From Nereocystis luetkeana (lineage: Eukaryota > Sar > Phaeophyceae > Laminariales > Laminariaceae), in assembly GCA_031213475.1 (NCBI GenBank), contig JARUPZ010000017.1, positions 4,274,849 to 4,338,848 on the forward strand: DNA of 64,000 bases, given 5' to 3'. Within the stretch, counting starts at the first letter, position 1. Each line of letters begins with the position of its first letter. The translations under genes were made by a program, and so were the position numbers. The notes below the pieces were generated by a model, which was not told the DNA's origin, did not search any database, and saw only the letters and a program-made list of their open reading frames with translations. Shown here in pieces: positions 1-64,000 of this stretch.

Positions 1-3000
1 GGAAAGTTGTCGGAAGCCTCCCCTCGGCGGCAGCAGGGAGAGCGGGTCGACGCTGACGGGTGGGACACTTTCATGAACGAGAGCATGCGCTTGCAACGGA
101 ACGGTGGTGGCGGTGGAAGTGGCGGTGGCGTGCACAGCGACGGTGGGGAGAGGGGAGAGGAGGGAGCACCGGCGCTGCTTCGGAGCCCTGTGGCGGCTGT
201 GTCGGCGGCGGCCGGGGGGGCAAGGAGGCTGCACCCGGGCACCGCTACTGGGAGGAGTCATCTAGTGAGGCGAATCACGGTCATGAGGTGGGAAGATATG
301 GTTCTAGCTTTCGAGGAGGCCGAGCGTCAAGCAGAGCAACAGGATGCCGCCGCCGTCGCCGCCGCCGCCTCTGGCCCGGGGGCGGGGGGGGGTGGACCTG
401 GGAACAGCCCCCCCGCAGGAGCAAAGGCGGCGAGATCGATGCGCCGCCTCTACTCTGCCTGCATTTCCGGGCTGGCCAAGCGGTTGCGATGGCGCGAGGC
501 CGCGGACACGCTGTCAAGAGCCCTCGCGCGGGGCCTCCCTCCAACGAGAGGGAGAGTGGCAGAGGTGGTCAGTTGCTGCGGCCGCGCGGGGGAGTGGGAG
601 CAAGCCGTGGCGGTGCTGCGAGACATGCAGAGGCACGGCCTGGCCCCCGATGGGAGGGTATACGGAGCGGCCATGATGGCGTGCTTAAAGGCCGGCCGGC
701 CTGACGAGACCCTGGCTCTGTTTGAGGAGGCGTTAGCCTCCCCCGACGCCCTGGGTTCGCATGGGCCTATGGCTTCCCATGAGGCGTTGGCCTCAAACGC
801 CTCCGAGGAACTCAACTCCTCGGAAGCCTCTGCCTCCTCTCAGACCTCGCTCTCCCCGGCCTCCCTCGATGCCTTGCACTCGCCTAAGGTCTCGTCCTCA
901 ACCTCCGAGGTTTTGAACTCCTCTGCAATCCTGACCTCCTCCCAGGCCATGCCCCCCCCCGGGTCCATGAAAGCCCATCAGGCGTTGGCGTCCACCGAAA
1001 CCTTGATACCCTCCGAAACCGCGATCTACCCCGAGGCCTTGAACTCCAGGAACGGGACCCTGGGAACTGAGCACTGCTACAGCTCTGCCATCAGGGCGCA
1101 CGGCATTCGGGGAGAGTGGAGGCGAGCCGTGGCTCTGCTGGAGGAGATGGAAGACAGAGGCGTGGCTCCCGACCTCGAGTGCTACAGGTGAGACTTGGTT
1201 GGCGAAGAGGGGTTGTACTCACGTCATATATGGCCCTACAGCAGTAGTCGTAGGAGCATAGCCCCTCGCATCCCTACAATGCTGGGACGGAGCACGTGGG
1301 GGTTCAACGGACCAGGCAGAAATCCCTTGCACCAAGCATGAAGCGTGGGATGTTCGGCGAGTAGCATTTAGGGTTAGCTGCATCTTACCTATAACTGGTT
1401 GAGAGGCGGAATTTCTTGCATATGGTTCACAGCGTCGAATATATTGTGACGGGGGGGGGGGAGAGGAGTTAGAAGGGTACCCCTGTATGCAGCACCACCT
1501 TGCAAATAAACTCTTACAAGGGTTCCCCAAAACGTATCACCAACTTGTAAATGAATTCGTGCAATATATTTTGGTCGATTGCTGTCTTGCACGTCGGCCG
1601 ACACCCGATCCGGCCCCTACCATAAGCCTAGATGTAACTGTAACGCTAGCCCCAACCGTAACAGCCCTAACCCCAACCCCTGTGGGCATCACGAGGCCGG
1701 CAGGGCGGTCGAGATTCACCGCGTGTTCCGGTGGGGCGTTCAAAACAATCCTGCTGAAAGGACGATCTCGGCCAAGAAGACAGCAGTACGTTGCACGAGT
1801 AAGATTACAAGGTGGTGCTGTATGTGGGGGGGGCGTCTCGGGGCTAGAAAGGTCGGTCGTTGTTTATTGCGCTCATCCAGCTGAAAGGCCGATCTCGGCC
1901 AATAAGACAGCAGTACGTTGCACGAGTAAGGTTACAAGGTGGTGCTGTATGTGTGGGGGGGCGTCTCGGGGACCTGCAGTGTTCGTTTTGTTTTGTTGAG
2001 GGAGCACACCTTGAACAGACCAGGTACTTGCCCTTTTCATGGTGATCTAGATGATGTCCTACAGTAGGTCCTTAGGGGGAAGAACTGCCCCTGATCTGTA
2101 TGATCTGCACGGTCTGCACGATATATCTGTAGACCATGCTTGCTGCCGCGGGGTCTGACTACGTACGCACCACACGGCATTTGCGCCACGTTTGTTTTAC
2201 GTACCGGGTGGGGATCTGTATGGTACGGCTATTGTACAACATCTCATATCGGCGCATACATGATACCAGCGATCTATTAATAGATGATTTAGATGATTTA
2301 GATGATTTATTATTAGATGATTTAGATTCCTTAGATGATTTAGATTACTTAGATGCCTGAGATTAGTTAGATGATGTAGATTATTTGGGTGATTTAGATG
2401 AGTTGGATGATTTGTTTGTGATCTGCCCGTTGTGTGCAAGGGTGGCCTCGGTTGGAGGGGGGGGCGAGGGGTTGGGGGGGAGGGAGGGTTGTTAGTGACT
2501 TGGAGTCCGTCAGGCAAGGGTAGTTTCGGTTGGAGGCAGGGAGTAAGACGGAGGGGGGAGAAATTTGGTCGCCCCTGGATGAAGTACTTGCGAGTGAAGA
2601 ATGGAGCGTTTTGGTATGCACCGATTTCCGATGTTGGTGTCTGCATGCACTACATTCCCGACTTCGAGTGCTTCCGGTATCAGGCGGTTTCGATTAGGCG
2701 GGGAGAGGGGCAGGGGGGGAAGTCGCATTTTTGGTTTGGTTGCACAGGTGGACGATTCTTGGCCGGTTTTTCCTTAGGGCCAGCGAGGTGGTCGTTATCA
2801 TGCGCGGGGCCTGTGAGACCCCCTGCCGCCCCTATTTCGGCGCTGTCATCCTTATGCAAGCCTGTATGCCTCACAATCGGTTCTTAGAAAGATGCAGCTC
2901 ATCCGCCATTCATCTCGCCGAGCACCTCACGGCGCTTCGCGCTTGGTGTAAGCGAGCAACGCCTGCCTCTGATCGGTGAGCACACGACGTGCCCCGTCCC

Positions 3001-5287
3001 GGCATTGTAAAGGCGGCGAGGGCCTACTGAATGGCCGTGCGACTACGGCCACGCATGATATGAGTACTCCCTCCCCCCCCCCCCCCCCACGCCCCCTTCC
3101 TGTGAGGACAAAAGACAAGGAACCAAGCACGCTGAGGGGTGAGAAAAGTTCCCCGCGCAGCCGTCGTGTAAGGCAAACTGCTTATTGTTCACACCTCGGA
3201 AAGGTCATCGATTCCCGCCTGATCTAGCTTGCGTTGCCCGGTGGGCGCCGTAATCCCTGCACGATCTACTTAAAGGCATGTTTCCTGGGTTGGGTCTGTA
3301 CTATCCAGATCGTGGACAATATTTCATGACGGCAAGTTAGGATCTAGATGATCCATCTGATCAATCTGTAGATCTGGTCGGTCAGAAACGAGGAATTATT
3401 CACAACTGTTTGCTTTATTTGTTGTGTTGATACGTTTGGGTAGTGGGGTCCCATCTTTGTATATATCATACGTGGTCGGTTATTTTCGTATTTTGAAAGG
3501 TTGTGTGGTGTCGGAGTCGGAGTTGTTCCGGTCAGACGGCAAACTTTCACACACGCGAGCACGGATCGAGTCCAGCACCCCAACGTGTTGACGTGTGTGA
3601 GTGTTGGTGTGGGTGCTTACAGCAGCGTTTCACACCTCGAGCAGGCCGTTGATGCCCACAGTTCATGATCTAGATACCTCAGGGCAGATGATCTGTGTGA
3701 TCTGTGTGATCTGTGTGATCTAGCTCATGTTGCCGAGTGGGACCCGCGTAATCTGCATGATCCAACATATGTTTCCTGGGTTGGATATGTAGTACCACAC
3801 GTCCTTGCACAACGTCTCTCCACGGCAGGTTATGAGCTGTAGATGAGCTAGCTCATGTCTATCTTTAGAGGATCTGTGCGAGGCGCTCATTATTTCCATT
3901 GGAAAGCATTAGTCGCGGTTGCCACGCAGAGGGCGAAACGTGATTTGTCTTTGAGGCACATTGGGCGCTCGCGTTCGCTACGTAGCGAAGAAGTCCAAGT
4001 CAAGCTTGCGAGAGGGTCCGACGTACTATATGCCGCGCTCGCAGCAGTATGGGCGCTTGTATGCGCGAGCCACCACTAAAGAAAAACCAAGTCGAAATGG
4101 CAAGAGATCGGCCTGTTCTTGTACGTGGAGTACGTCTATGGACGCTTACTTCCGCAAGCGCGAGTAGAAAGAACCCCACTCGAATTTTACAAGGGGGTAA
4201 CAGGTAACTGATGTTACGGGGGGATCATACCAACCATTTTAGGACTGCAGTCCCGTTTTGGGGACAAACTACTCGGAATATGACTGGTCCGTCCCCAAAA
4301 CGGGACTGCGGTGCTTGTTATTGTAGTGATCAGGACCGCAACAACCGATAGAGCCCAGTATTTTTGCTCGGCGTAATTTTTCCTGACTGCTAAGTTCTCC
4401 CGTCATACGTAGATGGTTGTATTTTGTCTCGAAGTCGATTCGCACTCGCCAGCACACCAATTCTGGTCCGACTCGAACGTGCGAGGGTCCCGAACACGTG
4501 CGTTCGCGTCTTTGTATCTGTTAGCAATAGAGGACGCTTTCACCCTCGAGCACGCACTCCCAAGTGCCATCTCGGAGTGACAAGATACCAGGTAACATGC
4601 TAGCGCCGTTTGTTGAGAGGGAGAGACGTGTACGTTCGCCAGCGCAAAGTAGCACCCAAACTTAAGTTGACGAAAGGACGCGGCCGACGTTACGTTTCTT
4701 TGCTTCTTGCCGTAGCAGTAGGGACCGACTCAACCACTTGCCAGATATAGAACTGGACCATCGTTTTACGAGATATATATTACGGGGGACCATAGTAAAT
4801 AGGACCATATATTGTGGGTAAAACAGGGTAAATATGTAGGTTGTTGTGTGCACGGTAGGTCCTATTTACTACGGTCCCCCGTAATAGTACTCGCAACCAC
4901 CGCAGTGGGGGGGAATTTTTGCAGGGCTGCTTACGGGTCATGAGCCGACCCGCGGGTCGGGTCAGGAGGTGATCAAAACTTCAGGATTCGGGTCCGGTCG
5001 GGTCGGGTCGGATTGGATTGGGTCAAGAGTCTAGAGGTGTTGGAAATATCGGGGGTCCCGTGGGGTCGGGTCGGGTCGGGTCGGGTTGGGTCGGGTCGGG
5101 TCGGGTTAGAGTGACCCGATCCGATCCAACCCGTGAGTTCTCAAGTCAACCTGCGAACAGCCCTGTTTTTGTTTTTGCAGCATTGCAAAGGTTGGGAGTC
5201 TTAGTTGATGTCTTTTTCTTTTTTTTTTCACATACCAGTCACACCTGTATTTTTTATTTTGGGGTGGCCGCACCCTCTCCCCCTTTT

Positions 5288-5325
<38 letters not shown>

Positions 5326-8300
5326 GTGCGGGGTCAGATCGGGAATTGCCGCGTGTGTGGAGGAGGGGGAGGGGACTAAGCGATTGGATCGGGCGATCTC
5401 CCTGATGAAGGCTATGTCGGCGGCGGGAGTTCCGCCAGACAGGGGTGTCTATTCCGGTGAGCTGAGGCATGCTTGGCTGTGAACATGTTCAACGGAAACA
5501 AGGTCCAGTCGTTTCAACGGTACTATGCACCGGTCGGTCCAGCGGTGTTGTAGATAGGCAAGCGTAGTGTTCTCGGTATTGTGGGCAGGCCAAGGCGTAC
5601 CTCGTTTACTCTTGCCGTCCGATTTTCTGGGCGTGCAGCGGGATGGTGGGGGCTTTTTTTTTCAAGAGTTGAGTGTAGACAGGTTCGTTCGTCCTGTTAG
5701 TAGTATTCGCATATAGATGCCTTGTCGTGTCATCTTAGTATCCTGTACATATCTACGTTGTAATTTGTACGCACGCACCTACGCTACCGTCTTCTTCTAG
5801 TGGTGATCAGGGCGTGCCAGAGGTCCAACAGCTGGCAGCAGGCCGTCTGGCTCTTGAGGAGTTCGTCGTCGGCAGGCATGCCCCCCAACCACGCCCTGTT
5901 CATCACGGCCATCAGCACCTGCGCGAACGCGGGCCGCTGGGAGGAGAGCGTGGCCCTCCTTAGGACGATGGTAAAGGCTGGGCTAAAGCCGAAGGTCACA
6001 CTCTTCAACAAGTGAGGCTCATTTTGCTGTCGACACAGCAGTAGTACGCGACAGCATTTTCTAAGAATCTATTGCTGGCATGTCGGCTAAGGGTCGCGGC
6101 TTAGTGCGATGTGGAACGATGAGCATGGGCTCTTGTAAGCTACTGCACACTGCCGTATATATACTTGTACCCTGCTAGGATGTAGAGTTGCCTTTCGCAC
6201 TCAGCACCAAAGCTTGCGTGCATGGATGCAATTTCTTTGTTGACAAAAAAAAAACAAATCTCCGGCTGAACCTATTATCTCCCAAATATCTTCAGAAATG
6301 TGTCCCATACTGTAATTTTCCGCTATTTCCTTTTCGGGGGCCCTAGTACTGTAGAGCGATCTAAAATGCGACACGCGCTGTCTTTTGTCATGCCTCTAGG
6401 AAAAGCTTGCTGCAATACACGTGCCATCATCAACATCAGTCCCTTAGCTCTTTTTTTTTATTTTCATTGGTCTGTTGTGTTCAGTAGCGGTTTTCCTTAT
6501 TTTTCACTCCCGTACGTGTATATTCTCTTCGGGTTTCTTCTTCATATATACCATGATGTTTTCACATACTTCCGGGTTGGCATATCATACTGTTTTTGTT
6601 TGTTTGTTCGTTTGATTGTTTGTTTGTTTGTTTGGTTGTTTGGTTGTTTGTTTGGTTGATTGTTTGGTTGTTTGATTGTTTGGTTGTTTGGTTGTTTGGT
6701 TGTTTGGTTGTTTGTTTGGTTGTTTGGTTGTTTGTTTGCTTGTTTGTTTACTTGCTTGCTTTTTTTAACCCCCGGCAGCCCGGTGCTGCTGCTTCATGAG
6801 GCCGATGCTGTACTATAATCAAGGCGTTTTATTTCGGAGATTTTCTTTCCTTCCTATGAAACCCCGAAGGGGTCGTGTGCATTTTTCGTTTTTCTTCCAA
6901 CTCTTTTTTTTTTTTTTTTTCGTCACCTACATGCATACAAACAGAGGCCAAAAACGAAAACGGCCTTGGTCGATTCGCTCCCCCTGCCGTATCTCATTAT
7001 ACCAACGGTAAGCCTAGCCTCGATTAGTAGGCCTTTCAATCGGCAGCGAGCAGTGTCGTGCTCTTCTCGTGCACCTATCACGAGAAGCTATTACGGGGGA
7101 CCGTAGTTAACAGGACCTATGGTATACACAAACACCTATATATTTAACCATTTTTACTAACAATATTTGGTCCTGTTAACTATAGCTACTCAAGCGAGAC
7201 GTACTGTAGAACGTTTAAGTAGATTGGCCCATGAAACGGGACAGAGGTCCTCAGAGGGTCGCGACCCTTTGTTCACTGCCGCAAACGTTGAGTGCCAACT
7301 GCTGTACCAGCTTTTGTTCCCCCCCGAAAATCGTGGGTGATGGACGTTACATCCCTGAAAAGGGTCATCACTCTCTACCTGCAGCGATCGTTAAATGCCA
7401 ACTGCTGCAAAGTACTTTTTTTTTTTTTTTTTTTTTCGGTTCACGGGCATGGTCATGCGTTTGCAGTGCTGCTTCTCTTTCTTTTTTTGACCGGGAAACA
7501 TAGAATTCAGAACCAAACACGATGCGTAAACACGAGGGGTCTCTTGGATTTTTTTGGCTTTTTGTCGCGGGTTCCGATTACTGTGCCCCTCCCCGTAAAC
7601 AGACGGACGATAAGATGACCCCTCTTCGTTTGTTTGTTTGTTTGTTTGTTTTTTCTGTCACTTGTTGAGGGTAAACGCTGGCTGTTTTCGCGCGTTTGTT
7701 TGCGCATTGCTCGTCCTCGTCCTTTGTGTGGGTAAGCAGCGGCTACAGGATTTTTTTTTATGTATACGGACATGTTGATTGATCTCTAAAGGTGTAGACG
7801 CAGCTGGCACGGGAACGCGTGGTTGACTCCAGACAATAACACGGAACTTCCCTCTCGGAGTATATATTTTTACGTATCCGTGCTGTCGAGTGACTCAGGT
7901 GGCGGCGCATCCACATGATTATCCATCACATTGCAGGCACAATTAATCTCCCGCTCTTATAATCCCACATCAATATATGGAACTCCCTGATACTAAATGA
8001 AACATCTACGTCGTGTCTATTGAGCACAGTCAATAGGACACCTCACTCTTTGTCCTTGTTTTTCGATTCGCACTGCTAGTGTAAGAGTCCTGAGCGTTTT
8101 TTTTTGTGTGTGCTTGAAACGTCTCCCTCCCTCCCTCCCTCCCTCCCTCCCTCCCTCCCTCCCTCCCTCCCTCCCTCCCTCCCTCCTTCCCTCCCTCCCT
8201 CCCTCCCTCCCTCCCTCCCTCCCTCCCTCCCTCCCTCCCTCCCTCCCTCCCTCCCTCCCTCCCTCCCTCCCTCCCTCCCTCCTTCCCGTCCCCCCTCCCT

Positions 8301-11300
8301 CTCTCCTTCCCTTCCTCCACCTCCCTCGCTGCCGCACCACCCTCTTGCCGTTTTTCTCCGTGGCCAGGGTGCTAGTAGCCTGTCGGAATGCGAGAATGTG
8401 GCAGCCGGCAGTATCCCTCGTGAGAGAGACGGCTGCCGCTGGAGTCGCGCCTGATGCCACCAGCTACAGGCTTGCCTTGGAGGCTTGCAGAAACTGTGAG
8501 CGCTGGGAGGAAGCGGTTGCTCTGTTCCGTGAGCTCCTGGCCGCGGAATCGGAGGATAAACCAGGAGGGGTAGATGGAGGAGGAGGAGGAGAGAGGGGGT
8601 TACTTGGCGGAGAGGGAAGGGGGGGAGGGAGAATGCGAGTGGTGGGGGTGGGACGGGGGCTGGGCGTGGAAGTTGGGGTGGGAATGGGAGGAGGCGGAGT
8701 AGGGGGGGGGGTAGAAGAAGAAGGACAGCAAGGGCGACGAGGGGTGGGAGTTGGAGCGGTAGTGGGGAGGCCGGGGGAAGATGGGGTGGGAGTAGGGGTG
8801 GTGAGGAGAGGAGTAGGAGTGAGGATTGGAAAGGGAGGGGAAGGGGGCTTGGGGGCAGCAGGAGGAGTGGGGGGAGGAGGGGGGGTGGGGAGAGGAAGAG
8901 GAGGAAGAGGGGGGGTTGGCGGGACAGGGGGAATGCGGACGGGGATGTCTCCCGACGTCGTCAGCTACGCGATCGCCATCTCGGCGTTGGTGATGCTCTC
9001 GCGGCCGGAGGAGGCCGCGGCCCTCTTCGACGAGATGGAGGAACACGGCATGCCAGACGCGGACCAGACCTGCAATCGCCAGGTGGTCCTCGCGCTCGCG
9101 GGGGGCGGCCGGTGGCGCCGCGCCTTCTCCCTCCTCCGCGACATGCGCAGGTCGAGCGAGATGGAAGGCAGCCTCGCCTGCTACAACGCGGTCCTCGGGG
9201 CCTGCGTCGACGCCAGAGAGCTGGAAAAGGCTTGGACGACCTTCCGGCAGATCCGGCGGGTGGGGCTGGAGCCGAGCGGCCGGAGCTACGCGCTCGCGCT
9301 CAAGGGCCTCGCCGCGGGCGGGAAGTGGAAGCAGGCGGTCGGCCTCCTGGAGGAGATGCGCGCGGTGGGGATTCCGCGCTCTGAAAGGACGTTCGCAGCG
9401 GCGCTCAAGGCTTGCGCCAGGGCGGAGAACTGGGGCGCCTCGGTTGAGGTGCTGAGGGAGATGCGCCGCGAGGGGATCACGCCGGACGCGTACAGCTACA
9501 ACTCTGTGAGTGGAACTCGACTGCGGTATCAGGGGTGGGGGTGGAAAGGTGGTGGATGGGCCGGGGGGGGGGGGGGGTGCGTTGAACGGGGAGGGTGGGG
9601 AGGATAGGGGGTAGGCGAGGAGGGGGGAGAAGGGGTAGGGGGAAGGGCGAGGTGTCCGCATATCATGCATGGCCGTAGCCGTATGACCATAAGACCCTCG
9701 CAATTTCTTCAATGCCGGGGCTGAGCTTGTCGGAGTTTGTTCCGGGGAGGGAGACCGCCGTGCCCTCTCCTAGTGCCCTTCCTCCGCTGTCTCTACGTTA
9801 TATACGCTGCCTCTTTTAGGATGGAAGGCCCCCCCGCCCCCGAATGTGGTACGTTTTTACCCGCCCTGGCGAGCTCCCCATTCCCCACGCCCCACCCCAT
9901 TGCGCGCCCACCCGCTCCCACCTCCCTGCCTCCACGCCTTTCCACTTTTTTAAGTGGCACCTGCGTCTGTCTAACGCCGCGCTTTCTCTCCTTCCTTCCT
10001 TCCTTCCTTCCTTCCTCCCTTCCCCCCCCCCCCCCCCCCCCCGCCCCTCTAGGTGATCATGTCGTGCGAAACGTCCGCGCAGTGGGAGGTAGCCCTCTTG
10101 CTGCTCCGAGAGATGTCTGAGACCGGGGTCCAGGCGAACTCGGTGTCCTACAACAGTTGCCTGGCAGCGCTAGCGGGGGCGGGGGAGTGGGAGAGGGCGT
10201 CGGCTCTCCTGGAAGAGATGCCGTCGGCCTCGGGCGGGAGGGTCCGACCCGACCTTAAGAGCCACACGAGCGTCGTGACGGCGTGCGTCAAAGCTGGAGC
10301 GTGGGTGGCGGCTCTCGACGTGGTCAGGACCATGTGGGCGGAGGGGATACCCCCGGACGCCAAGGTTTTCTTAACCGTTTTTGAGGCGTTGGACGATGCC
10401 GGCCGGGGGGGGGACGAAGCATTGTCCCTCGTGAGAGAAACGACGCAGGGCGGTACCACTACCTCCGCCGCCGTTGCAGCAGGGGGAGGAGGAGGAGGAG
10501 GAGGAGCAGGTGGAGGGCTGGCCCCCACACCTCCAGAGAGGTTTGTTGGAAGCGTATCCGCGCAGGACGCTGCCGCTACCGTCGCCCTCATGGGGGGTGA
10601 TTTGCATTCAACAGGAGGGGGAGGAGAGGGAGGAGTTCCACTCGCACCCCCGGAGGCTTTTTTTCGGGGGGTTATCCAAGCCTTGGTGCAGCGGAACGAT
10701 GCGGTGCGGGCGGCGGCGCTGGTGAGAGAGATGGCGGGGACCGAGGGGTGCTCGCCCGCTCCGGCCGACTTCAACCGCGTCATTAACGCCTGCGGTGGGG
10801 CGGGGCGGTGGGAGGAGTCGGTAGCGTTACTGAGGGAGATGGGGCCTGCGGGAGCTTCGCCGAATGCTCTCAGCTATGAGGGTGAGTAGGCGTTTTGGCG
10901 ATGGAACGGGACTGGGGGGAGGGGGGGGGGTGGTACTTATTTGTTGCTTGCCTTGGTCATTCTACCATTAACCACGCATCCCGTGCAAGACGGAATCTGG
11001 GGGAGGGGGGGGGGTACTTATTTGCTGCTTGACTCAGTTATTTGGCCACTGACCACGCATCCCTTTCGAGACGGAGCACCGTTTCTACTCCTGATAGAGA
11101 CACCTCCAACATTAGGGCCCCTCCTTGTGCTTGTTCTATATACATATGCTTACGAAAATAGTCCGACCCTGAGCTGTCTCGCTCGGTATATTCTCCCACC
11201 TCACACCCCTCCTCAGCCCGTGGTTTGCCTACGGGAATACTATGTGCTGGGGATCGATCCTCGAGTTCCTTCATGCCGATTTAGATCCCATCCTTCTAGT

Positions 11301-14300
11301 ATTTGCCGGTGAGCCTTTTCCCCTTTTTTCATTGTTGTTTGGGAGAAGGGTATTTTTTTTCCCGTTCTATTTTTGTTTTTGTGGGGCTTTCTTTTTGTAT
11401 CTACGAGCATGTTGTCGTCGAGCATCTACCGCAAGCACATCGTAGCACAGCACAGCACAGCCCATCAGTCCTGCACAAAGAAGCCAAAAACAAGTACGTC
11501 CTTACAAGAGCGCGAACACGCAAGGCAGTAGACGAAGTTGGTGAGAGCCAGTGCGTCGTCGAGCGTTTAAACAGCCCGCTGTGTTCTCGAAACGAACGAA
11601 GACACCGCAATCTGCGCGACCTACAAAACATACGAAGGACAAAGTGCCAGGTATTGTATGTACCCGTACGTGTACACATACCATGATGAAAAAGCACACC
11701 CAGCTCAGCTCAGCTCAGCCCAGCCTAGCCCAGCTGGGCTCAGCTCAGCGCAGCAGCGCAGCTTAGCGTACTACAGCGTCATGCGGTGTTGTGCGGTGCC
11801 GTGCTTTGTCTTTCGTACCAGCACATATCGAAAGAAGTTTGTACGTATTTGCACATGTGCGTGCGGCGTTCGGGTTGTTTTTCTGGGGAATGGAGCTCTC
11901 GTCATTCGCAAGTCGCCTGTTCACACCTAAAATTTTGGCCCGTCTTCTGTTTGTTCCGCTCCAATCTTGCTTGTAAGCGAGCGCATTATAGCGGGCGGAA
12001 CGGCCCGCTACTCGAAGCGCCTTGTATTCCATACGTATTGTTTTCTTCATCTTATCCGCTTCCTGTTTCGCCGCCTGTGGGCACCATCTATGCCCTACTG
12101 CAGGATAACCATCGTTTCGTCGGTATTGTCTCCTACGGGGGGGAGGGGTTACTCGATAGGAGAGATGTGCTCGATCTCATTCATGGCCGTAGTCGTATGA
12201 CCGTAGACCCGGTCGCCCCGGTGGTTCAAGTGGTTAACCTCGAATTCTACTTGTTTGAGTCCTGGGTTCGAGCCCCAGGTGGGTCGGACTTTGACTTTAT
12301 TTGCAAAAATAAAAAAGGATTCAATTGTTGAGAGCGCCTTGCAGCGTGGGCAGGCACAATTCGATGCGAGTCGACGAGGGAAGAAAAAAGGCTAAAATCT
12401 TACTCGCGATAAAAATGAAGGCACGTACCGTAGCGGGAAGGGGGGAGAAGAGCCTGCTACGTGACCCCGGATCTGAGTTACGAGTTGGAAGGAGAGAGAG
12501 AAGAAGATGTGCGAAGATAATGAATGGGATGAGAAAAAAAAATAATAATAAAAAGAAAGAGGACCCTCGCATCCCTACAATGCCGGAACGGAGCATATTG
12601 GGTTTTCACCGACCAGGAAAGGCATGCACCAAGCGCGAAGCGCCATGAGGTGTCTGGCGAGTCGCGTGAAGAGTGGAGCTGCATCCTACTAAGAACCGCT
12701 TGTGAGGCGGACTTGCATATGGAAAACAGCTTCAATGTGTGGATTTAATTTCCGGTGGAGCCACTTCCAGAGACAGCAATGGGAGTACTATGTAACTGCC
12801 TCTTGGGTGGCTTACCTTAAAACAATAGGTGATTCGATCAAATTCCCTTGTGCGGAGTAAATACTATTTTCCCTCGCACAAATGATGTAACTCGACGACC
12901 AGCTGTGGGCGACCGCCAAAAAAAAAAAAAAGAAGAAGAAAAAAAGCGGTACCCTGGCTGTCCAGCTCAAGCAGTGAGCGGCATGTTTCACAGTGTCGCT
13001 GCCAAATGTCGCCAACCCAACTTGTTTTCCTAGGGGGGGGGAAGGCTCACTCACTTGTTGATTGCCTCAGTCATTCGGCCATCGACCACGTATCCCCTTA
13101 GAGAGAGGGGGGGGGGGGGGGGGACAGGATGACGTTGTTGAGAGGACGGTTATCCGGGGGGGTGTACTCGATATCATGCATGGCTATAGTCGTATGACCA
13201 TAGACCCTCGCATCCCTACAATGCCGGAACGGAGCATGTCAGGTTTTCACCGGCCGGACACACATTGCTTGCACCAAAGTGCGAAGCACCGTACGCTGTT
13301 CGGCGAGTTGCATGAAGGGTGGGCTGCATCCTACTAAGGACCGCTTGTCAGGCGGACTTTCTTGCTTATCTATGACAGCGTCGAATTAATGGATTGGGGG
13401 GGGGGGGGGGGGGGTGTACTTATGCCAGGCATGACCGTTGTCGTCTAGCATCGATTTGGGGCGAGATTGGGAGGAGGCTGGGGAAGGGAGGAGTTACGGG
13501 CCAGGTCAGAGATGAGGTAAATGGTTAGGTCAGGGGAAGGTGGGGATTGCCGATTCCGGGGTTTCTATTAGGAGTTAGGGTAAGGAGGGGGGGCTAGGGA
13601 TCGGGCTGTGAGACGGTTTGATGGAGGGGCTGGGGATGGGCGGGAGATGCGTAGGGTAGGGGCTGGGGAGGCAAAGGGGAGAGGCTTGCGTTTACGGAAG
13701 CGAGCGATTTAGAGGTTTTGGACAGAGAGGGTCTAGAGTAGAGGGGTTAGCGGGATGCGTAAGCGTAGGGGTTAGGGGAAGAGTGTTTAGAGCGGAGTGT
13801 GTCGGCGGGGGTGGGGTTGGGGGGGGGGAGTTGGCGAGGCTCTTGCTCGGTTTCGGCGCGGCCGCCAGGTAAGTGGAATATCCGACGCCGCAGCCTCGGC
13901 TCGCCACGCTCTCTGCTCACCGCCGTGGTATGTTTAGTTGGTCTGTGGGTTGGTTGTTCTGATGGTTGGTTAGTGGTTAGTTGGTTGAATTTATTCTGGG
14001 TTGCTCGGTTGTTCTTTTTGGGGGGGGGCAAGCGCCCAACGAGTGGGTGATACGATTGTACGATGTTTGACGAGGAGGTTTGGACGAAGCCAGGGGTCTC
14101 CGGTGACGGCATGTGCTCGCCTTTGTTTTCGGTATGTTTTGTTCGGTTTGGGTGTGGTTTAGTCTATTTATGTTTTTTGTTTTTTGTTTTTTGTTTTTGA
14201 CGTGCTTTGTTAGTTTATGTTATGGTCTGTTTTGGTCTACCGTAGTTCGGTTCGGTTCCGTTTTGTTTTTGTTTGATGTGGTTCATGTACCATCTGTTGT

Positions 14301-15941
14301 GTTTTGCTGTGGGCGTGATTTGTTTCGTTTTTGTTGTAACTGCTTGATTTCCTTCCTTCTCGCTCCCATTCCCTCGTCCCATCCCGTCCACTCCCGTTCC
14401 ACCTCGTTCCACCCCTTTTCCTCCCGTTTGCTTGTTCTTTGTTCCGTTTTACGTTTTCAACTTTCGATCTGTCCTACATTCCATTCCGTTTTCTCTTTCG
14501 CGGTCCGTTCTGTTTTTCATTCCTTGTTCTGTTCCGCTTCCCGTTCCGTTTCCTGCTCCGCGTTCTGTTCCGTTTTTTTCTCGGAACATTGTTTTCCGCA
14601 GGCACCATCCGGGCCTGCCAACAAGCCGGACAGGGGGAAATGGTCGTCGCGCTAATGGAAGAGACGGTCGAGACGGGCATCGTAACTTGCAGGATTTGCT
14701 ACAGCTGGGCGCTTAAGGTGTACGGGGAGGGGGAGCGCTGGGCTGAGGCGGCCGGGCTGCTCCGCAGCATGTCGGATCTGGGGATCGACCTCGACCCGTT
14801 CACTTATAGCCTGGCGATTGCGGCCAGCCGGCATCGGCGAGATAATGGGAGCCGCAGCGGGAGCGGTACCAGCGGCGGCGGCAGCAGCAGCAGCAGCAGC
14901 AGCCGCAACCGCAGCAGCAGCCGCAGCAGCGACATCAGCAGTAGCAGCGACCGCCTGAGCTCCGCGGTCTCCCTCCTCGATGAAATGCGCAAGGTGGGGC
15001 TCAAGCCCGAGCTGCTAACCTACATCACGGCGATTCGGGCGTGCGCCGGCCTGGGCGAGTCCGAGCTCGCGAGGAGCTTGCTCGAGGATATGTCCGTCGC
15101 GGGAGTGAAGCGAGACCGAACCGTCTACGCAGGCGCGATTACCGCGTGTTGCGCTTCAGGAGACCTAAAAAACGCGGCATCGCTCCTGGAAGACATGCTT
15201 GCGGAGGAGATCCCCGCTGACATAATCGCCTCGAATGTTCTCATGAGGGCTTACGCTGAGGCCGGGCAGTGGGAAGAGGCGGTGTCCGCGCTGAGGCTTC
15301 TTCAGGGCGCGCGTTCCTCTCCCGCCCCGACGGCGGACTGCTTCGGGTCCGCCGTCGCCGCTTGCGCCGCGGCAGGCCGCGCGGTGGAAGCCCTCGCCCT
15401 GCTGCTGGATATGTTGGAGGCGGGGCTCAGTCCGGATGCATCCAGCTACTCGGCGACGGTTGAGGCCTACGGCTGGGGTACCGAAGACGCTAGCGTTGAA
15501 TTAAGCGGGAGCGAACACGCTAGCGTTAGATTTAGCGAACGCGAATACGCTAGCGTTACATTTAGCGATGGCGGTAGCGTTAGCGATCGCGGCCGCGCTC
15601 TCGACCGCCGAAGGGCGGAGGTGGGGAAGGAGGTGGATAGGGTGGCGGCGGCGACGGTGGCGGCGGCGACGGGGGCGGCTGTGGGCGAGCTGGACCCTGG
15701 TTCGAGTCTGGGTCTAGTTCGTGATGGGGTGGACACGCTTTCAGAGGCAAGGGGCGGGGCGGGGGTGCGGCCGGGGGTGGGGTTGAGGGTGGAGACCAGG
15801 GTGGAGGTGGGGGCGGTGGGAGCAGCTGCGATACAAGAGTGCAAACGGGGGTTGCTGGCGCGGATTGATGCCAGCCTCAAGGCAGAGCGTAGGTCGATGC
15901 GGCGAACGGAAGGGGGCGTCGGGGCGGCGGGGGGACGATAG
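1..15941 (+). CDS. Very large pentatricopeptide-repeat (PPR) protein, six exons, 5' end outside window
   Basis: Exons: 1-1187, 5338-5456, 5801-6011, 8368-9505, 10053-10881, 14602-15941. Every junction is GT-AG, the phases (2, 1, 2, 0, 1) all agree, and the joined exons give about 1,607 codons plus TAG. The protein is roughly two dozen 35-residue helical hairpins of the pattern W..A..LL.EM...G..PD...Y...I.AC, typical of P-class PPR proteins. That family binds single-stranded RNA one base per repeat and acts in RNA processing, stability or translation in plastids or mitochondria. Low-complexity inserts interrupt the array near residues 247-353 (Ser/Ala-rich), 565-696 (Gly-rich), 1018-1085 and 1243-1280 (Ser-rich); a disordered tail follows about residue 1453. 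The frame is open to base 1, so the true start and targeting peptide probably lie upstream; the first in-frame ATG is at 73. No PLS, E/DYW or SMR domain was seen. Confident in family, less so in exon 1's 5' limit. Confidence 0.9.
1205..1455 (+). repeat. REP-D copy in PPR intron 1
   Basis: About 250 bp matching other copies in the window: a GTACTCA-type start, a region resembling GTAGTCGTAGGAGCATAG, the block CCTCGCATCCCTACAATGC, a middle ending GGCGAGT, and a 3' end CAGCGTCGAATA followed by a G run. Intron 1 (1188-5337) is otherwise non-coding repeat sequence. Confidence 0.7.
1754..1975. repeat. Tandem duplication, period about 127 bp
   Basis: The block beginning CTGAAAGG and running through CAGTACGTTGCACGAGTAAG and ACAAGGTGGTGCTGTATG to a G run and GCGTCTCGGGG occurs twice, near 1754-1850 and 1881-1974. 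A short inverted match (CAGCACCACCTTG) lies near 1490. Intronic, no coding content. Confidence 0.8.
2041..2275 (+). repeat. REP-E copy
   Basis: GATCTAG/GATCTG-rich sequence sharing the pattern of the copies at 3200 and 3640. Diverged; limits approximate. Confidence 0.45.
2275..2430. repeat. Degenerate GATTTA/GATGATTTA microsatellite
   Basis: Runs of TAGATGATT and TAGATTACT units. The reverse strand reads as an Asn/His/Leu-rich open frame, a by-product of the repeat. Confidence 0.85.
2885..3090 (-). repeat. REP-D copy, reverse
   Basis: Reverse complement of the REP-D consensus: GATGCAGCTCATCC, CTCGCCGAGCACCTCAC, GCGCTTGGTG, GTGCCCCGTCCCGGCATTGTA and CATGATATGAGTACTCCC (shown in overlapping pieces), ending in a C tract of about 20. 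Confidence 0.75.
3200..3385 (+). repeat. REP-E copy
   Basis: Contains CTGATCTAGCTTGCGTTGCC, TTTCCTGGGTTGGGTCTGTA and GATCTAGATGATCCATCTGA, shared with the copy at 3640 and, reversed, with that at 16800. Confidence 0.7.
3640..3870 (+). repeat. REP-E copy with internal GATCTGTGT repeat
   Basis: Shares GATCTAGCTCATGTTGCC and GTTTCCTGGGTTGGATATG with the 3200 copy. GTGTGATCT is repeated in tandem near 3690. Confidence 0.7.
4235..4315. mobile_element. MITE-B copy
   Basis: A short inverted-repeat element: TTTTAGGACTGCAGTCCCG on the left, CGGGACTGCGG on the right, with the inner arms GTTTTGGGGAC and GTCCCCAAAAC also pairing. The outermost right end has decayed. No coding capacity. Confidence 0.8.
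4788..4886 (+). mobile_element. MITE-A copy, 99 bp, nearly perfect ends
   Basis: Inverted ends TATTACGGGGGACC and GGTCCCCCGTAATA enclose an AT-rich centre; pairing extends inward through ATAGTAAATAGGACC and GGTCCTATTTACTAC. Short, palindromic and non-coding, as expected of a MITE. The outer TA may be the target duplication. Confidence 0.85.
4930..5135. repeat. GGGTC pentanucleotide array
   Basis: Interrupted arrays of TCGGGTCGGG units, with an inverted stretch GACCCGATCCGATCC at the right end. Lies about 200 bp before PPR exon 2. Confidence 0.9.
5289..5320 (+). repeat. (TC)n microsatellite before PPR exon 2
   Basis: A CT-dinucleotide run inside a longer pyrimidine-rich stretch (5200-5320), about 17 bp before the inferred AG at 5336-5337. 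It probably serves as the polypyrimidine tract of intron 1. Confidence 0.85.
6594..6765. repeat. GTTT/GGTTGTTT microsatellite in intron 3
   Basis: About 170 bp of TTTG and TTGGTTGTTTG units. Forward frames give Cys/Val/Trp/Leu-rich artefactual ORFs. The rest of intron 3 (6012-8367) also holds T runs, a MITE-A copy, a short TTTG run near 7625 and the CCCT array. Confidence 0.9.
7089..7187 (-). mobile_element. MITE-A copy, reverse, one end decayed
   Basis: Starts TATTACGGGGGACCGTAGT, then GGACC, and an AT-rich centre in the opposite order to the 4788 copy. The right arm GGTCCTGTTAACTATAG is recognisable but the terminal CCCCCGTAATA is lost. Confidence 0.75.
8122..8330 (+). repeat. (CCCT)n array before PPR exon 4
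   Basis: About 170 bp of nearly pure CTCC tetramers followed by C/T-rich sequence, ending about 40 bp before the AG at 8366-8367. It reads as Pro/Ser/Leu repeats in three forward frames, but phase shows it is intronic. Confidence 0.9.
8545..8937 (+). repeat. Purine-rich low-complexity insert inside PPR exon 4
   Basis: About 390 bp of GGGGGAGG-type sequence that stays in frame and would encode about 130 Gly/Val/Arg/Glu-rich residues in the middle of a PPR hairpin (between LFRELL and GMSPDVVSY). No pyrimidine tract precedes a usable AG at its 3' side, so I read it as coding, though an unspliced or in-frame intron cannot be excluded. Confidence 0.7.
9520..9650. repeat. G-rich 5' part of PPR intron 4
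   Basis: Begins about 15 bp after the donor at 9506 and includes a G run of about 14. It is followed by a REP-D fragment (9653-9725) and then the C/T-rich 3' part of the same intron. Confidence 0.7.
9653..9725 (+). repeat. REP-D fragment in PPR intron 4
   Basis: ATATCATGCATGGCCGTAGC, GTATGACCATA, ACCCTCGCA and AATGCCGGGG match the left half of REP-D; the right half is missing. Confidence 0.7.
9985..10050 (+). repeat. (CTTC)n and C tract before PPR exon 5
   Basis: CCTT repeats run into about 20 consecutive C, ending within 10 bp of the AG at 10051-10052. Confidence 0.9.
10915..11085 (+). repeat. REP-F tandem pair
   Basis: Two units, about 10920-11000 and 11003-11085, each a G run then GTACTTATTTG, TGCTTG, CCACGCATCCC and GACGGA. 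A third relative is at 13030-13100 (TTGATTGCCTCAGTCATTCGG). It sits just after the donor of PPR intron 5. Confidence 0.75.
11700..11765. repeat. CAGCT pentamer repeat
   Basis: Imperfect CAGCT/CAGCC units. A shorter CACAG run lies near 11445. The rest of intron 5 between 11086 and 12130 shows no gene. Confidence 0.8.
12132..12770 (+). repeat. REP-D copy split by a SINE
   Basis: Left part 12132-12210 (CATGGCCGTAGTCGTATGAC) and right part 12562-12770 (GACCCTCGCATCCCTACAAT onward) join into one REP-D element. The intervening 12211-12561 is the SINE listed separately. Confidence 0.8.
12211..12561 (+). mobile_element. tRNA-derived SINE
   Basis: The head has a Pol III A box (GTGGTTCAAGTGGTTAAC) and B box (GGGTTCGAGCCCC) inside a foldable T-arm, CCTGGGTTCGAGCCCCAGG. 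A body of about 250 bp and a 3' A-rich tail with AATAATAATA follow. GACCC occurs on both sides (12206-12210 and 12562-12566), a likely short target duplication. The copy at 33546-33891 is very similar along its whole length. Confidence 0.85.
13030..13400 (+). repeat. REP-F unit followed by a REP-D copy
   Basis: REP-F at 13030-13100, a G run near 13107-13122, then REP-D at about 13155-13395 with ATCATGCATGGCTATAGTCG, ATCCCTACAATGCCGGAACG and GACAGCGTCGAAT, ending in another G run of about 18. This is the most complete REP-D copy. Confidence 0.75.
13400..13830. repeat. G-rich, TTAGG-containing intron sequence
   Basis: Purine-rich intron 5 sequence with scattered GTTAGG, GGGTTAG and GGGGTTAGGGG motifs but no regular telomere repeat. 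No gene seen. From about 14330 the intron becomes strongly pyrimidine-rich (TTCCGTTC units) up to the AG at 14600-14601. Confidence 0.6.
15487..15590 (+). repeat. Coding minisatellite in the PPR C-terminal tail
   Basis: Three units of about 30-36 bp, each centred on GCTAGCGTT and AATTTAGCG-like sequence, encode ASVELSGSEH, ASVRFSEREY and ASVTFSDGG. They follow the last PPR motif, so expansion here is unlikely to disturb RNA binding. Confidence 0.8.
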
Positions 15942-16795
15942 CCCCTTGAAGGTGTGAGGGAGTGCGATGAGCGCGTCTGCGCGGGAGCCATGTTTTCGGC
16001 TACTGTGTTCTGGCCTGGCTTGGCTTGGGTTTGGTATGATTTTCTCAAGGGGCTGCGCCGTGGTTGCGCCTGGACCATGTTTCCGGCTGCTGTGGTTCGG
16101 CTTGGTTAGGTTTGAGTTGGCTTTTCCTCGGGTAAGGGGGGAGGGGGAGAGAGGGATAGACGGAGGTAGAGGGGGAGAGATAGAGGAGCAACGAGGGAGC
16201 AAGTACTCGAATTGTTTTCGTGATCTCAGGGATCGATCGTCGTCATTTCCAGGTGTTCATATTTTCATCGAGACCAAGGGTTGCTCTCTATGCCGTGTCC
16301 AGATATTTTGCATTTCCTCCATCACACACACAGCAGTTAGGGGATCGGTGGGCTATCCTAAGCCTTCACAATTAGTTGGCGTAGCGTCGGCGGGGTTTCG
16401 TTGTGCCTCTTTCACAAGAGGTCTCATCGCTATGATACTTGTTATGCTACCAGGTGTTCCTATGAATATGTTGCTTTATTTTCCTCTCTCCAATTGCGAT
16501 TGGTTTTGGTTTGCTCTGTGTCACAGTCTGCGACCACATAGTTTCTCTCTCGCTAAGATGCAGAACCAGGACGGACACTGGGTGTACTGATGTCGTTGGG
16601 CGGAAAAAACTGTTCTAATGTGAAGACCACACCCACGGTGAGTAAGCACAAGCGGGTGGTCGCTGCGCTTGCAATCGCACCAATCGGTCGAAGATTTGTT
16701 CTCATGCGAAAAAACAGGCAACCCCCGAAAATGTTCTGTTTTCATAAGGCCCCCGATACCCGGGTCCCCCTCTCGCCGCCGTTCGTGGCAACATT
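15942..16795 (+). other. Probable 3' UTR and flank of the PPR gene
   Basis: No convincing separate gene. Short tandem similarity occurs at 15985-16135 (CCATGTTTCCGGCTGCTGTG and a near copy). Brown algal genes often carry long 3' UTRs, which is the simplest reading. Confidence 0.4.
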
Positions 16796-16799
16796 TCAC

Positions 16800-17050
16800 A
16801 CGTTGGACATATCATCAACTTATCATCTATGGATATATCATGATCTAGGTCACCTAGATCCTAGCCTGCCGCTTTGAGATGTTGTGCATGATCCATCTGT
16901 ATAGTTACGTATCTAACCCAGGAAGCCTGTCCTAGACCATGAAGATTTTACTGCTCCCGCACGCGGGAAACTGATCTAGATCATCTAGATCAGGACTACA
17001 AGTATATCTGCCCTGAACTATGGATGATGAAGGTGGGAATCGATCATCCA
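16800..17050 (-). repeat. REP-E copy, reverse
   Basis: CCTAGATCCTAG, TGCATGATCCATCTG, CTAACCCAGGAAGCC and CTGATCTAGATCATCTAG are the reverse complement of blocks in the 3200 and 3640 copies. Confidence 0.65.
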
Positions 17051-18134
17051 TCCCAGGTGTGTTAACCTATTCGCCCCTCCCCCTTCCTTGCTGCTGATTT
17101 CGTTTTCCTTCTCTGCTCTTCATTTCCGATCGGTTGCAGCGGAGAAAGCGAGGTCATGAGTGTGCCCACCAAGGGATTTTCCTCTTAGTATTTACAGTAG
17201 AAGCGTGGAACGGGGATAAGTTCGCGGCTGGACGGACGGGAATGAAGAGCGGGGGAACGCAGGGCGGGGGGGGGGCCGGGCGGACTGTTGGACGATCGTT
17301 GAATACAGTGAACCCCCGTGGGGCTGCAGCGGGAGAAATTGACGGAGGCGAACGCATGGTCGGCAGTTTAGAATATGTGCTGCTGCTCGAGTTCCTAGCG
17401 TCAGCTGTGTGTACCATCATTGTATTTTTGTGGTATTTAACAAGGAGATGTTGTGTCAACGCCTGCTGGACAGTCGCTTCAAGCAACGAGCTCGCTCTCA
17501 GAAGACTGTTGTGAACTGTAGGTCATTGCAGACACAGCAGTGCAAAAAACACACAAACGAGAAACGGAAACAACATTAAAATTATCGAGCCACACAGAGT
17601 GCCCACTCCAAGGCCCAAACGACCCAAATAGGGGCGCGCGCATGGGAACAGAGCGGCATGGGTGTTACTTACAACCTTGGGTCTTCAACTATCACGAAAC
17701 CTTCAACCGCGGCACGCCCTCCAGCTTCGCGGGCACCTTCACTATTGGGTCATATTTTAGCGTACCAGAGGTATTTAGTGTACCTTTGTCCAGTGGGAAT
17801 ATACGTCTTGTGTGGGGCTTCTTTGCCTACGATACGCGCGTGTATCGCACTTCGTGTGTCTTTTTCTAAGGTACTACATTTCCCTTAGGGATTGCTCTAA
17901 CAAAGCGTGAGTCAAGGGACTTGTACGTCGAAGACGCGGTGTGATGCTGGATTGCACAGCGGTAGCCTCTATCTAACAATAGTGTACTATTAACAATGCT
18001 GTACGGCTGTATTATACCGTGTACCTTGTGGATGGTCTCAGCTTGGCCCAGCTTCGAAAACACAATTCATCGTTGATATTTTACACATTACATCCTCCTG
18101 ACATCAACCATGTGCGTTCCGAAACATTTCCTAC
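17051..18134. other. Intergenic; one weak exon-like stretch
   Basis: A strong pyrimidine tract (17060-17140) ends in TTGCAG at 17134-17139, and the frame after it stays open to 17514, with a hydrophobic segment (LLLEFLASAVCTIIVFLWYL). There is no homology I recognise and no upstream exon, so I do not call a gene. The rest shows nothing. Confidence 0.25.
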
Positions 18135-18229
18135 TAACCCTTTTAGGACCGCAGTCCCGTTTCGGGTATAAGCTACTTGAAAATTGGGTGGTTTGCCCCG
18201 AAAACGAGACCGCAGTTCTAAAAGGGTTA
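18135..18229. mobile_element. MITE-B copy, nearly perfect palindrome
   Basis: Ends AACCCTTTTAGGACCGCAG and CTGCGGT-like GCAGTTCTAAAAGGGTT enclose about 35 bp. TAA/TTA flank the element. Confidence 0.85.
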
Positions 18230-19375
18230 ATAGGCGGACAGGGTTACGGTTTTTCCTACTGTAACATGGTATCGACAAAAACACAACTTTAGGAAGAAGC
18301 CAACCCCCCCCCCCCCTACCTTCTGGCCTTTCTATGATTTACAGCCACCCTGTCGGCGGCATGTTGGCGAGGTTTTACTCCACTCCTGACTTTTTATGAC
18401 TCTCGATTGAAAAGATGACGTGAAAAGACTGCCGCACCACAAGATCCAAGTCGAATCACCCTACCCATACGACTAAACGTTATCCCTGATCAGGAACAAA
18501 AACATATATCGTGGCTGATATTTGCTGCTCGAAGTCTCACATACTCACTTGCACTTTCCAGCTATAATATCAGCGCACGCTGCGGATCGACTATCGTCGC
18601 GCGTTTGGTCGAGGCACCTGGACGACCGCGCATCTTGATGGCGTCTCATAAATCCGCCTTCTTCTCGTAGTGTGGGACACTGCTGTAGTGTGGTGATGAT
18701 GGAAGTTCAGATATTACGTTTACTACTACTGCAGTGAACTTTCGATATCCTTCACCAGGTTGTTTCACCTACTTTATTCACCGCAGTAGGATACCAGGTA
18801 GAGTCGTTATCGGGCGAAAGGGGTCGCGAAACTATTTGCTAAGAGTCTTGTTCATGTTTTCGCGAGGGGTCGAGGGTAGCAGAGGGGAGGATTACTACTG
18901 TTGTAGCAGTAAGTATATATATATATTCCCCCACTTTGTAAAACTGAGTCTCTATTTTGGAAATTTGCAAATCTGTGTGTCTGTCTATCTGTTCGCATCC
19001 CTTGTATTTTTGAACTTTCATTAATACGTTCCAATGAGCGGTATATTAGGTCGTTACAAAAGATACTCATACGACGCATTCGACTCCTACATACATACCT
19101 TGTACACTGAAACATACCATATCACCGCGCAGTATTGAGCCATATAATGCATCCACCACACTCCGCACCATCACACCATACTACCAACATACCATTTCAC
19201 ATACCGTGATTTTTCGATATCGTCTATCAAACCGTACCATCATACGATATCAACATACAATATATCATACCGTGCCACACCGCCCACTATGCCACAGTAC
19301 CGTACTACGTACCATATCATACCCATACTGTACCAACACCACCCGAGGGGCTCAACCATACAGGACAGAACGAGT
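18230..19375. other. No gene seen
   Basis: AT-rich sequence with a C tract (18306-18318), a short TA run (18913-18925) and ACCATA-rich sequence (19120-19340). No credible ORF or element. Confidence 0.5.
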
Positions 19376-19503
19376 ATAGATACAATCTTACTGCTGTACA
19401 TAAACACCACAAGTGCACAAGAGCATGCCTTCAGAGCGACCGAGCAGGAGCGAGTATATATACCATACTGCTGTACCAACACCACAAGTAAACAAGAGTA
19501 TGC
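19376..19503. repeat. Tandem pair, about 73 bp period
   Basis: Two similar blocks, each with GAGCGAGTATA, TACTGCTGTAC, AACACCACAAGT and CAAGAG-ATGC, at about 19371-19429 and 19447-19503. Confidence 0.75.
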
Positions 19504-19563
19504 GAGCGCGCGATGAGCGATGGCAGAGCGTCAGCTCTATGACGGCATTGGAATGCATTAGGG

Positions 19564-20172
19564 GACCGGTGCACGAGGGGACCGAACGTAAGGTTTGTGC
19601 GTATGTGACCGGTGCACCAGGGGACCGAGCGTAAGGTTTGGGGGTATGCGGTATGGGCCGGTACCTACCGGGATCGCATCGATCCTCAATAGTCCTTCAA
19701 AACAAGCAGGACGCATATAAATACTTGTGTTGGGAGAGTGCTATTGGTCGTGGCAAGTTGATTGGTACGAAGTCGGCGGATATGAAACGTACCAGGGACC
19801 TGGTACGGGATTTGTTCGTGAAATTGACCAGCGGGATTCAAATTTTGAACGGTCTACCTTGCTGGTTATTAGCGTACATCCCTCTCAGAGATAAATAATA
19901 GGATATTTTTTCAAGTTCTTTTGCAATCGATACAAAATCGTCCGACCGCGTTCACCAATTACCAGCATTTTCTTTGTCCCCCTAGTAGTTCCCCGGTTTC
20001 GTAAGTAAGAAATCGAACTCGGCCGTCATCTACTTTCCGCCGACTTGGTACCAATTAATTTGCCACTAACACTCTCCCGATACAAGTATTTCAGTGTTTC
20101 CTGCTCGTTTTATAGGACTTATGATGATCCATCAAACCTTACGTAAGGTCCCCTGGTACATCGGTGCCGTAC
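19564..20172. mobile_element. Long inverted-repeat (foldback-like) element
   Basis: Left arm 19608-19795 and right arm 20028-20172 are inverted copies sharing GTACCAGGGGACC-like ends, CGTAAGGTTTG, CAAGCAGGA, AATACTTGT, GGGAGAGTG, TTGATTGGTAC and AAGTCGGCGGA. The outer left end (GACCGGTGCAC, GTAAGGTTTG) is duplicated in tandem at 19564-19606. The loop of about 230 bp has no ORF of note. This is probably a non-autonomous DNA transposon of unknown superfamily. Confidence 0.75.
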
Positions 20173-21240
20173 GTGGCTTTCCAGCGCGACATACCCTCAG
20201 TCCCCCCCCATGTCGTGCTACCTGACGCAAGCTGATCGTATGCGGGACTCCCAACAGCCACAACACGACATGCTACAGATGACCGAGGGACAAGGGTTTG
20301 CGAATCCACGAACATCGGCCGCAATAGTCACTTGATCATCGGATATCTCCTTTTTTTGTTGGCACGAACGAAAAATGCTCGATGGACGAAAGCCCAGCCC
20401 CGCTTGAATTCGGACTCTATGGCGAGTTAGTTTTACGTTTTTCCGATAGGCACATTTTTGTATTTATGGATCGTGACTCTCCAAGCCCAAGCCTAGAGAC
20501 CAACTGTTGTGTTGGTCGTGGAATCATTTTTTAGGCCCCACTGAAATACAGCTGAACCCAGAAATGATAGCAGAAACAGCAGAGCAGCAGAAGCAACCTC
20601 CCCGAACTAAACAGGCACGTGATGTTGCAAGGGACAAGTGCGCAGACGAGGAGTGCACGCGACGGAAGGACTGAGGTCTGATATTGCTGGGAATGATTCC
20701 CAACGCATTTTCCAATGCTGCCAGTAGTATTAACGGGAGTGGTGAGAGGCACAACCTCCATGACCATTTCATTTGCCGCTACTGTAGTATCGGAAGGAAA
20801 CTTGTGGTATGCAGTATATAACGCTGTTGTAGACCCTTCATCCGGTGGACCTAAAAAGCAAAGGGCACAGCTCACATAAAACGGCACTAACACAAACTGG
20901 GATAACCCCAACTGTGTCGACTTGCATTGCATTGCCTGCACCTGGATCAGCGGCGAGATCGCAGCGTCCTTGGTGAACGTATGAACGCAGCCACGTGAAC
21001 CAGTTGTGTACAAAGTTGTACACACTCAAATCAGTCCAGATAAAGAGGGTCGGCCAACTTCATGATGATGTGGTGTTATAAATGCAGGGAAGGCACCTGA
21101 GTTAAAGAAATTCAGATGAAACTTCAACAGACGGTAGTCTGGTCATGCAAATTTTTACAGAAACAATAACCCAGATCCATACCCGGACATCCTCGAAGTA
21201 TAGGAAGCTTCAAACTAAAATAGAAGACCCATACCCGGTG
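20173..21240. other. Downstream flank of the EsV-1-7 gene, no firm gene
   Basis: On the - strand 20531-21025 stays open (164 codons, GTG start, no ATG start until later) and could be 3' UTR of the EsV-1-7 gene or a chance frame. No recognisable domain. Confidence 0.35.
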
Positions 21241-21274
21241 TGAGAAGCTCCTCACTAAATCAGATATTCTGTGA

Positions 21275-22996
21275 CTATTTGAAATCTTCAGTGCACTCCT
21301 TGTCAGCGCTTTGGAACGCGCTCCCTAGTTGGGTGAATCTCTCTGACGGAGGTAACGACCTGCGGTATAGCCAATGGCGGGTCCGTTTTGCGGTCGTTCC
21401 GTCACCACCGCCGCCGCCACTGTCGTCAAGTTGCCTCGTAGAGCCAAGCGGGGGTGATGAATACGAACCAACCCCGCAGAGAGCTATCTCCACAGCAGCA
21501 ATATGCGCGACACGCTCGTTCTCGAGGGAGGCATGCTCGAGGCAGTAAGTAAGCCGCTTCCCACCTATGACCCGGCTGGACTTCTTCAAGCAGCCGACCA
21601 CCTCACAGAGCGTTTGGACGCTCGCGCGTGCCATCGGATCGTCCAACATTTCCCGCTTTATTGGGGCGCATGGGGTTGGCACACCGTTAATTACTACTCG
21701 CCGATTAGCCCCAACAGTGCACGAGTCAGTTGGTGAACGCTTGCCACCGACGTAAACCATTCCGTCCACAGCATGAAGCTTACAGTACGCTGGCCTCTCG
21801 CCCTTGAAGTTGAATTTCGGTCCCGTCGTGCAGGAGTCATGTAAACATCGTTTGTTCCGGACGTCCACCATGTCGTCTTTAGCGTGTTGCTTGCAGTATG
21901 CTGCCGCCTTGGTTCCATCGAAATTAAACCTCGCTCGTGTCATACAGGTTTGATGGGCGCAACGCTTGCTGCGAACGTCCACCATGCCGTCCTCTGCGTG
22001 TTTCTTGCAGTAAACAGCCGCCTTCGTTCCCTCGAAGTTATAGTTGGGGGCCTTCGTGCAGGAGTCGTGTAAACACCTCTGGCTGCGGACGTCCACCATG
22101 CCGTCCTCAGCGTGATGCTTGCAGTATGCTGGCCTCGTGCTTCCCTCGACGTTATAGCTCGAAATCTTCGTGCAAGAGTCGTCTAAACATCGTTGGCTCC
22201 GAACGTCCACCATGACATCGTCAGCATGTTGTTTGCAGTACGCTGCCTTCGTACGCCCGTCAAAATTATAGCTCGGTCCCTTCGTGCAGGAGTCATGTAA
22301 ACACCGTTGACTGCGGACATTGACCATACCGCCCCTAGCGTGTTGCTTGCAGTACGCCGCCATCACAATGCCCTCGAAATTATAGCTCGGTACCGTCGTG
22401 CAGGAGTCGTGTGAGCAACGGCGCTTGGCGCGGGTGTCCACCATGCCGTCAGCAGCGTGTTGCCTGCAGTACGCCGGCTTCTTGCTTCCCTCGACAGTAT
22501 GGCTCGCTACCTTCGTACAAGAGTCGTCTAAACACCGCGGGCTGCGGACGTCCACCATGCCGTCCTCAGCATGTTGCTTGCAGTACGCCGGTGGCTTGCT
22601 TCTCTCGAAGTTGTAGCTCGGTCCCTTGGTGCAGGATTCATATAAACACCGCGAGCTGCGAACGTCTACCATGCCATGCTCAGCATGTTGCTTGCAATAT
22701 GCCGGCTTCTTGCTTCCCTTGATGTTATAGCTCGGGCCCTTCAAGCATGAGTTGTGTAAACACCTCTGGCTGCGGACGTCAACCATGCCATTCAAAGCAT
22801 GTTGCTTGCAGTACGCCGCCGGCTTGCTTCCCTCAAAATTAAAGCTCGGTCCCTTAGTGCAGGATTCATACAAACACCGCCTGCTTGCAACATTTATCAT
22901 GCCGTCCTCTGCATGTTTCCTGCAGTACGCCGGCGGCTTGATCCCCTTGAAATTGAACGCTGCTTGTAGTTGGCACTTCTGGCAGGATCGGGCCAT
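21275..22996 (-). CDS. EsV-1-7 repeat protein, intronless
   Basis: A 573-aa protein starting at the ATG in 22994-22996 and ending at TAG. Ten consecutive units (first cysteines near residues 41 to 384, 38-residue period) fit C-X4-C-X16-C-X2-H-X12, with linkers like AEDGMVDVRSQR. The first unit is a variant (C-X2-C), a degenerate unit follows residue 420, and a last unit C-X4-C-X15-C-X2-H lies further on. A Gly-rich linker and basic tail end the protein. The conserved Cys/His set suggests metal-binding mini-domains. The family is named after a phaeovirus protein and includes IMMEDIATE UPRIGHT, which controls early development in Ectocarpus. The exact role of this member is unknown; it is probably not IMM itself, as the many near-identical tandem repeats look like recent internal expansion. 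A related broken copy lies at 29.6-30.95 kb. Confidence 0.92.
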   Translation of the reverse strand: MARSCQKCQLQAAFNFKGIKPPAYCRKHAEDGMINVASRRCLYESCTKGPSFNFEGSKPAAYCKQHALNGMVDVRSQRCLHNSCLKGPSYNIKGSKKPAYCKQHAEHGMVDVRSSRCLYESCTKGPSYNFERSKPPAYCKQHAEDGMVDVRSPRCLDDSCTKVASHTVEGSKKPAYCRQHAADGMVDTRAKRRCSHDSCTTVPSYNFEGIVMAAYCKQHARGGMVNVRSQRCLHDSCTKGPSYNFDGRTKAAYCKQHADDVMVDVRSQRCLDDSCTKISSYNVEGSTRPAYCKHHAEDGMVDVRSQRCLHDSCTKAPNYNFEGTKAAVYCKKHAEDGMVDVRSKRCAHQTCMTRARFNFDGTKAAAYCKQHAKDDMVDVRNKRCLHDSCTTGPKFNFKGERPAYCKLHAVDGMVYVGGKRSPTDSCTVGANRRVVINGVPTPCAPIKREMLDDPMARASVQTLCEVVGCLKKSSRVIGGKRLTYCLEHASLENERVAHIAAVEIALCGVGSYSSPPLGSTRQLDDSGGGGGDGTTAKRTRHWLYRRSLPPSERFTQLGSAFQSADKECTEDFK

Positions 22997-23300
22997 TTAA
23001 TTCACCGGCTAGATTGTGCGTAGTAACTGCTCCCACGGGACACCCCGAACGCCCCAGCACAGCGGGTCAAGTACACGTGCGAAGCGTTCCACCGATGCAG
23101 GTGCACCTGTTGCAGTTGACGGAATCGGCATTGACATGGACGATTTTATGCGGTACCCCACGTGTGAGTATGTGTGCCAACAGTAAGCTACAATTCTGGT
23201 AGTTATTGCTGTTGATGTCGCTATCGTTATCAATGCTGTTTGTTGTTGGTGCTGACTTTGTTTCGTTGCTAAAATGCTGTCATGTTTACCATCCGACAAC
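22997..23300 (-). promoter_or_regulatory. 5' flank of the EsV-1-7 gene, shared with the pseudogene
   Basis: On the - strand this flank carries GCAACTGCAACAGGTG, AACGCTTCGCACGTGT and, further upstream, AAACATGACAGC with a CAACAACAAACAGC tract. Similar sequence in the same order lies at 29604-29870 before the broken relative. It is presumably 5' UTR and promoter-proximal DNA. Confidence 0.55.
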
Positions 23301-23411
23301 GTGAAACGCATGGAACTCAACCCACCCTTTATAAACGGACTAAGAGCAGGGACCAACAGAAAGAACAGGCAAGCCGAACAACCACAAATAAAAAACGAAA
23401 AGGAACCTCCA

Positions 23412-24032
23412 GGCGGCCGCAGCAGTTTGTTGTACGAGAGGCATAGACAGGTTCTACCTAGCGGTGGGTCTGGCACCTTGCTACCTTGCCTGCCGTCTCC
23501 TTCCTGCTTTCGTCAACCGGGCCCGACACCGGGACAGAATGAGTCGGCCATGTCGATACAAAACAGCCAAACAGGCTCGTCATCAACCCATGAAATAAGA
23601 CTTTTTTCAAAAGGACAAGAAGGAAGAAATATAGAATACAAAGGTCACTCACGGAAGGGCAGAAAGCAAAGGCAAGAAGCGACCACACAGAAGGAAACGA
23701 AACAAACGAGGGGTTGTAGCATCGCGGTCGTGCCCCCCTGTCGGAGCTGCTACGGGTAATGCGATAAATAGAGGGAACAAAAAAAAACATAAAAATATGA
23801 TTCACAAAGAAAAAACAGGCTCCCCACTCACCAGGCCAGGCAGGACTTATTTCGTATAACAAGAATACAAACGAAAAGGGAAAATAAAAGGAAGGACGCA
23901 AAACAACAGCGTCGCATTCCAAGCAGCCGCAGAGGTTTGCGGTATGAGTGGACCACAGCAGGAAGGTTCTACCTACCAGTCGGCCTGGTACCTTGCTACC
24001 CTGTCGGCCGTCACTTTCTTGTCTTCGCCAAC
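23412..24032. repeat. Direct repeat pair of about 110 bp, 511 bp apart
   Basis: 23412-23520 and 23923-24032 share GCGGCCGCAG/GCAGCCGCAG, CAGGTTCTACCTA/GAAGGTTCTACCTA, CCTTGCTACC and CTTTCGTCAACCG/CTTCGCCAACCG. The DNA between holds no gene. They lie upstream of the EsV-1-7 gene. Confidence 0.7.
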
Positions 24033-26240
24033 CGAGGGTTCCTTGAGTTTGTTCCCCCTCCGTTCCCCTTCCCTACGGCATCATCGACAACGGATGCATG
24101 TCGCTGTATGCTCAGCTAGGCCTCACCCTTGTGCCACTTATCCAGGAACCGTTCGGCTTCTTCGAGGACCCCCCGGTACCACTCGCCCGCCTTTTTTGCT
24201 GCAACGGTCTACGCCGCGGTCTCTACTTCAAACACCAACGGGGAACGTTCCTTCGACCCTTCGGTGGGTCGAGACACCTATGTACCAAGTATTTAGTTGC
24301 AAGCCCGGTCTCCGGCCCTCTCCACCGGTCATCGCCGCAAACATCAGCCGACTGGGTAATCGCCCCTTGTGTTACCGCGCCACGGCCCCCGCAAAAAAGA
24401 GCCTCCGTAGCCTCCGTTTACGGATGGTCGTTGCCGGAGTACAGACCCCGAAATAATGCGGGTAGTTTCGCAATATGATTAGTATCGAAGCCTGACATAT
24501 TGCGTACACTGTCCGTAATATCACTACTCGTACTGCTGTACCTCCAGTGTCCACCCACCCCGAAAATATTGCACTCAAACGCCCATCATGAGCAGTACCG
24601 AAACATCAATACTGGCAGTACTGTCGTACATGTAGTACCTCTAGCACCCCCCTCTGTTTTCTCCGGACTGCACCTCCACTCCCACTGCGTACTGGAAGCA
24701 TGTGCGGAACCGGTACCTGTACGGGTACTCGTAAACCAGATATACCAGGGGCAACCGGGGATTGGGATATCATGCACCTATCTACCTCCCCCCCCCCTCC
24801 TGCATGATATTGAGTACACTACCCCAGCCCCCTATATTATATACCTGGTACCTGGTATCAGGTATGTATATATGTATATATATATATATATATGTATATA
24901 TAATACATGTAATATAATATTATATATATATATACAAGGCGCTTCGCTCCGTGGGTGGCCTATGCCGCCCGCTACGCTCGCTCAGGAAGGAGAAATCGAT
25001 CAAATTACAATGCGAAGCGGACAGAGGTCCATGATTGAATATGTATTTTCCATGATCGTCGTTTCAAACTGGCGACTTGATAATGCCAAGAGTTCCGTCG
25101 TCATGCTTCTGGAGAAAACAGCTCGGTCGTCACTTACGGTTCGCATCGCGGGCGGTTGCCGTACGTACGTACATACCCCAGATAGGGTATTCATTTTCTT
25201 CTTTTGATATGCTCTATGTACGGATAAAGAGAAAGCACAGCACGGCACAGCAGCACCGCAAAAAACAATATGAATGAAAACGAAAATTTCGGAAAGAAAA
25301 AAAAATCCCCGTCCCCTTATGTATTATTTTTTTGCCTGATTGGAACGCCCTGCACCGGTCGAAAAAGAAGATCCTACATAGGAGCTTCTCTCCCAGCCTC
25401 GTACGCCGCCCGCCCCTCTCGCGACCACCTCGCCACCGATCCGGGTCAAGGTTTCCATACTCTCTGCCACAGTGAGCCCCGTGGCCCGTCTCGTGTTAAG
25501 CCCGGTGCTCACCGTGGCCGTCTTTCGCCAGCTCGACAATATTGTTGCTCAGACTGGGTAGCTTCTTCTGTGATTTTCAGCCCGGTCGCAAAAATAAGCA
25601 CCGCTTGAATATTACCTTGCAATCCCGAAAGGCCCATATACACACCTACATACTCTATCGAATTATGCAGATGGAGGCCAGACAGAGCCCATTCGTGCAT
25701 CCCTCGTGTCTCGAGGCACACGCGACGCGTAGGTACGCAAGCGACGACCGCGCTTCTTTCACCCCCCCCCCTACCCGCCAGTACCCGCTGACACCCGCGA
25801 CGGCGCTGGGCTCCCCCACCGTGCTGTGTTCCGAGTGCACGCACGCAAACGAAACGAAAGAAAAAAAAAAGGGAAATTGCCGAAAGTGCCAAGAGAAATG
25901 GAGAATACAAAGAACTGCTGGAAAGGTCCGGCAAGTAATAAAAGGGAGCGGTTTCCAAGTGGGAGCTCTGAGAGGCCAGGGATGTATCAACCGAGCACGC
26001 TCAGAGATTGGGATATCTGTAAGTAGTTCTATATGTATATGTATATATATACCAGGTATAGGTTGGGTTGGCGTCGGTTGGCCACGACCCCGTAAAACAC
26101 GCCTCTCACAGCTCGACAACCAGGGCACGAGTACCATTTTTTGTTTTTGGCGGTCACCACGACTAGCGGTCGAGTTAGATTCTTTTTGTGCGGGGAAAAT
26201 CTTCACTGCGCACAAGGGGGATGATCGTATCACGTACTGC
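24033..26240. other. No gene called; TA microsatellite and exon-like scraps
   Basis: A TA-rich microsatellite occupies about 24866-24935. GC-rich open pieces on the - strand (24120-24260; 25330-25570; 25770-25830) have codon-like composition but no recognisable domain and no consistent gene model. They may be remnants of genes. Confidence 0.4.
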
Positions 26241-26244
26241 GGAT

Positions 26245-26545
26245 GCATTTGGTAAGGCAACCACGAGGCAGTTACATGGTAAACCTATTGCTGTCTCTGG
26301 AAGGGGCCACACCAGAACATAAATCAATGGGTTGACCGGATGCGGTTCATCCTTCAGGCGACTCGCCCTAACACCTCATGATGGGCCTTTCGCGCTTGGT
26401 GCAAGCAATATCTGCCTGGTCTGCGAAAACCCGACGTGCTCCATCCCGGCTTTATAGGGATGCGAGGGTCTGTGGTCAAACGACTCCGGCCATGCATGAT
26501 AATGAGTACACCCCTCTTCCACACACCTGCAGGGAGGGTCGAAAC
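26245..26545 (-). repeat. REP-D copy, reverse
   Basis: GCGACTCGCC, CACCTCATGATGGG, GCGCTTGGTGCAAGC, TGCCTGGTC, CCATCCCGGCTTTATAGGGA and CATGCATGATAATGAGTACA match the REP-D reverse complement. Confidence 0.75.
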
Positions 26546-27310
26546 ATGTTTTTTTACCCATTCGTTTTATTTTTCGTTTGATTTGTTGTGTGGCAGTATT
26601 GTAGAAGCGTACGTCTAGTACTCCTGCAAAAAGGTTGTTTTCCCTACTCGTCGTGGACGGGTACCTTGTACCAGTATACCTGATATACGCTATTTTTTAT
26701 CTGCTACTACTATTGTTGTAGCAGTTTTCTGCTTTGCTGCTTGTGTTGGGCACTTCGTCGCCGTGTGTTGTAATTATTAATAGTAGTAATCGAGAGCCGA
26801 GCCGTCACCAAATTTGTTTCCACATCAATGAAACACGTGCGCGATGTCTCCCTCGCTCTCGACCTTCTCTAGGCAGTGCTTGTACAGCCAAACCTGCCGA
26901 CCCCACGGCTCTTCGGGGCTTTTTGGCCCATCTTTGACCAAGCTATGCTGCGTTGTAATACTCACTGCTGCTCCAGTCGACGCAATTACGCAGCTGCTAC
27001 CTATAGGTTGCCCCCGCACAGAAGTCGTAGTATTGCTGTATTATGGGAGGCTTTGTGTGAACAAGCGGGGGGGAGGGGGGACTCTCCACCGTCTCTTGAT
27101 TTCCGCTGCATCAAGCAAAGAGGGGCCGACTCTCTACTGTCCCCTGATTTCAGTTCTATACAGGTATTGTTTAGGCCTAGAGGGAGGAACGGTGTCAGAT
27201 ACAACGCTCCCCTGTCGGGAGGGCCGAAGTTGAATAATTTTAATTTGTCTTTTATTTCAGCGTCTTTATAGTTCTGGACAGAGCAGCAGTACTGAAAAAA
27301 AATGGGTTAC
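26546..27310. other. No firm gene
   Basis: On the - strand 26825-27019 is open (ending WLYKHCLEKVESEGD and stop) with codon-like composition, but there is no known domain or matching neighbour exon. Confidence 0.3.
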
Positions 27311-27405
27311 GTACCCCTTTTTAGGACCGCAGTCCCGTTTTGGGGACACACTACTTGGAATTTGAGTGGTTTGCCCCCGAAACGGGACTGCAGTTCTAAA
27401 AGGTA
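27311..27405. mobile_element. MITE-B copy
   Basis: GTACCCCTTTTTAGGACCGC and GCAGTTCTAAAAGGTAC form the inverted ends; the inner arms TCCCGTTTTGGGG and CCCCCGAAACGGGA also pair. GTAC at both outer ends may be part of the target duplication. Confidence 0.85.
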
Positions 27406-28283
27406 CTTGTCTTTTTATGTCAGCGACTAATCTATCGTCTCCTGCAACCGACACCAGAGAGCATCAGCACGGGTATGCCAGCAACCTCAGGTTATATAAA
27501 AGATCGGGAGGGGATGCCAACCACGCAACATCTACACGCCGAGACCACGTAGTGTCTGCTGTGTTGCTCTACGAGGCATGTCCTACAGAGAGTAGTACCT
27601 GGAAAAATTACCAATCGCGATTGCCTGGAAATAGCTACCTGGAAAGAAAGGGCCCAATGTTTGCCAGCGTTAGGAGCGCACACATGCATGTGATCGACTC
27701 ACCCAGGAACAACCAGGCACGCGAGCCACTGGAGTAGGGGGTGACGCGGTTCCTCTCAAGCTTCAGACAGTTTTGCGGCAACGGGTGGGGCCCTACGTGG
27801 GCGTTGAGGGGAACATAGGCATCTGGTACACTCTGATGCAATGGGGGATGACTACGAGTACGTATGTCATTCCCATTGCTCTGATTCTTATCTGCACAGC
27901 AAATGCACAAAATGCACAGCGCAGGGGGTTTCCAACAATGTCTGCTGCGGGCCCCCTTAAGTAAAATCCCCGCCGTACTTATTTCTCTCTCACTGCCTAC
28001 TGCCTGCATAGAAGCCCACCCTTCGCACCAGCACTTCCTGGGGCTTGAAAGGAGCTGTGTAGCCACATCCTCCGGTGGAATCTCCACCTGGTAGTTTTTC
28101 GGTGAGCCCACCTGCCGTGTGCACTACTTCCGCCAGCGCTGGCGCAACCGACCGTATTGATGACGGAAAACCCACCAACCAGTGTTTATTTAAAAACAGC
28201 AACTAACTGTGAGATCGAGGACTATTATTAATAATAGTGTACCACAATAGGTCGAAACTCGTACCAGGTACGACCTGGTGCGG

Positions 28284-28505
28284 TATTTGCAGGCCGTGTG
28301 GGATACTTCGATCCAGCGGATCTCATGAAGAAAGCACAGTCCGTATAAGAGGAAGACGAATCTGAAGCTGCATACACGCTGATGAAGTCGCGTACTATAC
28401 GGATTTTATATGATCTCATGAAGAAGGTACAGCCCATATATGAGGAAGAAGAGGCTGGAGCTGCATATACCTGGTACCTGATAAGAGTCGGAGTAGCCTT
28501 GTGAA
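28284..28505 (+). pseudogene. Decayed coding repeat, 93-bp (31-codon) period
   Basis: After TTTGCAG the + frame reads GRVGYFDPADLMKKAQ, and the unit beginning DLMKK recurs 93 bp later (28317 and 28410), each followed by an acidic stretch and EAAYT or GAAYT. The period is a whole number of codons and acidic residues are kept, so this looks like a former coding exon with a 31-aa repeat. One in-frame TAA (28346-28348) lies in the first unit, so it is probably not functional. Family not recognised. Confidence 0.4.
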
Positions 28506-29064
28506 CACCCGCACACCATAAGTACGACCTGCTTGCATACTTAAACTATTATGTGAAAGGGCCCTCGAGGCTGCCGGGCGTGCGGCGATTGAAGAAAGTT
28601 GTATTATACGATACCAGTATCCGGTACTTGGTACCTACCACTGGAAACCCTAAGCTAAGGTTGTACGCAGTATGCACACCACTCTGTTCCCGTATACCCC
28701 CCTGACCTTGGGACGGATAACCTGGCTCGGACAAAGGGTTTTACAATGATGGGCTTTAGCCAAGACCAGGGATAGATGTATGTATGGTCCACTTTGGTCC
28801 AACACCAGGTACACTCTCGAACCAAGTAGTAACAACGACCCGCGGGGAGCCCTTCGATTGACCAGCCTCACACCGCCATACCTGTTTTTTTGCTTGAAAC
28901 GGGTCAGTTACTTCCTCTATTATTAATTATAGCTCGAGTTTTAGAATCTGTGCCTGCGATGAGCTACGCTCGCACTCGTACTCGTACGCGTGGCGCAGAA
29001 GACAAAACTAAGCGACAAGAACTTGCGAAATGACGACCTTCATCATGCATGCACAGGTGCTCCT

Positions 29065-29187
29065 ATTTACGGGGGGCCATAGTAAATAGAACCTACGGTA
29101 GACACAAAAACCTACCTGGTATATATTTACATATTTTTACTATTAAAGACAATATTTTGGTCCTATTCACTATGACCTCCCGTAAAA
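29065..29187 (-). mobile_element. MITE-A copy, reverse
   Basis: ATTTACGGGGGGCCATAGT to ACTATGACCTCCCGTAAAA. The centre runs in reverse order to the 4788 copy (ACCTACGGTAGACACAAAAA on the left, AATATTTTGGTCC on the right). Confidence 0.8.
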
Positions 29188-29603
29188 GCACCGTACGAAT
29201 AGTCTGCAGCAGTGTCAGGAAGTTGAGTTGAATATCTCTCGGGGGGGAAATACTGACAGTACGGCGACTGCTCCACTACTGCTGTACGTGCTTACCTCAA
29301 ACGTATCGTACGCACCTGCTGTGTCTACTGCTGTTTGAGCGACAATGTCTAGCGCGCGTGCTCGCTGCTCTGTGGTGCAAGCAAATGAGGTATCGCTGTG
29401 TTTTATTATGAACCTTTGAAATCGTTTTATCGGGGGAAACGTACCGAGGACATCTCTGATGTGTTGCTCGTTTGTTTTCGTGTGGCAACGCCAGTAATCT
29501 TGGCAGCCATATGGGGTCGTACAAAGGAACGTTTATCAAACCTGCCGCAAAAATATTAATAGTAGTTTGATTTAATGAACAGCCATTTTGTCCAAACCAG
29601 CTT

Positions 29604-30950
29604 TTGTTTTTCATGGCAAGCATGACACCAACCAACAGTTGGCGACGACAGCAACAACATGCAAGTTTACGCGAGAAGATGAACGTTCAGAGACCCAAAC
29701 ATTCAATGTCAACGCCGGTTCTGCAAACGGCGACAGGTGTGTCTGCGACGGCCAAACGTTTCGCAGCTGTGTTCAACTGTCCTTCCTGGGCTAGCGGAGG
29801 CGTCTCGGCGAGGGTTCTTCGCTGGAACCGTGTCGTCGGGCACGTTTCGCTCAACGTGTTGTGCCGCACTGGCTGGTGGCGAGAACGCGATACCCCTGCG
29901 TAAAGTACGGGCTGCATGCGTCGTTCGACGATGAAGGCAAGAAACTAGCGTTCTGCAAGCAACACGCTGAGGACGGCATAGTGAACGTCCGCAGCAGGCG
30001 GTGTTTACATGACTCCTGCATGAATCGACCGAATCATGACTTCGAGGGCACAAAGGCGGCGTACTGTATGCAACATGCTGAGAATGACATGGTGGACGTT
30101 CGCAGCAAGCAGTGGTTATACACCTCCGGCTTAAAAGATACCAGCTTGCGATGTCAAGGGGACCAGGAAACCAGCGTACGGCAAAGAACATGCCGAGGAC
30201 GGCATTGTGAGCGTCCGACGCCAAGCAGGGCGTTTGTATGACTCCTGCGACACGCGAACAAACTTCAACTTCGAGGAAAACAAGGAGCCGGCATGCTACA
30301 AGAACCACGCCGAGGACAGCGGTGTGCACGTGGCTTATGCACCACGGGAGCGGGCTATACCTTCGAGAGACGCAAGGCGGTGGTGTACCGCAAGCAACAT
30401 GCTGACCAAGGCATGGTGAACGTCGGCAGCAAGCGGTGTTTAGATGGCTCCTGCGACACGCGAGCGAATTCGAGGGAATCAAGAAGCCGGCGTACTCCGA
30501 GAAATACGCCGAGGACGGCGTGGTGAATGTCCGCATCCCGCTAATATATATGCTGACACGACTCCTCCACGAAGTAACCGTCCTTCAATCTAGGGGTTGA
30601 AGCCGGTTCACTGCGAGACTTACATGGAGGAGGTTAGACATCATCAGCAGGCGGTGCTTGTATGACTCTTGCACGAAGAGACCGTCTTATAATGTCAGAA
30701 TACCGCGGGGAACAAGAAGCCGGCGTCCTCCAAGCACCTGCTGAGGACGGCATCGTGAACGTCGTCAACACGCGGTGGTTATATCGCTCCTGCACTAAGG
30801 GACCGGGACATGACGTCGAGGGGAGCGAAAAACCGGCGTACTGCAGGCGACAAGCCGAGGACGGCACGGTAAATGCCCTCAACAGGCGGTGTTTACATGG
30901 CCCTGACGGAATTACGATGGGCTGTGTTTTACCTGTATGTAGCAGTCAGT
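29604..30950 (+). pseudogene. Broken EsV-1-7 repeat gene with shared 5' flank
   Basis: Several EsV-1-7 units are recognisable in order on the + strand (for example CKQHAEDGIVNVRSRRC, then CLHDSC, then YCMQHAENDMVDVRSKQ, later CRRQAEDGTVNALNRRC), but they fall in different frames, so no long protein results. About seven units remain with several breaks. Upstream, 29604-29870 matches the 5' flank of the intact gene at 22997-23300. Because flanking DNA is included, this is a duplicated segment and not a processed copy. It stands head-to-head with the intact gene about 6.6 kb away. Confidence 0.85.
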
Positions 30951-33538
30951 AAAGACGGGTCCAAGTGCTACAATAGACAGGTTTTTGCGTGTGTGTGGAT
31001 GACACCACAGTTGCACTTCCACAGAGGATAACCAAATGCTCGTTGAAGCACAACATCTTAATGTCTTCACTTCATTTCACTCCACTTGATAGTAAATTGA
31101 CGTCGGGACACCTGTGATACCACGCGTCCTTTGTATATGCAGTAGAACCCTGAGGAAAGTTAAACGAAGCCCGTCACAATCTCGGGGTAGGTGGAAGAAG
31201 AAGCGAGGTCGATATCCGACCAAGACTTTCACTCTCAAGTATCGGAAGAAAGACGTTACACATATGCGGCATAATCTGATACAGATGCGGTGCAGCCTCA
31301 ACCAATAGGGTTAAAGCCATGTGGATATTCTGTTCCCGCCTAATATCCGAAACGCCCCCATGTAGCTGAATCGCTGCATGAGCCATGCGAACTGTATGCG
31401 CAGTCATAACATGAATCACTTCGGAATCGTAGATGTGAGGATAGCAATTGACGAAGATCCCAGCGACCGCAGTAAATCACCAGACATTCCTACCCTCTCG
31501 TTAGATCTTGGAGTTGCTATCGTGGTGAGCGTCGCAAGCCCGTGTACGTGTTTAGGGCCAAGTATTCAGAACATATGTATCACCAACGCATATCCGACTT
31601 CCGAGTGTATCTGGTCAAAAACGCAAATATCAAAGACTAGAGATGCATATGTTTTGAGCTCAAATTCTGAACATTAAAATAGTCCGTTAACATTCAGAGC
31701 ATAGACAGACGTGAGTACCAATAAAGCGCATGCAAAATGAACAAACACGCGCTTCTCAGTGCAGGTGATGTAAATGATAATGCCCTTTTAACGAGGTTCA
31801 ACACGCGAAGTAGCTTGTCTTTTCCGGCCTGGCCTTAAGCTTCGGGTAGTAGTGCAAGAACTTGATGAACATCTCCGCTAGCGGATTTGTCGTCTCTTTT
31901 GCCCCCCTCCAAATTTCGACCGATTTTGACCACTCACTGCAGCACCTCTAAATCGCGGTGTATGTAGGCCTCTGTCCAGATAGCACGGAAGGCCAATCTG
32001 AAAACAACCACAAAGTCGTTGTAATGAAGCTCTCTCGGGTCACACCCGATCTCTGGTAGGCACGAACAAGCCGAGCGTGCAAACACAGTATGTCAGGATA
32101 GCGCCACCGATTTGAGTTCCGACAAAACATATATAGATTGGAGTCACCCGGAAACCCAGGGATCGAGGGGGGGGGATAAGATACTCTGTGGCCTTAACTC
32201 AGGACCTGCCGTTTATCTCATTTGTGTTGCACAACATTTTTCATGAGCACCTCCTACCTAGGACGTTTGGATTTTTCACGGGATTTTTAGTCTACAAATC
32301 TTCTCGAACGTTGGCCGCGCGTTGCCATGGAGATCCGCAAGTGAGGAGCCCCAGCAAATAGGAGGTGATCCTCTAGCGTAGCACCAGCCACTGCTCCTAC
32401 CGTACGTCCGATGCGTCACCAATAATATTTACAACCCGAGGTGATGAAAATAGAACTGAAGCCTGTTTCGTCCCCTTAAGAAAAGGCCAGGTACACTAAT
32501 TTCAGATATATGCTTCAAGACCACCGGCCTTCGAGCTGGGCTCTGCCGAGATGATGCCATCAAGGCAGATTAGCCATGCCTCGATCAATTCCACGAATAG
32601 GGAATTTGCGTTTTGACACGATGTACGAGGTGCATGCACTAATCGACAGACTTACCTCCTGCCCACCAATTTCTTATTTCTTTTCCTCGACAGGTCTGAT
32701 CGATCTAAAGATCAAAGCACAATACAAGCGATCAAAACTACAGCAGTGAACCACAAACCAAATGAAGAGGGAAGGCGGCAGGTATCTATGCACTCATGGT
32801 TCGAGTACGTACGTGGTAAAAGCTTCAGACTAAAAAGCTCAACATTGGTCGGGGCATCGCACTAAAAAATGGCTCTTGTTTCATAGTCATTTGACTTGTA
32901 TATATTATCGACTTTTGGCAAGATTTCTTGAAGAAGGGGGGCGAATTGGGCAACGAGGCTTGCATCGATCTACTCTTTGTGCATTCAGCACTGTCTCCAC
33001 CTAGGTGAATATTGATCGAGAACGACATTTTTTATACGAATCAAGCGTCAAAAAGTTGGTGTTTTTTTTTTAGTTTCCACGAACATCTCGGCGAGATCGA
33101 GTCGGGGTGAAAAAAAAACGTTTTTTTTTTCAAATCGTCTTTTTGCGCGTAACGAGCGGTACTTTGGCAAGCCGTTTTTGTAGCCTCTCATTGACGGTGG
33201 TGCACGAGATACGACTCTGGGAAGCTTTCTCCGCTTTTTGACTGGCCCAGCTCGTACGACCCCAGCAGTATATATATCTCGAGTGAAGCCCCAAGATGTC
33301 AGGAGACATGTCAAGCAAGGCAAAACGTGCGCTGTCAAGGGTTTAGGGCCGCTTGTTCCGCACTAATACCTAGTAGTAGTAGTAGTTCGATGCCGGTTAA
33401 GGCATGTCAAGGCAAAATTGCTGTCAGTCAAGGGGTGAAAGTTCTGTTTCCTGGTGTCTTTGGTGAAGACATCCTCCAACTCGTTTGCTCCCCCGAAATT
33501 TTAAAATGTATTACAGCAGTTCCCCAATCCTATACTCG
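30951..33538. other. No gene or clear repeat seen
   Basis: About 2.6 kb of mixed composition with only short scattered ORFs on both strands. T/A runs near 33060-33130. Nothing recognised. Confidence 0.5.
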
Positions 33539-33545
33539 TAATACC

Positions 33546-33891
33546 GGTCGCCCCGGTGGTTCAAGTGGTTAACCCCGAATTCTACTTGTTTGAGTCCTGG
33601 GTTCGAGCCCCAGGTGGGTCGGACTTTGACTTTATTTGCAAAAATAAGGAAGGATTCAATTGTTGAGAGCGCCTTGCAGCGTGGGCAGGCACAATTCGAT
33701 GCGAGTCGACGAGGGAAGAAAAGGCCGAAATCTTCTCGCGATAAAAATGAAGGCACGTACCGTAGCGGGAAGGGGGGAGAAGAGCCTGCTATGTGACCCC
33801 GGATCTGAGTTACGAGTTGGAAGGAGAGAGAGAAGAAGAAGATGTGCGAAGGTAATGAATGGGATGAGAAAAAATAAAATAAAAAATAAAA
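33546..33891 (+). mobile_element. tRNA-derived SINE, near-identical to the 12.2-kb copy
   Basis: Same head (A box GTGGTTCAAGTGGTTAAC, B box GGGTTCGAGCCCC), body (GAGAGCGCCTTGCAGCGTGG, ATGCGAGTCGACGAGGGAAG, AAGGCACGTACCGTAGCGGG) and A-rich tail (AAAATAAAATAAAAAATAAA). The few differences suggest recent activity. Confidence 0.88.
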
Positions 33892-34679
33892 CGTTTTTCT
33901 CTGTCGTCCATGTCCTACGGAGCCAGGCCGGGCCTTGTTGTTGTTGATTGAATTCGAGAGCCAAAATTCTGCTGTTTTAAGCAGAAACATTGCAGCTTCT
34001 AGCATATATCTATTCTAGCGGTAGGAATCACGACCTTACGGAAAATGGCATGCCTCCCCAACCGAGTCTCGACCGTCGCCCCTGCCTATCCCTCTAAGAA
34101 ACTGCCTATCCCTCTAAGAAAGCTTACATTCATGGCAGAATTTTAGGTGCGTTTGCTAGATCACTTCGACGCCTTCGTGAACCCAACAAACGCCCCAGAA
34201 ACGAACAGTACAAACAATGTCACTCCTATGAGCGACTTCAAAATATATATTCTCGCGCCACCGACGTTTTTTAATGTTGAACTTCGGCGACGATGCCAAA
34301 CCCTCCTATTCCCACCGATTCAAGCCTCTAACAGAGACCTCTGCGTTCCGCAGGGCACGAGCGCCGCAATTTAGTTACACGGGTTAGGGCTTGGAGAATG
34401 ACAACGATAATACATGAATAGTTTTTTTTACGTGATTCAAACATGACAGGGTGCACATGGAGTGATCTACTGCTGGTACGAAAGGTAGATGAATGAATGA
34501 TTTTCGCGAAGATAGGCAGCAGAGACAACACAGGTTTGGTTCGGGAGTTACGCCGTCTGTCCGTAACCTATGCTTCACAGGCCACTGGTACACTGGAAAT
34601 GATGCATCTGGAAAATACAGAGATTTACACTTCCGGCTAATCACCCATTCCCACCTGACGATTTCGACCTTCCAGGGCA
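33892..34679. other. No gene seen
   Basis: A short direct duplication CTGCCTATCCCTCTAAGAAA occurs twice at 34083-34121. Otherwise unremarkable. Confidence 0.45.
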
Positions 34680-34860
34680 GATGTATCCCTGACGTGTATG
34701 CTCTGGCTCACGTCACCGGGCGGGAGTCATGCAACCTGCGTGATTTACGACAGGTTTCCTGGGGTTAAGTTAGGTCTGTATTTTTACACATTCTGCATGG
34801 CATATCACATTAGCAGGGTAGCGTGTAGATGGTCCATCTGATCTGTCCGCCCTGAGCAAT
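34680..34860 (+). repeat. REP-E copy, diverged
   Basis: GGTTTCCTGGGGTTAAGT, TAGGTCTGTA, GATGGTCCATCTGATCTGTC and GCCCTGAGCA match REP-E blocks. Confidence 0.6.
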
Positions 34861-35083
34861 TTTTGAAAAACAAGCGACATAAAATCATATACGTCTGCTA
34901 TTAATAGTCTCCTTTTTGCTTCCCTGGTGTCCGCAGTGGTGGAGTGCGTATGCTTGTTTTTTGTTTTTTTGCCTCTGTTTTTACTTGAGGTATTTCTTCC
35001 ACTCCAGAGTTATTGGAGCCTGTCCTGCGACCACGGACTGCATTGAATTGTGAGTTAATGTGAGAACAGCAACAACAAAAACA

Positions 35084-35490
35084 ATACGTCACAACGCGTC
35101 CCCGGTGGGCTTGGTAGGTGGTCCGCGTGCCTATCAAAATCATATACGTCACAACGCGTCCCCGGTGGGCTTGGTAGGTGGTCCGCGTGCCTATCAAGGT
35201 CAATTTCGTGAGTTCAAGTCTCACTGAGTGCATGCTCGTAAGGGCTTTTCTTGCATGAAAAGTTTGATTGGCGGAAAGCGCGAGAGCGTGAGTTAGCAAA
35301 CATTCGATGAAAATCGACGAGCAGTGGGAATGCTGAACCCTATGCGCGACAAAAAATAAAGGCACGTACCGGGGGGGAGAAGGGACGACACCTGTGACCA
35401 CGGCTTGCCCAGAAGATCGCTGAGGTTAAAACCTCCAACGAGATAGATAGGCTGGGAAGTAAAAGTGATGATAAAAAAAAATAATCGCAG
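35084..35490 (+). mobile_element. Second tRNA-derived SINE subtype with duplicated head
   Basis: The first 54 bp of the head (ACGTCACAACGCGTCCCCGG through CGTGCCTATCAA) occur twice with a 60-bp period (35084-35137 and 35144-35197), apparently without change. The second copy continues into a B box-like GAGTTCAAGTCTCAC, a body with GCGAGAGCGTGAGTT, GAAAATCGACGAGC and AAAGGCACGTACCG, and an A-rich tail AAAAAAAATAATCG. The shared body motif links it to the 12.2/33.5-kb SINE. Confidence 0.75.
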
Positions 35491-35564
35491 GAGTATCGCA
35501 TTGCCGGCTAGGGCCATTAGCCCCATTATTTATGGCGACAAACCACTTATACTAATTTTAAGCA

Positions 35565-35615
35565 GTTTGTCTCCCGAACGGGACTGACTGCGTTCTTCCA
35601 AAATAGTGCTGCATT
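35565..35615. mobile_element. MITE-B fragment
   Basis: GTTTGTCTCCCGAACGGGAC, GACTGCG and TTCTTCCAAAATAG resemble the right half of MITE-B; the left half is absent. Confidence 0.45.
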
Positions 35616-36574
35616 GTAAAAAAAGCCTGCATATGGCTCTGCTTTTTTACAAGTGTTTTGTTCCTACAAATAAATGGAGCCCAGTGCTAGATGGGTGAAC
35701 CCCTTAATAAGAGGACCCTGACGTAGCGACTAAAAACACGAACAAGTTTGGTATTATCGACCGTATACGAGCAGTCTGAGCGCCCGGCAGTACGGGTGTA
35801 CGGGTAGGATCAATAGTGTTCCCATGCCGTACGCGGCTTCTTGCGGTTTAACTGGGACACCAGTTGTTGCTATATTTTATATTTCCCTATTATTGACGCA
35901 GTCACTGGTGGTCGTTGCTGTAGTCTTATTTCTTCATCGTCAGTTTTTCCCTCTGTCTGGAAGTTTGAAGAGGGTTGCCCCCACGCCATAGGGAGCAGTC
36001 GCCGATACATAGAGTGTGCTCGTACGGTATTTATACTCATTTTTCGTATACGAGGTATACAACCTACTGCGCGTGCCCGCGTCGTGTAGTGCGAAATCCA
36101 AGAAGTATTTAAAGGGTATTTTCATCCTCCTGCCGGATGTTCAATACCTTGATTTATGACCATAGATTGTGCGGTTGACAACGAATCACTTGATGACTTT
36201 TCATTGCTGCGAATGTTTCCTGTGATTTCGATGGCGTGATTGGGACACATGGTATGCACAACGCCAGACCGCCAAAGAGATAATAGTGTCGTCACATTGT
36301 ACCAGGTAAAACGTATTGATCCTTCTTGGCTTGTTTAGGTATTTACGAATATCTTTCGGTTATTATGTTCTGATAATATATGATTGAATTCCATACCAAT
36401 ATCTGAAAACAAACATATCGTGATGATACCTATTATACTGTTGTAGTATGAATACGAAACGTAGCAGGTATCACCGCATCATTCCGGCGGTAGGTTTATT
36501 CACATGTGTTGCACAGGCGGCTCAAAATCTACAAACACTGAAAGTATCATGGCGACTCCTCTACGAGACGAGCA
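35616..36574. other. No gene seen
   Basis: AT-rich sequence without credible ORFs or recognised repeats. Confidence 0.45.
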
Positions 36575-36650
36575 CCACGGCAAGGGAGGAACGGCAGACA
36601 CCTACGAGCACGGCTTGCCCAGGAAGGCGTCGGGCGTAAAACCTCCTGCC
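36575..36650 (+). mobile_element. SINE tail fragment
   Basis: ACACCTACGAGCACGGCTTG, CCCAGGAAG and GTAAAACCTCC match the 3' body of the SINE at 35084. Confidence 0.6.
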
Positions 36651-37050
36651 AGTTTTTACTGGAACGAAACATTTTGACATGGGACGAAGTTATTACCTGG
36701 CACCATGCCGGTTCGGTGATTATTTCACTCTCTCTGCTTTTCGTGGTTACTTGTTGATGTGACTTGCAGACATACTCCTTGAGATACGGCTTCGTGTTAT
36801 AATGTGTTCGTGAGGAGTAGGCAGTAGGCGGCTCGTACGAAAATAACCCGCTCGCGTCGGGCGGCCGAATAGTTATTCCCCCGCAGCGCGTCATCTTGAA
36901 CGAACCCCACACCTCCCACTATCACTTCCCGCTCACCATCACCCTCGTTCCGCCCCGCACTCCACCTGGCTTAAGTCCCACGCTACCACCACCACCACCA
37001 CCACCACCATTTCTATTTCCTTTCAGTTGTAAAGCGCATCAAGCAGCATC

Positions 37051-40000
37051 ATGCGTGCTCATATCGCGACCCTCGCCGTCGCTCTCGGACTAGTCTACTG
37101 CACCAACGCCGCTCCGAGGTACTCCTGCTTCGACCCTCCTGGCGAGGACCAGACCAACCCCCTCGGCGAGGGCATGGAGGACATCGTAGAGGACGAGTGC
37201 TGCGAAGCCCTCGTCGACGAAAGGTGGGTCCACAGTAGCGATGATGAGTAACGTCTCGGCACTTGCATGGCTGTGTTTTCCTTCTGCTGATGTGCGTCGC
37301 TGCTAACGACAGGTGTGCAGACGGTGCTGCTTCTCCTGCAGCTACATATCACACCTGACTGTAGTAGTCAACAAGTAGACTGCTCGTGTGTATAGTGCGC
37401 CTTTCAATGGGAGATAAGCAGACAGCAAAGCAGCCTGGGAGACTCTTTGTCCCCGGGGGGTGGAGGCTAAGGATGCTGACGTCGCCTCGAGTTGCCCCTC
37501 ATAAAATCTGACGATCGCTGACGAGAAGCAACAATCGTCAATCCGGAAACAGAATGAGTGTGCACCCTATCTATGCGTGATAAATCAGATAACAGGGCAT
37601 GGTTTGTTTGTGCTACATGTGCTATATGAACGTACCAACGAGGGGGGAATGCGTAAAGTTATGGCATGGTTCAAGCCTACGTTCCGGCTGGGTAGATGTT
37701 GTCTAGGGAGACACTTAGCTGTAACAACGGCGTGGTATTCAGAGGGTTGTTCAGCGCATAACACGCCTTCTGCTTCACCTGGCGAAAGCGATACGTATCG
37801 ATTTTGCAATTCAGCACTACAAAGCGCTTGAAAATACACCAGGTAGATTCGTATGCGCCCTGCACCTCTGTGGCATGAGCGACATGCGCGGAAAACAACG
37901 ATGCGTCTTGGAATATTGTGCTAGCAATGCTCACGAATGATTCAGGCTGAAGCCCGTGCTGCACATAAGTCCGTGCTGCACATTGTCCGATTGGAGAACC
38001 GAGCTATCAGCATATACGGTATCTCATTTTGCTTCAGTGGATTCGTGATGACTCGAGTAGCTCAACGCTGAAGCTCATGCATGCTGCCTGGATAGCATGA
38101 TGAACAAAAATAGTGTAGCTGGTGCACCTATAGCGCACGAGGGAATGCCTGAGAATGCAGGTTCGTAAGAACTCATCGTTTTGCAGACTTGAGTTGCTGT
38201 GAGCTACGTATTTACTTTCCGCAATAGTGGGCACGGGGCACTGGGTTTGCTGGATGTCGCAGAGGGCGAGAAGAAAAAAATGGAACTTCAGAGAGGAACA
38301 TTGAACCATAAAAAGGGGACGATTTCTGCGACGGCAACTCCGTGATTGGGGGGATGGTATAGGTTGGTTGGTGCCCGAGTAGCTATTACAAGGAACCCTA
38401 CAAAACGGAGACAGACTTGACCCGACCCGTACACCGTTGAGCGCTCGCGCTTCTCGCGGATAGCTGAAAAGCTGAACGTATCACTGCTTCGGTCGCAATC
38501 TCGGGGTCCCGAAGGAATTAACTTGGAGGAGACGCACACACCTGTGAGGCAAGACGAGAGTGTGAGTTTACCCTTTCAGTGGAAACTGCAGTTCGGGTTG
38601 GGGCGCGAACCACTCAAATTCTGAGTAATCTGGGCCCACAAAGGACAGGATGCAAAGAGTTTCCACCTCCAAGGCACACGAAAGTATACGACCTCCGAAC
38701 GTGGTGCAGAGTGAGGTCCGGTCTGACTCGCCATTAGGCGAAAGGATTACGAACTTGAAAAACTCCGCCCCCTCCGTCAGCCATCGGGTATATATCCGGA
38801 TTCAGATGTTTGGAGTTAGCAACGAGTTAAAATGACACACGGCACACACACGCGTTAATGCGGATTGTGGGTCTGCGGGGTGAGCTTGAGTAGACTACAA
38901 GCAAAAAATATGTGCCAGGTGAAAGAACAAACACGACGTTTTGACCCGTCGACTTTTGCACGAACAGTGAAACAAATGACATAGACGTTGTGCCTCGCCG
39001 ACTTTTCCCCGAGCCCCATTGACAGCAAATAAATGTTATTACACTCAAAACTACTCTATTTAATAATTACGGGAGACCATAGTAAATAGGACTAAATATT
39101 GTCAGTAAAAATAAGGAAATATATATATTGGTTTTTGTATGTACCGTAGGTCCTATTAACTATGGTCACCCGTAATAATAGTTGATGACATTCCCTACCT
39201 CGCATGTGAGTTGGACATCGGCCCAAAACTGTGATTACGCTTCAACCCTTTGAGGGTCGATCTTCCGCCCTGGGGTCATTTTACTTGAAATTGGATTAGG
39301 ATTATTTCAACTCGCCGACCTCTTACCCAATTCCAGACCCCTGCTCGTCCACACCCACGGTTAAAGTACCCGACGGTATTTTCCCTCACTATCCCAACCC
39401 TCCCCAGCCTGTCTTCCCAGTTCAGGCAACGGCACCCGTCGGTAACTCCGTGGCCCTCTTGCCCATCCCCTCAGTTCGAATATACCCCCTGTACCTACGG
39501 TTCAATGCTTGTCCACAAACCCCAGATTTCCTCTGCTCAATCTTCCACCTCTAAGAGTCTGTGCAGTTCAGCATTAATTATCAAAGGGGTTATCTCTTTT
39601 AGAGCCAGCCGCAGTCAGTCCCGTATTATGGGGGACAATTAATTACTAAATTTTGAGTGGTTTGCCCCCTCAACGGTACTGCACCACTAAAAAAAATGCG
39701 ACAGCGGTGTTACGTACCCTGTACTCTCGAAACTAACTGCGGAGTAGAGGCCCTTCGTATGATAGTATGGTCCGGGTATATATACCGGTATGTGGGTATC
39801 CGCGTGTTCGCACCGCGCTTGAGTCACGCGGTGCTCTATAATAGCATGGCGTGCTCCATAAACAAAACTTCGTTTTCGAAGTAAGTAACTGTCTGATTAC
39901 GTTGTTTCTGTTTTTTATAAAATTATTGTCTGCTTGCTGCTGCTGTTGGTTTGATGGTTCCTTGAGGGATATCGATCAAGTAGTTTAGTGTAATTAATTG

Positions 40001-43000
40001 TAGATTATAGATAGGGTGATGTATGTTGGCCTTGGAATATATACGGGGAAGTTTGTCGGTTCGCTTTGTTCCGACGTCTGGCGGCGGCGGTAGTTTTTTT
40101 CCGAGGGTGTTCTACGATAGAGGTGGCATATTTCCGCTATATTGTTTCTGAACGACGGGGTTCCTTGACCCGAAATCGTCGGAATGTCGAACTTGATTTC
40201 GAAAAAACTTTTTGTAGACATACATGGGTCATCGGGATTTTCGCCGCGATGCAGTCTTGATTTTTGCTGAAGTCAGTTTTCGGGTTAGGTATGGAGCTCC
40301 TTGAGTGAGGAAACTCAGAGAATTTAGGGCGAACCTCTATCGTAGAACGGGTTAGGGTGAACCTCTATCACAGGACGGACCCGTTCTACGATAGAGGTAG
40401 CACATTTATTTCCGCTATTTTGTTTCTGAAAAACGGGGTTCCTTGACCCCAATCTTGATTTCGAAAAAAAAAAGGTTTTTTGGACTTGGGCCATGGAATC
40501 GTTCGCCGCGATGCATATTCATTTTTTTTGCTGAGGTCAGTTTTCGGCTGAGGTATGGAGCTCCGTAAGCGAGGAGCCCCATAAAAAATAGTGTGAACCT
40601 CTATCGTAGAACGCCTCTACGCCTCTGGCAAGCAGCGTCAGCGAAAAGGACGAGGCATACAATTGATTTGATGTCGTTGGTGGATGATGCCAAGCTTATT
40701 TTCGTGTTTTAGGAGGACACAACGCGATCGATTGTTGCCGGAAGCATATACACAGAAGCGAGTCAGACTTCGCGCATCGTTTTTCTGTCTTCCTTTCCCG
40801 TGGGCAGGTATGTTCAGGTTGTATGATATTTGCATTGAATGCACGGGTGATCGGCGTTCATTCCCACCATGCACTGTTTATTTTGTCAGATGGGAACCCC
40901 CCTAAAAACAAGACTACGCACAGCAGTATATTCACGTCTTAGGGGTTTCGTCTGACTATATATAGGGGTTAAACAAGACTACGTGCAGCGCTGACTACAA
41001 ATAACACAACCCACTACCTATACAAGCGTAACACTTGATAATCCAGTGTGTTTCGAAACTTGGAACGTCCTGCGAGGTATCAGGCTTGAGGTCTTCTCAC
41101 TTTCTGTACTGTTTGCTGTTGTTCGTGAGCGACCAATATCCCTTCTTAGCGCCGTCTCCACTGATCAACGGTACTACCGGAGGATTTCCAGACACTATCT
41201 TTCAGCCCGATACGTACCAAGCGCACACCGCCACACCCAGCAGCATCTCTTCTCTCACCTCAAGCGTCGGACGCCTCCCGTTGTTCGAGAAACGTACATG
41301 CCCTATTTTTGATAAACAACATTTTTGTATTTGCATTGATCGAAATAGTGCATAAAGTTTAGGACAGAGTGACATAATAGACCGAAGGGTAAGTAGTGGC
41401 AGAAACACCAAGACGGGAAACATATTTGCGTATGTGGAGTATTTTGGCTTTGATGGATGTTTCAAATGTGCTTTTTGTCTCATGGTTTCGGAGGTGCACT
41501 GCTTTGTTCGTCATCATCTTCATCACGACAGCCGCTCCCATCTACGCCCCCAGCGAAAGGGGGGAACCCGCACTGCCCAAACGGCACAGCATGATTTCCC
41601 CACCGTGTCCCCACATCGAATCACTGCCGTTTCCCGCGGTCCACATACCACCAACGCTGCTGTTTCCTTGGAGCATATACACGTGTCGGGGTGTTACAGT
41701 GCGGTGACACAGCATCAACGTCGGGCCGGAACCTACTACATGGTACACCATTCGAGTATGTAGGAGGCGCACATCAACCCTCGCGGCAGAAATCTGCACT
41801 CATTTGCACAGCGTGATCCACAGATAACGATCTGCAAGTATCGCGAGCTGAACGTACACCACAATGTGCGATTGAAACGTACCTACACACATACAGTACG
41901 ATATGATGTGCACAACCCAATATGCAAACCTCCGTATTTGAATTGCGATGTTTGCGTCGCGGTCACCCTCTTGTTCTTCGCTTCTTGGCAAGGACCACCC
42001 CTTACCCTGCGGTCCCTGCCCGAGGTGCTCATCTCCTCACTACGATCTTGTTCCTCCTCTATCCCCTGCTCCTCGATCCCCCCCCCCCCCCCCCCCACTT
42101 CCCCTCCCTTTCACCCCCACCCCCTTCCCGCCCCTCCCCTTCCCCACCCTTCCCCGTTCCGCCAACCCCCTTGTACTTCAATCCTGTGGCTTGATACTGT
42201 CAGCGACATCCTCGCCGAGATATTTGTGGTCTGGGAGCCGGTGAAATGTAACTTCGGGCCTGGACTGGTCGCGATCAGCGCAGCTCCACTGTGCAGCGCC
42301 CACAACACGGACGGATGTCGATTCTGTCGCGAGTCGTGCGACAACATCGAGGTACACGACAATAATAATAGGCGCGTTCGACGAAATAGGTAGCACATTT
42401 CCGCTAAACCGTTTTCGGAATGACGGGGCTCCTTGACCCAAAATCGTCGAAATGCCATCCATTCATGTATGTTTCGAAAACTGTGTTTCTGGTATACATG
42501 GGCTATCGGCGAGTATCCGTCGGGATGCATTTTGATTGCGCTGAAGCTGGGTTTTGGGGTGAGGTATGGAGCTCCTCAAGTGAGAGCCTCAGGAAAAAAA
42601 TAGGGCACTTTTACTCTGGCATACGTCAATTTAGACATACGAGAGAGCTATCTCACAGTAAGTAGGGGTGCACCAGAAGCTCCTGAGCCCCTTACATTAG
42701 GAGATCGATCATCTCACCCGATACAATACCTGGAAGAAATTCGTTCGTGCCACCCGACCGGTACTTGTATGCGCGCTGGTCCTAAAACGAATATACGCGT
42801 AACTTTTTTCATCCTAACTGGTAGTTCCTCACTTCTTAAGGAACTCAATTAGTCAGGACCGTTTTGGCCCGAAACGTGCAACCCCTACCGTGGTTCAACA
42901 CGAGATACTGCAGTACCACAACGAGTTTGGCCTCGCTAAAACTCTGAATCCTCTACCGTACCAAGAGCGTTGGTGCCATACAGTCCCGCGGGTGTGCTTA

Positions 43001-46000
43001 GTTGTGAGGGGACTGGGAAATTCGTTATGGGGCAAAGCTGGCCGTATTTTTTGCCTCGGGCGTGCAGTGGTCGTTTGATTTTCACGAGCATCGTTCATCC
43101 ACACTATCTATGCACAAGCATGTGTAGAGCGAACCGAAGAGAGGAGCTACAGAAATCCTTGGTCGGCCGAGCCGGGTGGACCGGGAAAAGCTTGGTATGT
43201 ATACCGGACTTTTCTCTCCGGCCCAGTCGGGTGCTACCTTAGGCTCAGAAGAAGCACGTGTTGGCTAGACTGTCACTGGGACTGACGGTGGCCCCTGAAC
43301 CGAGGACGCGTTATACCCTAGACATAGGACGTTTCCGCTACTTTGTTTTCTAACCGACTGGGTTTCCTACCTCAAAGTCGTCGGAATGCCAATTTTGTTT
43401 AGAAAACCGACTTTTTTTGTATAGTTGGGCCATGGGACTATTTATCGGCATGCAATTAGGTTTTAGCTGTCAATTTTCGGGTGAGGTATATAGATTCTTA
43501 AGTGAGGAGCCTTTTACAATTCAGGGTGTTCAAACCTCTATCGGAGAGCGCCTCCTTATACTATACCAACGGAGGAATTACCCAATAGGGCATGCCTCGG
43601 TGTCCATACAATTTTTGTGTACAATACGTTTGAAACAACACGTACGATAGGCCGAGGTAAGGCGTCCGTTTTTCTCGGAAACAATGTTTGGGAGGTGTTT
43701 CATCATATATATATAATTTCTCGAACTATAAGCCTAAGCAAATGTCTGAGGCACCTCCACCGTAACATATGCTCTTCACCAATGACGGGCACACCTTACC
43801 TGTCACTCCCCCCCCCCCCCCCCCCTCCACCAACGATCTCACAAGGGGCCGAAGTCTTCCCCACAAGCGATTGGTAGTAGGATGCAGCTCATATTTTGTG
43901 TGACTCACTGAATACCCCACGGCGCCCCGTGCTTGATGCAACCATTGTCTGCCTGGGCGGTGAATTCGCGACATTCTCCGTCCCAGCAGTAGTAGGGGTG
44001 CGAAGGTTTGTGGTCTTCCGACTGCGCCCGTGCTTCACAATGACTACAGTCCCCACATTCCTGCCCATCCCGACCCCTCCACCCTCGTTCCTCTCGGGCT
44101 ACTTCTCTTGTCCCCGTAAAAATTTCATATAAACACGCCGTTCTACGCACTTGCCCCACCCGACTCCTTCCTCTGTCACAGGGTGCCTGCGTCGTCTGCT
44201 CGGGCAAGGTGCAGTCCACCACCACCACCACCACCACCACCACCACCACCACCGCCACCACGGACAGTCCGACCTCTTCTCCGTTTGTGTCATCGTCCGA
44301 GGACACCCCGGCGCCGTTCGGCCTCTTCCCGAAAACACCGGCCCCCTTCGTGCAGGCGGCGTTGACGATTACTCCCACCCCCAGCGGAGGAACGTTAGTC
44401 GACACCCCCTCTCCCATCCCAGACGCTTCGGTTAACAACCCTGCCCCCATCACAGAGGCGTCGCTCAACACCCCCGCCCCCTTTGCGGAAACGTCGGTGG
44501 CCACCCCCGCCCCGGTCACTTCGCGCGGTGGCCGTTCCCCCGTCGCTCAGGAATCGCCCGAAACCCCCGCCCCCATCACAGATGCTTCGATCGACACCCT
44601 GGCCCCCATCGCCGAATCGTTGGTGGAAACCCCAGCTCCCGTCACAGTAACGTCGGTCGAGGACACCCGGGCTCCTATCACCGAAGCTTTGGTGGCAACC
44701 CCCGCTCCCATCGCAGACACTTCGCGCGGAGCCCGGGGCCCCATCGCACAGGCGTCTCCCGACACCCCTGCTCCTGTAGCACAGGGTTTGCCAGACACCC
44801 CTGCTCCCATTACGAACGTGGAAACCCTGGCTCCCATCGGGATAGCCCCGCGCAACACCTCTGCCCCCATCACAGAAACGTCGGTCGGCACTGCTTCTCC
44901 AATCACAGAGGCGGAGGAGCCCAACGGCCCCTCCGCTTCGACCCCCACCCCCACAGCAACAGAAGAGGTTTCAACCGATGGCTCCGCTACCGCCCCACCG
45001 ACACCAATGGTGACGATGGCCAACACCACCATCACCACCACCAGCGGCAGCAGCAGCAGCATCAACATCAACAACGACAACAGCACAAGCAGCGGCAGCA
45101 GCAACAGCAGCAGCAGCAGCAGCAGCAGCGTCTCCGGACAGGGTTCTAGCGCGGGCAGGCTTGAGGACGCCAACGATCCCGCGGACTGCGGGTGCGATGA
45201 CAATTTGTCGGCCGCCGGCGCTGTGGTTCTAGCGTCCCAGGGGAAGATCTTGGTGTGCGACCCCACCTGCACCGACGGCAGCGATCTCGTCTGGGGTGAG
45301 CTTGTCAGATGAATTGTACGGTGTTGGTGTTCCTGGATGGTTACTTTTTTTCTCTCCTGAGGTGCTCTAAGTATATACCCCACCAATTCTCGCTTTCGAC
45401 AGCCTGGTTTATGCGGTGGAACCCGCTGAGCAATCGCAGGGTCCAAAATATAATTGGTATCCAACGAGTAGCATCAATATTGTGAACCACGGTCATCGCG
45501 TGGTCAAATTTGGTATCTGATAAGAAATACGAAATATTGTAAGCCACGATCAGGGATTTGACAATATTGTGTCGAGTCTCTCTGGCAGAGGCGCCCATTT
45601 CGTCACTCATATGTTGGCCAAACGGTGCTACTGCGATCGTATGACACGCATGTCATGTTTGTTATTTACGGGGGACGGGCAATGCCACCACAGGTGGCGT
45701 TGTCTAACTTTCTGAGCAGTTCTCACACGAGCAGCTCAACTATCTTACCCCTATGTCTTCGAATAGTGTTTCGTTTGTTCTATAAACCCGAGCAACGTTG
45801 TTTTGCGCTGGCGCTAAGAGAAAGACGCACCGGGTAGGCCAATCATCGTACCAGACTGTAGGTTGCTCGCTGGAGGAGCTAAACCAGCCACACGCCCATG
45901 AGCTATAAGCTACCGTGGCGTTTTTCTCTTTTTGACACAGCCTACTGTTACATAACTAGTTGCAGACGTAGCTGTGTAAGGTGCTCGCGGCCCAGGGGGG

Positions 46001-46924
46001 GGCGTGTTTTGTGCCACCCTCTCTTAACTGAACGGTATCGACCTGGTCTGGGGGCAGACGAGTGTGTACGTTCGCGGGTGTTTTCGCAGGGGCTACTTTC
46101 TTCCTAATCTCTCACATGATTTTAAGGCTACTACAACTTTGAATGAATGTGGTTACAGTTTGCAGCAGATGCGTCCTAGGATAGAGGTAGCACACTCCCG
46201 ATTGAATGTTTTTGAATGACGGGGGTCCTTAACCCAAAGTCGTCGGAATATGCCAGTTTTTCTTCACAAAATGACGTGGTTGTATAACTGGGCGAGGGGA
46301 TCATTCATCGGGGGTGCAATTTGATTTTTTGCTGAATTTAGTTTTCGGGTGAGGTGTGGGGTTCCTCTGGAACCCCAGGAAACTATGAGTGAACCCGTAT
46401 GGTAGAACGCCTCAGTAGTAAGAGACTTAATAAGGAGGATGGGGGGTGAGGATGGAGATGAGGGGCGGTGGTGTATCAGGCTAGTGGGTGTGAAGCAACC
46501 CGCGGCAGGGTTCTTTGCGTTTGGCCTCTTGTTCGATGTGGGGTTCGACGTGCTGCTCCGAACGAACCCGGGGGCTCCACGAGTTCTTGGTAACAGCCGC
46601 GCTGTACCTTTCCATACAAGCACGCTGACACCTATCCTTCTGCCTCTCCTAGCCCTTCATAAACCCCCGCGCCAACTCTTCACGCCAACAAGCTCCGCCC
46701 CCCCCCTTCAGCCGACCCTGCCCCCCCCCGCCGACCCTCGTCCCGTCGCCCTCCCCATAGGCGTGATGAACTGCAACTACTTCGCCTTGGGGCAGAACTG
46801 CCGGGCGTGCGCTGAAATCTGCAACATAGCCGACGACGGAATCTGGCTGGACGATGAAGGGGCGTTCTGTAAACCCTGTTCTGCCATCATCTCAGAGGAG
46901 CCCATCACCGTGCCCGTCCCCTGA
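37051..46924 (+). CDS. Gene A: secreted Cys-rich, mucin-like protein, four exons
   Basis: Exons 37051-37223, 42204-42351, 44182-45295, 46761-46924 (GT-AG, phases 2, 0, 1), giving 532 aa. Exon 1 encodes a signal peptide (MRAHIATLAVALGLVYCTNA) and an acidic segment with CC. Exon 2 holds a 5-Cys module (W..VKCNFGPG, then DGCRFCRESC). Exon 3 opens with CVVC, continues with poly-Thr and about 16 TPAPI-like repeats (mucin-like, likely O-glycosylated), and ends with CGC and ILVCDPTC. Exon 4 holds a 6-Cys module (MNCNYF, CRACAEIC, WLDDEGAFCKPC) and stop. Exons 2-4 match gene B in phase and all 17 cysteines, which supports the model. Exon 1 is joined on phase only across a 5-kb intron. Unspliced, exon 1 would end as a 66-aa secreted peptide, and other short downstream exons are possible. 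No known family recognised; probably wall or surface protein. Confidence 0.75.
37224..39064. other. First part of gene A intron 1
   Basis: No repeats identified. Just downstream of exon 1, AGs at 37311-37312 and 37319-37320 would allow a short 89-97 bp intron and alternative C-termini, one of them Cys-rich (CCFSCSYISH). Confidence 0.4.
39065..39177 (+). mobile_element. MITE-A copy in gene A intron 1
   Basis: AATTACGGGAGACCATAGT to ACTATGGTCACCCGTAAT with an AT-rich centre in the same order as the 4788 copy. Confidence 0.85.
39594..39695. mobile_element. MITE-B copy, diverged
   Basis: TCTTTTAGAGCCAGCCGCAG, GTCAGTCCCG, GAGTGGTTTGCCCCC and CGGTACTGC follow the MITE-B order with small insertions. 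Confidence 0.7.
40108..40349 (+). mobile_element. MITE-C copy
   Basis: Inverted ends GTTCTACGATAGAGGT and ACCTCTATCGTAGAAC. The centre carries TTCCGCTAT, ACGGGGTTCCTTGACC, a T/A-rich middle, GGTATGGAGCTCC and GTGAGGA. A remnant end lies between this and the next copy (40350-40376). Non-coding. Confidence 0.85.
40381..40614 (+). mobile_element. MITE-C copy, head-to-tail with the previous one
   Basis: CCGTTCTACGATAGAGGTAG to TGAACCTCTATCGTAGAACG. Same internal blocks as the 40108 copy. Confidence 0.85.
42371..42606 (+). mobile_element. MITE-C copy in gene A intron 2, right end lost
   Basis: GCGCGTTCGACGAAATAGGT, TAGCACATTTCCGCTA, GACGGGGCTCCTTGACCC and GAGGTATGGAGCTCCTCAAG. Begins about 20 bp after the exon 2 donor. 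Confidence 0.8.
43306..43552 (+). mobile_element. MITE-C copy, diverged, in gene A intron 2
   Basis: GACGCGTTATACCCTAGACA, TTTCCGCTACTTTG, AAAGTCGTCGGAATGCC, GGGCCATGGGACTATT and AACCTCTATCGGAGAGCG. Confidence 0.75.
43870..44050 (-). repeat. REP-D copy, reverse, in gene A intron 2
   Basis: GTAGGATGCAGCTCATA, GTGCTTGATGCAACCATTGT, CTGCCTGGGCGGTGAA and TCCGTCCCAGCAGTAG parallel REP-D. A C tract of about 18 lies just before it (43808-43826). Confidence 0.6.
44209..44935 (+). repeat. Coding Thr/TPAP repeat array in gene A exon 3
   Basis: A CAC trinucleotide run (44218-44252) encodes Thr, followed by about 16 imperfect 30-45 bp units with ACCCC-GCYCCCATC that encode (N/D/E)TPAPI(T/A). Gene B has only two or three such units, so the array expanded in A or shrank in B. 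Confidence 0.85.
46171..46412 (+). mobile_element. MITE-C copy in gene A intron 3
   Basis: GCGTCCTAGGATAGAGGTAG, GAATGACGGGGGTCCTTAAC, CAAAGTCGTCGGAATA, GGGTGAGGTGTGGGG and GTGAACCCGTATGGTAGAAC. Confidence 0.8.
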
Positions 46925-49484
46925 AGTGGGAGTCGGGATCCGAGAATATCGGGTAGGGGGGTCGTATTCCTTCAAGCACTGCGCCGTCATGGCGTGGGAA
47001 ACCCGCCTGCCCCCTCCTCCTCCTGAAATGCGAAAATAAAAGAGGGGATACCGTGGATGGGGGGAGGGGAGGGGATATTTTCTCCGCGGACAGCACCGCC
47101 ATCCCATGGGAAACCCGTTGCCATGATATCATCCTGAATAGGTCATAAAAAGGGGATGCCTCTGAGGTAGGGGGTAGGGGGTCCCTCCTTCAAGCGCTGC
47201 GCCGGCATTCCATAGAAGACCCGTAGACCCCTCACCATCACCGACTCCAGAAACCAAAATCAGGGAGGGAGCGATTTAGGGGGGGGGGAGGCTCTTTTGC
47301 TCCAGCCCTGCCCTACCATCCCCCTTGAGACCCATCACCACCTCCGCTCCGTGTGAGGTAAAAATGCAGCTAGGAGTCTGGGGGGGGGGGGGTGGGGGGG
47401 TTCCCTGCGCCTGGCCCGGCTCATTGCTTGATCTCGGAGGTTGACGCTACGGGAAGGTGGTTCGTCCCGGCTTGGCCTATAGCAAATAGTCCAGTGGAAC
47501 ACGCTTCCGACGTTTTGAGGGGAAGGGGGGGGGGGGGGGGGAGAGCACGGCTCGACTTATTGCGGGGTGGGGCTTATTGATACCCCGTGATGAATTTCCG
47601 TCGGTAGATTACCAAGGGGCCAGAAATGCACCACATTCTGGGCTTCATCGTTTTTTCTTCCACACCCTGCTCACGTATCGATCATTCCCGATCCTCGGTC
47701 TGAGACGTTTATACTATACTTGAGTATGGGCGGTTCGGTGAAACGTGTGTTGTGCGGTTTAGTAGGCACAGGAGGTGACAGGAAGGTGGCCGGAAGCGAG
47801 CAAGGGCAGACCCCCTCCCCCCCTTGATTGCGCCATGTTGAACCTGAACTCCCGGAATTGGTTGGGCTATTTTTTTTTCTCTCTCTCTCTCTCCCAACAG
47901 GAATTGTAGGCAAGTGCCTCGTGCATTTCATGCCTTCATTATTTGTCTCAGCTGTTGCTTTCGGCTTTTATCGTTTTATGTAGTTCTCACTGTGCCAAGT
48001 GCTAGATTTTGTAGTCTGGTTTTATTTTCTGACAGGAGGAGAGAGAGGGCGGCCGGGGAGGATGAGAACGACGAGTGGGTGGGACTCGGGGGGGGGGGGG
48101 AGAAGGGGCACGGTATATTGTCATCAGAATTATGCTTCGCTAAAGTATTACATAAGGTATATTTTTCCATTTGATGCATTATAGAATTTATCGAGAGGAA
48201 ACAGAAGGTACATGTAATATACAAACAACTAGGCTACTTCGGATATGACGTGGTTTTGTAAATTTCGGTTAGGAATTGTATTTTTGGAGACGAAACCCGT
48301 ACCTTTACGCGGAATGAATCAAACCTTGGAATGGTGCACGGGATAGTCGCGGCCGCAGACAAGAAGCGCGTTCGGTAGTAGTACCGGAAGTCAACCCCTT
48401 TCGGCGGCTCCGCCCGGGGAGTTGTTCTTCTTCTCTGCTCGTTGGGAAATCGATCGACTCGTGGCGACTCCCTTGGCGTGGAAAAGGGCCCTGCAAGTGC
48501 CGCATTGGTTTTACACAGTGCAGCGGTCGGTTGTCGCGCTCTTCAGGGTGCACTGCGGGGTGAGGGGGGGGTACTCATCATATAATGTAACGGGTCGAGG
48601 CGGGGTAAACGCGGACAGACACAGGAGAGGGGAGGGCGCATGTCAAGGCAGATAGGTGGGAGGGGGGTCGTGTACTGCTGCTCGTGCACGATACTACGTA
48701 GTAAAATGGAATGGTGTACGACGATGGTGTACTAGGTACACGTCTCTGTGTGTGTTCTGGCTTTGAACGGTGTCGGAGTTGCGTGTGTATCTGGTACCAG
48801 GCAGTTGGCTCCGGCACAAGTTTTTGGATACTGCAAGGGAAGCGGTTTTGCTTCTAAGTAGACATGTGGTACACATTGGGGCGCATGAAAAAACAACTAC
48901 AGTGTAGTTTCCTGCGTGGGAGGTGGTTTGTGGTTGTCAAGTGGGTACCAGAAAGACTTACTGAAGTGGTACGGGTACGCGTTCGGCAAGAAGACTTCCT
49001 CGATGATATTGTTAGGGTCTGTCTTATGATGCGGGTCACGTATATACGAGGTGTGTAGTTCCCTGCGCGCGGAAGGCAAACGTGCCTTTCTTTCTATGAC
49101 TTCCACTATGGGAGTGCTAGTTTACATTTAATTCACGGGTAAAACCACAGGTCAACATACCAACAGCGCAGCTCAAGCAAGCAGCACCAGCACCAGCCCT
49201 TCACCCTTGATGACCGACGAGCACATTCTTTCATATCCCCGCATGCCATACGCACAAGCGGCTGATCAAACGTCGACCGAAAGCACGCCAGGACAGTCAA
49301 TCGCGTCGCCGCACGTTACCAATATCGGTTGGAATGCCGCGGAAACAAATGTCAAGATGCGGGGCAATCGTTCTGCATGCCGTTCCGTGTACTTGGCCGA
49401 ACCGGTGAAGCATCGCTTTTTATTCGAAGAGATTATGCCACTATATTAGTAACATAGTAGCTGGTATTGATCCTTCTCTCTCCT
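46925..49484. other. Gene A 3' flank: degenerate tandem G-rich blocks, no gene
   Basis: Blocks with CCTTCAAGCACTGCGCCGTC, TGGCGTGGGAAACCC and a G-rich stretch recur with decay at about 46970-47040, 47085-47130, 47185-47230 and 47290-47335. G tracts at 47382 and 47525 follow. From 47600 to 49480 nothing is recognised apart from a CT run at 47877-47893. Confidence 0.5.
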
Positions 49485-49487
49485 AAA

Positions 49488-49782
49488 TAGTAGTAGTCGT
49501 AAGTCGAATCCTGCCTCACTTAAACGGGGCTTACTCCACCCTTACACTGCCACGGTGCCGGCCTTGTACGTTCATCGCGGGAAGAGTCGAACACCTTCTT
49601 CCCTCGACGACTCGAGACGAACTCGACTGCGCCTACCCGCTCTACAAGGGGCGCTCTCGACAGTTGCTACTCATCAGAGATTGTACACTCCTCCGTACTA
49701 TTCGTGTACGGAGACTCGGATCCTCCACCTTCACAATTAATTATTGCACTCGCGGTCTACCAACTAGACCACGGGGGTGACC
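49488..49782 (-). mobile_element. SINE copy, reverse, older
   Basis: On the - strand: a head GTGGTCTAGTTGGTAGACCG (A box-like), GGATCCGAGTCTCCG (weak B box), then GAGAGCGCCCCTTGTAGAGC, GTCGTCGAGGGAAGAAGG and CGGCACCGTGGCAGTG, which correspond in order to the body of the 12.2/33.5-kb SINEs. More diverged than those two. Confidence 0.65.
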
Positions 49783-49810
49783 GGACAGCGCAAGAGTGGT
49801 TCCGTTGAAA

Positions 49811-49838
49811 CCTGTTTTTTTTTTTTTTTTTTTTTTAA
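49811..49838. repeat. T homopolymer
   Basis: About 22-28 consecutive T. Nothing recognised between it and 50322 apart from short AT-rich sequence. Confidence 0.7.
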
Positions 49839-50322
49839 AATCTGACAGTGAGTGGGCGTCATGGACGAGCTTCACTGTCCATCACTCATGGTTTTTGAAT
49901 TTCCCAGAAAGAAGCTCAAACTGTCATCACCAGTAGTAGTACGCTTGTTTTACCTACAGCGGTACGAAGTAGTACACGTTTAACTTTCCCAGGAAGAAAA
50001 AACACATGTTTTTTTTTGTAGGTACGTATAGTATCCCACATTTTTTCTGGCGTTTGTCTTCGGATCATCACGCCTACTACTACTGCTGCTGTAGCGAGAG
50101 CATCCCCCCAAGAAGTCATTCATAGATGAACCCATGCTATGCTGCGATAGGGGGCTCCTCACTCGATTATTGCCAGTCAGTATATATCGCCTAAAACCAC
50201 CTACTTACTACCAAAAAACGGGAACTCTTAATAATATCGCCCAAAAACCGCCTTGTACGCTTCATAATAGCCCTTCTATTATAGGACTGCGGCCCTCTTG
50301 TGTGTAGGAAACAAACAAAAGA

Positions 50323-50431
50323 CGCGTTCTACGAAAGAGGTAACACATTTCCGCTATAACGGTTTCTGAATGACGGGATTCCTCAACCCAAAATCGGCAA
50401 AATTGTTGTTGTTGTTTCAAAACAGAGGCGT
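50323..50431 (+). mobile_element. MITE-C, left half
   Basis: GACGCGTTCTACGAAAGAGG, ACACATTTCCGCTATAACGG, TGAATGACGGGATTCCTCAA. The element stops where a reverse copy begins. Confidence 0.75.
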
Positions 50432-50767
50432 TTTACGATATAGGTTCACCATAGTTTTTCTGATGCTCCTCACTTAACCCCTTAGGGACCGCAGTCCCGT
50501 TTTGGGGACGAAATACTTGAAATTTGACTGGTCTGTCCCCAAAACGGGACTGCGGTTCTAAAGGGGCTAAAGCTCCATACCTCACCCGAAAACTGACTTG
50601 AGCCAAAACCAACTTGGATCCCGATGAATGATCCCATGGCCCAATTATACAAAATCGTCATGTTTCGGAACAAGACTGGCATTCCGACGGTTTTTAGGTT
50701 AAAGAACCCTGCAATGCAGAAAAACAAATAGCAGAAATGTGCTACCGTCTATCGTATATAGAACGCG
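50428..50767 (-). mobile_element. MITE-C copy, reverse, interrupted by MITE-B
   Basis: GAGGCGTTTTACGATATAGG to CCGTCTATCGTATATAGAAC with internal blocks in reverse order. The insertion sits between TGCTCCTCACTT and AGCTCCATACCTCACC, which are adjacent in uninterrupted copies. Confidence 0.85.
50475..50571. mobile_element. MITE-B copy nested in MITE-C
   Basis: AACCCCTTAGGGACCGCAGT to CTGCGGTTCTAAAGGGGCTAA (split: CTGCGGTTCTAAAGG, GGCTAA). Flanked by TTA/TAA, compatible with a 2-3 bp target duplication. Confidence 0.85.
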
Positions 50768-51488
50768 TTATGAGTGATCCATGTTGAAGATCATGCTGCA
50801 CACTGTCGGATGGCAAGAGAAATAATAATATAGAACGCGTCAATATTTGTATAGAAAAGGGCCACGCCTATCGTGGTACCCATCTATGGCCGCCACAGGT
50901 GTCGCCCCATACCCCCCACCGGCTCTTGCCTGTATTGTTGGACCCCCCTGGACGGAGTTAGACAACGATATGATACGTTCGTCGTCAGATTAAGGCCTAT
51001 GCGCTCCTCATCTTCACACGCCTAAAGTAGAAGTTTAAAATAGTTCAGTATTCCCACTGTTAATAGTCAAAACGTGTTCTTCGATTTTCTCGCGCTATCA
51101 TCGCAAAGTGCTTGTGCACACTAAAACTGACACGACCTTGACCCGATCGTAACGTTGAAGCTACTGGGGGTCGGCAATAATAGGTACCTACCAACAGCGA
51201 ACTATTTACTCCTAGAGGCCTACTAAGAGAGGCCTACCAGCAGGGGGGGCTGCTGCACCTTACAGTAGGGACCTACTACTGTTGGGGGCGTATTGCAGTA
51301 GTAATAGGGGCATATCATGCTGCAGTAACAACGGCCTACTGCTACTGGGATGTTGACCTACTAAAAGAGACCGTTGCATGTCTACTGGGAGTTGCTTGCC
51401 GTAGGCTACACACCGGCTGATGGAAACCTCCTGTACGTACAGTAGGTGGATCCACTACTCAACTGGCGACGTGAAAAATGGGCTCTAT
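50768..51488. other. No gene seen
   Basis: Contains repeated GCCTACTACTGTTGGG-like and CTACTGGGA phrases at 51180-51400 (a degenerate tandem repeat), otherwise nothing. Confidence 0.45.
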
Positions 51489-51980
51489 CTACCAACATGG
51501 GTCTACTATTACGGGGGTCCTCAGCAAATAGGACCAAATATTGTATGTAATAATAATAGCGAAATATAAAGCTTTTCGTGTGTACCGTAGGTGCCATTTG
51601 ATATGGTCCCCCGTCAAAATAGGGACCCGCACGCAAGGAGCTACAGTTTTGTGGACTAATAGGGACCAGGCCGTGTTTCGCACAAGAAGATGTGTCGCTT
51701 GCGCGGTTGTTTCAACGGTTTGTCGCACGTATGTCGGTAAACGCTGCTTCTTTCGCTCTAATTGTTGTCCGAATTCGAAGGGCTGTACAGCGGTCGATAT
51801 CGGCTCCACAATGAGGCACGATGTGAGAGACGTGACCGCCTCCGTGACGGCATGAAAGGGCACAGCATGACTGCTAGGAGAGGTTGCACGAATCTGGAGA
51901 AGCCTTTCTCGAAGCACTTCAGAGCCGGAGGGCTTGGACACAGACTCCGAAGCATTATAGGCGGCGTCTGTCACAGACAT
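51489..51980 (-). CDS. Possible small gene ending in a MITE-A
   Basis: A 163-codon frame with ATG at 51978-51980. A TATA-like CTATATATAG lies at 52025-52034, about 45 bp upstream. The N-terminal two thirds have mixed, protein-like composition (for example ESVSKPSGSEVLRERLLQIR). The last 40 or so codons lie inside the MITE-A at 51507-51621, so the C-terminus would be transposon-derived or the frame is not coding. No domain recognised. Confidence 0.25.
   Translation of the reverse strand: MSVTDAAYNASESVSKPSGSEVLRERLLQIRATSPSSHAVPFHAVTEAVTSLTSCLIVEPISTAVQPFEFGQQLERKKQRLPTYVRQTVETTAQATHLLVRNTAWSLLVHKTVAPCVRVPILTGDHIKWHLRYTRKALYFAIIITYNIWSYLLRTPVIVDPCW
51507..51621 (+). mobile_element. MITE-A copy
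   Basis: TATTACGGGGGTCCTCAGC to TATGGTCCCCCGTCAAAATA; centre with AATATTGTATG and GTGTACCGTAGG in the same order as the 4788 copy. Confidence 0.8.
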
Positions 51981-52942
51981 GCAAGACCAGCCATAAGTAA
52001 GTAAGTGTCAACACCCGACAATGACTATATATAGCAACAACGACAACAACAACACTCAGATGATAAGCGCAGGGTTGCTTCGAAGTACCGTATACGTAGT
52101 GTGTTCTTGTTTCGGTACGATTGGTGTGTACAGCTGTATACCGTGACATTCGTTGTGAACGCCCCCCACGGCGCCTACACATATTATTTGGCGAAAACTA
52201 ATGCCCCGTGGCGTGAACAGAGGTAGGGGGGTGACAAATTTCCCCAAAGAACTAAATAATACGCCGGGACGCGATTTGAAGTTGATGGGAACGTTTTGAA
52301 TGTGAGCAAGCAAAACAGCGACCGGCAGCAAGGGCAACGGCTACACCAGCAGTTATATCAACACTGTTGCCGAAATGAACGCTCTGGACTCATGGAAACC
52401 CCCCTGTTGGATGTGGCCAAACAAACGGCTTGAACACTACCACCCCGGGGCGAACCCAAATCTAGAGGGGGCGGAAAAAGCAAAAGAACAACAATCTAGG
52501 CCGGGTCGTTCTCCTAGTGCTTGTATACACATCCCGGTTGTTTTGTGTCAAGGGGGGGGGGGGGGGGGGGGCGGGGGTGTTGACAGGGCCCGAGGCATTC
52601 ACAGAGGATTTTACGATACAACCACACGAACAGTGAAGCAAGACGAACCCCACAGGCTCACAACTTTGCGTCAAGACTTGCTACTTCGTTTCTAACGTTT
52701 TCGATATATGATATTGAATACAAAGGGGGTTTCGAGGCTGCGGACTGACACCCGCCGGTGCCCTCCGCGCACGTCCGTAATGAATGGCTGAAGGCGTACG
52801 GGTATGCAACTCGAGGCTGTTATTATTAGTGCGACACAGTACCGCCAAGGTGTGCATTCTTAAAAAACTATTTCGAGTGAAAATAAAGAAAACGCTGGAA
52901 ACAAAAGGAAAAACAATATTTCCATCCGTCTTCGGGCGCAGA
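51981..52942. other. No gene seen
   Basis: A G tract of about 20 at 52551-52570. No credible ORF. Confidence 0.45.
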
Positions 52943-53200
52943 GGCGTTCTACGTTAGAAGTTCACCCTCAAATTTCCGAGGCTCCTCACCTTAGGAGCTC
53001 CTGACTTCATCCGAAGAATGACCTCAGCAAAAAAAAACAATTTGCTTCCCGATGAAAACTCCCATGGCCCCAAGTATACAAAACGCCATTTATTTTTCGA
53101 AACAAGATTGACATTCCGACGATTTTGGGTTAAGTAGTGCCGTCATTCAGAAACAAAAAAGCTAGCGGGAAAGCGCTACCTCTATCTATCGTAGAGCGCG
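52943..53200 (-). mobile_element. MITE-C copy, reverse
   Basis: GGCGTTCTACGTTAGAAGTT, GAGGCTCCTCACCTTAGGAG, CCCATGGCCCCAAGTATAC, ACATTCCGACGATTTTGGGT and CTATCTATCGTAGAGCGCG. Confidence 0.85.
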
Positions 53201-55237
53201 TGCGCAACAACACACACCTCGTCCGTACAGCAGCAAGCAGCACTGCAACGTACTTCCTACCAGACGTTCAGCGTCCGTACTGTATACCTGGTACTTCGTA
53301 GGTATATAGCCACAAAACAGTTAGTTGAGCAGCAGCAGCAGCAGTCGATCGAACAAATCGATAGTACGAAGCACCGGCGATTACGTTGGTGCAGGAGACT
53401 CAGCGGCAGCAAGAAGAAGAAGCAGCAGCATAGCGTACAGGGTACGTATCGTGCGGAAACTACGCCGGCACTAGACCTCCGCCGAGATACCAAACAAAAT
53501 ATCAATTACGAGACGGTACTCGTACAGCTTATGAAGCAGGTGAATCGATCTTTCAGCTTTAAGATGAGGAGACACACCATCGAGAGGGGTGACTTTTGCA
53601 AAATAACCATGCTCACGGGGCTCGGCAGCAAACACGTATCGCAGACATAGCAAGAGCAGAAGCAGCAGCAGTAGAACAGCACAGCAGGCAAACAGGACAG
53701 CAGTAGTAGCACGTATTATTCCGCATAGTAAACGTTACATGCCGAGGCGGTACATAGACTATGACCTACGGTACAAGAGCAATGCTACTTGAACATTGAC
53801 TTATACATGGTCATGTGCTAATATTCCATAACAACAGCAGCCCAAGAGCAGCGGCGTACACACAGCAGGAGCAGCCGCAGTAGTCATCGAACGTGCTTTA
53901 CTCTCTATTCCCCCAGGCATCCCCGTGTTTGTTTTCCGCAGGTGCTCAACAAAAGCTCCAATTCACACAAAAAAAAGACACTGGATCGAACAGATACTTT
54001 TGGGATCGACAGTAGGTCGGAAAGCGATTCTCGTTTTTTATTGGATACCTCAACACTAGTCAAGATCACGTTTTGGGGGACGCCGATCAACCACTTCGGA
54101 TAAGGGATACACGCAAGATGAAACAAAAAAAAACACCCGCCATGTCTGGGTTCAGTGCCAGACAAATGCGGGGGGGGGGGGGACCAAAATCCTGTAAAAC
54201 ATAACTGCATAAAAAGCATGTCTTCTTGAATTTCTGATTAAACTTCCCTTGTTCTGTTGGGAAGCACCGTGAACAAAAAAGGGCATTGGGTGTGTAGTGT
54301 AGCACTATGTTTATACAAGACTCAAGGAAGAATCGAAGACGATTCTGGCAAGATGTGGCCCTGTGGCCCTTGAGGTTGGAGGTGAGGGAATGTAATGCAG
54401 GATTCCTAGGAGCTGGCTCAGAACTTAGCTTGCCTTGTTTAGAAACATTCTTGAGCTGTACAAAACCTCTCTTGATGAGAGTTGGAAGGGAGCGGCTGAG
54501 TGCACCGAGAAGGGCTCGATTCGATGCTTGAAGCCCACCCTGCTCCCCATATTAACCCGCTAGGCGGGTAGATGCATTTGTCCGCAAAATATTCGTCCGG
54601 CGCCCCACTACGCTTTTCCTGGCGGCTATCCTGTCCATTGCACTCCATGGAAAACATTGGAGCCCCGGCAATACTCTTGGGGCACTCAGAGCTTTAATTC
54701 TTGTATACCGAGGAAACTTCAGAGCACGATAACATTCTTCGGGTGTTAGAGGGCTTTGATACCACGGTCTATCTCGCAACCACACCATAGCCCGACATTA
54801 CTCCACTTCACACGTCCAGATACATGCACGGCATGTGTTCGGGTCCGCGATATATACGTGTACGAGCACTTGCGAGGTTACGGTGTTCGGGTCGTCTTTA
54901 CTCGTGGTGTCGTTTCGTCTTGTTTGGTTTTGTCCCGCCTTTGTATACCAGGTACACGGTATGTGTTCAAGTACGCGTACGCCTCAACTTTGCGTGGTGT
55001 GTGTATGCATATGGATGCAAATATTCTGTGGATGCGACTTGAAAATAGTGTGTTCCGCTACTATTGTATACGTGCCTGTGCGTTTCGCGGGAGTCGCAGT
55101 ATTTATTTGCCGGTACTGGCTCTCACTTCTGCGTCGAGAAGCCGTACTGTTTTCTTGTTTGAATTACCGTCAAGTATACAAAGCTAGGTTTTTGCATTAT
55201 GCCCCCCCCCCCCCCCCCCCCCCCGCATCATCCCCAG
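53201..55237. other. CAG-rich intergenic DNA, no firm gene
   Basis: AGCAGC-rich stretches at 53325-53440 and 53650-53700. A TACCAGGTA-type motif occurs at 53285 and 54947. A G tract lies at 54168-54181. No convincing gene, though an upstream exon of the 55.2-kb candidate could lie here. Confidence 0.4.
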
Positions 55238-56249
55238 CATGGTCATAGCACTACGCTCATACATGTCAAAGGCCTTTCCATCCCCTGCGGACGTATACTC
55301 CCGACCGCTACCCGGCTAACCAATACCAAGTATCGAATATTAGAAAAACGATTAAACGTGGAAGACCGAATATTTGCAGAGTTATACCACAAAGCCGACA
55401 TTGGCCCATCACTCGAACAAATTCCCAAGGACAAGTGGCAAGCACGTCAGCAGCCAGCTGGTGGATCCCCGGCTTCGGCAGGTACGTTAGGTTCACGAAT
55501 ATTTGAGAAGTTGTGACCTACTGACTCATGCTACGATAACAACCTTGCGCTTCCAAATCTACTGAGGCTGTTTGCTTGGGGAGCTCAAGCCATCACCCGG
55601 AACTGCCGGTTTGATGCAGAAGAAACCGAACAAATGTGAGCTCATTGTCGCGATGTTTAATTCCATCATGGCCTACAGTCGATACAAATCGAAGCAAATA
55701 GGAAACAGACAAACGGTACGGGGCACTAGTCCTTCCGCGGGTGAGAAGCCCCGCTAATCATGATTTGTTTTTAGATAAACATGTGCTAAGCCTACCTATC
55801 TTGACACCCATCTGAAAAACTCTGGAACTCCAAACAAGCAGATCAATGACAGCACATCAGAAAGAAGATATGGGTGAGTTTTTTTTATCATCAAGAGCGA
55901 CCATGATACGACACTCCCCGCTCTTGTCCAGGGGAGATCTAAACAAACACGAACAGAGGGTCTCAAATCGGGCCAAAACACACCAACTCGAGGTTCGCGT
56001 GAATCGTTTTTGTTTCCCAGGTACAACGGACGAGGGAAGTCAGCATGCAGTGAGTAGGCTCTGCGCACCGTCTGCGGTGCTGCCTGCACCCGCTGTATAA
56101 TCTCGTGAAACCCATCCTCTTGCCTGTGCTTGCTTTCAGATTACCGACCACGTGAATGTTTAGACCCACCTATAACAACATATATGTTTCCCCTCGAAAG
56201 AAGTAACAGTCCAAAAACGAAATTCCAAAATCAAAAATATGTGTTGTGA
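55238..56249 (+). CDS. Candidate five-exon gene fragment, unknown function
   Basis: Proposed exons 55238-55481, 55567-55715, 55842-55873, 56021-56049, 56140-56249 end at TGA. Junctions are GT-AG and phases agree (1, 0, 2, 1), with introns of 85-147 bp. The first exon follows a C tract of about 24 and CCCCAG, like other 3' splice sites in this window, and starts in phase 0, so an upstream exon is needed. The product would be basic (RILEKRLNVEDRIFAELYHK, CELIVAMFNSIMAYSRYKSK) with no family I know. The 29- and 32-bp exons were chosen by eye and could be chance; the two longer exons are the better evidence. Confidence 0.3.
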
Positions 56250-56784
56250 GTGTTGCAGCTAGCTGCGCTGTGTGTGACCCCCCCCCCCCCCCCCCTCTCC
56301 ACGCCCCCCTCCTCCCCCCTTCTCTCCCCCCCCCCATTATTCCTCTCCATACCTCGTACATCAAGAACGCCCAGAGCTGCTGACAGATTGACGCCTGCTT
56401 GCGACAGGTAGGTACTGGTGCGCGTGAGTGGTCCTACCGTTCGGAGCAGTTCCATACCTACTCGATCTAGCTTAATCTCGAGAAACATGTGACCGATACC
56501 TCACACCAACACCTGAAACGTTAATCAAAAGTGAACGCAAAACCTCACGGGCAATCCTGTGGCCTTGAAGTATACGACAGTACGAACAATATGCGTAATA
56601 CTCTATTGCTATTCCAGCGATACGGCGTGCATTGTTGGGGTGGTTCTGTCAGTTGAACCCGCCAATCGAACTGTTGCTTGGCCGTGCTACGTAGCCTTAT
56701 CTCTCCATGCGTGTCTGACCTAAACTCTTCACCCCCCCCTTCCACCCCTGCTCACCCCCCCCCGCTCCCCTCCTAGATCAATAT
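56250..56784. other. C-rich tract and flank, no gene
   Basis: C tract of about 18 at 56277-56294, then C/T-rich sequence. Nothing else recognised. Confidence 0.45.
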
Positions 56785-57035
56785 ATTCGACGCTGTCATC
56801 CTTAAGCAAGAATATCCGTCTCGCCAATGTTTCCGTGTACGGCAAGATGCAGCTCACCCTTCATGCGAGTCGCCAGACTCCTCACGACACCTTGTGAATG
56901 TGTGCGAGCAGTGTCTGCCTGGATAGTGACAACTGGACGTGTTCCATGCCCGCCCGGCAGAGATGCGAGGGTCTATGGTCATGCATGCGACCACAGCCAC
57001 GCATGACCATGAGTGCACCCTCTCCCCCCTCCCCT
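56785..57035 (-). repeat. REP-D copy, reverse
   Basis: TATTCGACGCTGTCATCC, AAGATGCAGCTCACCCTTCA, TGCGAGTCGCCAGACTCC, TGTCTGCCTGGATAG, GATGCGAGGGTCTATGGTCA and CATGAGTGCACCC. The left end abuts a C-rich stretch (56728-56768). Confidence 0.8.
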
Positions 57036-58153
57036 CGTACTCGATGCTGTTCTCACACCTTTCACGCGTTCCTGGAGTAAGTGAAGGGATGCGACGAAGT
57101 ACACACCCACTATATATGTTGATGCGGTCACCGATAAGCTACAGATATATACTCAAATAATGCGGAATGGGCACCTAAAACAAAAGGTTCCCCACACATG
57201 ACGTCTCCTGTTTTCTCCCCCTCTCCTTTCCTCTTGCGCATCCTCTCCGTCGCAATATTCCTCGTTCACCTCACACTCCCGTCTCCTCCTCGGGTCTTGA
57301 AGACACGGCGGCACAAAGACATGGGGACTGGCTGGTGCTCCAGGTGCCCGACAAGCTATTTATGAAGGCGCAAAGCCTACGTCACTGACCTAAAGCTAGC
57401 GAAGAAGCATAAAACCGTGTACTTACTAGACATGAAGCTTGCCGAGGGAAGGCACCATAAGACACCCAGAGGAGGTTCAAACGGTGAACGCGACGAGAGC
57501 ACACTCGGGAGGGTGGGTGGGGGGGGAAGCAAATACTCCAGTGGTATCTTACCGTAACGTCTACCCACCAATACTCGGACATAAACATACTTCCACGATC
57601 ATCTAACTGATCCCAACCCTCCGTCGGTCGATTCTAGCCTCGGAGTTTCGAACACAAGAAGTGGTGCTTGATCAGGGGAGGGGAGGGGGGGGGGGCGGGG
57701 AATAGAATAAGACAAAAAAAAACAGACATACAAACGAGACGCGCGCGCTCATTGGCCTCCGCAGAACTATAACCGAGACGAGGGACCGGCCATATGGTCA
57801 CCAGGGGCAGAGACACTTGTGTCGTCCAAAGCTTCAACTCGGCACTCCCGTTGTCCCGCCCTAGTCGAGGGGAACATGTGAACCAACAACGCCTGGGTGG
57901 TAAACACCTTACTACATGCCCTGGGGTAGCCGCCGAAATCTCAGTCTGCCGTTCGGTGGGGAGGGGTGAGGGGGCAGGGGAACAACCTCAGGGGGGGCAA
58001 ACTAATGCTACCCCCCGACTACCAACGCCATCCTACACGTCGTATGACCTTCCAAACCTAGTCCCACACCGCCAGCGACGAAATCCTCCGCTCAAATAGT
58101 AGATGCTGTCTTAAAGGTGCCACCGTCCCTTACTGTAGATGGTGACGGGTTTC
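57036..58153. other. 3' flank of gene B, no gene
   Basis: G tract near 57677-57690, no recognised element. Probably includes gene B's 3' UTR. Confidence 0.4.
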
Positions 58154-61100
58154 CTATGATACGATGGCTGAGCAAGGCTTGCAGAAGCTTCCCTCGTCGT
58201 CAAGCCAGCTCCCCCCCTCCGAAAGCGTGCAGGGTTCAGCGCAGCCCCGGCAGTCCTGTCCCAGGCCGAAGTAGTTGCAGTTCATGACACCTGAGGAGCG
58301 GGCGGGGAGGAGGGAGGGAACGAGGGGAAGAGGGGGGGGTGGATGTGGGGGTGATTATCTCTGCCGGTGGCCACGTTTGGAGTGTGCTGGTGCAAGAGGC
58401 TTGCTGCGTTGGTGAAAGGGGGAGAGGGGGGGGAAGGGGGGTACTGACGCGTGCTACGGTGGAGGTGACATATTTCCACCGGAATGTTTGCCGAATGACG
58501 GGGTTCCTAGACCTAAACTCGTCGGAATGTAAATCTTGTTTTCCAAAAATGACGTACCTGGTATAGTTATACTTGAGCCATGGGAGAATTAATCGGGATG
58601 CAATTAGATTTTTGCGGAAGTACGTTTGTGGGTGAGGTATGGAGCTTCTTATGTGAGAAGCCTCATACATCGTGGAACGCTTCTACTCATTATCATGCGT
58701 GGCCGCTATCGTATGCCCATGGTGGCGGGGGGGGGGGGGGGGGGGGGGAGGGAAGGGGCAGGAGCGGAAAATCACCCATTCAGAACAATACCGACGTCGT
58801 TTTATACAACTTTGTTGAATTTTGTGCTACATTTATCAGTTTTTGAGTTGTAAAGTGGCATGATGGCATAGGGGCCGACACCTTTACTTCGCCACGACGG
58901 AGGTGTAGCACCAGAATATTTGTTGGTGAGCTTCCTCAGATTGAGGAGCACCACATAGCCCCACACCAGAGGCATGGCACGAGGAAATATGCAAGGACCA
59001 TCGACGCGGGGAACCTTATCATGACGTAGAGTGGTACAGCGAGTCATCAACGTTCCAGGGTATGCAGAGTTGCACACTATGTTGACGCGTGCTACCGTGG
59101 AGGTGCACTGTTTTGGGACACAAGGCTTCCTCACACCAGGAGCTCCACACTTCAGCGCAAACCAAAGTTCAATGGTTGAGGAATGATCCCATGGCCCAAG
59201 TACAATGCTTTTTTTACAAAGCAAGATTAGCATTGTGAGGAGTTTGGGTTGGGGGAGCCCCGTCATCCAGAGAACATTTTAGCGAAACTGTGCCACCTCT
59301 ATCGTAGCACGCGTCTGTTTGCTAAGGCTCCTCGCATGACAATTCAACGAGCTATAAACCTCACCCAAAAATCGTCTAGATTTATTTCACGAAAGTGCAC
59401 CTCGACGAGCAGTCCCACGCCCCTGGTACACAAAGCATTCACGCTGCTGGCCGTAACTGAGATCCCGGCGATTTTCGGTTAGGGAGTCCCGCCATTCATG
59501 GTACATGCTGTGGCCAAACCGTGCTAGCCCTATTGCAGCACGAGTCGTTACCACCGTGCCACGATACCGGTTAGTTCCTAACTTGAGCTCCGTCAGCCAG
59601 AAACATTGCGGCCGGAGCGTTCTACTCGTATCCACCAAGGTGCGGGGAAGGAAGGAGTGTGGCGGTTAGCGTTGGGCGTACAGAGAGCACAGCGCAGGCC
59701 CAGTCCGTCCTCACGTTTCAGAGACGGTAGTGGGTCGTCACGGAATCGCTTTTCCTCCCAAGCGTGCGGCGGGCAACGCACGCGCCGCGCGTATACAACA
59801 CCAACGAATTCTGGGCGATGCCAATGGCTATGTGCTTGCCAATTACGAATGTTATTACTAGCGGAAACCCAATGTCCGGCGCAAGCAACGGCAACGACTA
59901 TTTGTACGACTAAACTACGACCGGCAACGTGCTTGACCACCAAGCAACAGGCAAAAATAACACCGAGCTCATACAAACAGTTGTGGCTATCATGGCCTGC
60001 TACCAAGGGAAGCCAACATATATGGAGAAGCCAGCGACTACCAAACAATACCACGGAATATTAGTGGCACTTCGTTGAATACACCCCATAGTTTAGAGGT
60101 TTTGAGATTGAGGGTTGGGGGTGGATTGTGATCGCAATGCGAGGCGAACACCAACGCGCAAAACCGCACCACTGTCAAACCTCCCAATCCTTCACATGGC
60201 GTGCGTTGAACGAGTTCTGCCTCAGGGGTTGATTTTCTCCCGCACCTAACGCCCCCCAGTGGGGGCAGACGGCGGCACCTCAACCGAGATAAGCTGTCCA
60301 ATACTACCTCCCCGTCCGATGCTCACGATTTCGAATATATCCCTTTTATTCGTCAGATACCTAACCGGGGCACGGGATTGTGAATGAACGGAGGCCTGCT
60401 TTACAAGCTTTCTCAAAAATGTTTACATGATTTGTCGAAATGGGCCGTTGTAGCTCAGAACCCGAACGTACCCACCCCCATCTTGGTGAGGGTTGCTTCG
60501 TTTCTTGATGAGGCGTTCTGACTCATTGCAAACCTTCTACCCCACGACGTCCCCTTAACTCCCCACCATGGAGTAAGGTAAGGGTGCACCTGCCACGTTC
60601 CAAGGCTCCTCTCACCCGAGCAGCTCTGTGTATCACCCGAACGCGGATCAAAAATACAGAGCACGCGCAACCTTTTATAGGGTAATTCTCCCGATTGAGA
60701 AGGCCCATGAGTCCGAAAGGGTTTTGTTAAAAGATGCAAACTCTGTCGCAGGACGTGTCTACCCCCCCCACCCCTACCTCCCGATTTACAGCAGGAGCTA
60801 GCGAAGCCGTATCTCACCCCATATCAGGTCGGTCCCGTCCACGCAAGTAGAGTCGCACATCAGCGTCTTCCCCTGCGTCTCGAGCACCAAAATCTCGATC
60901 TCCGAGATGTCCTCCAGGCAGTAGCAGTCCTGCTCCTGCTCCAACGCACCCCCGAAACCCCCACCAACTCCTTCGAAGCTGCTGCCGGAGTTTTCCATCG
61001 GCGAAGGCGTGTTGGGGAATATTCCGAAGGGGGCAGGGGTGTCTCCCGAGGAAGAGAAGAACCCAGAAGGAGCGGAAGTGGGAGAGGAAGAAGGGCTGGC

Positions 61101-62823
61101 GGTAGTTTCGAACCCGAAAATATCCGAGCACGCGAGACAGAGCCCCTAGTTGAACATTGTATGGCATGTATGAAAATCGGGAGGGGGGTGGCGCGGAGGG
61201 GAAAATGGTTCATCAGAGACCTTTGGTTAGAGGCCGCGTTTATGGGGGGAGCGGGGGGAATCGTTTTCAGCCTGTATGTCTACTGCACACACAGGCTTTC
61301 GGGACTCAAGTGCTAGGAGTTACTCTAGCGTGGGGTCGTCTTTCACAGCATGGCGGACAGGTCCCTATAGGGGGCTGTTTGCTTGAAGTCACTCAGAGTC
61401 ACTCAGTCGAAGGCTTACTTTCTGACTCATCCGGTCTGCCTGGTGTTGTTTTCAGTTCGATTCTTTGTATTCGAGGCCTGCTACAGTAGACGTACACCAT
61501 TTGCTGGCTGAGATTCCGAGAGGAGCACAAGGCTATTACTAGTATAGCCAAGTCAAAAGCTGATTTAAAACAAAGGTGAAAGCGCAATGGTTGCCGAGAC
61601 ACCTCAAGGCCTAACCGCACACAAAGCATTGGCAATTTCGCGAAGCAAGAGCGACCTTTCGACAACTTTTCGATTTTAGGAGCCTCGTCGTTCAGACATC
61701 GGTTTAGCTGAAATTATGTGTCTACCACAAATCGTAGCACGTATCTTATTGCCAACCGAAAAAGGTGGCTTCTGACGCTGCCGTGAACACAAAGCAAAGT
61801 TATGTCCAGTTTTCAGCCGGGTGCAGGGGCATCCGCTGCTCTCGCTGGAGTGGCCGACACAGAACATAAAACGAAACGACTGGTGCTACGGTAGGGATGC
61901 CACTCCTTGTGTACAGTACTACATTTTCATGTGGAGGAGAGCCACACGGCCGTGTGACCATCTTCAAATATCTTGTGGCGTTCTTGCGTCTTCACGATTT
62001 TCAATTTCTCGCGATGTCCCTCGGCGGGTGGATTGTCTGTTGCTCTTCGGCTAAAAACTCTATCTACTTGCGTCCAATGCTGCGTGAGATACGGAGCCAC
62101 TCGTCCGAGTGATGCCAACCCGGGAGTGAAGACGGGGGTACCTCCCCTTGCCGTGAAACCAGTCAAACCGCCCGTGGGGGGGGTTTCTCAGTTGAGGATC
62201 CCGGTATAAGCTGCCACCAGCGCCACGGTAAATACGGGCGGCGGCTTATTTCATCGAGATTGTTACACAAAAGAGAGCTCAATATACCACCAGAAACAAA
62301 GTGGCTGCGAAGGGCTGTGTTTCCCGACGTCGGGCGCTACTTCTCTGTACGTTAGTCTTGGAGAATGTTGGTTCACGGTAGTAACCCTATCATACGAAGC
62401 GGTAGTTGCTCACCTGAAGGAAGCTCAATCTGTCCGAACATGTCGAGCCCAGACAGGGCAGCCCCCGTCGCGGGCCAAGTCTCTTAGCGCGGTCATACAG
62501 GCGAGGCGCACTGAAAAAGCCTGAACTCGTCACACGACGACTCGCGCCCGACACTCGCACACAGATTCATGATACATAAAACTCAGCGGTATGCGCCCTC
62601 ACACATCCGATCGTCTACTACAGTAGATCGGCAAACGAGGATTCGATACGTATCTGCCGCTAATCCGTCCCGCACCTCGAAGCCGTTGCACGATTCGTGA
62701 CAGAATCTGCAGCCGTCCGTGTCGTGGGCCCGGCAGAGGGGGGCTTCCGATATCGGCAAGTCTCCCGGCCCGTGGTTGCAGTTGACGGGGTCCCAAACCA
62801 CCAAGCGCCCCGACAGAACGTCG
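58154..62823 (-). CDS. Gene B: paralogue of gene A, exons 2-4; exon 1 not found
   Basis: Exons (in gene order) 62823-62676, 61145-60818, 58290-58154, with GT-AG junctions and the same phases as gene A. The first is 148 bp, exactly as in A. The product carries WDPVNCNHGPG and DGCRFCHESC, then CLAC, a short Thr/Ser/Pro linker with DTPAPF, DCYCLED and TLMCDSTC, then MNCNYFGLGQ, CRGCAEPC and WLDDEGSFCKPC, ending CSAIVS and TAG. All 17 cysteines of A's exons 2-4 are present. The mucin-like linker is about 260 residues shorter than in A, and A's C-terminal extension (EEPITVPVP) is missing. The acceptor at 62824-62825 calls for an upstream exon ending in phase 2. None was found up to 64000, so the signal-peptide exon is probably outside the window. 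Function unknown; likely secreted. Confidence 0.8.
58447..58682 (+). mobile_element. MITE-C copy in gene B intron 3
   Basis: ACGCGTGCTACGGTGGAGGT, GAATGACGGGGTTCCTAGAC, GAGCCATGGGAGAATTAATC, GGTGAGGTATGGAGCTTC and CATCGTGGAACGC. A REP-D scrap (58683-58728) and a G tract follow. Confidence 0.8.
59085..59316 (-). mobile_element. MITE-C copy, reverse, in gene B intron 3
   Basis: ACGCGTGCTACCGTGGAGGT, GATCCCATGGCCCAAGTACA, CCCCGTCATCCAGAG and CCACCTCTATCGTAGCACGC. Confidence 0.8.
59317..59549 (-). mobile_element. MITE-C copy, reverse, next to the previous one
   Basis: GGCTCCTCGCATGACAATTC, CCTCACCCAAAAATCG, GGCGATTTTCGGTTAGGGAG, CCCGCCATTCATGG and CCCTATTGCAGCACG. More diverged than its neighbour. 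Confidence 0.65.
59593..60064. other. About 460 bp open on both strands in gene B intron 3
   Basis: Both strands keep an open frame of about 152 codons here, neither starting with ATG. GC-rich relative to its surroundings. I cannot recognise a protein in either strand. Confidence 0.3.
61559..61744 (-). mobile_element. MITE-C copy, reverse, old, in gene B intron 2
   Basis: CACAAAGCATTGGCAATTTC, ACAACTTTTCGATTTTAGGA, GCCTCGTCGTTCAGACATCG and CACAAATCGTAGCACG keep the MITE-C order with many differences. Confidence 0.5.
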
Positions 62824-64000
62824 CTGTCGTTCAAATCGCGCGGGTCAGAAGACGATGTTTGCGGGGTAATGAAGGGATAGGGAACGGGCGGTGGGTCGAG
62901 GCGCCAAACGGAGTGGTAGTGAGGTCAACAGGAGGAGTGAATGGAGTCGCGATGGAGTGGGAGATCGATTGGCAGAACCACGCTGGCTGCGTGCGGTGGA
63001 GAGGGTTTACATCTATTGTTTTCTTCTTCCCAAGGCTCCTCTCTTCACTTGATTGAGAAGATCTCTCCAAGTGCATGGCTTTAAAAGTTAAACACAGGAC
63101 AAAATAAATAAAAAACAAACGAACATCAACGAAGCGATTTCGACCTGCACTGCTGTAGATACACGACGCGTGTACTTAATTTTTGCAAAACGAACGCGAT
63201 TGCAACGATATCGGGTACTACTACCGTTCATTTTATATAGGAGCGCCGCCAGCTAGGAACGTTCTCGCCAAAAAGGTGCTACCTCCATCTTAGCCTAACC
63301 GTGACATATATTGTGAAGAACCCACGGCACCTCAGATCGCAGATAGATGCGTATATGTATGACGATGGGTAGATATCGGAATTCGCAGATCGCGCCACAC
63401 AACAATTTGGAGGGGGGCGGGGGGGGGGGGGGGGGGGGTATCGAGGAGGAACATTTAGCGTGGGGGAGCCCATAGGATGCGATGAGATCGGAGTGAGTGG
63501 TAGTTTATTTTACGGGCTTTTGTCGAGGGGGGCGCAAACTCTGCAGATCGCCATGAGTAGATCGCAATGAGCTGATCGTTATGAGCGGGTGCACGTCAAG
63601 ATCATGCGGGGAACGTTGAAAAATACCAACAAACACAAGCCGCGATGCACATCATCACCAAATATGCATAGTCCATGCGCCTCCAAACTTCCAAATGTCC
63701 CTCGACCCCATGGAACCCTTTCCTCAGGCAGTCGTTTTGCTCCAGATTACAGGGAGGCTTTGTGTTCACCTAGTACCGTACGTAGATGCAGTACGTAATG
63801 TGCTTCAGCGCGTTCATACACGCAGGACTCGTCTTGAAAATCGTCTTCAAAACGAATGGGCGTGCTATATGAAGAATGTTATCCCAAATTACTGATTTCG
63901 GCCGATTTTGGTCGGTCTTGCTTGTTTCTTTCTGCCCAGACAATCTGCTCAACTGTCTCTCTTTATTAGAAGTAGGGATACATTTTTTTCTTTCTCGGGC
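62824..64000. other. 5' side of gene B; no exon 1 seen
   Basis: Contains a MITE-C scrap (63265-63297), a G tract of about 20 (63418-63438) and no - strand frame that begins with ATG, has a signal peptide and ends with a phase-2 donor. By analogy with A (5-kb first intron) exon 1 probably lies beyond the right edge. Confidence 0.5.

Follow-up and report, generated by a model that had tools for sequence, protein, structure and literature searches.

Much less is known about the proteins of brown-algal walls than about their polysaccharides. Chimeric arabinogalactan proteins (AGPs) of brown algae were reportedly described by Herve et al. in 2016. Among other stramenopile wall proteins, the diatom pleuralins and frustulins combine Cys-rich domains with Pro-rich stretches, as does the nine-gene family analysed here, a likeness of description alone. 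By description alone, too, the secreted, mucin-like Car-type cyst-coat proteins of oomycetes resemble the family in their T/P/A-rich repeat arrays, and are set apart from it by their octapeptide repeats.

Chimeric AGPs are recorded from brown algae (PMC5100021, PMC11468063, PMC8307928), with a secretion signal, a TP/AP-rich linker joined to another domain and a likely wall location, features that they share with three of our genes (A, G5 and G9). Unlike them, the family described here has Cys-rich halves on both sides of the linker, matching no Pfam model, and in six of its nine members the linker shows no clear AGP enrichment. A second Cys-rich family of brown algae is EsV-1-7 (PF19114), for which one report gives a count of 90 in Ectocarpus species 7 and mentions the hypothesis that these proteins act as zinc-finger transcription factors (PMC12629598). 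One EsV-1-7 protein gene lies at 21275-22996 in the window, by which we mean the whole 64,000-nucleotide stretch of Nereocystis luetkeana DNA that was analysed. EsV-1-7 motifs in this genome likewise point to a brown alga. The nine-gene family is likewise Cys-rich, but PF19114, which was present in the Pfam library scanned, matched neither half of its proteins at E ≤10 in seven members each.

Gene A occupies positions 37051-46924 of the window on the forward strand and encodes 532 amino acids. Exon 1 (37051..37223) includes a putative signal peptide (about 37051-37110), starts the N-terminal 10-Cys half and ends in phase 2. Exon 2 (42204..42351, 148 bp) continues this half with the module W..V.CN...C..GCRFC..SC. 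Exon 3 (44182..45295) contributes the last two cysteines of the N-terminal half (GACVVCS), a linker of 327 amino acids (44203..45183) and the first four cysteines of the C-terminal half, and ends in phase 1. Exon 4 with the stop codon (46761..46924) encodes the module VMNCNYF..GQ.CR.C...C...WLD...FCKPCSAI. Gene B lies on the reverse strand and encodes 262 amino acids. Its exons 2-4 span 62823-58154: exon 2 (148 bp, 62676..62823), exon 3 (60818..61145, with a 65-residue linker at 61124-60930) and exon 4 with the stop codon (58154..58290, placed by the gene model and by the exon 4 search). Exon 1 was found 3.2-3.4 kb past the end of the window, at 4342220-4342045 of contig C17. A sequence-only reading of this DNA had correctly described the two genes as convergent and as sharing exon phases; both have open reading frames, GT-AG introns and phases 2-0-1. 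Their exon 2, which it had called identical, agrees in length and differs in sequence (103 of 148 bases identical).

Genes A and B are real, and belong to a larger family of an undescribed secreted protein. When the genome was searched with their exons, exon 1, exon 2, the end of exon 3 and exon 4 each matched nine places on C17. In two further tblastn searches the matches considered were those of at least 24 or 28 bits. The matches define a cluster of nine neighbouring gene copies, A and B among them, between 4.23 and 4.63 Mb. The only match elsewhere in the genome was a decayed copy of exons 1-2 on contig C11, frameshifted and with broken reading frames. Seven gene models are complete, and all have four exons, phases 2-0-1, the same splice types and a 148-bp exon 2. 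In G7 the reading frame appears to be broken, and G9 and G10 may be parts of a single gene split by a 42-kb intron. A simple A/B pair, as originally proposed, is thus rejected, and trees gave no supported grouping of A with B. In trees, which did not include G7 and G9, the sole well-supported split separated G1 and G2 from the rest (support 99; 92 and 93 for the halves). A and B grouped at best with 51 of 100, in exon 4 alone, and exon 1 alone placed G2 with B at 55. As only the G1+G2 split is well supported, we claim no history of shuffling or conversion. A search for a shared promoter in the 350 bp upstream of seven genes found no alignment beyond CCA-rich runs.

All eight first exons that were read, gene A's among them as had been proposed, encode an N terminus that resembles a signal peptide by rule: a short n-region leads into a hydrophobic core, and small residues occupy the probable cleavage site (for G7, the ninth, the exon was located by position). 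The most hydrophobic 15-residue stretch coincides with this signal in all seven complete genes, and on reading the models we saw no hydrophobic C-terminal tail in any of them. The 17 cysteines noted earlier in exons 2-4 prove conserved. Exon 1 brings the total in the mature protein to 20; these are invariant in the seven complete genes and, as far as the sequence was read, in the remaining two (G7 without exon 1). Ten fall in the N half and ten in the C half, two conserved non-AGP regions that are both acidic (pI 4.1-4.3) in 7/7 genes.

The two 10-Cys halves are, by profile comparison, related to each other, a point that the sequence-only reading had missed. Aligned with hhalign, they matched over about 41 columns of shallow alignments of seven paralogues, with a probability of 83%, E 9.1e-6 and 32% identity. 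A scripted rerun gave a score of 30.4 (probability 71.5, E 3.6e-5). None of 400 shuffles reached the real score, the maxima being 23.4 for 200 full column shuffles and 26.3 for 200 that kept the cysteine columns, and the reversed control scored 11.1. With two related halves, the protein would therefore be a dumbbell.

Neither half could be assigned to a described family. Pfam gave no accepted match for the N or C halves of seven members each. The best hit was Fer4_6 to exon 2 of gene B alone (E 0.97; 10 bits, where the cut-off is 25); the same model appeared at E 1.5 in one of seven N halves, and nothing was returned for the C halves. PDB sequences yielded no match to either half at E ≤10. Partial searches found no relative among 11 candidate stretches for the N half and eight for the C half in IMG/VR, among eight for the C half in GTDB genomes, for the N half in NCBIfam or for the C half in PHROGs, where we dismissed matches at E 0.06-0.37 as noise. 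The earlier statement that the proteins belong to no recognised family thus holds for Pfam, PDB and IMG/VR with both halves, for GTDB and PHROGs with the C half and for NCBIfam with the N half, the sole eukaryotic genome searched being the alga's own. A viral or bacterial origin is unsupported by IMG/VR (both halves) or GTDB (C half). We found no title or abstract on this Cys-rich family in a literature search lying mostly outside subscription papers.

The linkers vary between copies from 65 to 457 residues. That of gene A, long and repetitive as originally described, is 47% S/T/P, with TPAP[IVF] repeats and runs of Thr and Ser; that of G9 contains 34.2 copies of a 36-bp unit reading TPAPITPAAPVD. 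AGP-type dipeptides, namely AP, SP, TP and VP, exceeded the shuffle mean in A (40 versus 26.9), G5 (34 versus 20.1) and G9 (132 versus 73.6), counts reached by none of 2000 shuffles in each case, and the PAST fractions of these linkers are 0.60, 0.61 and 0.74. The same shuffle test gave no excess in G1, G2, G6, G7 and G8, and B was borderline (90/2000 and 72/2000 shuffles); PAST fractions in these six are 0.37-0.48. By composition, then, the linkers of A, G5 and G9 are AGP-like and the other six not clearly so, and the label 'mucin-like' fits those three better than the other copies. The proteins could be chimeric AGPs in a strict sense, with the function in a glycan-bearing linker and the Cys-rich ends as mere caps or anchors. 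The three AGP-type linkers agree with this, as does the reported association of some Ectocarpus chimeric AGP motifs with mannuronan C5-epimerases (PMC5100021). The six remaining linkers, however, are also shorter (65-119 residues; five measured whole, G7 partial), and purifying selection acts on the Cys-rich ends; we consider this explanation improbable. A glycosylated linker cannot be the feature that unites the whole family, because AGP-type enrichment is unclear in six of nine.

A short motif, (I/L)F(P/S)xTP, is kept in eight of the nine linkers, the remainder of which is unalignable by eye. If the secreted protein were cut in or close to the conserved TPAPxGIFPxTPAP motif, a small signalling protein rich in disulfides, or two of them, could be set free, and the C half alone does resemble a small Cys-rich peptide. 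Yet G9 lacks the motif, none of the eight linkers counted (all but G7) contains a dibasic pair, and a simple spacer between products would not need the long repeat arrays of A, G5 and G9. Such a precursor role seems to us a long shot.

Outside the linkers, and with two codons of G6 exon 4 left out, dN/dS was 0.19-0.33 in all 21 gene pairs (maximum 0.334; G7 and G9 not included), and 0.19 between A and B, a check that had been proposed and whose outcome is not near 1. The Cys-rich regions are therefore under purifying selection. Neutral decay is rejected by these values; the C11 copy, by contrast, has broken frames. The suggested selection on a disulfide-bonded fold is borne out as regards a secreted, cysteine-conserving fold (signal-like N termini, 20 invariant cysteines, dN/dS of 0.19 between A and B), in which the disulfides themselves are presumed. 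The earlier statement on divergence of the DNA between cysteines is right in broad terms, though 17 of 21 gene pairs also share matching patches outside the exons.

We also considered a diversifying array of secreted recognition or defence proteins for microbial, grazer or gamete ligands, in which variation between copies would be the point. Clustered genes and a dead copy on another contig would suit such an array, as would secreted Cys-rich proteins with short variable loops, for example the loop that follows the fourth cysteine of exon 4. Among the five 7-codon windows of highest pN in each exon (again without the two G6 codons), however, pN/pS never exceeded 1; the highest value, 0.99, lay around that same cysteine. 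Strong diversifying selection is thus rejected, and with dN/dS no higher than 0.334 in any pair we regard a recognition or defence role as rather unlikely.

The reading that we prefer, with roughly even confidence, is that of a secreted, apparently unanchored, two-headed matrix glycoprotein acting as a bivalent bridge across wall components. Removal of the signal peptide would leave an acidic 10-Cys N-terminal domain and a related acidic C-terminal one, each presumably closed by five disulfides, with a flexible linker rich in S/T/P between them. The linkers of A, G5 and G9 repeat motifs of the TPAP type, a type that carries glycans in arabinogalactan proteins and may do so here too. The protein would most likely reside in the extracellular matrix, where both heads may recognise one kind of wall polymer or protein partner, and the reach of the bridge would depend on how long and how glycosylated the linker is. 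Identity as a brown-algal wall glycoprotein is plausible by analogy, being in line with the published chimeric AGPs. More speculatively, and with little probability in our estimation, the nine clustered dumbbell genes could encode matrix rulers whose homologous heads grip one wall polymer, linkers of 65-457 residues tuning mesh size or stiffness according to the copy expressed; the head would then be a new fold with no relative outside the lineage. A compact set of nine genes that combines a so far undescribed pair of domains with linkers naturally graded in length offers defined candidates for matrix-organising proteins, and their Cys-rich head is a new domain for family libraries.

The genome (465 Mb, 1987 contigs; the window is C17:4274849-4338848) was searched with four exon probes. 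Exon 1, exon 2, the end of exon 3 and exon 4 were each found at at least nine places on C17, the contig carrying the window, all within 4.23-4.63 Mb; these counts are lower bounds because scoring was limited to the best candidates (10 for each of exons 1 and 2, nine for each of the other two probes). With nine places for each probe, genes A and B, read from the sequence alone as a pair encoding secreted, Cys-rich, mucin-like proteins of no known family, are not a pair but belong to a cluster of nine genes. Three stretches inside the cluster (44, 22 and 10 kb) were covered by the genome-wide searches alone.

Seven genes are complete: G1 (+), G2 (-), A (+), B (-), G5 (-), G6 (+) and G8 (-). For G7 (-), exons 2, 3 and 4 were read and exon 1 was located at 4556479; the frame at the start of its exon 3 disagrees with that at the end, the break lying upstream of C17:4539331, and this is either a frameshift or an assembly error. 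The remaining exons, 1-2 at 4630418-4627315 and 3-4 at 4585399-4579855, have compatible phases. We infer that they form a single gene, G9, because the exon counts then come out at nine throughout, and its intron 2 (C17:4627314-4585400) would be about 42 kb, where the seven complete genes have 0.8-1.8 kb. On another contig, C11, exons 1 and 2 occur once more near 5929211 (within C11:5928000-5932000), their reading frames broken.

Gene A (37051-46924, + strand) encodes 532 aa in four exons, at 37051-37223, 42204-42351, 44182-45295 and 46761-46924. Gene B, on the - strand and convergent with A, as had been claimed, encodes 262 aa; exons 2-4 are inside the window (62823-62676, 61145-60818 and 58290-58154), and exon 1 (C17:4342220-4342045) is 3.2-3.4 kb beyond its end. 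In both genes every intron has GT-AG ends and the phases run 2, 0, 1, in agreement with the shared phases noted before. Exon 2, described as identical in the two genes, is so in length (148 bp each) and not in sequence, 103 of 148 bases being the same. A dispersed repeat with the core GACGGGGTTCCTTGACCC occurs in six copies at ≤3 mismatches (0.05 expected), at window positions 40154, 40432, 42422, 46218, 50372 and 58497; four are in introns of A, one is in intron 3 of B and one is between the genes.

Elsewhere in the window, an open 573-aa frame (21275-22996, -) contains 11 motifs of the cysteine motif family EsV-1-7 (PF19114, E 9.2e-147), for which PMC12629598 gives 90 members in Ectocarpus species 7. 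This makes a brown alga the likely source of the DNA. Fragments carrying the motif at 29795-30241 and 30638-30952 (+; E 4e-19 and 2e-5) may belong to a second gene of the family that has decayed or been split. Three PPR-repeat open frames (8024-9607, 10053-10889 and 14340-15941, +) may together make up a single gene as its exons; a long tandem repeat encoding SLPP stands at the start of the first frame.

The predicted protein consists of a signal peptide, an N half, a linker, a C half and a short tail. The N half (10 Cys) is encoded by exon 1, exon 2 and the first seven codons of exon 3, and the C half (10 Cys) by the end of exon 3 and exon 4. Both are acidic (pI 4.1-4.3), with net charges of -14 to -19 and -5 to -13 respectively. 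The signal peptide is the most hydrophobic stretch in all seven complete genes, so that no membrane anchor is apparent. When seven-row alignments of the halves were compared by hhalign, they matched over 41 columns (probability 83%, E 9.1e-6), pairing W..V.CN...CR.C...C...C..CS in both. A rerun with controls gave the true comparison a score of 30.4 (probability 71.5), against a maximum of 23.4 in 200 column shuffles and 11.1 for a reversed profile. With the cysteine columns fixed, the maximum in 200 shuffles was 26.3, and the likeness thus exceeds cysteine spacing. At the level of sequence comparison, then, the halves are related, and the protein is predicted to have two related heads.

The mature protein has 20 cysteines, none of which varies among the seven complete genes or in the read portions of G7 and G9; this bears out and extends the 17 first seen in common between A and B. 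Over 504 aligned coding bases, linker excluded, dN/dS is 0.188 for A and B, far from the value near 1 that would speak against the proposed selection on the fold, and 0.188-0.334 across all 21 pairs of complete genes (median 0.258). Among the highest-pN windows listed, the maximum pN/pS is 0.99, and this value falls around the fourth of the exon-4 cysteines. In DNA-level alignments all four exons match in 21 of 21 gene pairs, and non-exon patches match too in 17 of them (up to 494 bp at 62%).

Linker length (aa) is 65 in B and G8, 68 in G6, 84 in G1, 119 in G2, 152 in G5, 327 in A and 457 in G9. Dipeptides of arabinogalactan protein (AGP) type, the sort that bears glycans in those proteins, number 40 in A (26.9 in shuffles), 34 in G5 (20.1) and 132 in G9 (73.6), with none of 2000 shuffles as high in any of the three. 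The excess is borderline in B, and none over shuffles was found in G1, G2, G6, G8 or the partial linker of G7. The spacer looks like an AGP backbone in three of the nine genes. The repeat units differ among A (33 bp, in a short part only), G5 (21 and 54 bp) and G9 (36 bp, 34 times), from which the arrays seem to have expanded independently. A short TPAPxGIFPxTPAP-like motif, which might serve for cleavage or for binding, is recognisable in eight of the nine otherwise variable linkers (A, B, G1, G2, G5, G6, G7 and G8) and was not found in that of G9.

No Pfam model matched either half; the best score was to Fer4_6 (E 0.97 with B exon 2 alone, E 1.5 with one of seven N halves), with 10 bits where the threshold is 25. 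There was no match to the N half in NCBIfam, nothing better than E 0.06 to the C half in PHROGs, and no PDB chain at E ≤10. IMG/VR yielded no relative, nor did GTDB genomes, which were searched with the C half. Within these collections the absence of a known family holds. Secreted modular matrix glycoproteins with an AGP-like or mucin-like linker are already known as a general kind; the Cys-rich domain pair has no described counterpart in the libraries searched.

A protein that is marked for secretion, seems to be unanchored, and has a flexible S/T/P-rich spacer between two related, presumably disulfide-bonded heads would be suited to bridging. Chimeric AGPs are reported in brown algal walls (PMC5100021, PMC11468063, PMC8307928), some associated with mannuronan C5-epimerases (PMC5100021); in Fucus zygotes, a reagent that binds AGPs is reported to disturb how alginate and fucan are patterned (PMC5100021). 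With bridging, the matrix location and any ligand all putative, this architecture, the AGP-like spacers of three of the nine genes and the reported chimeric AGPs favour a role as a matrix cross-linker, whose reach would be set by linker length.
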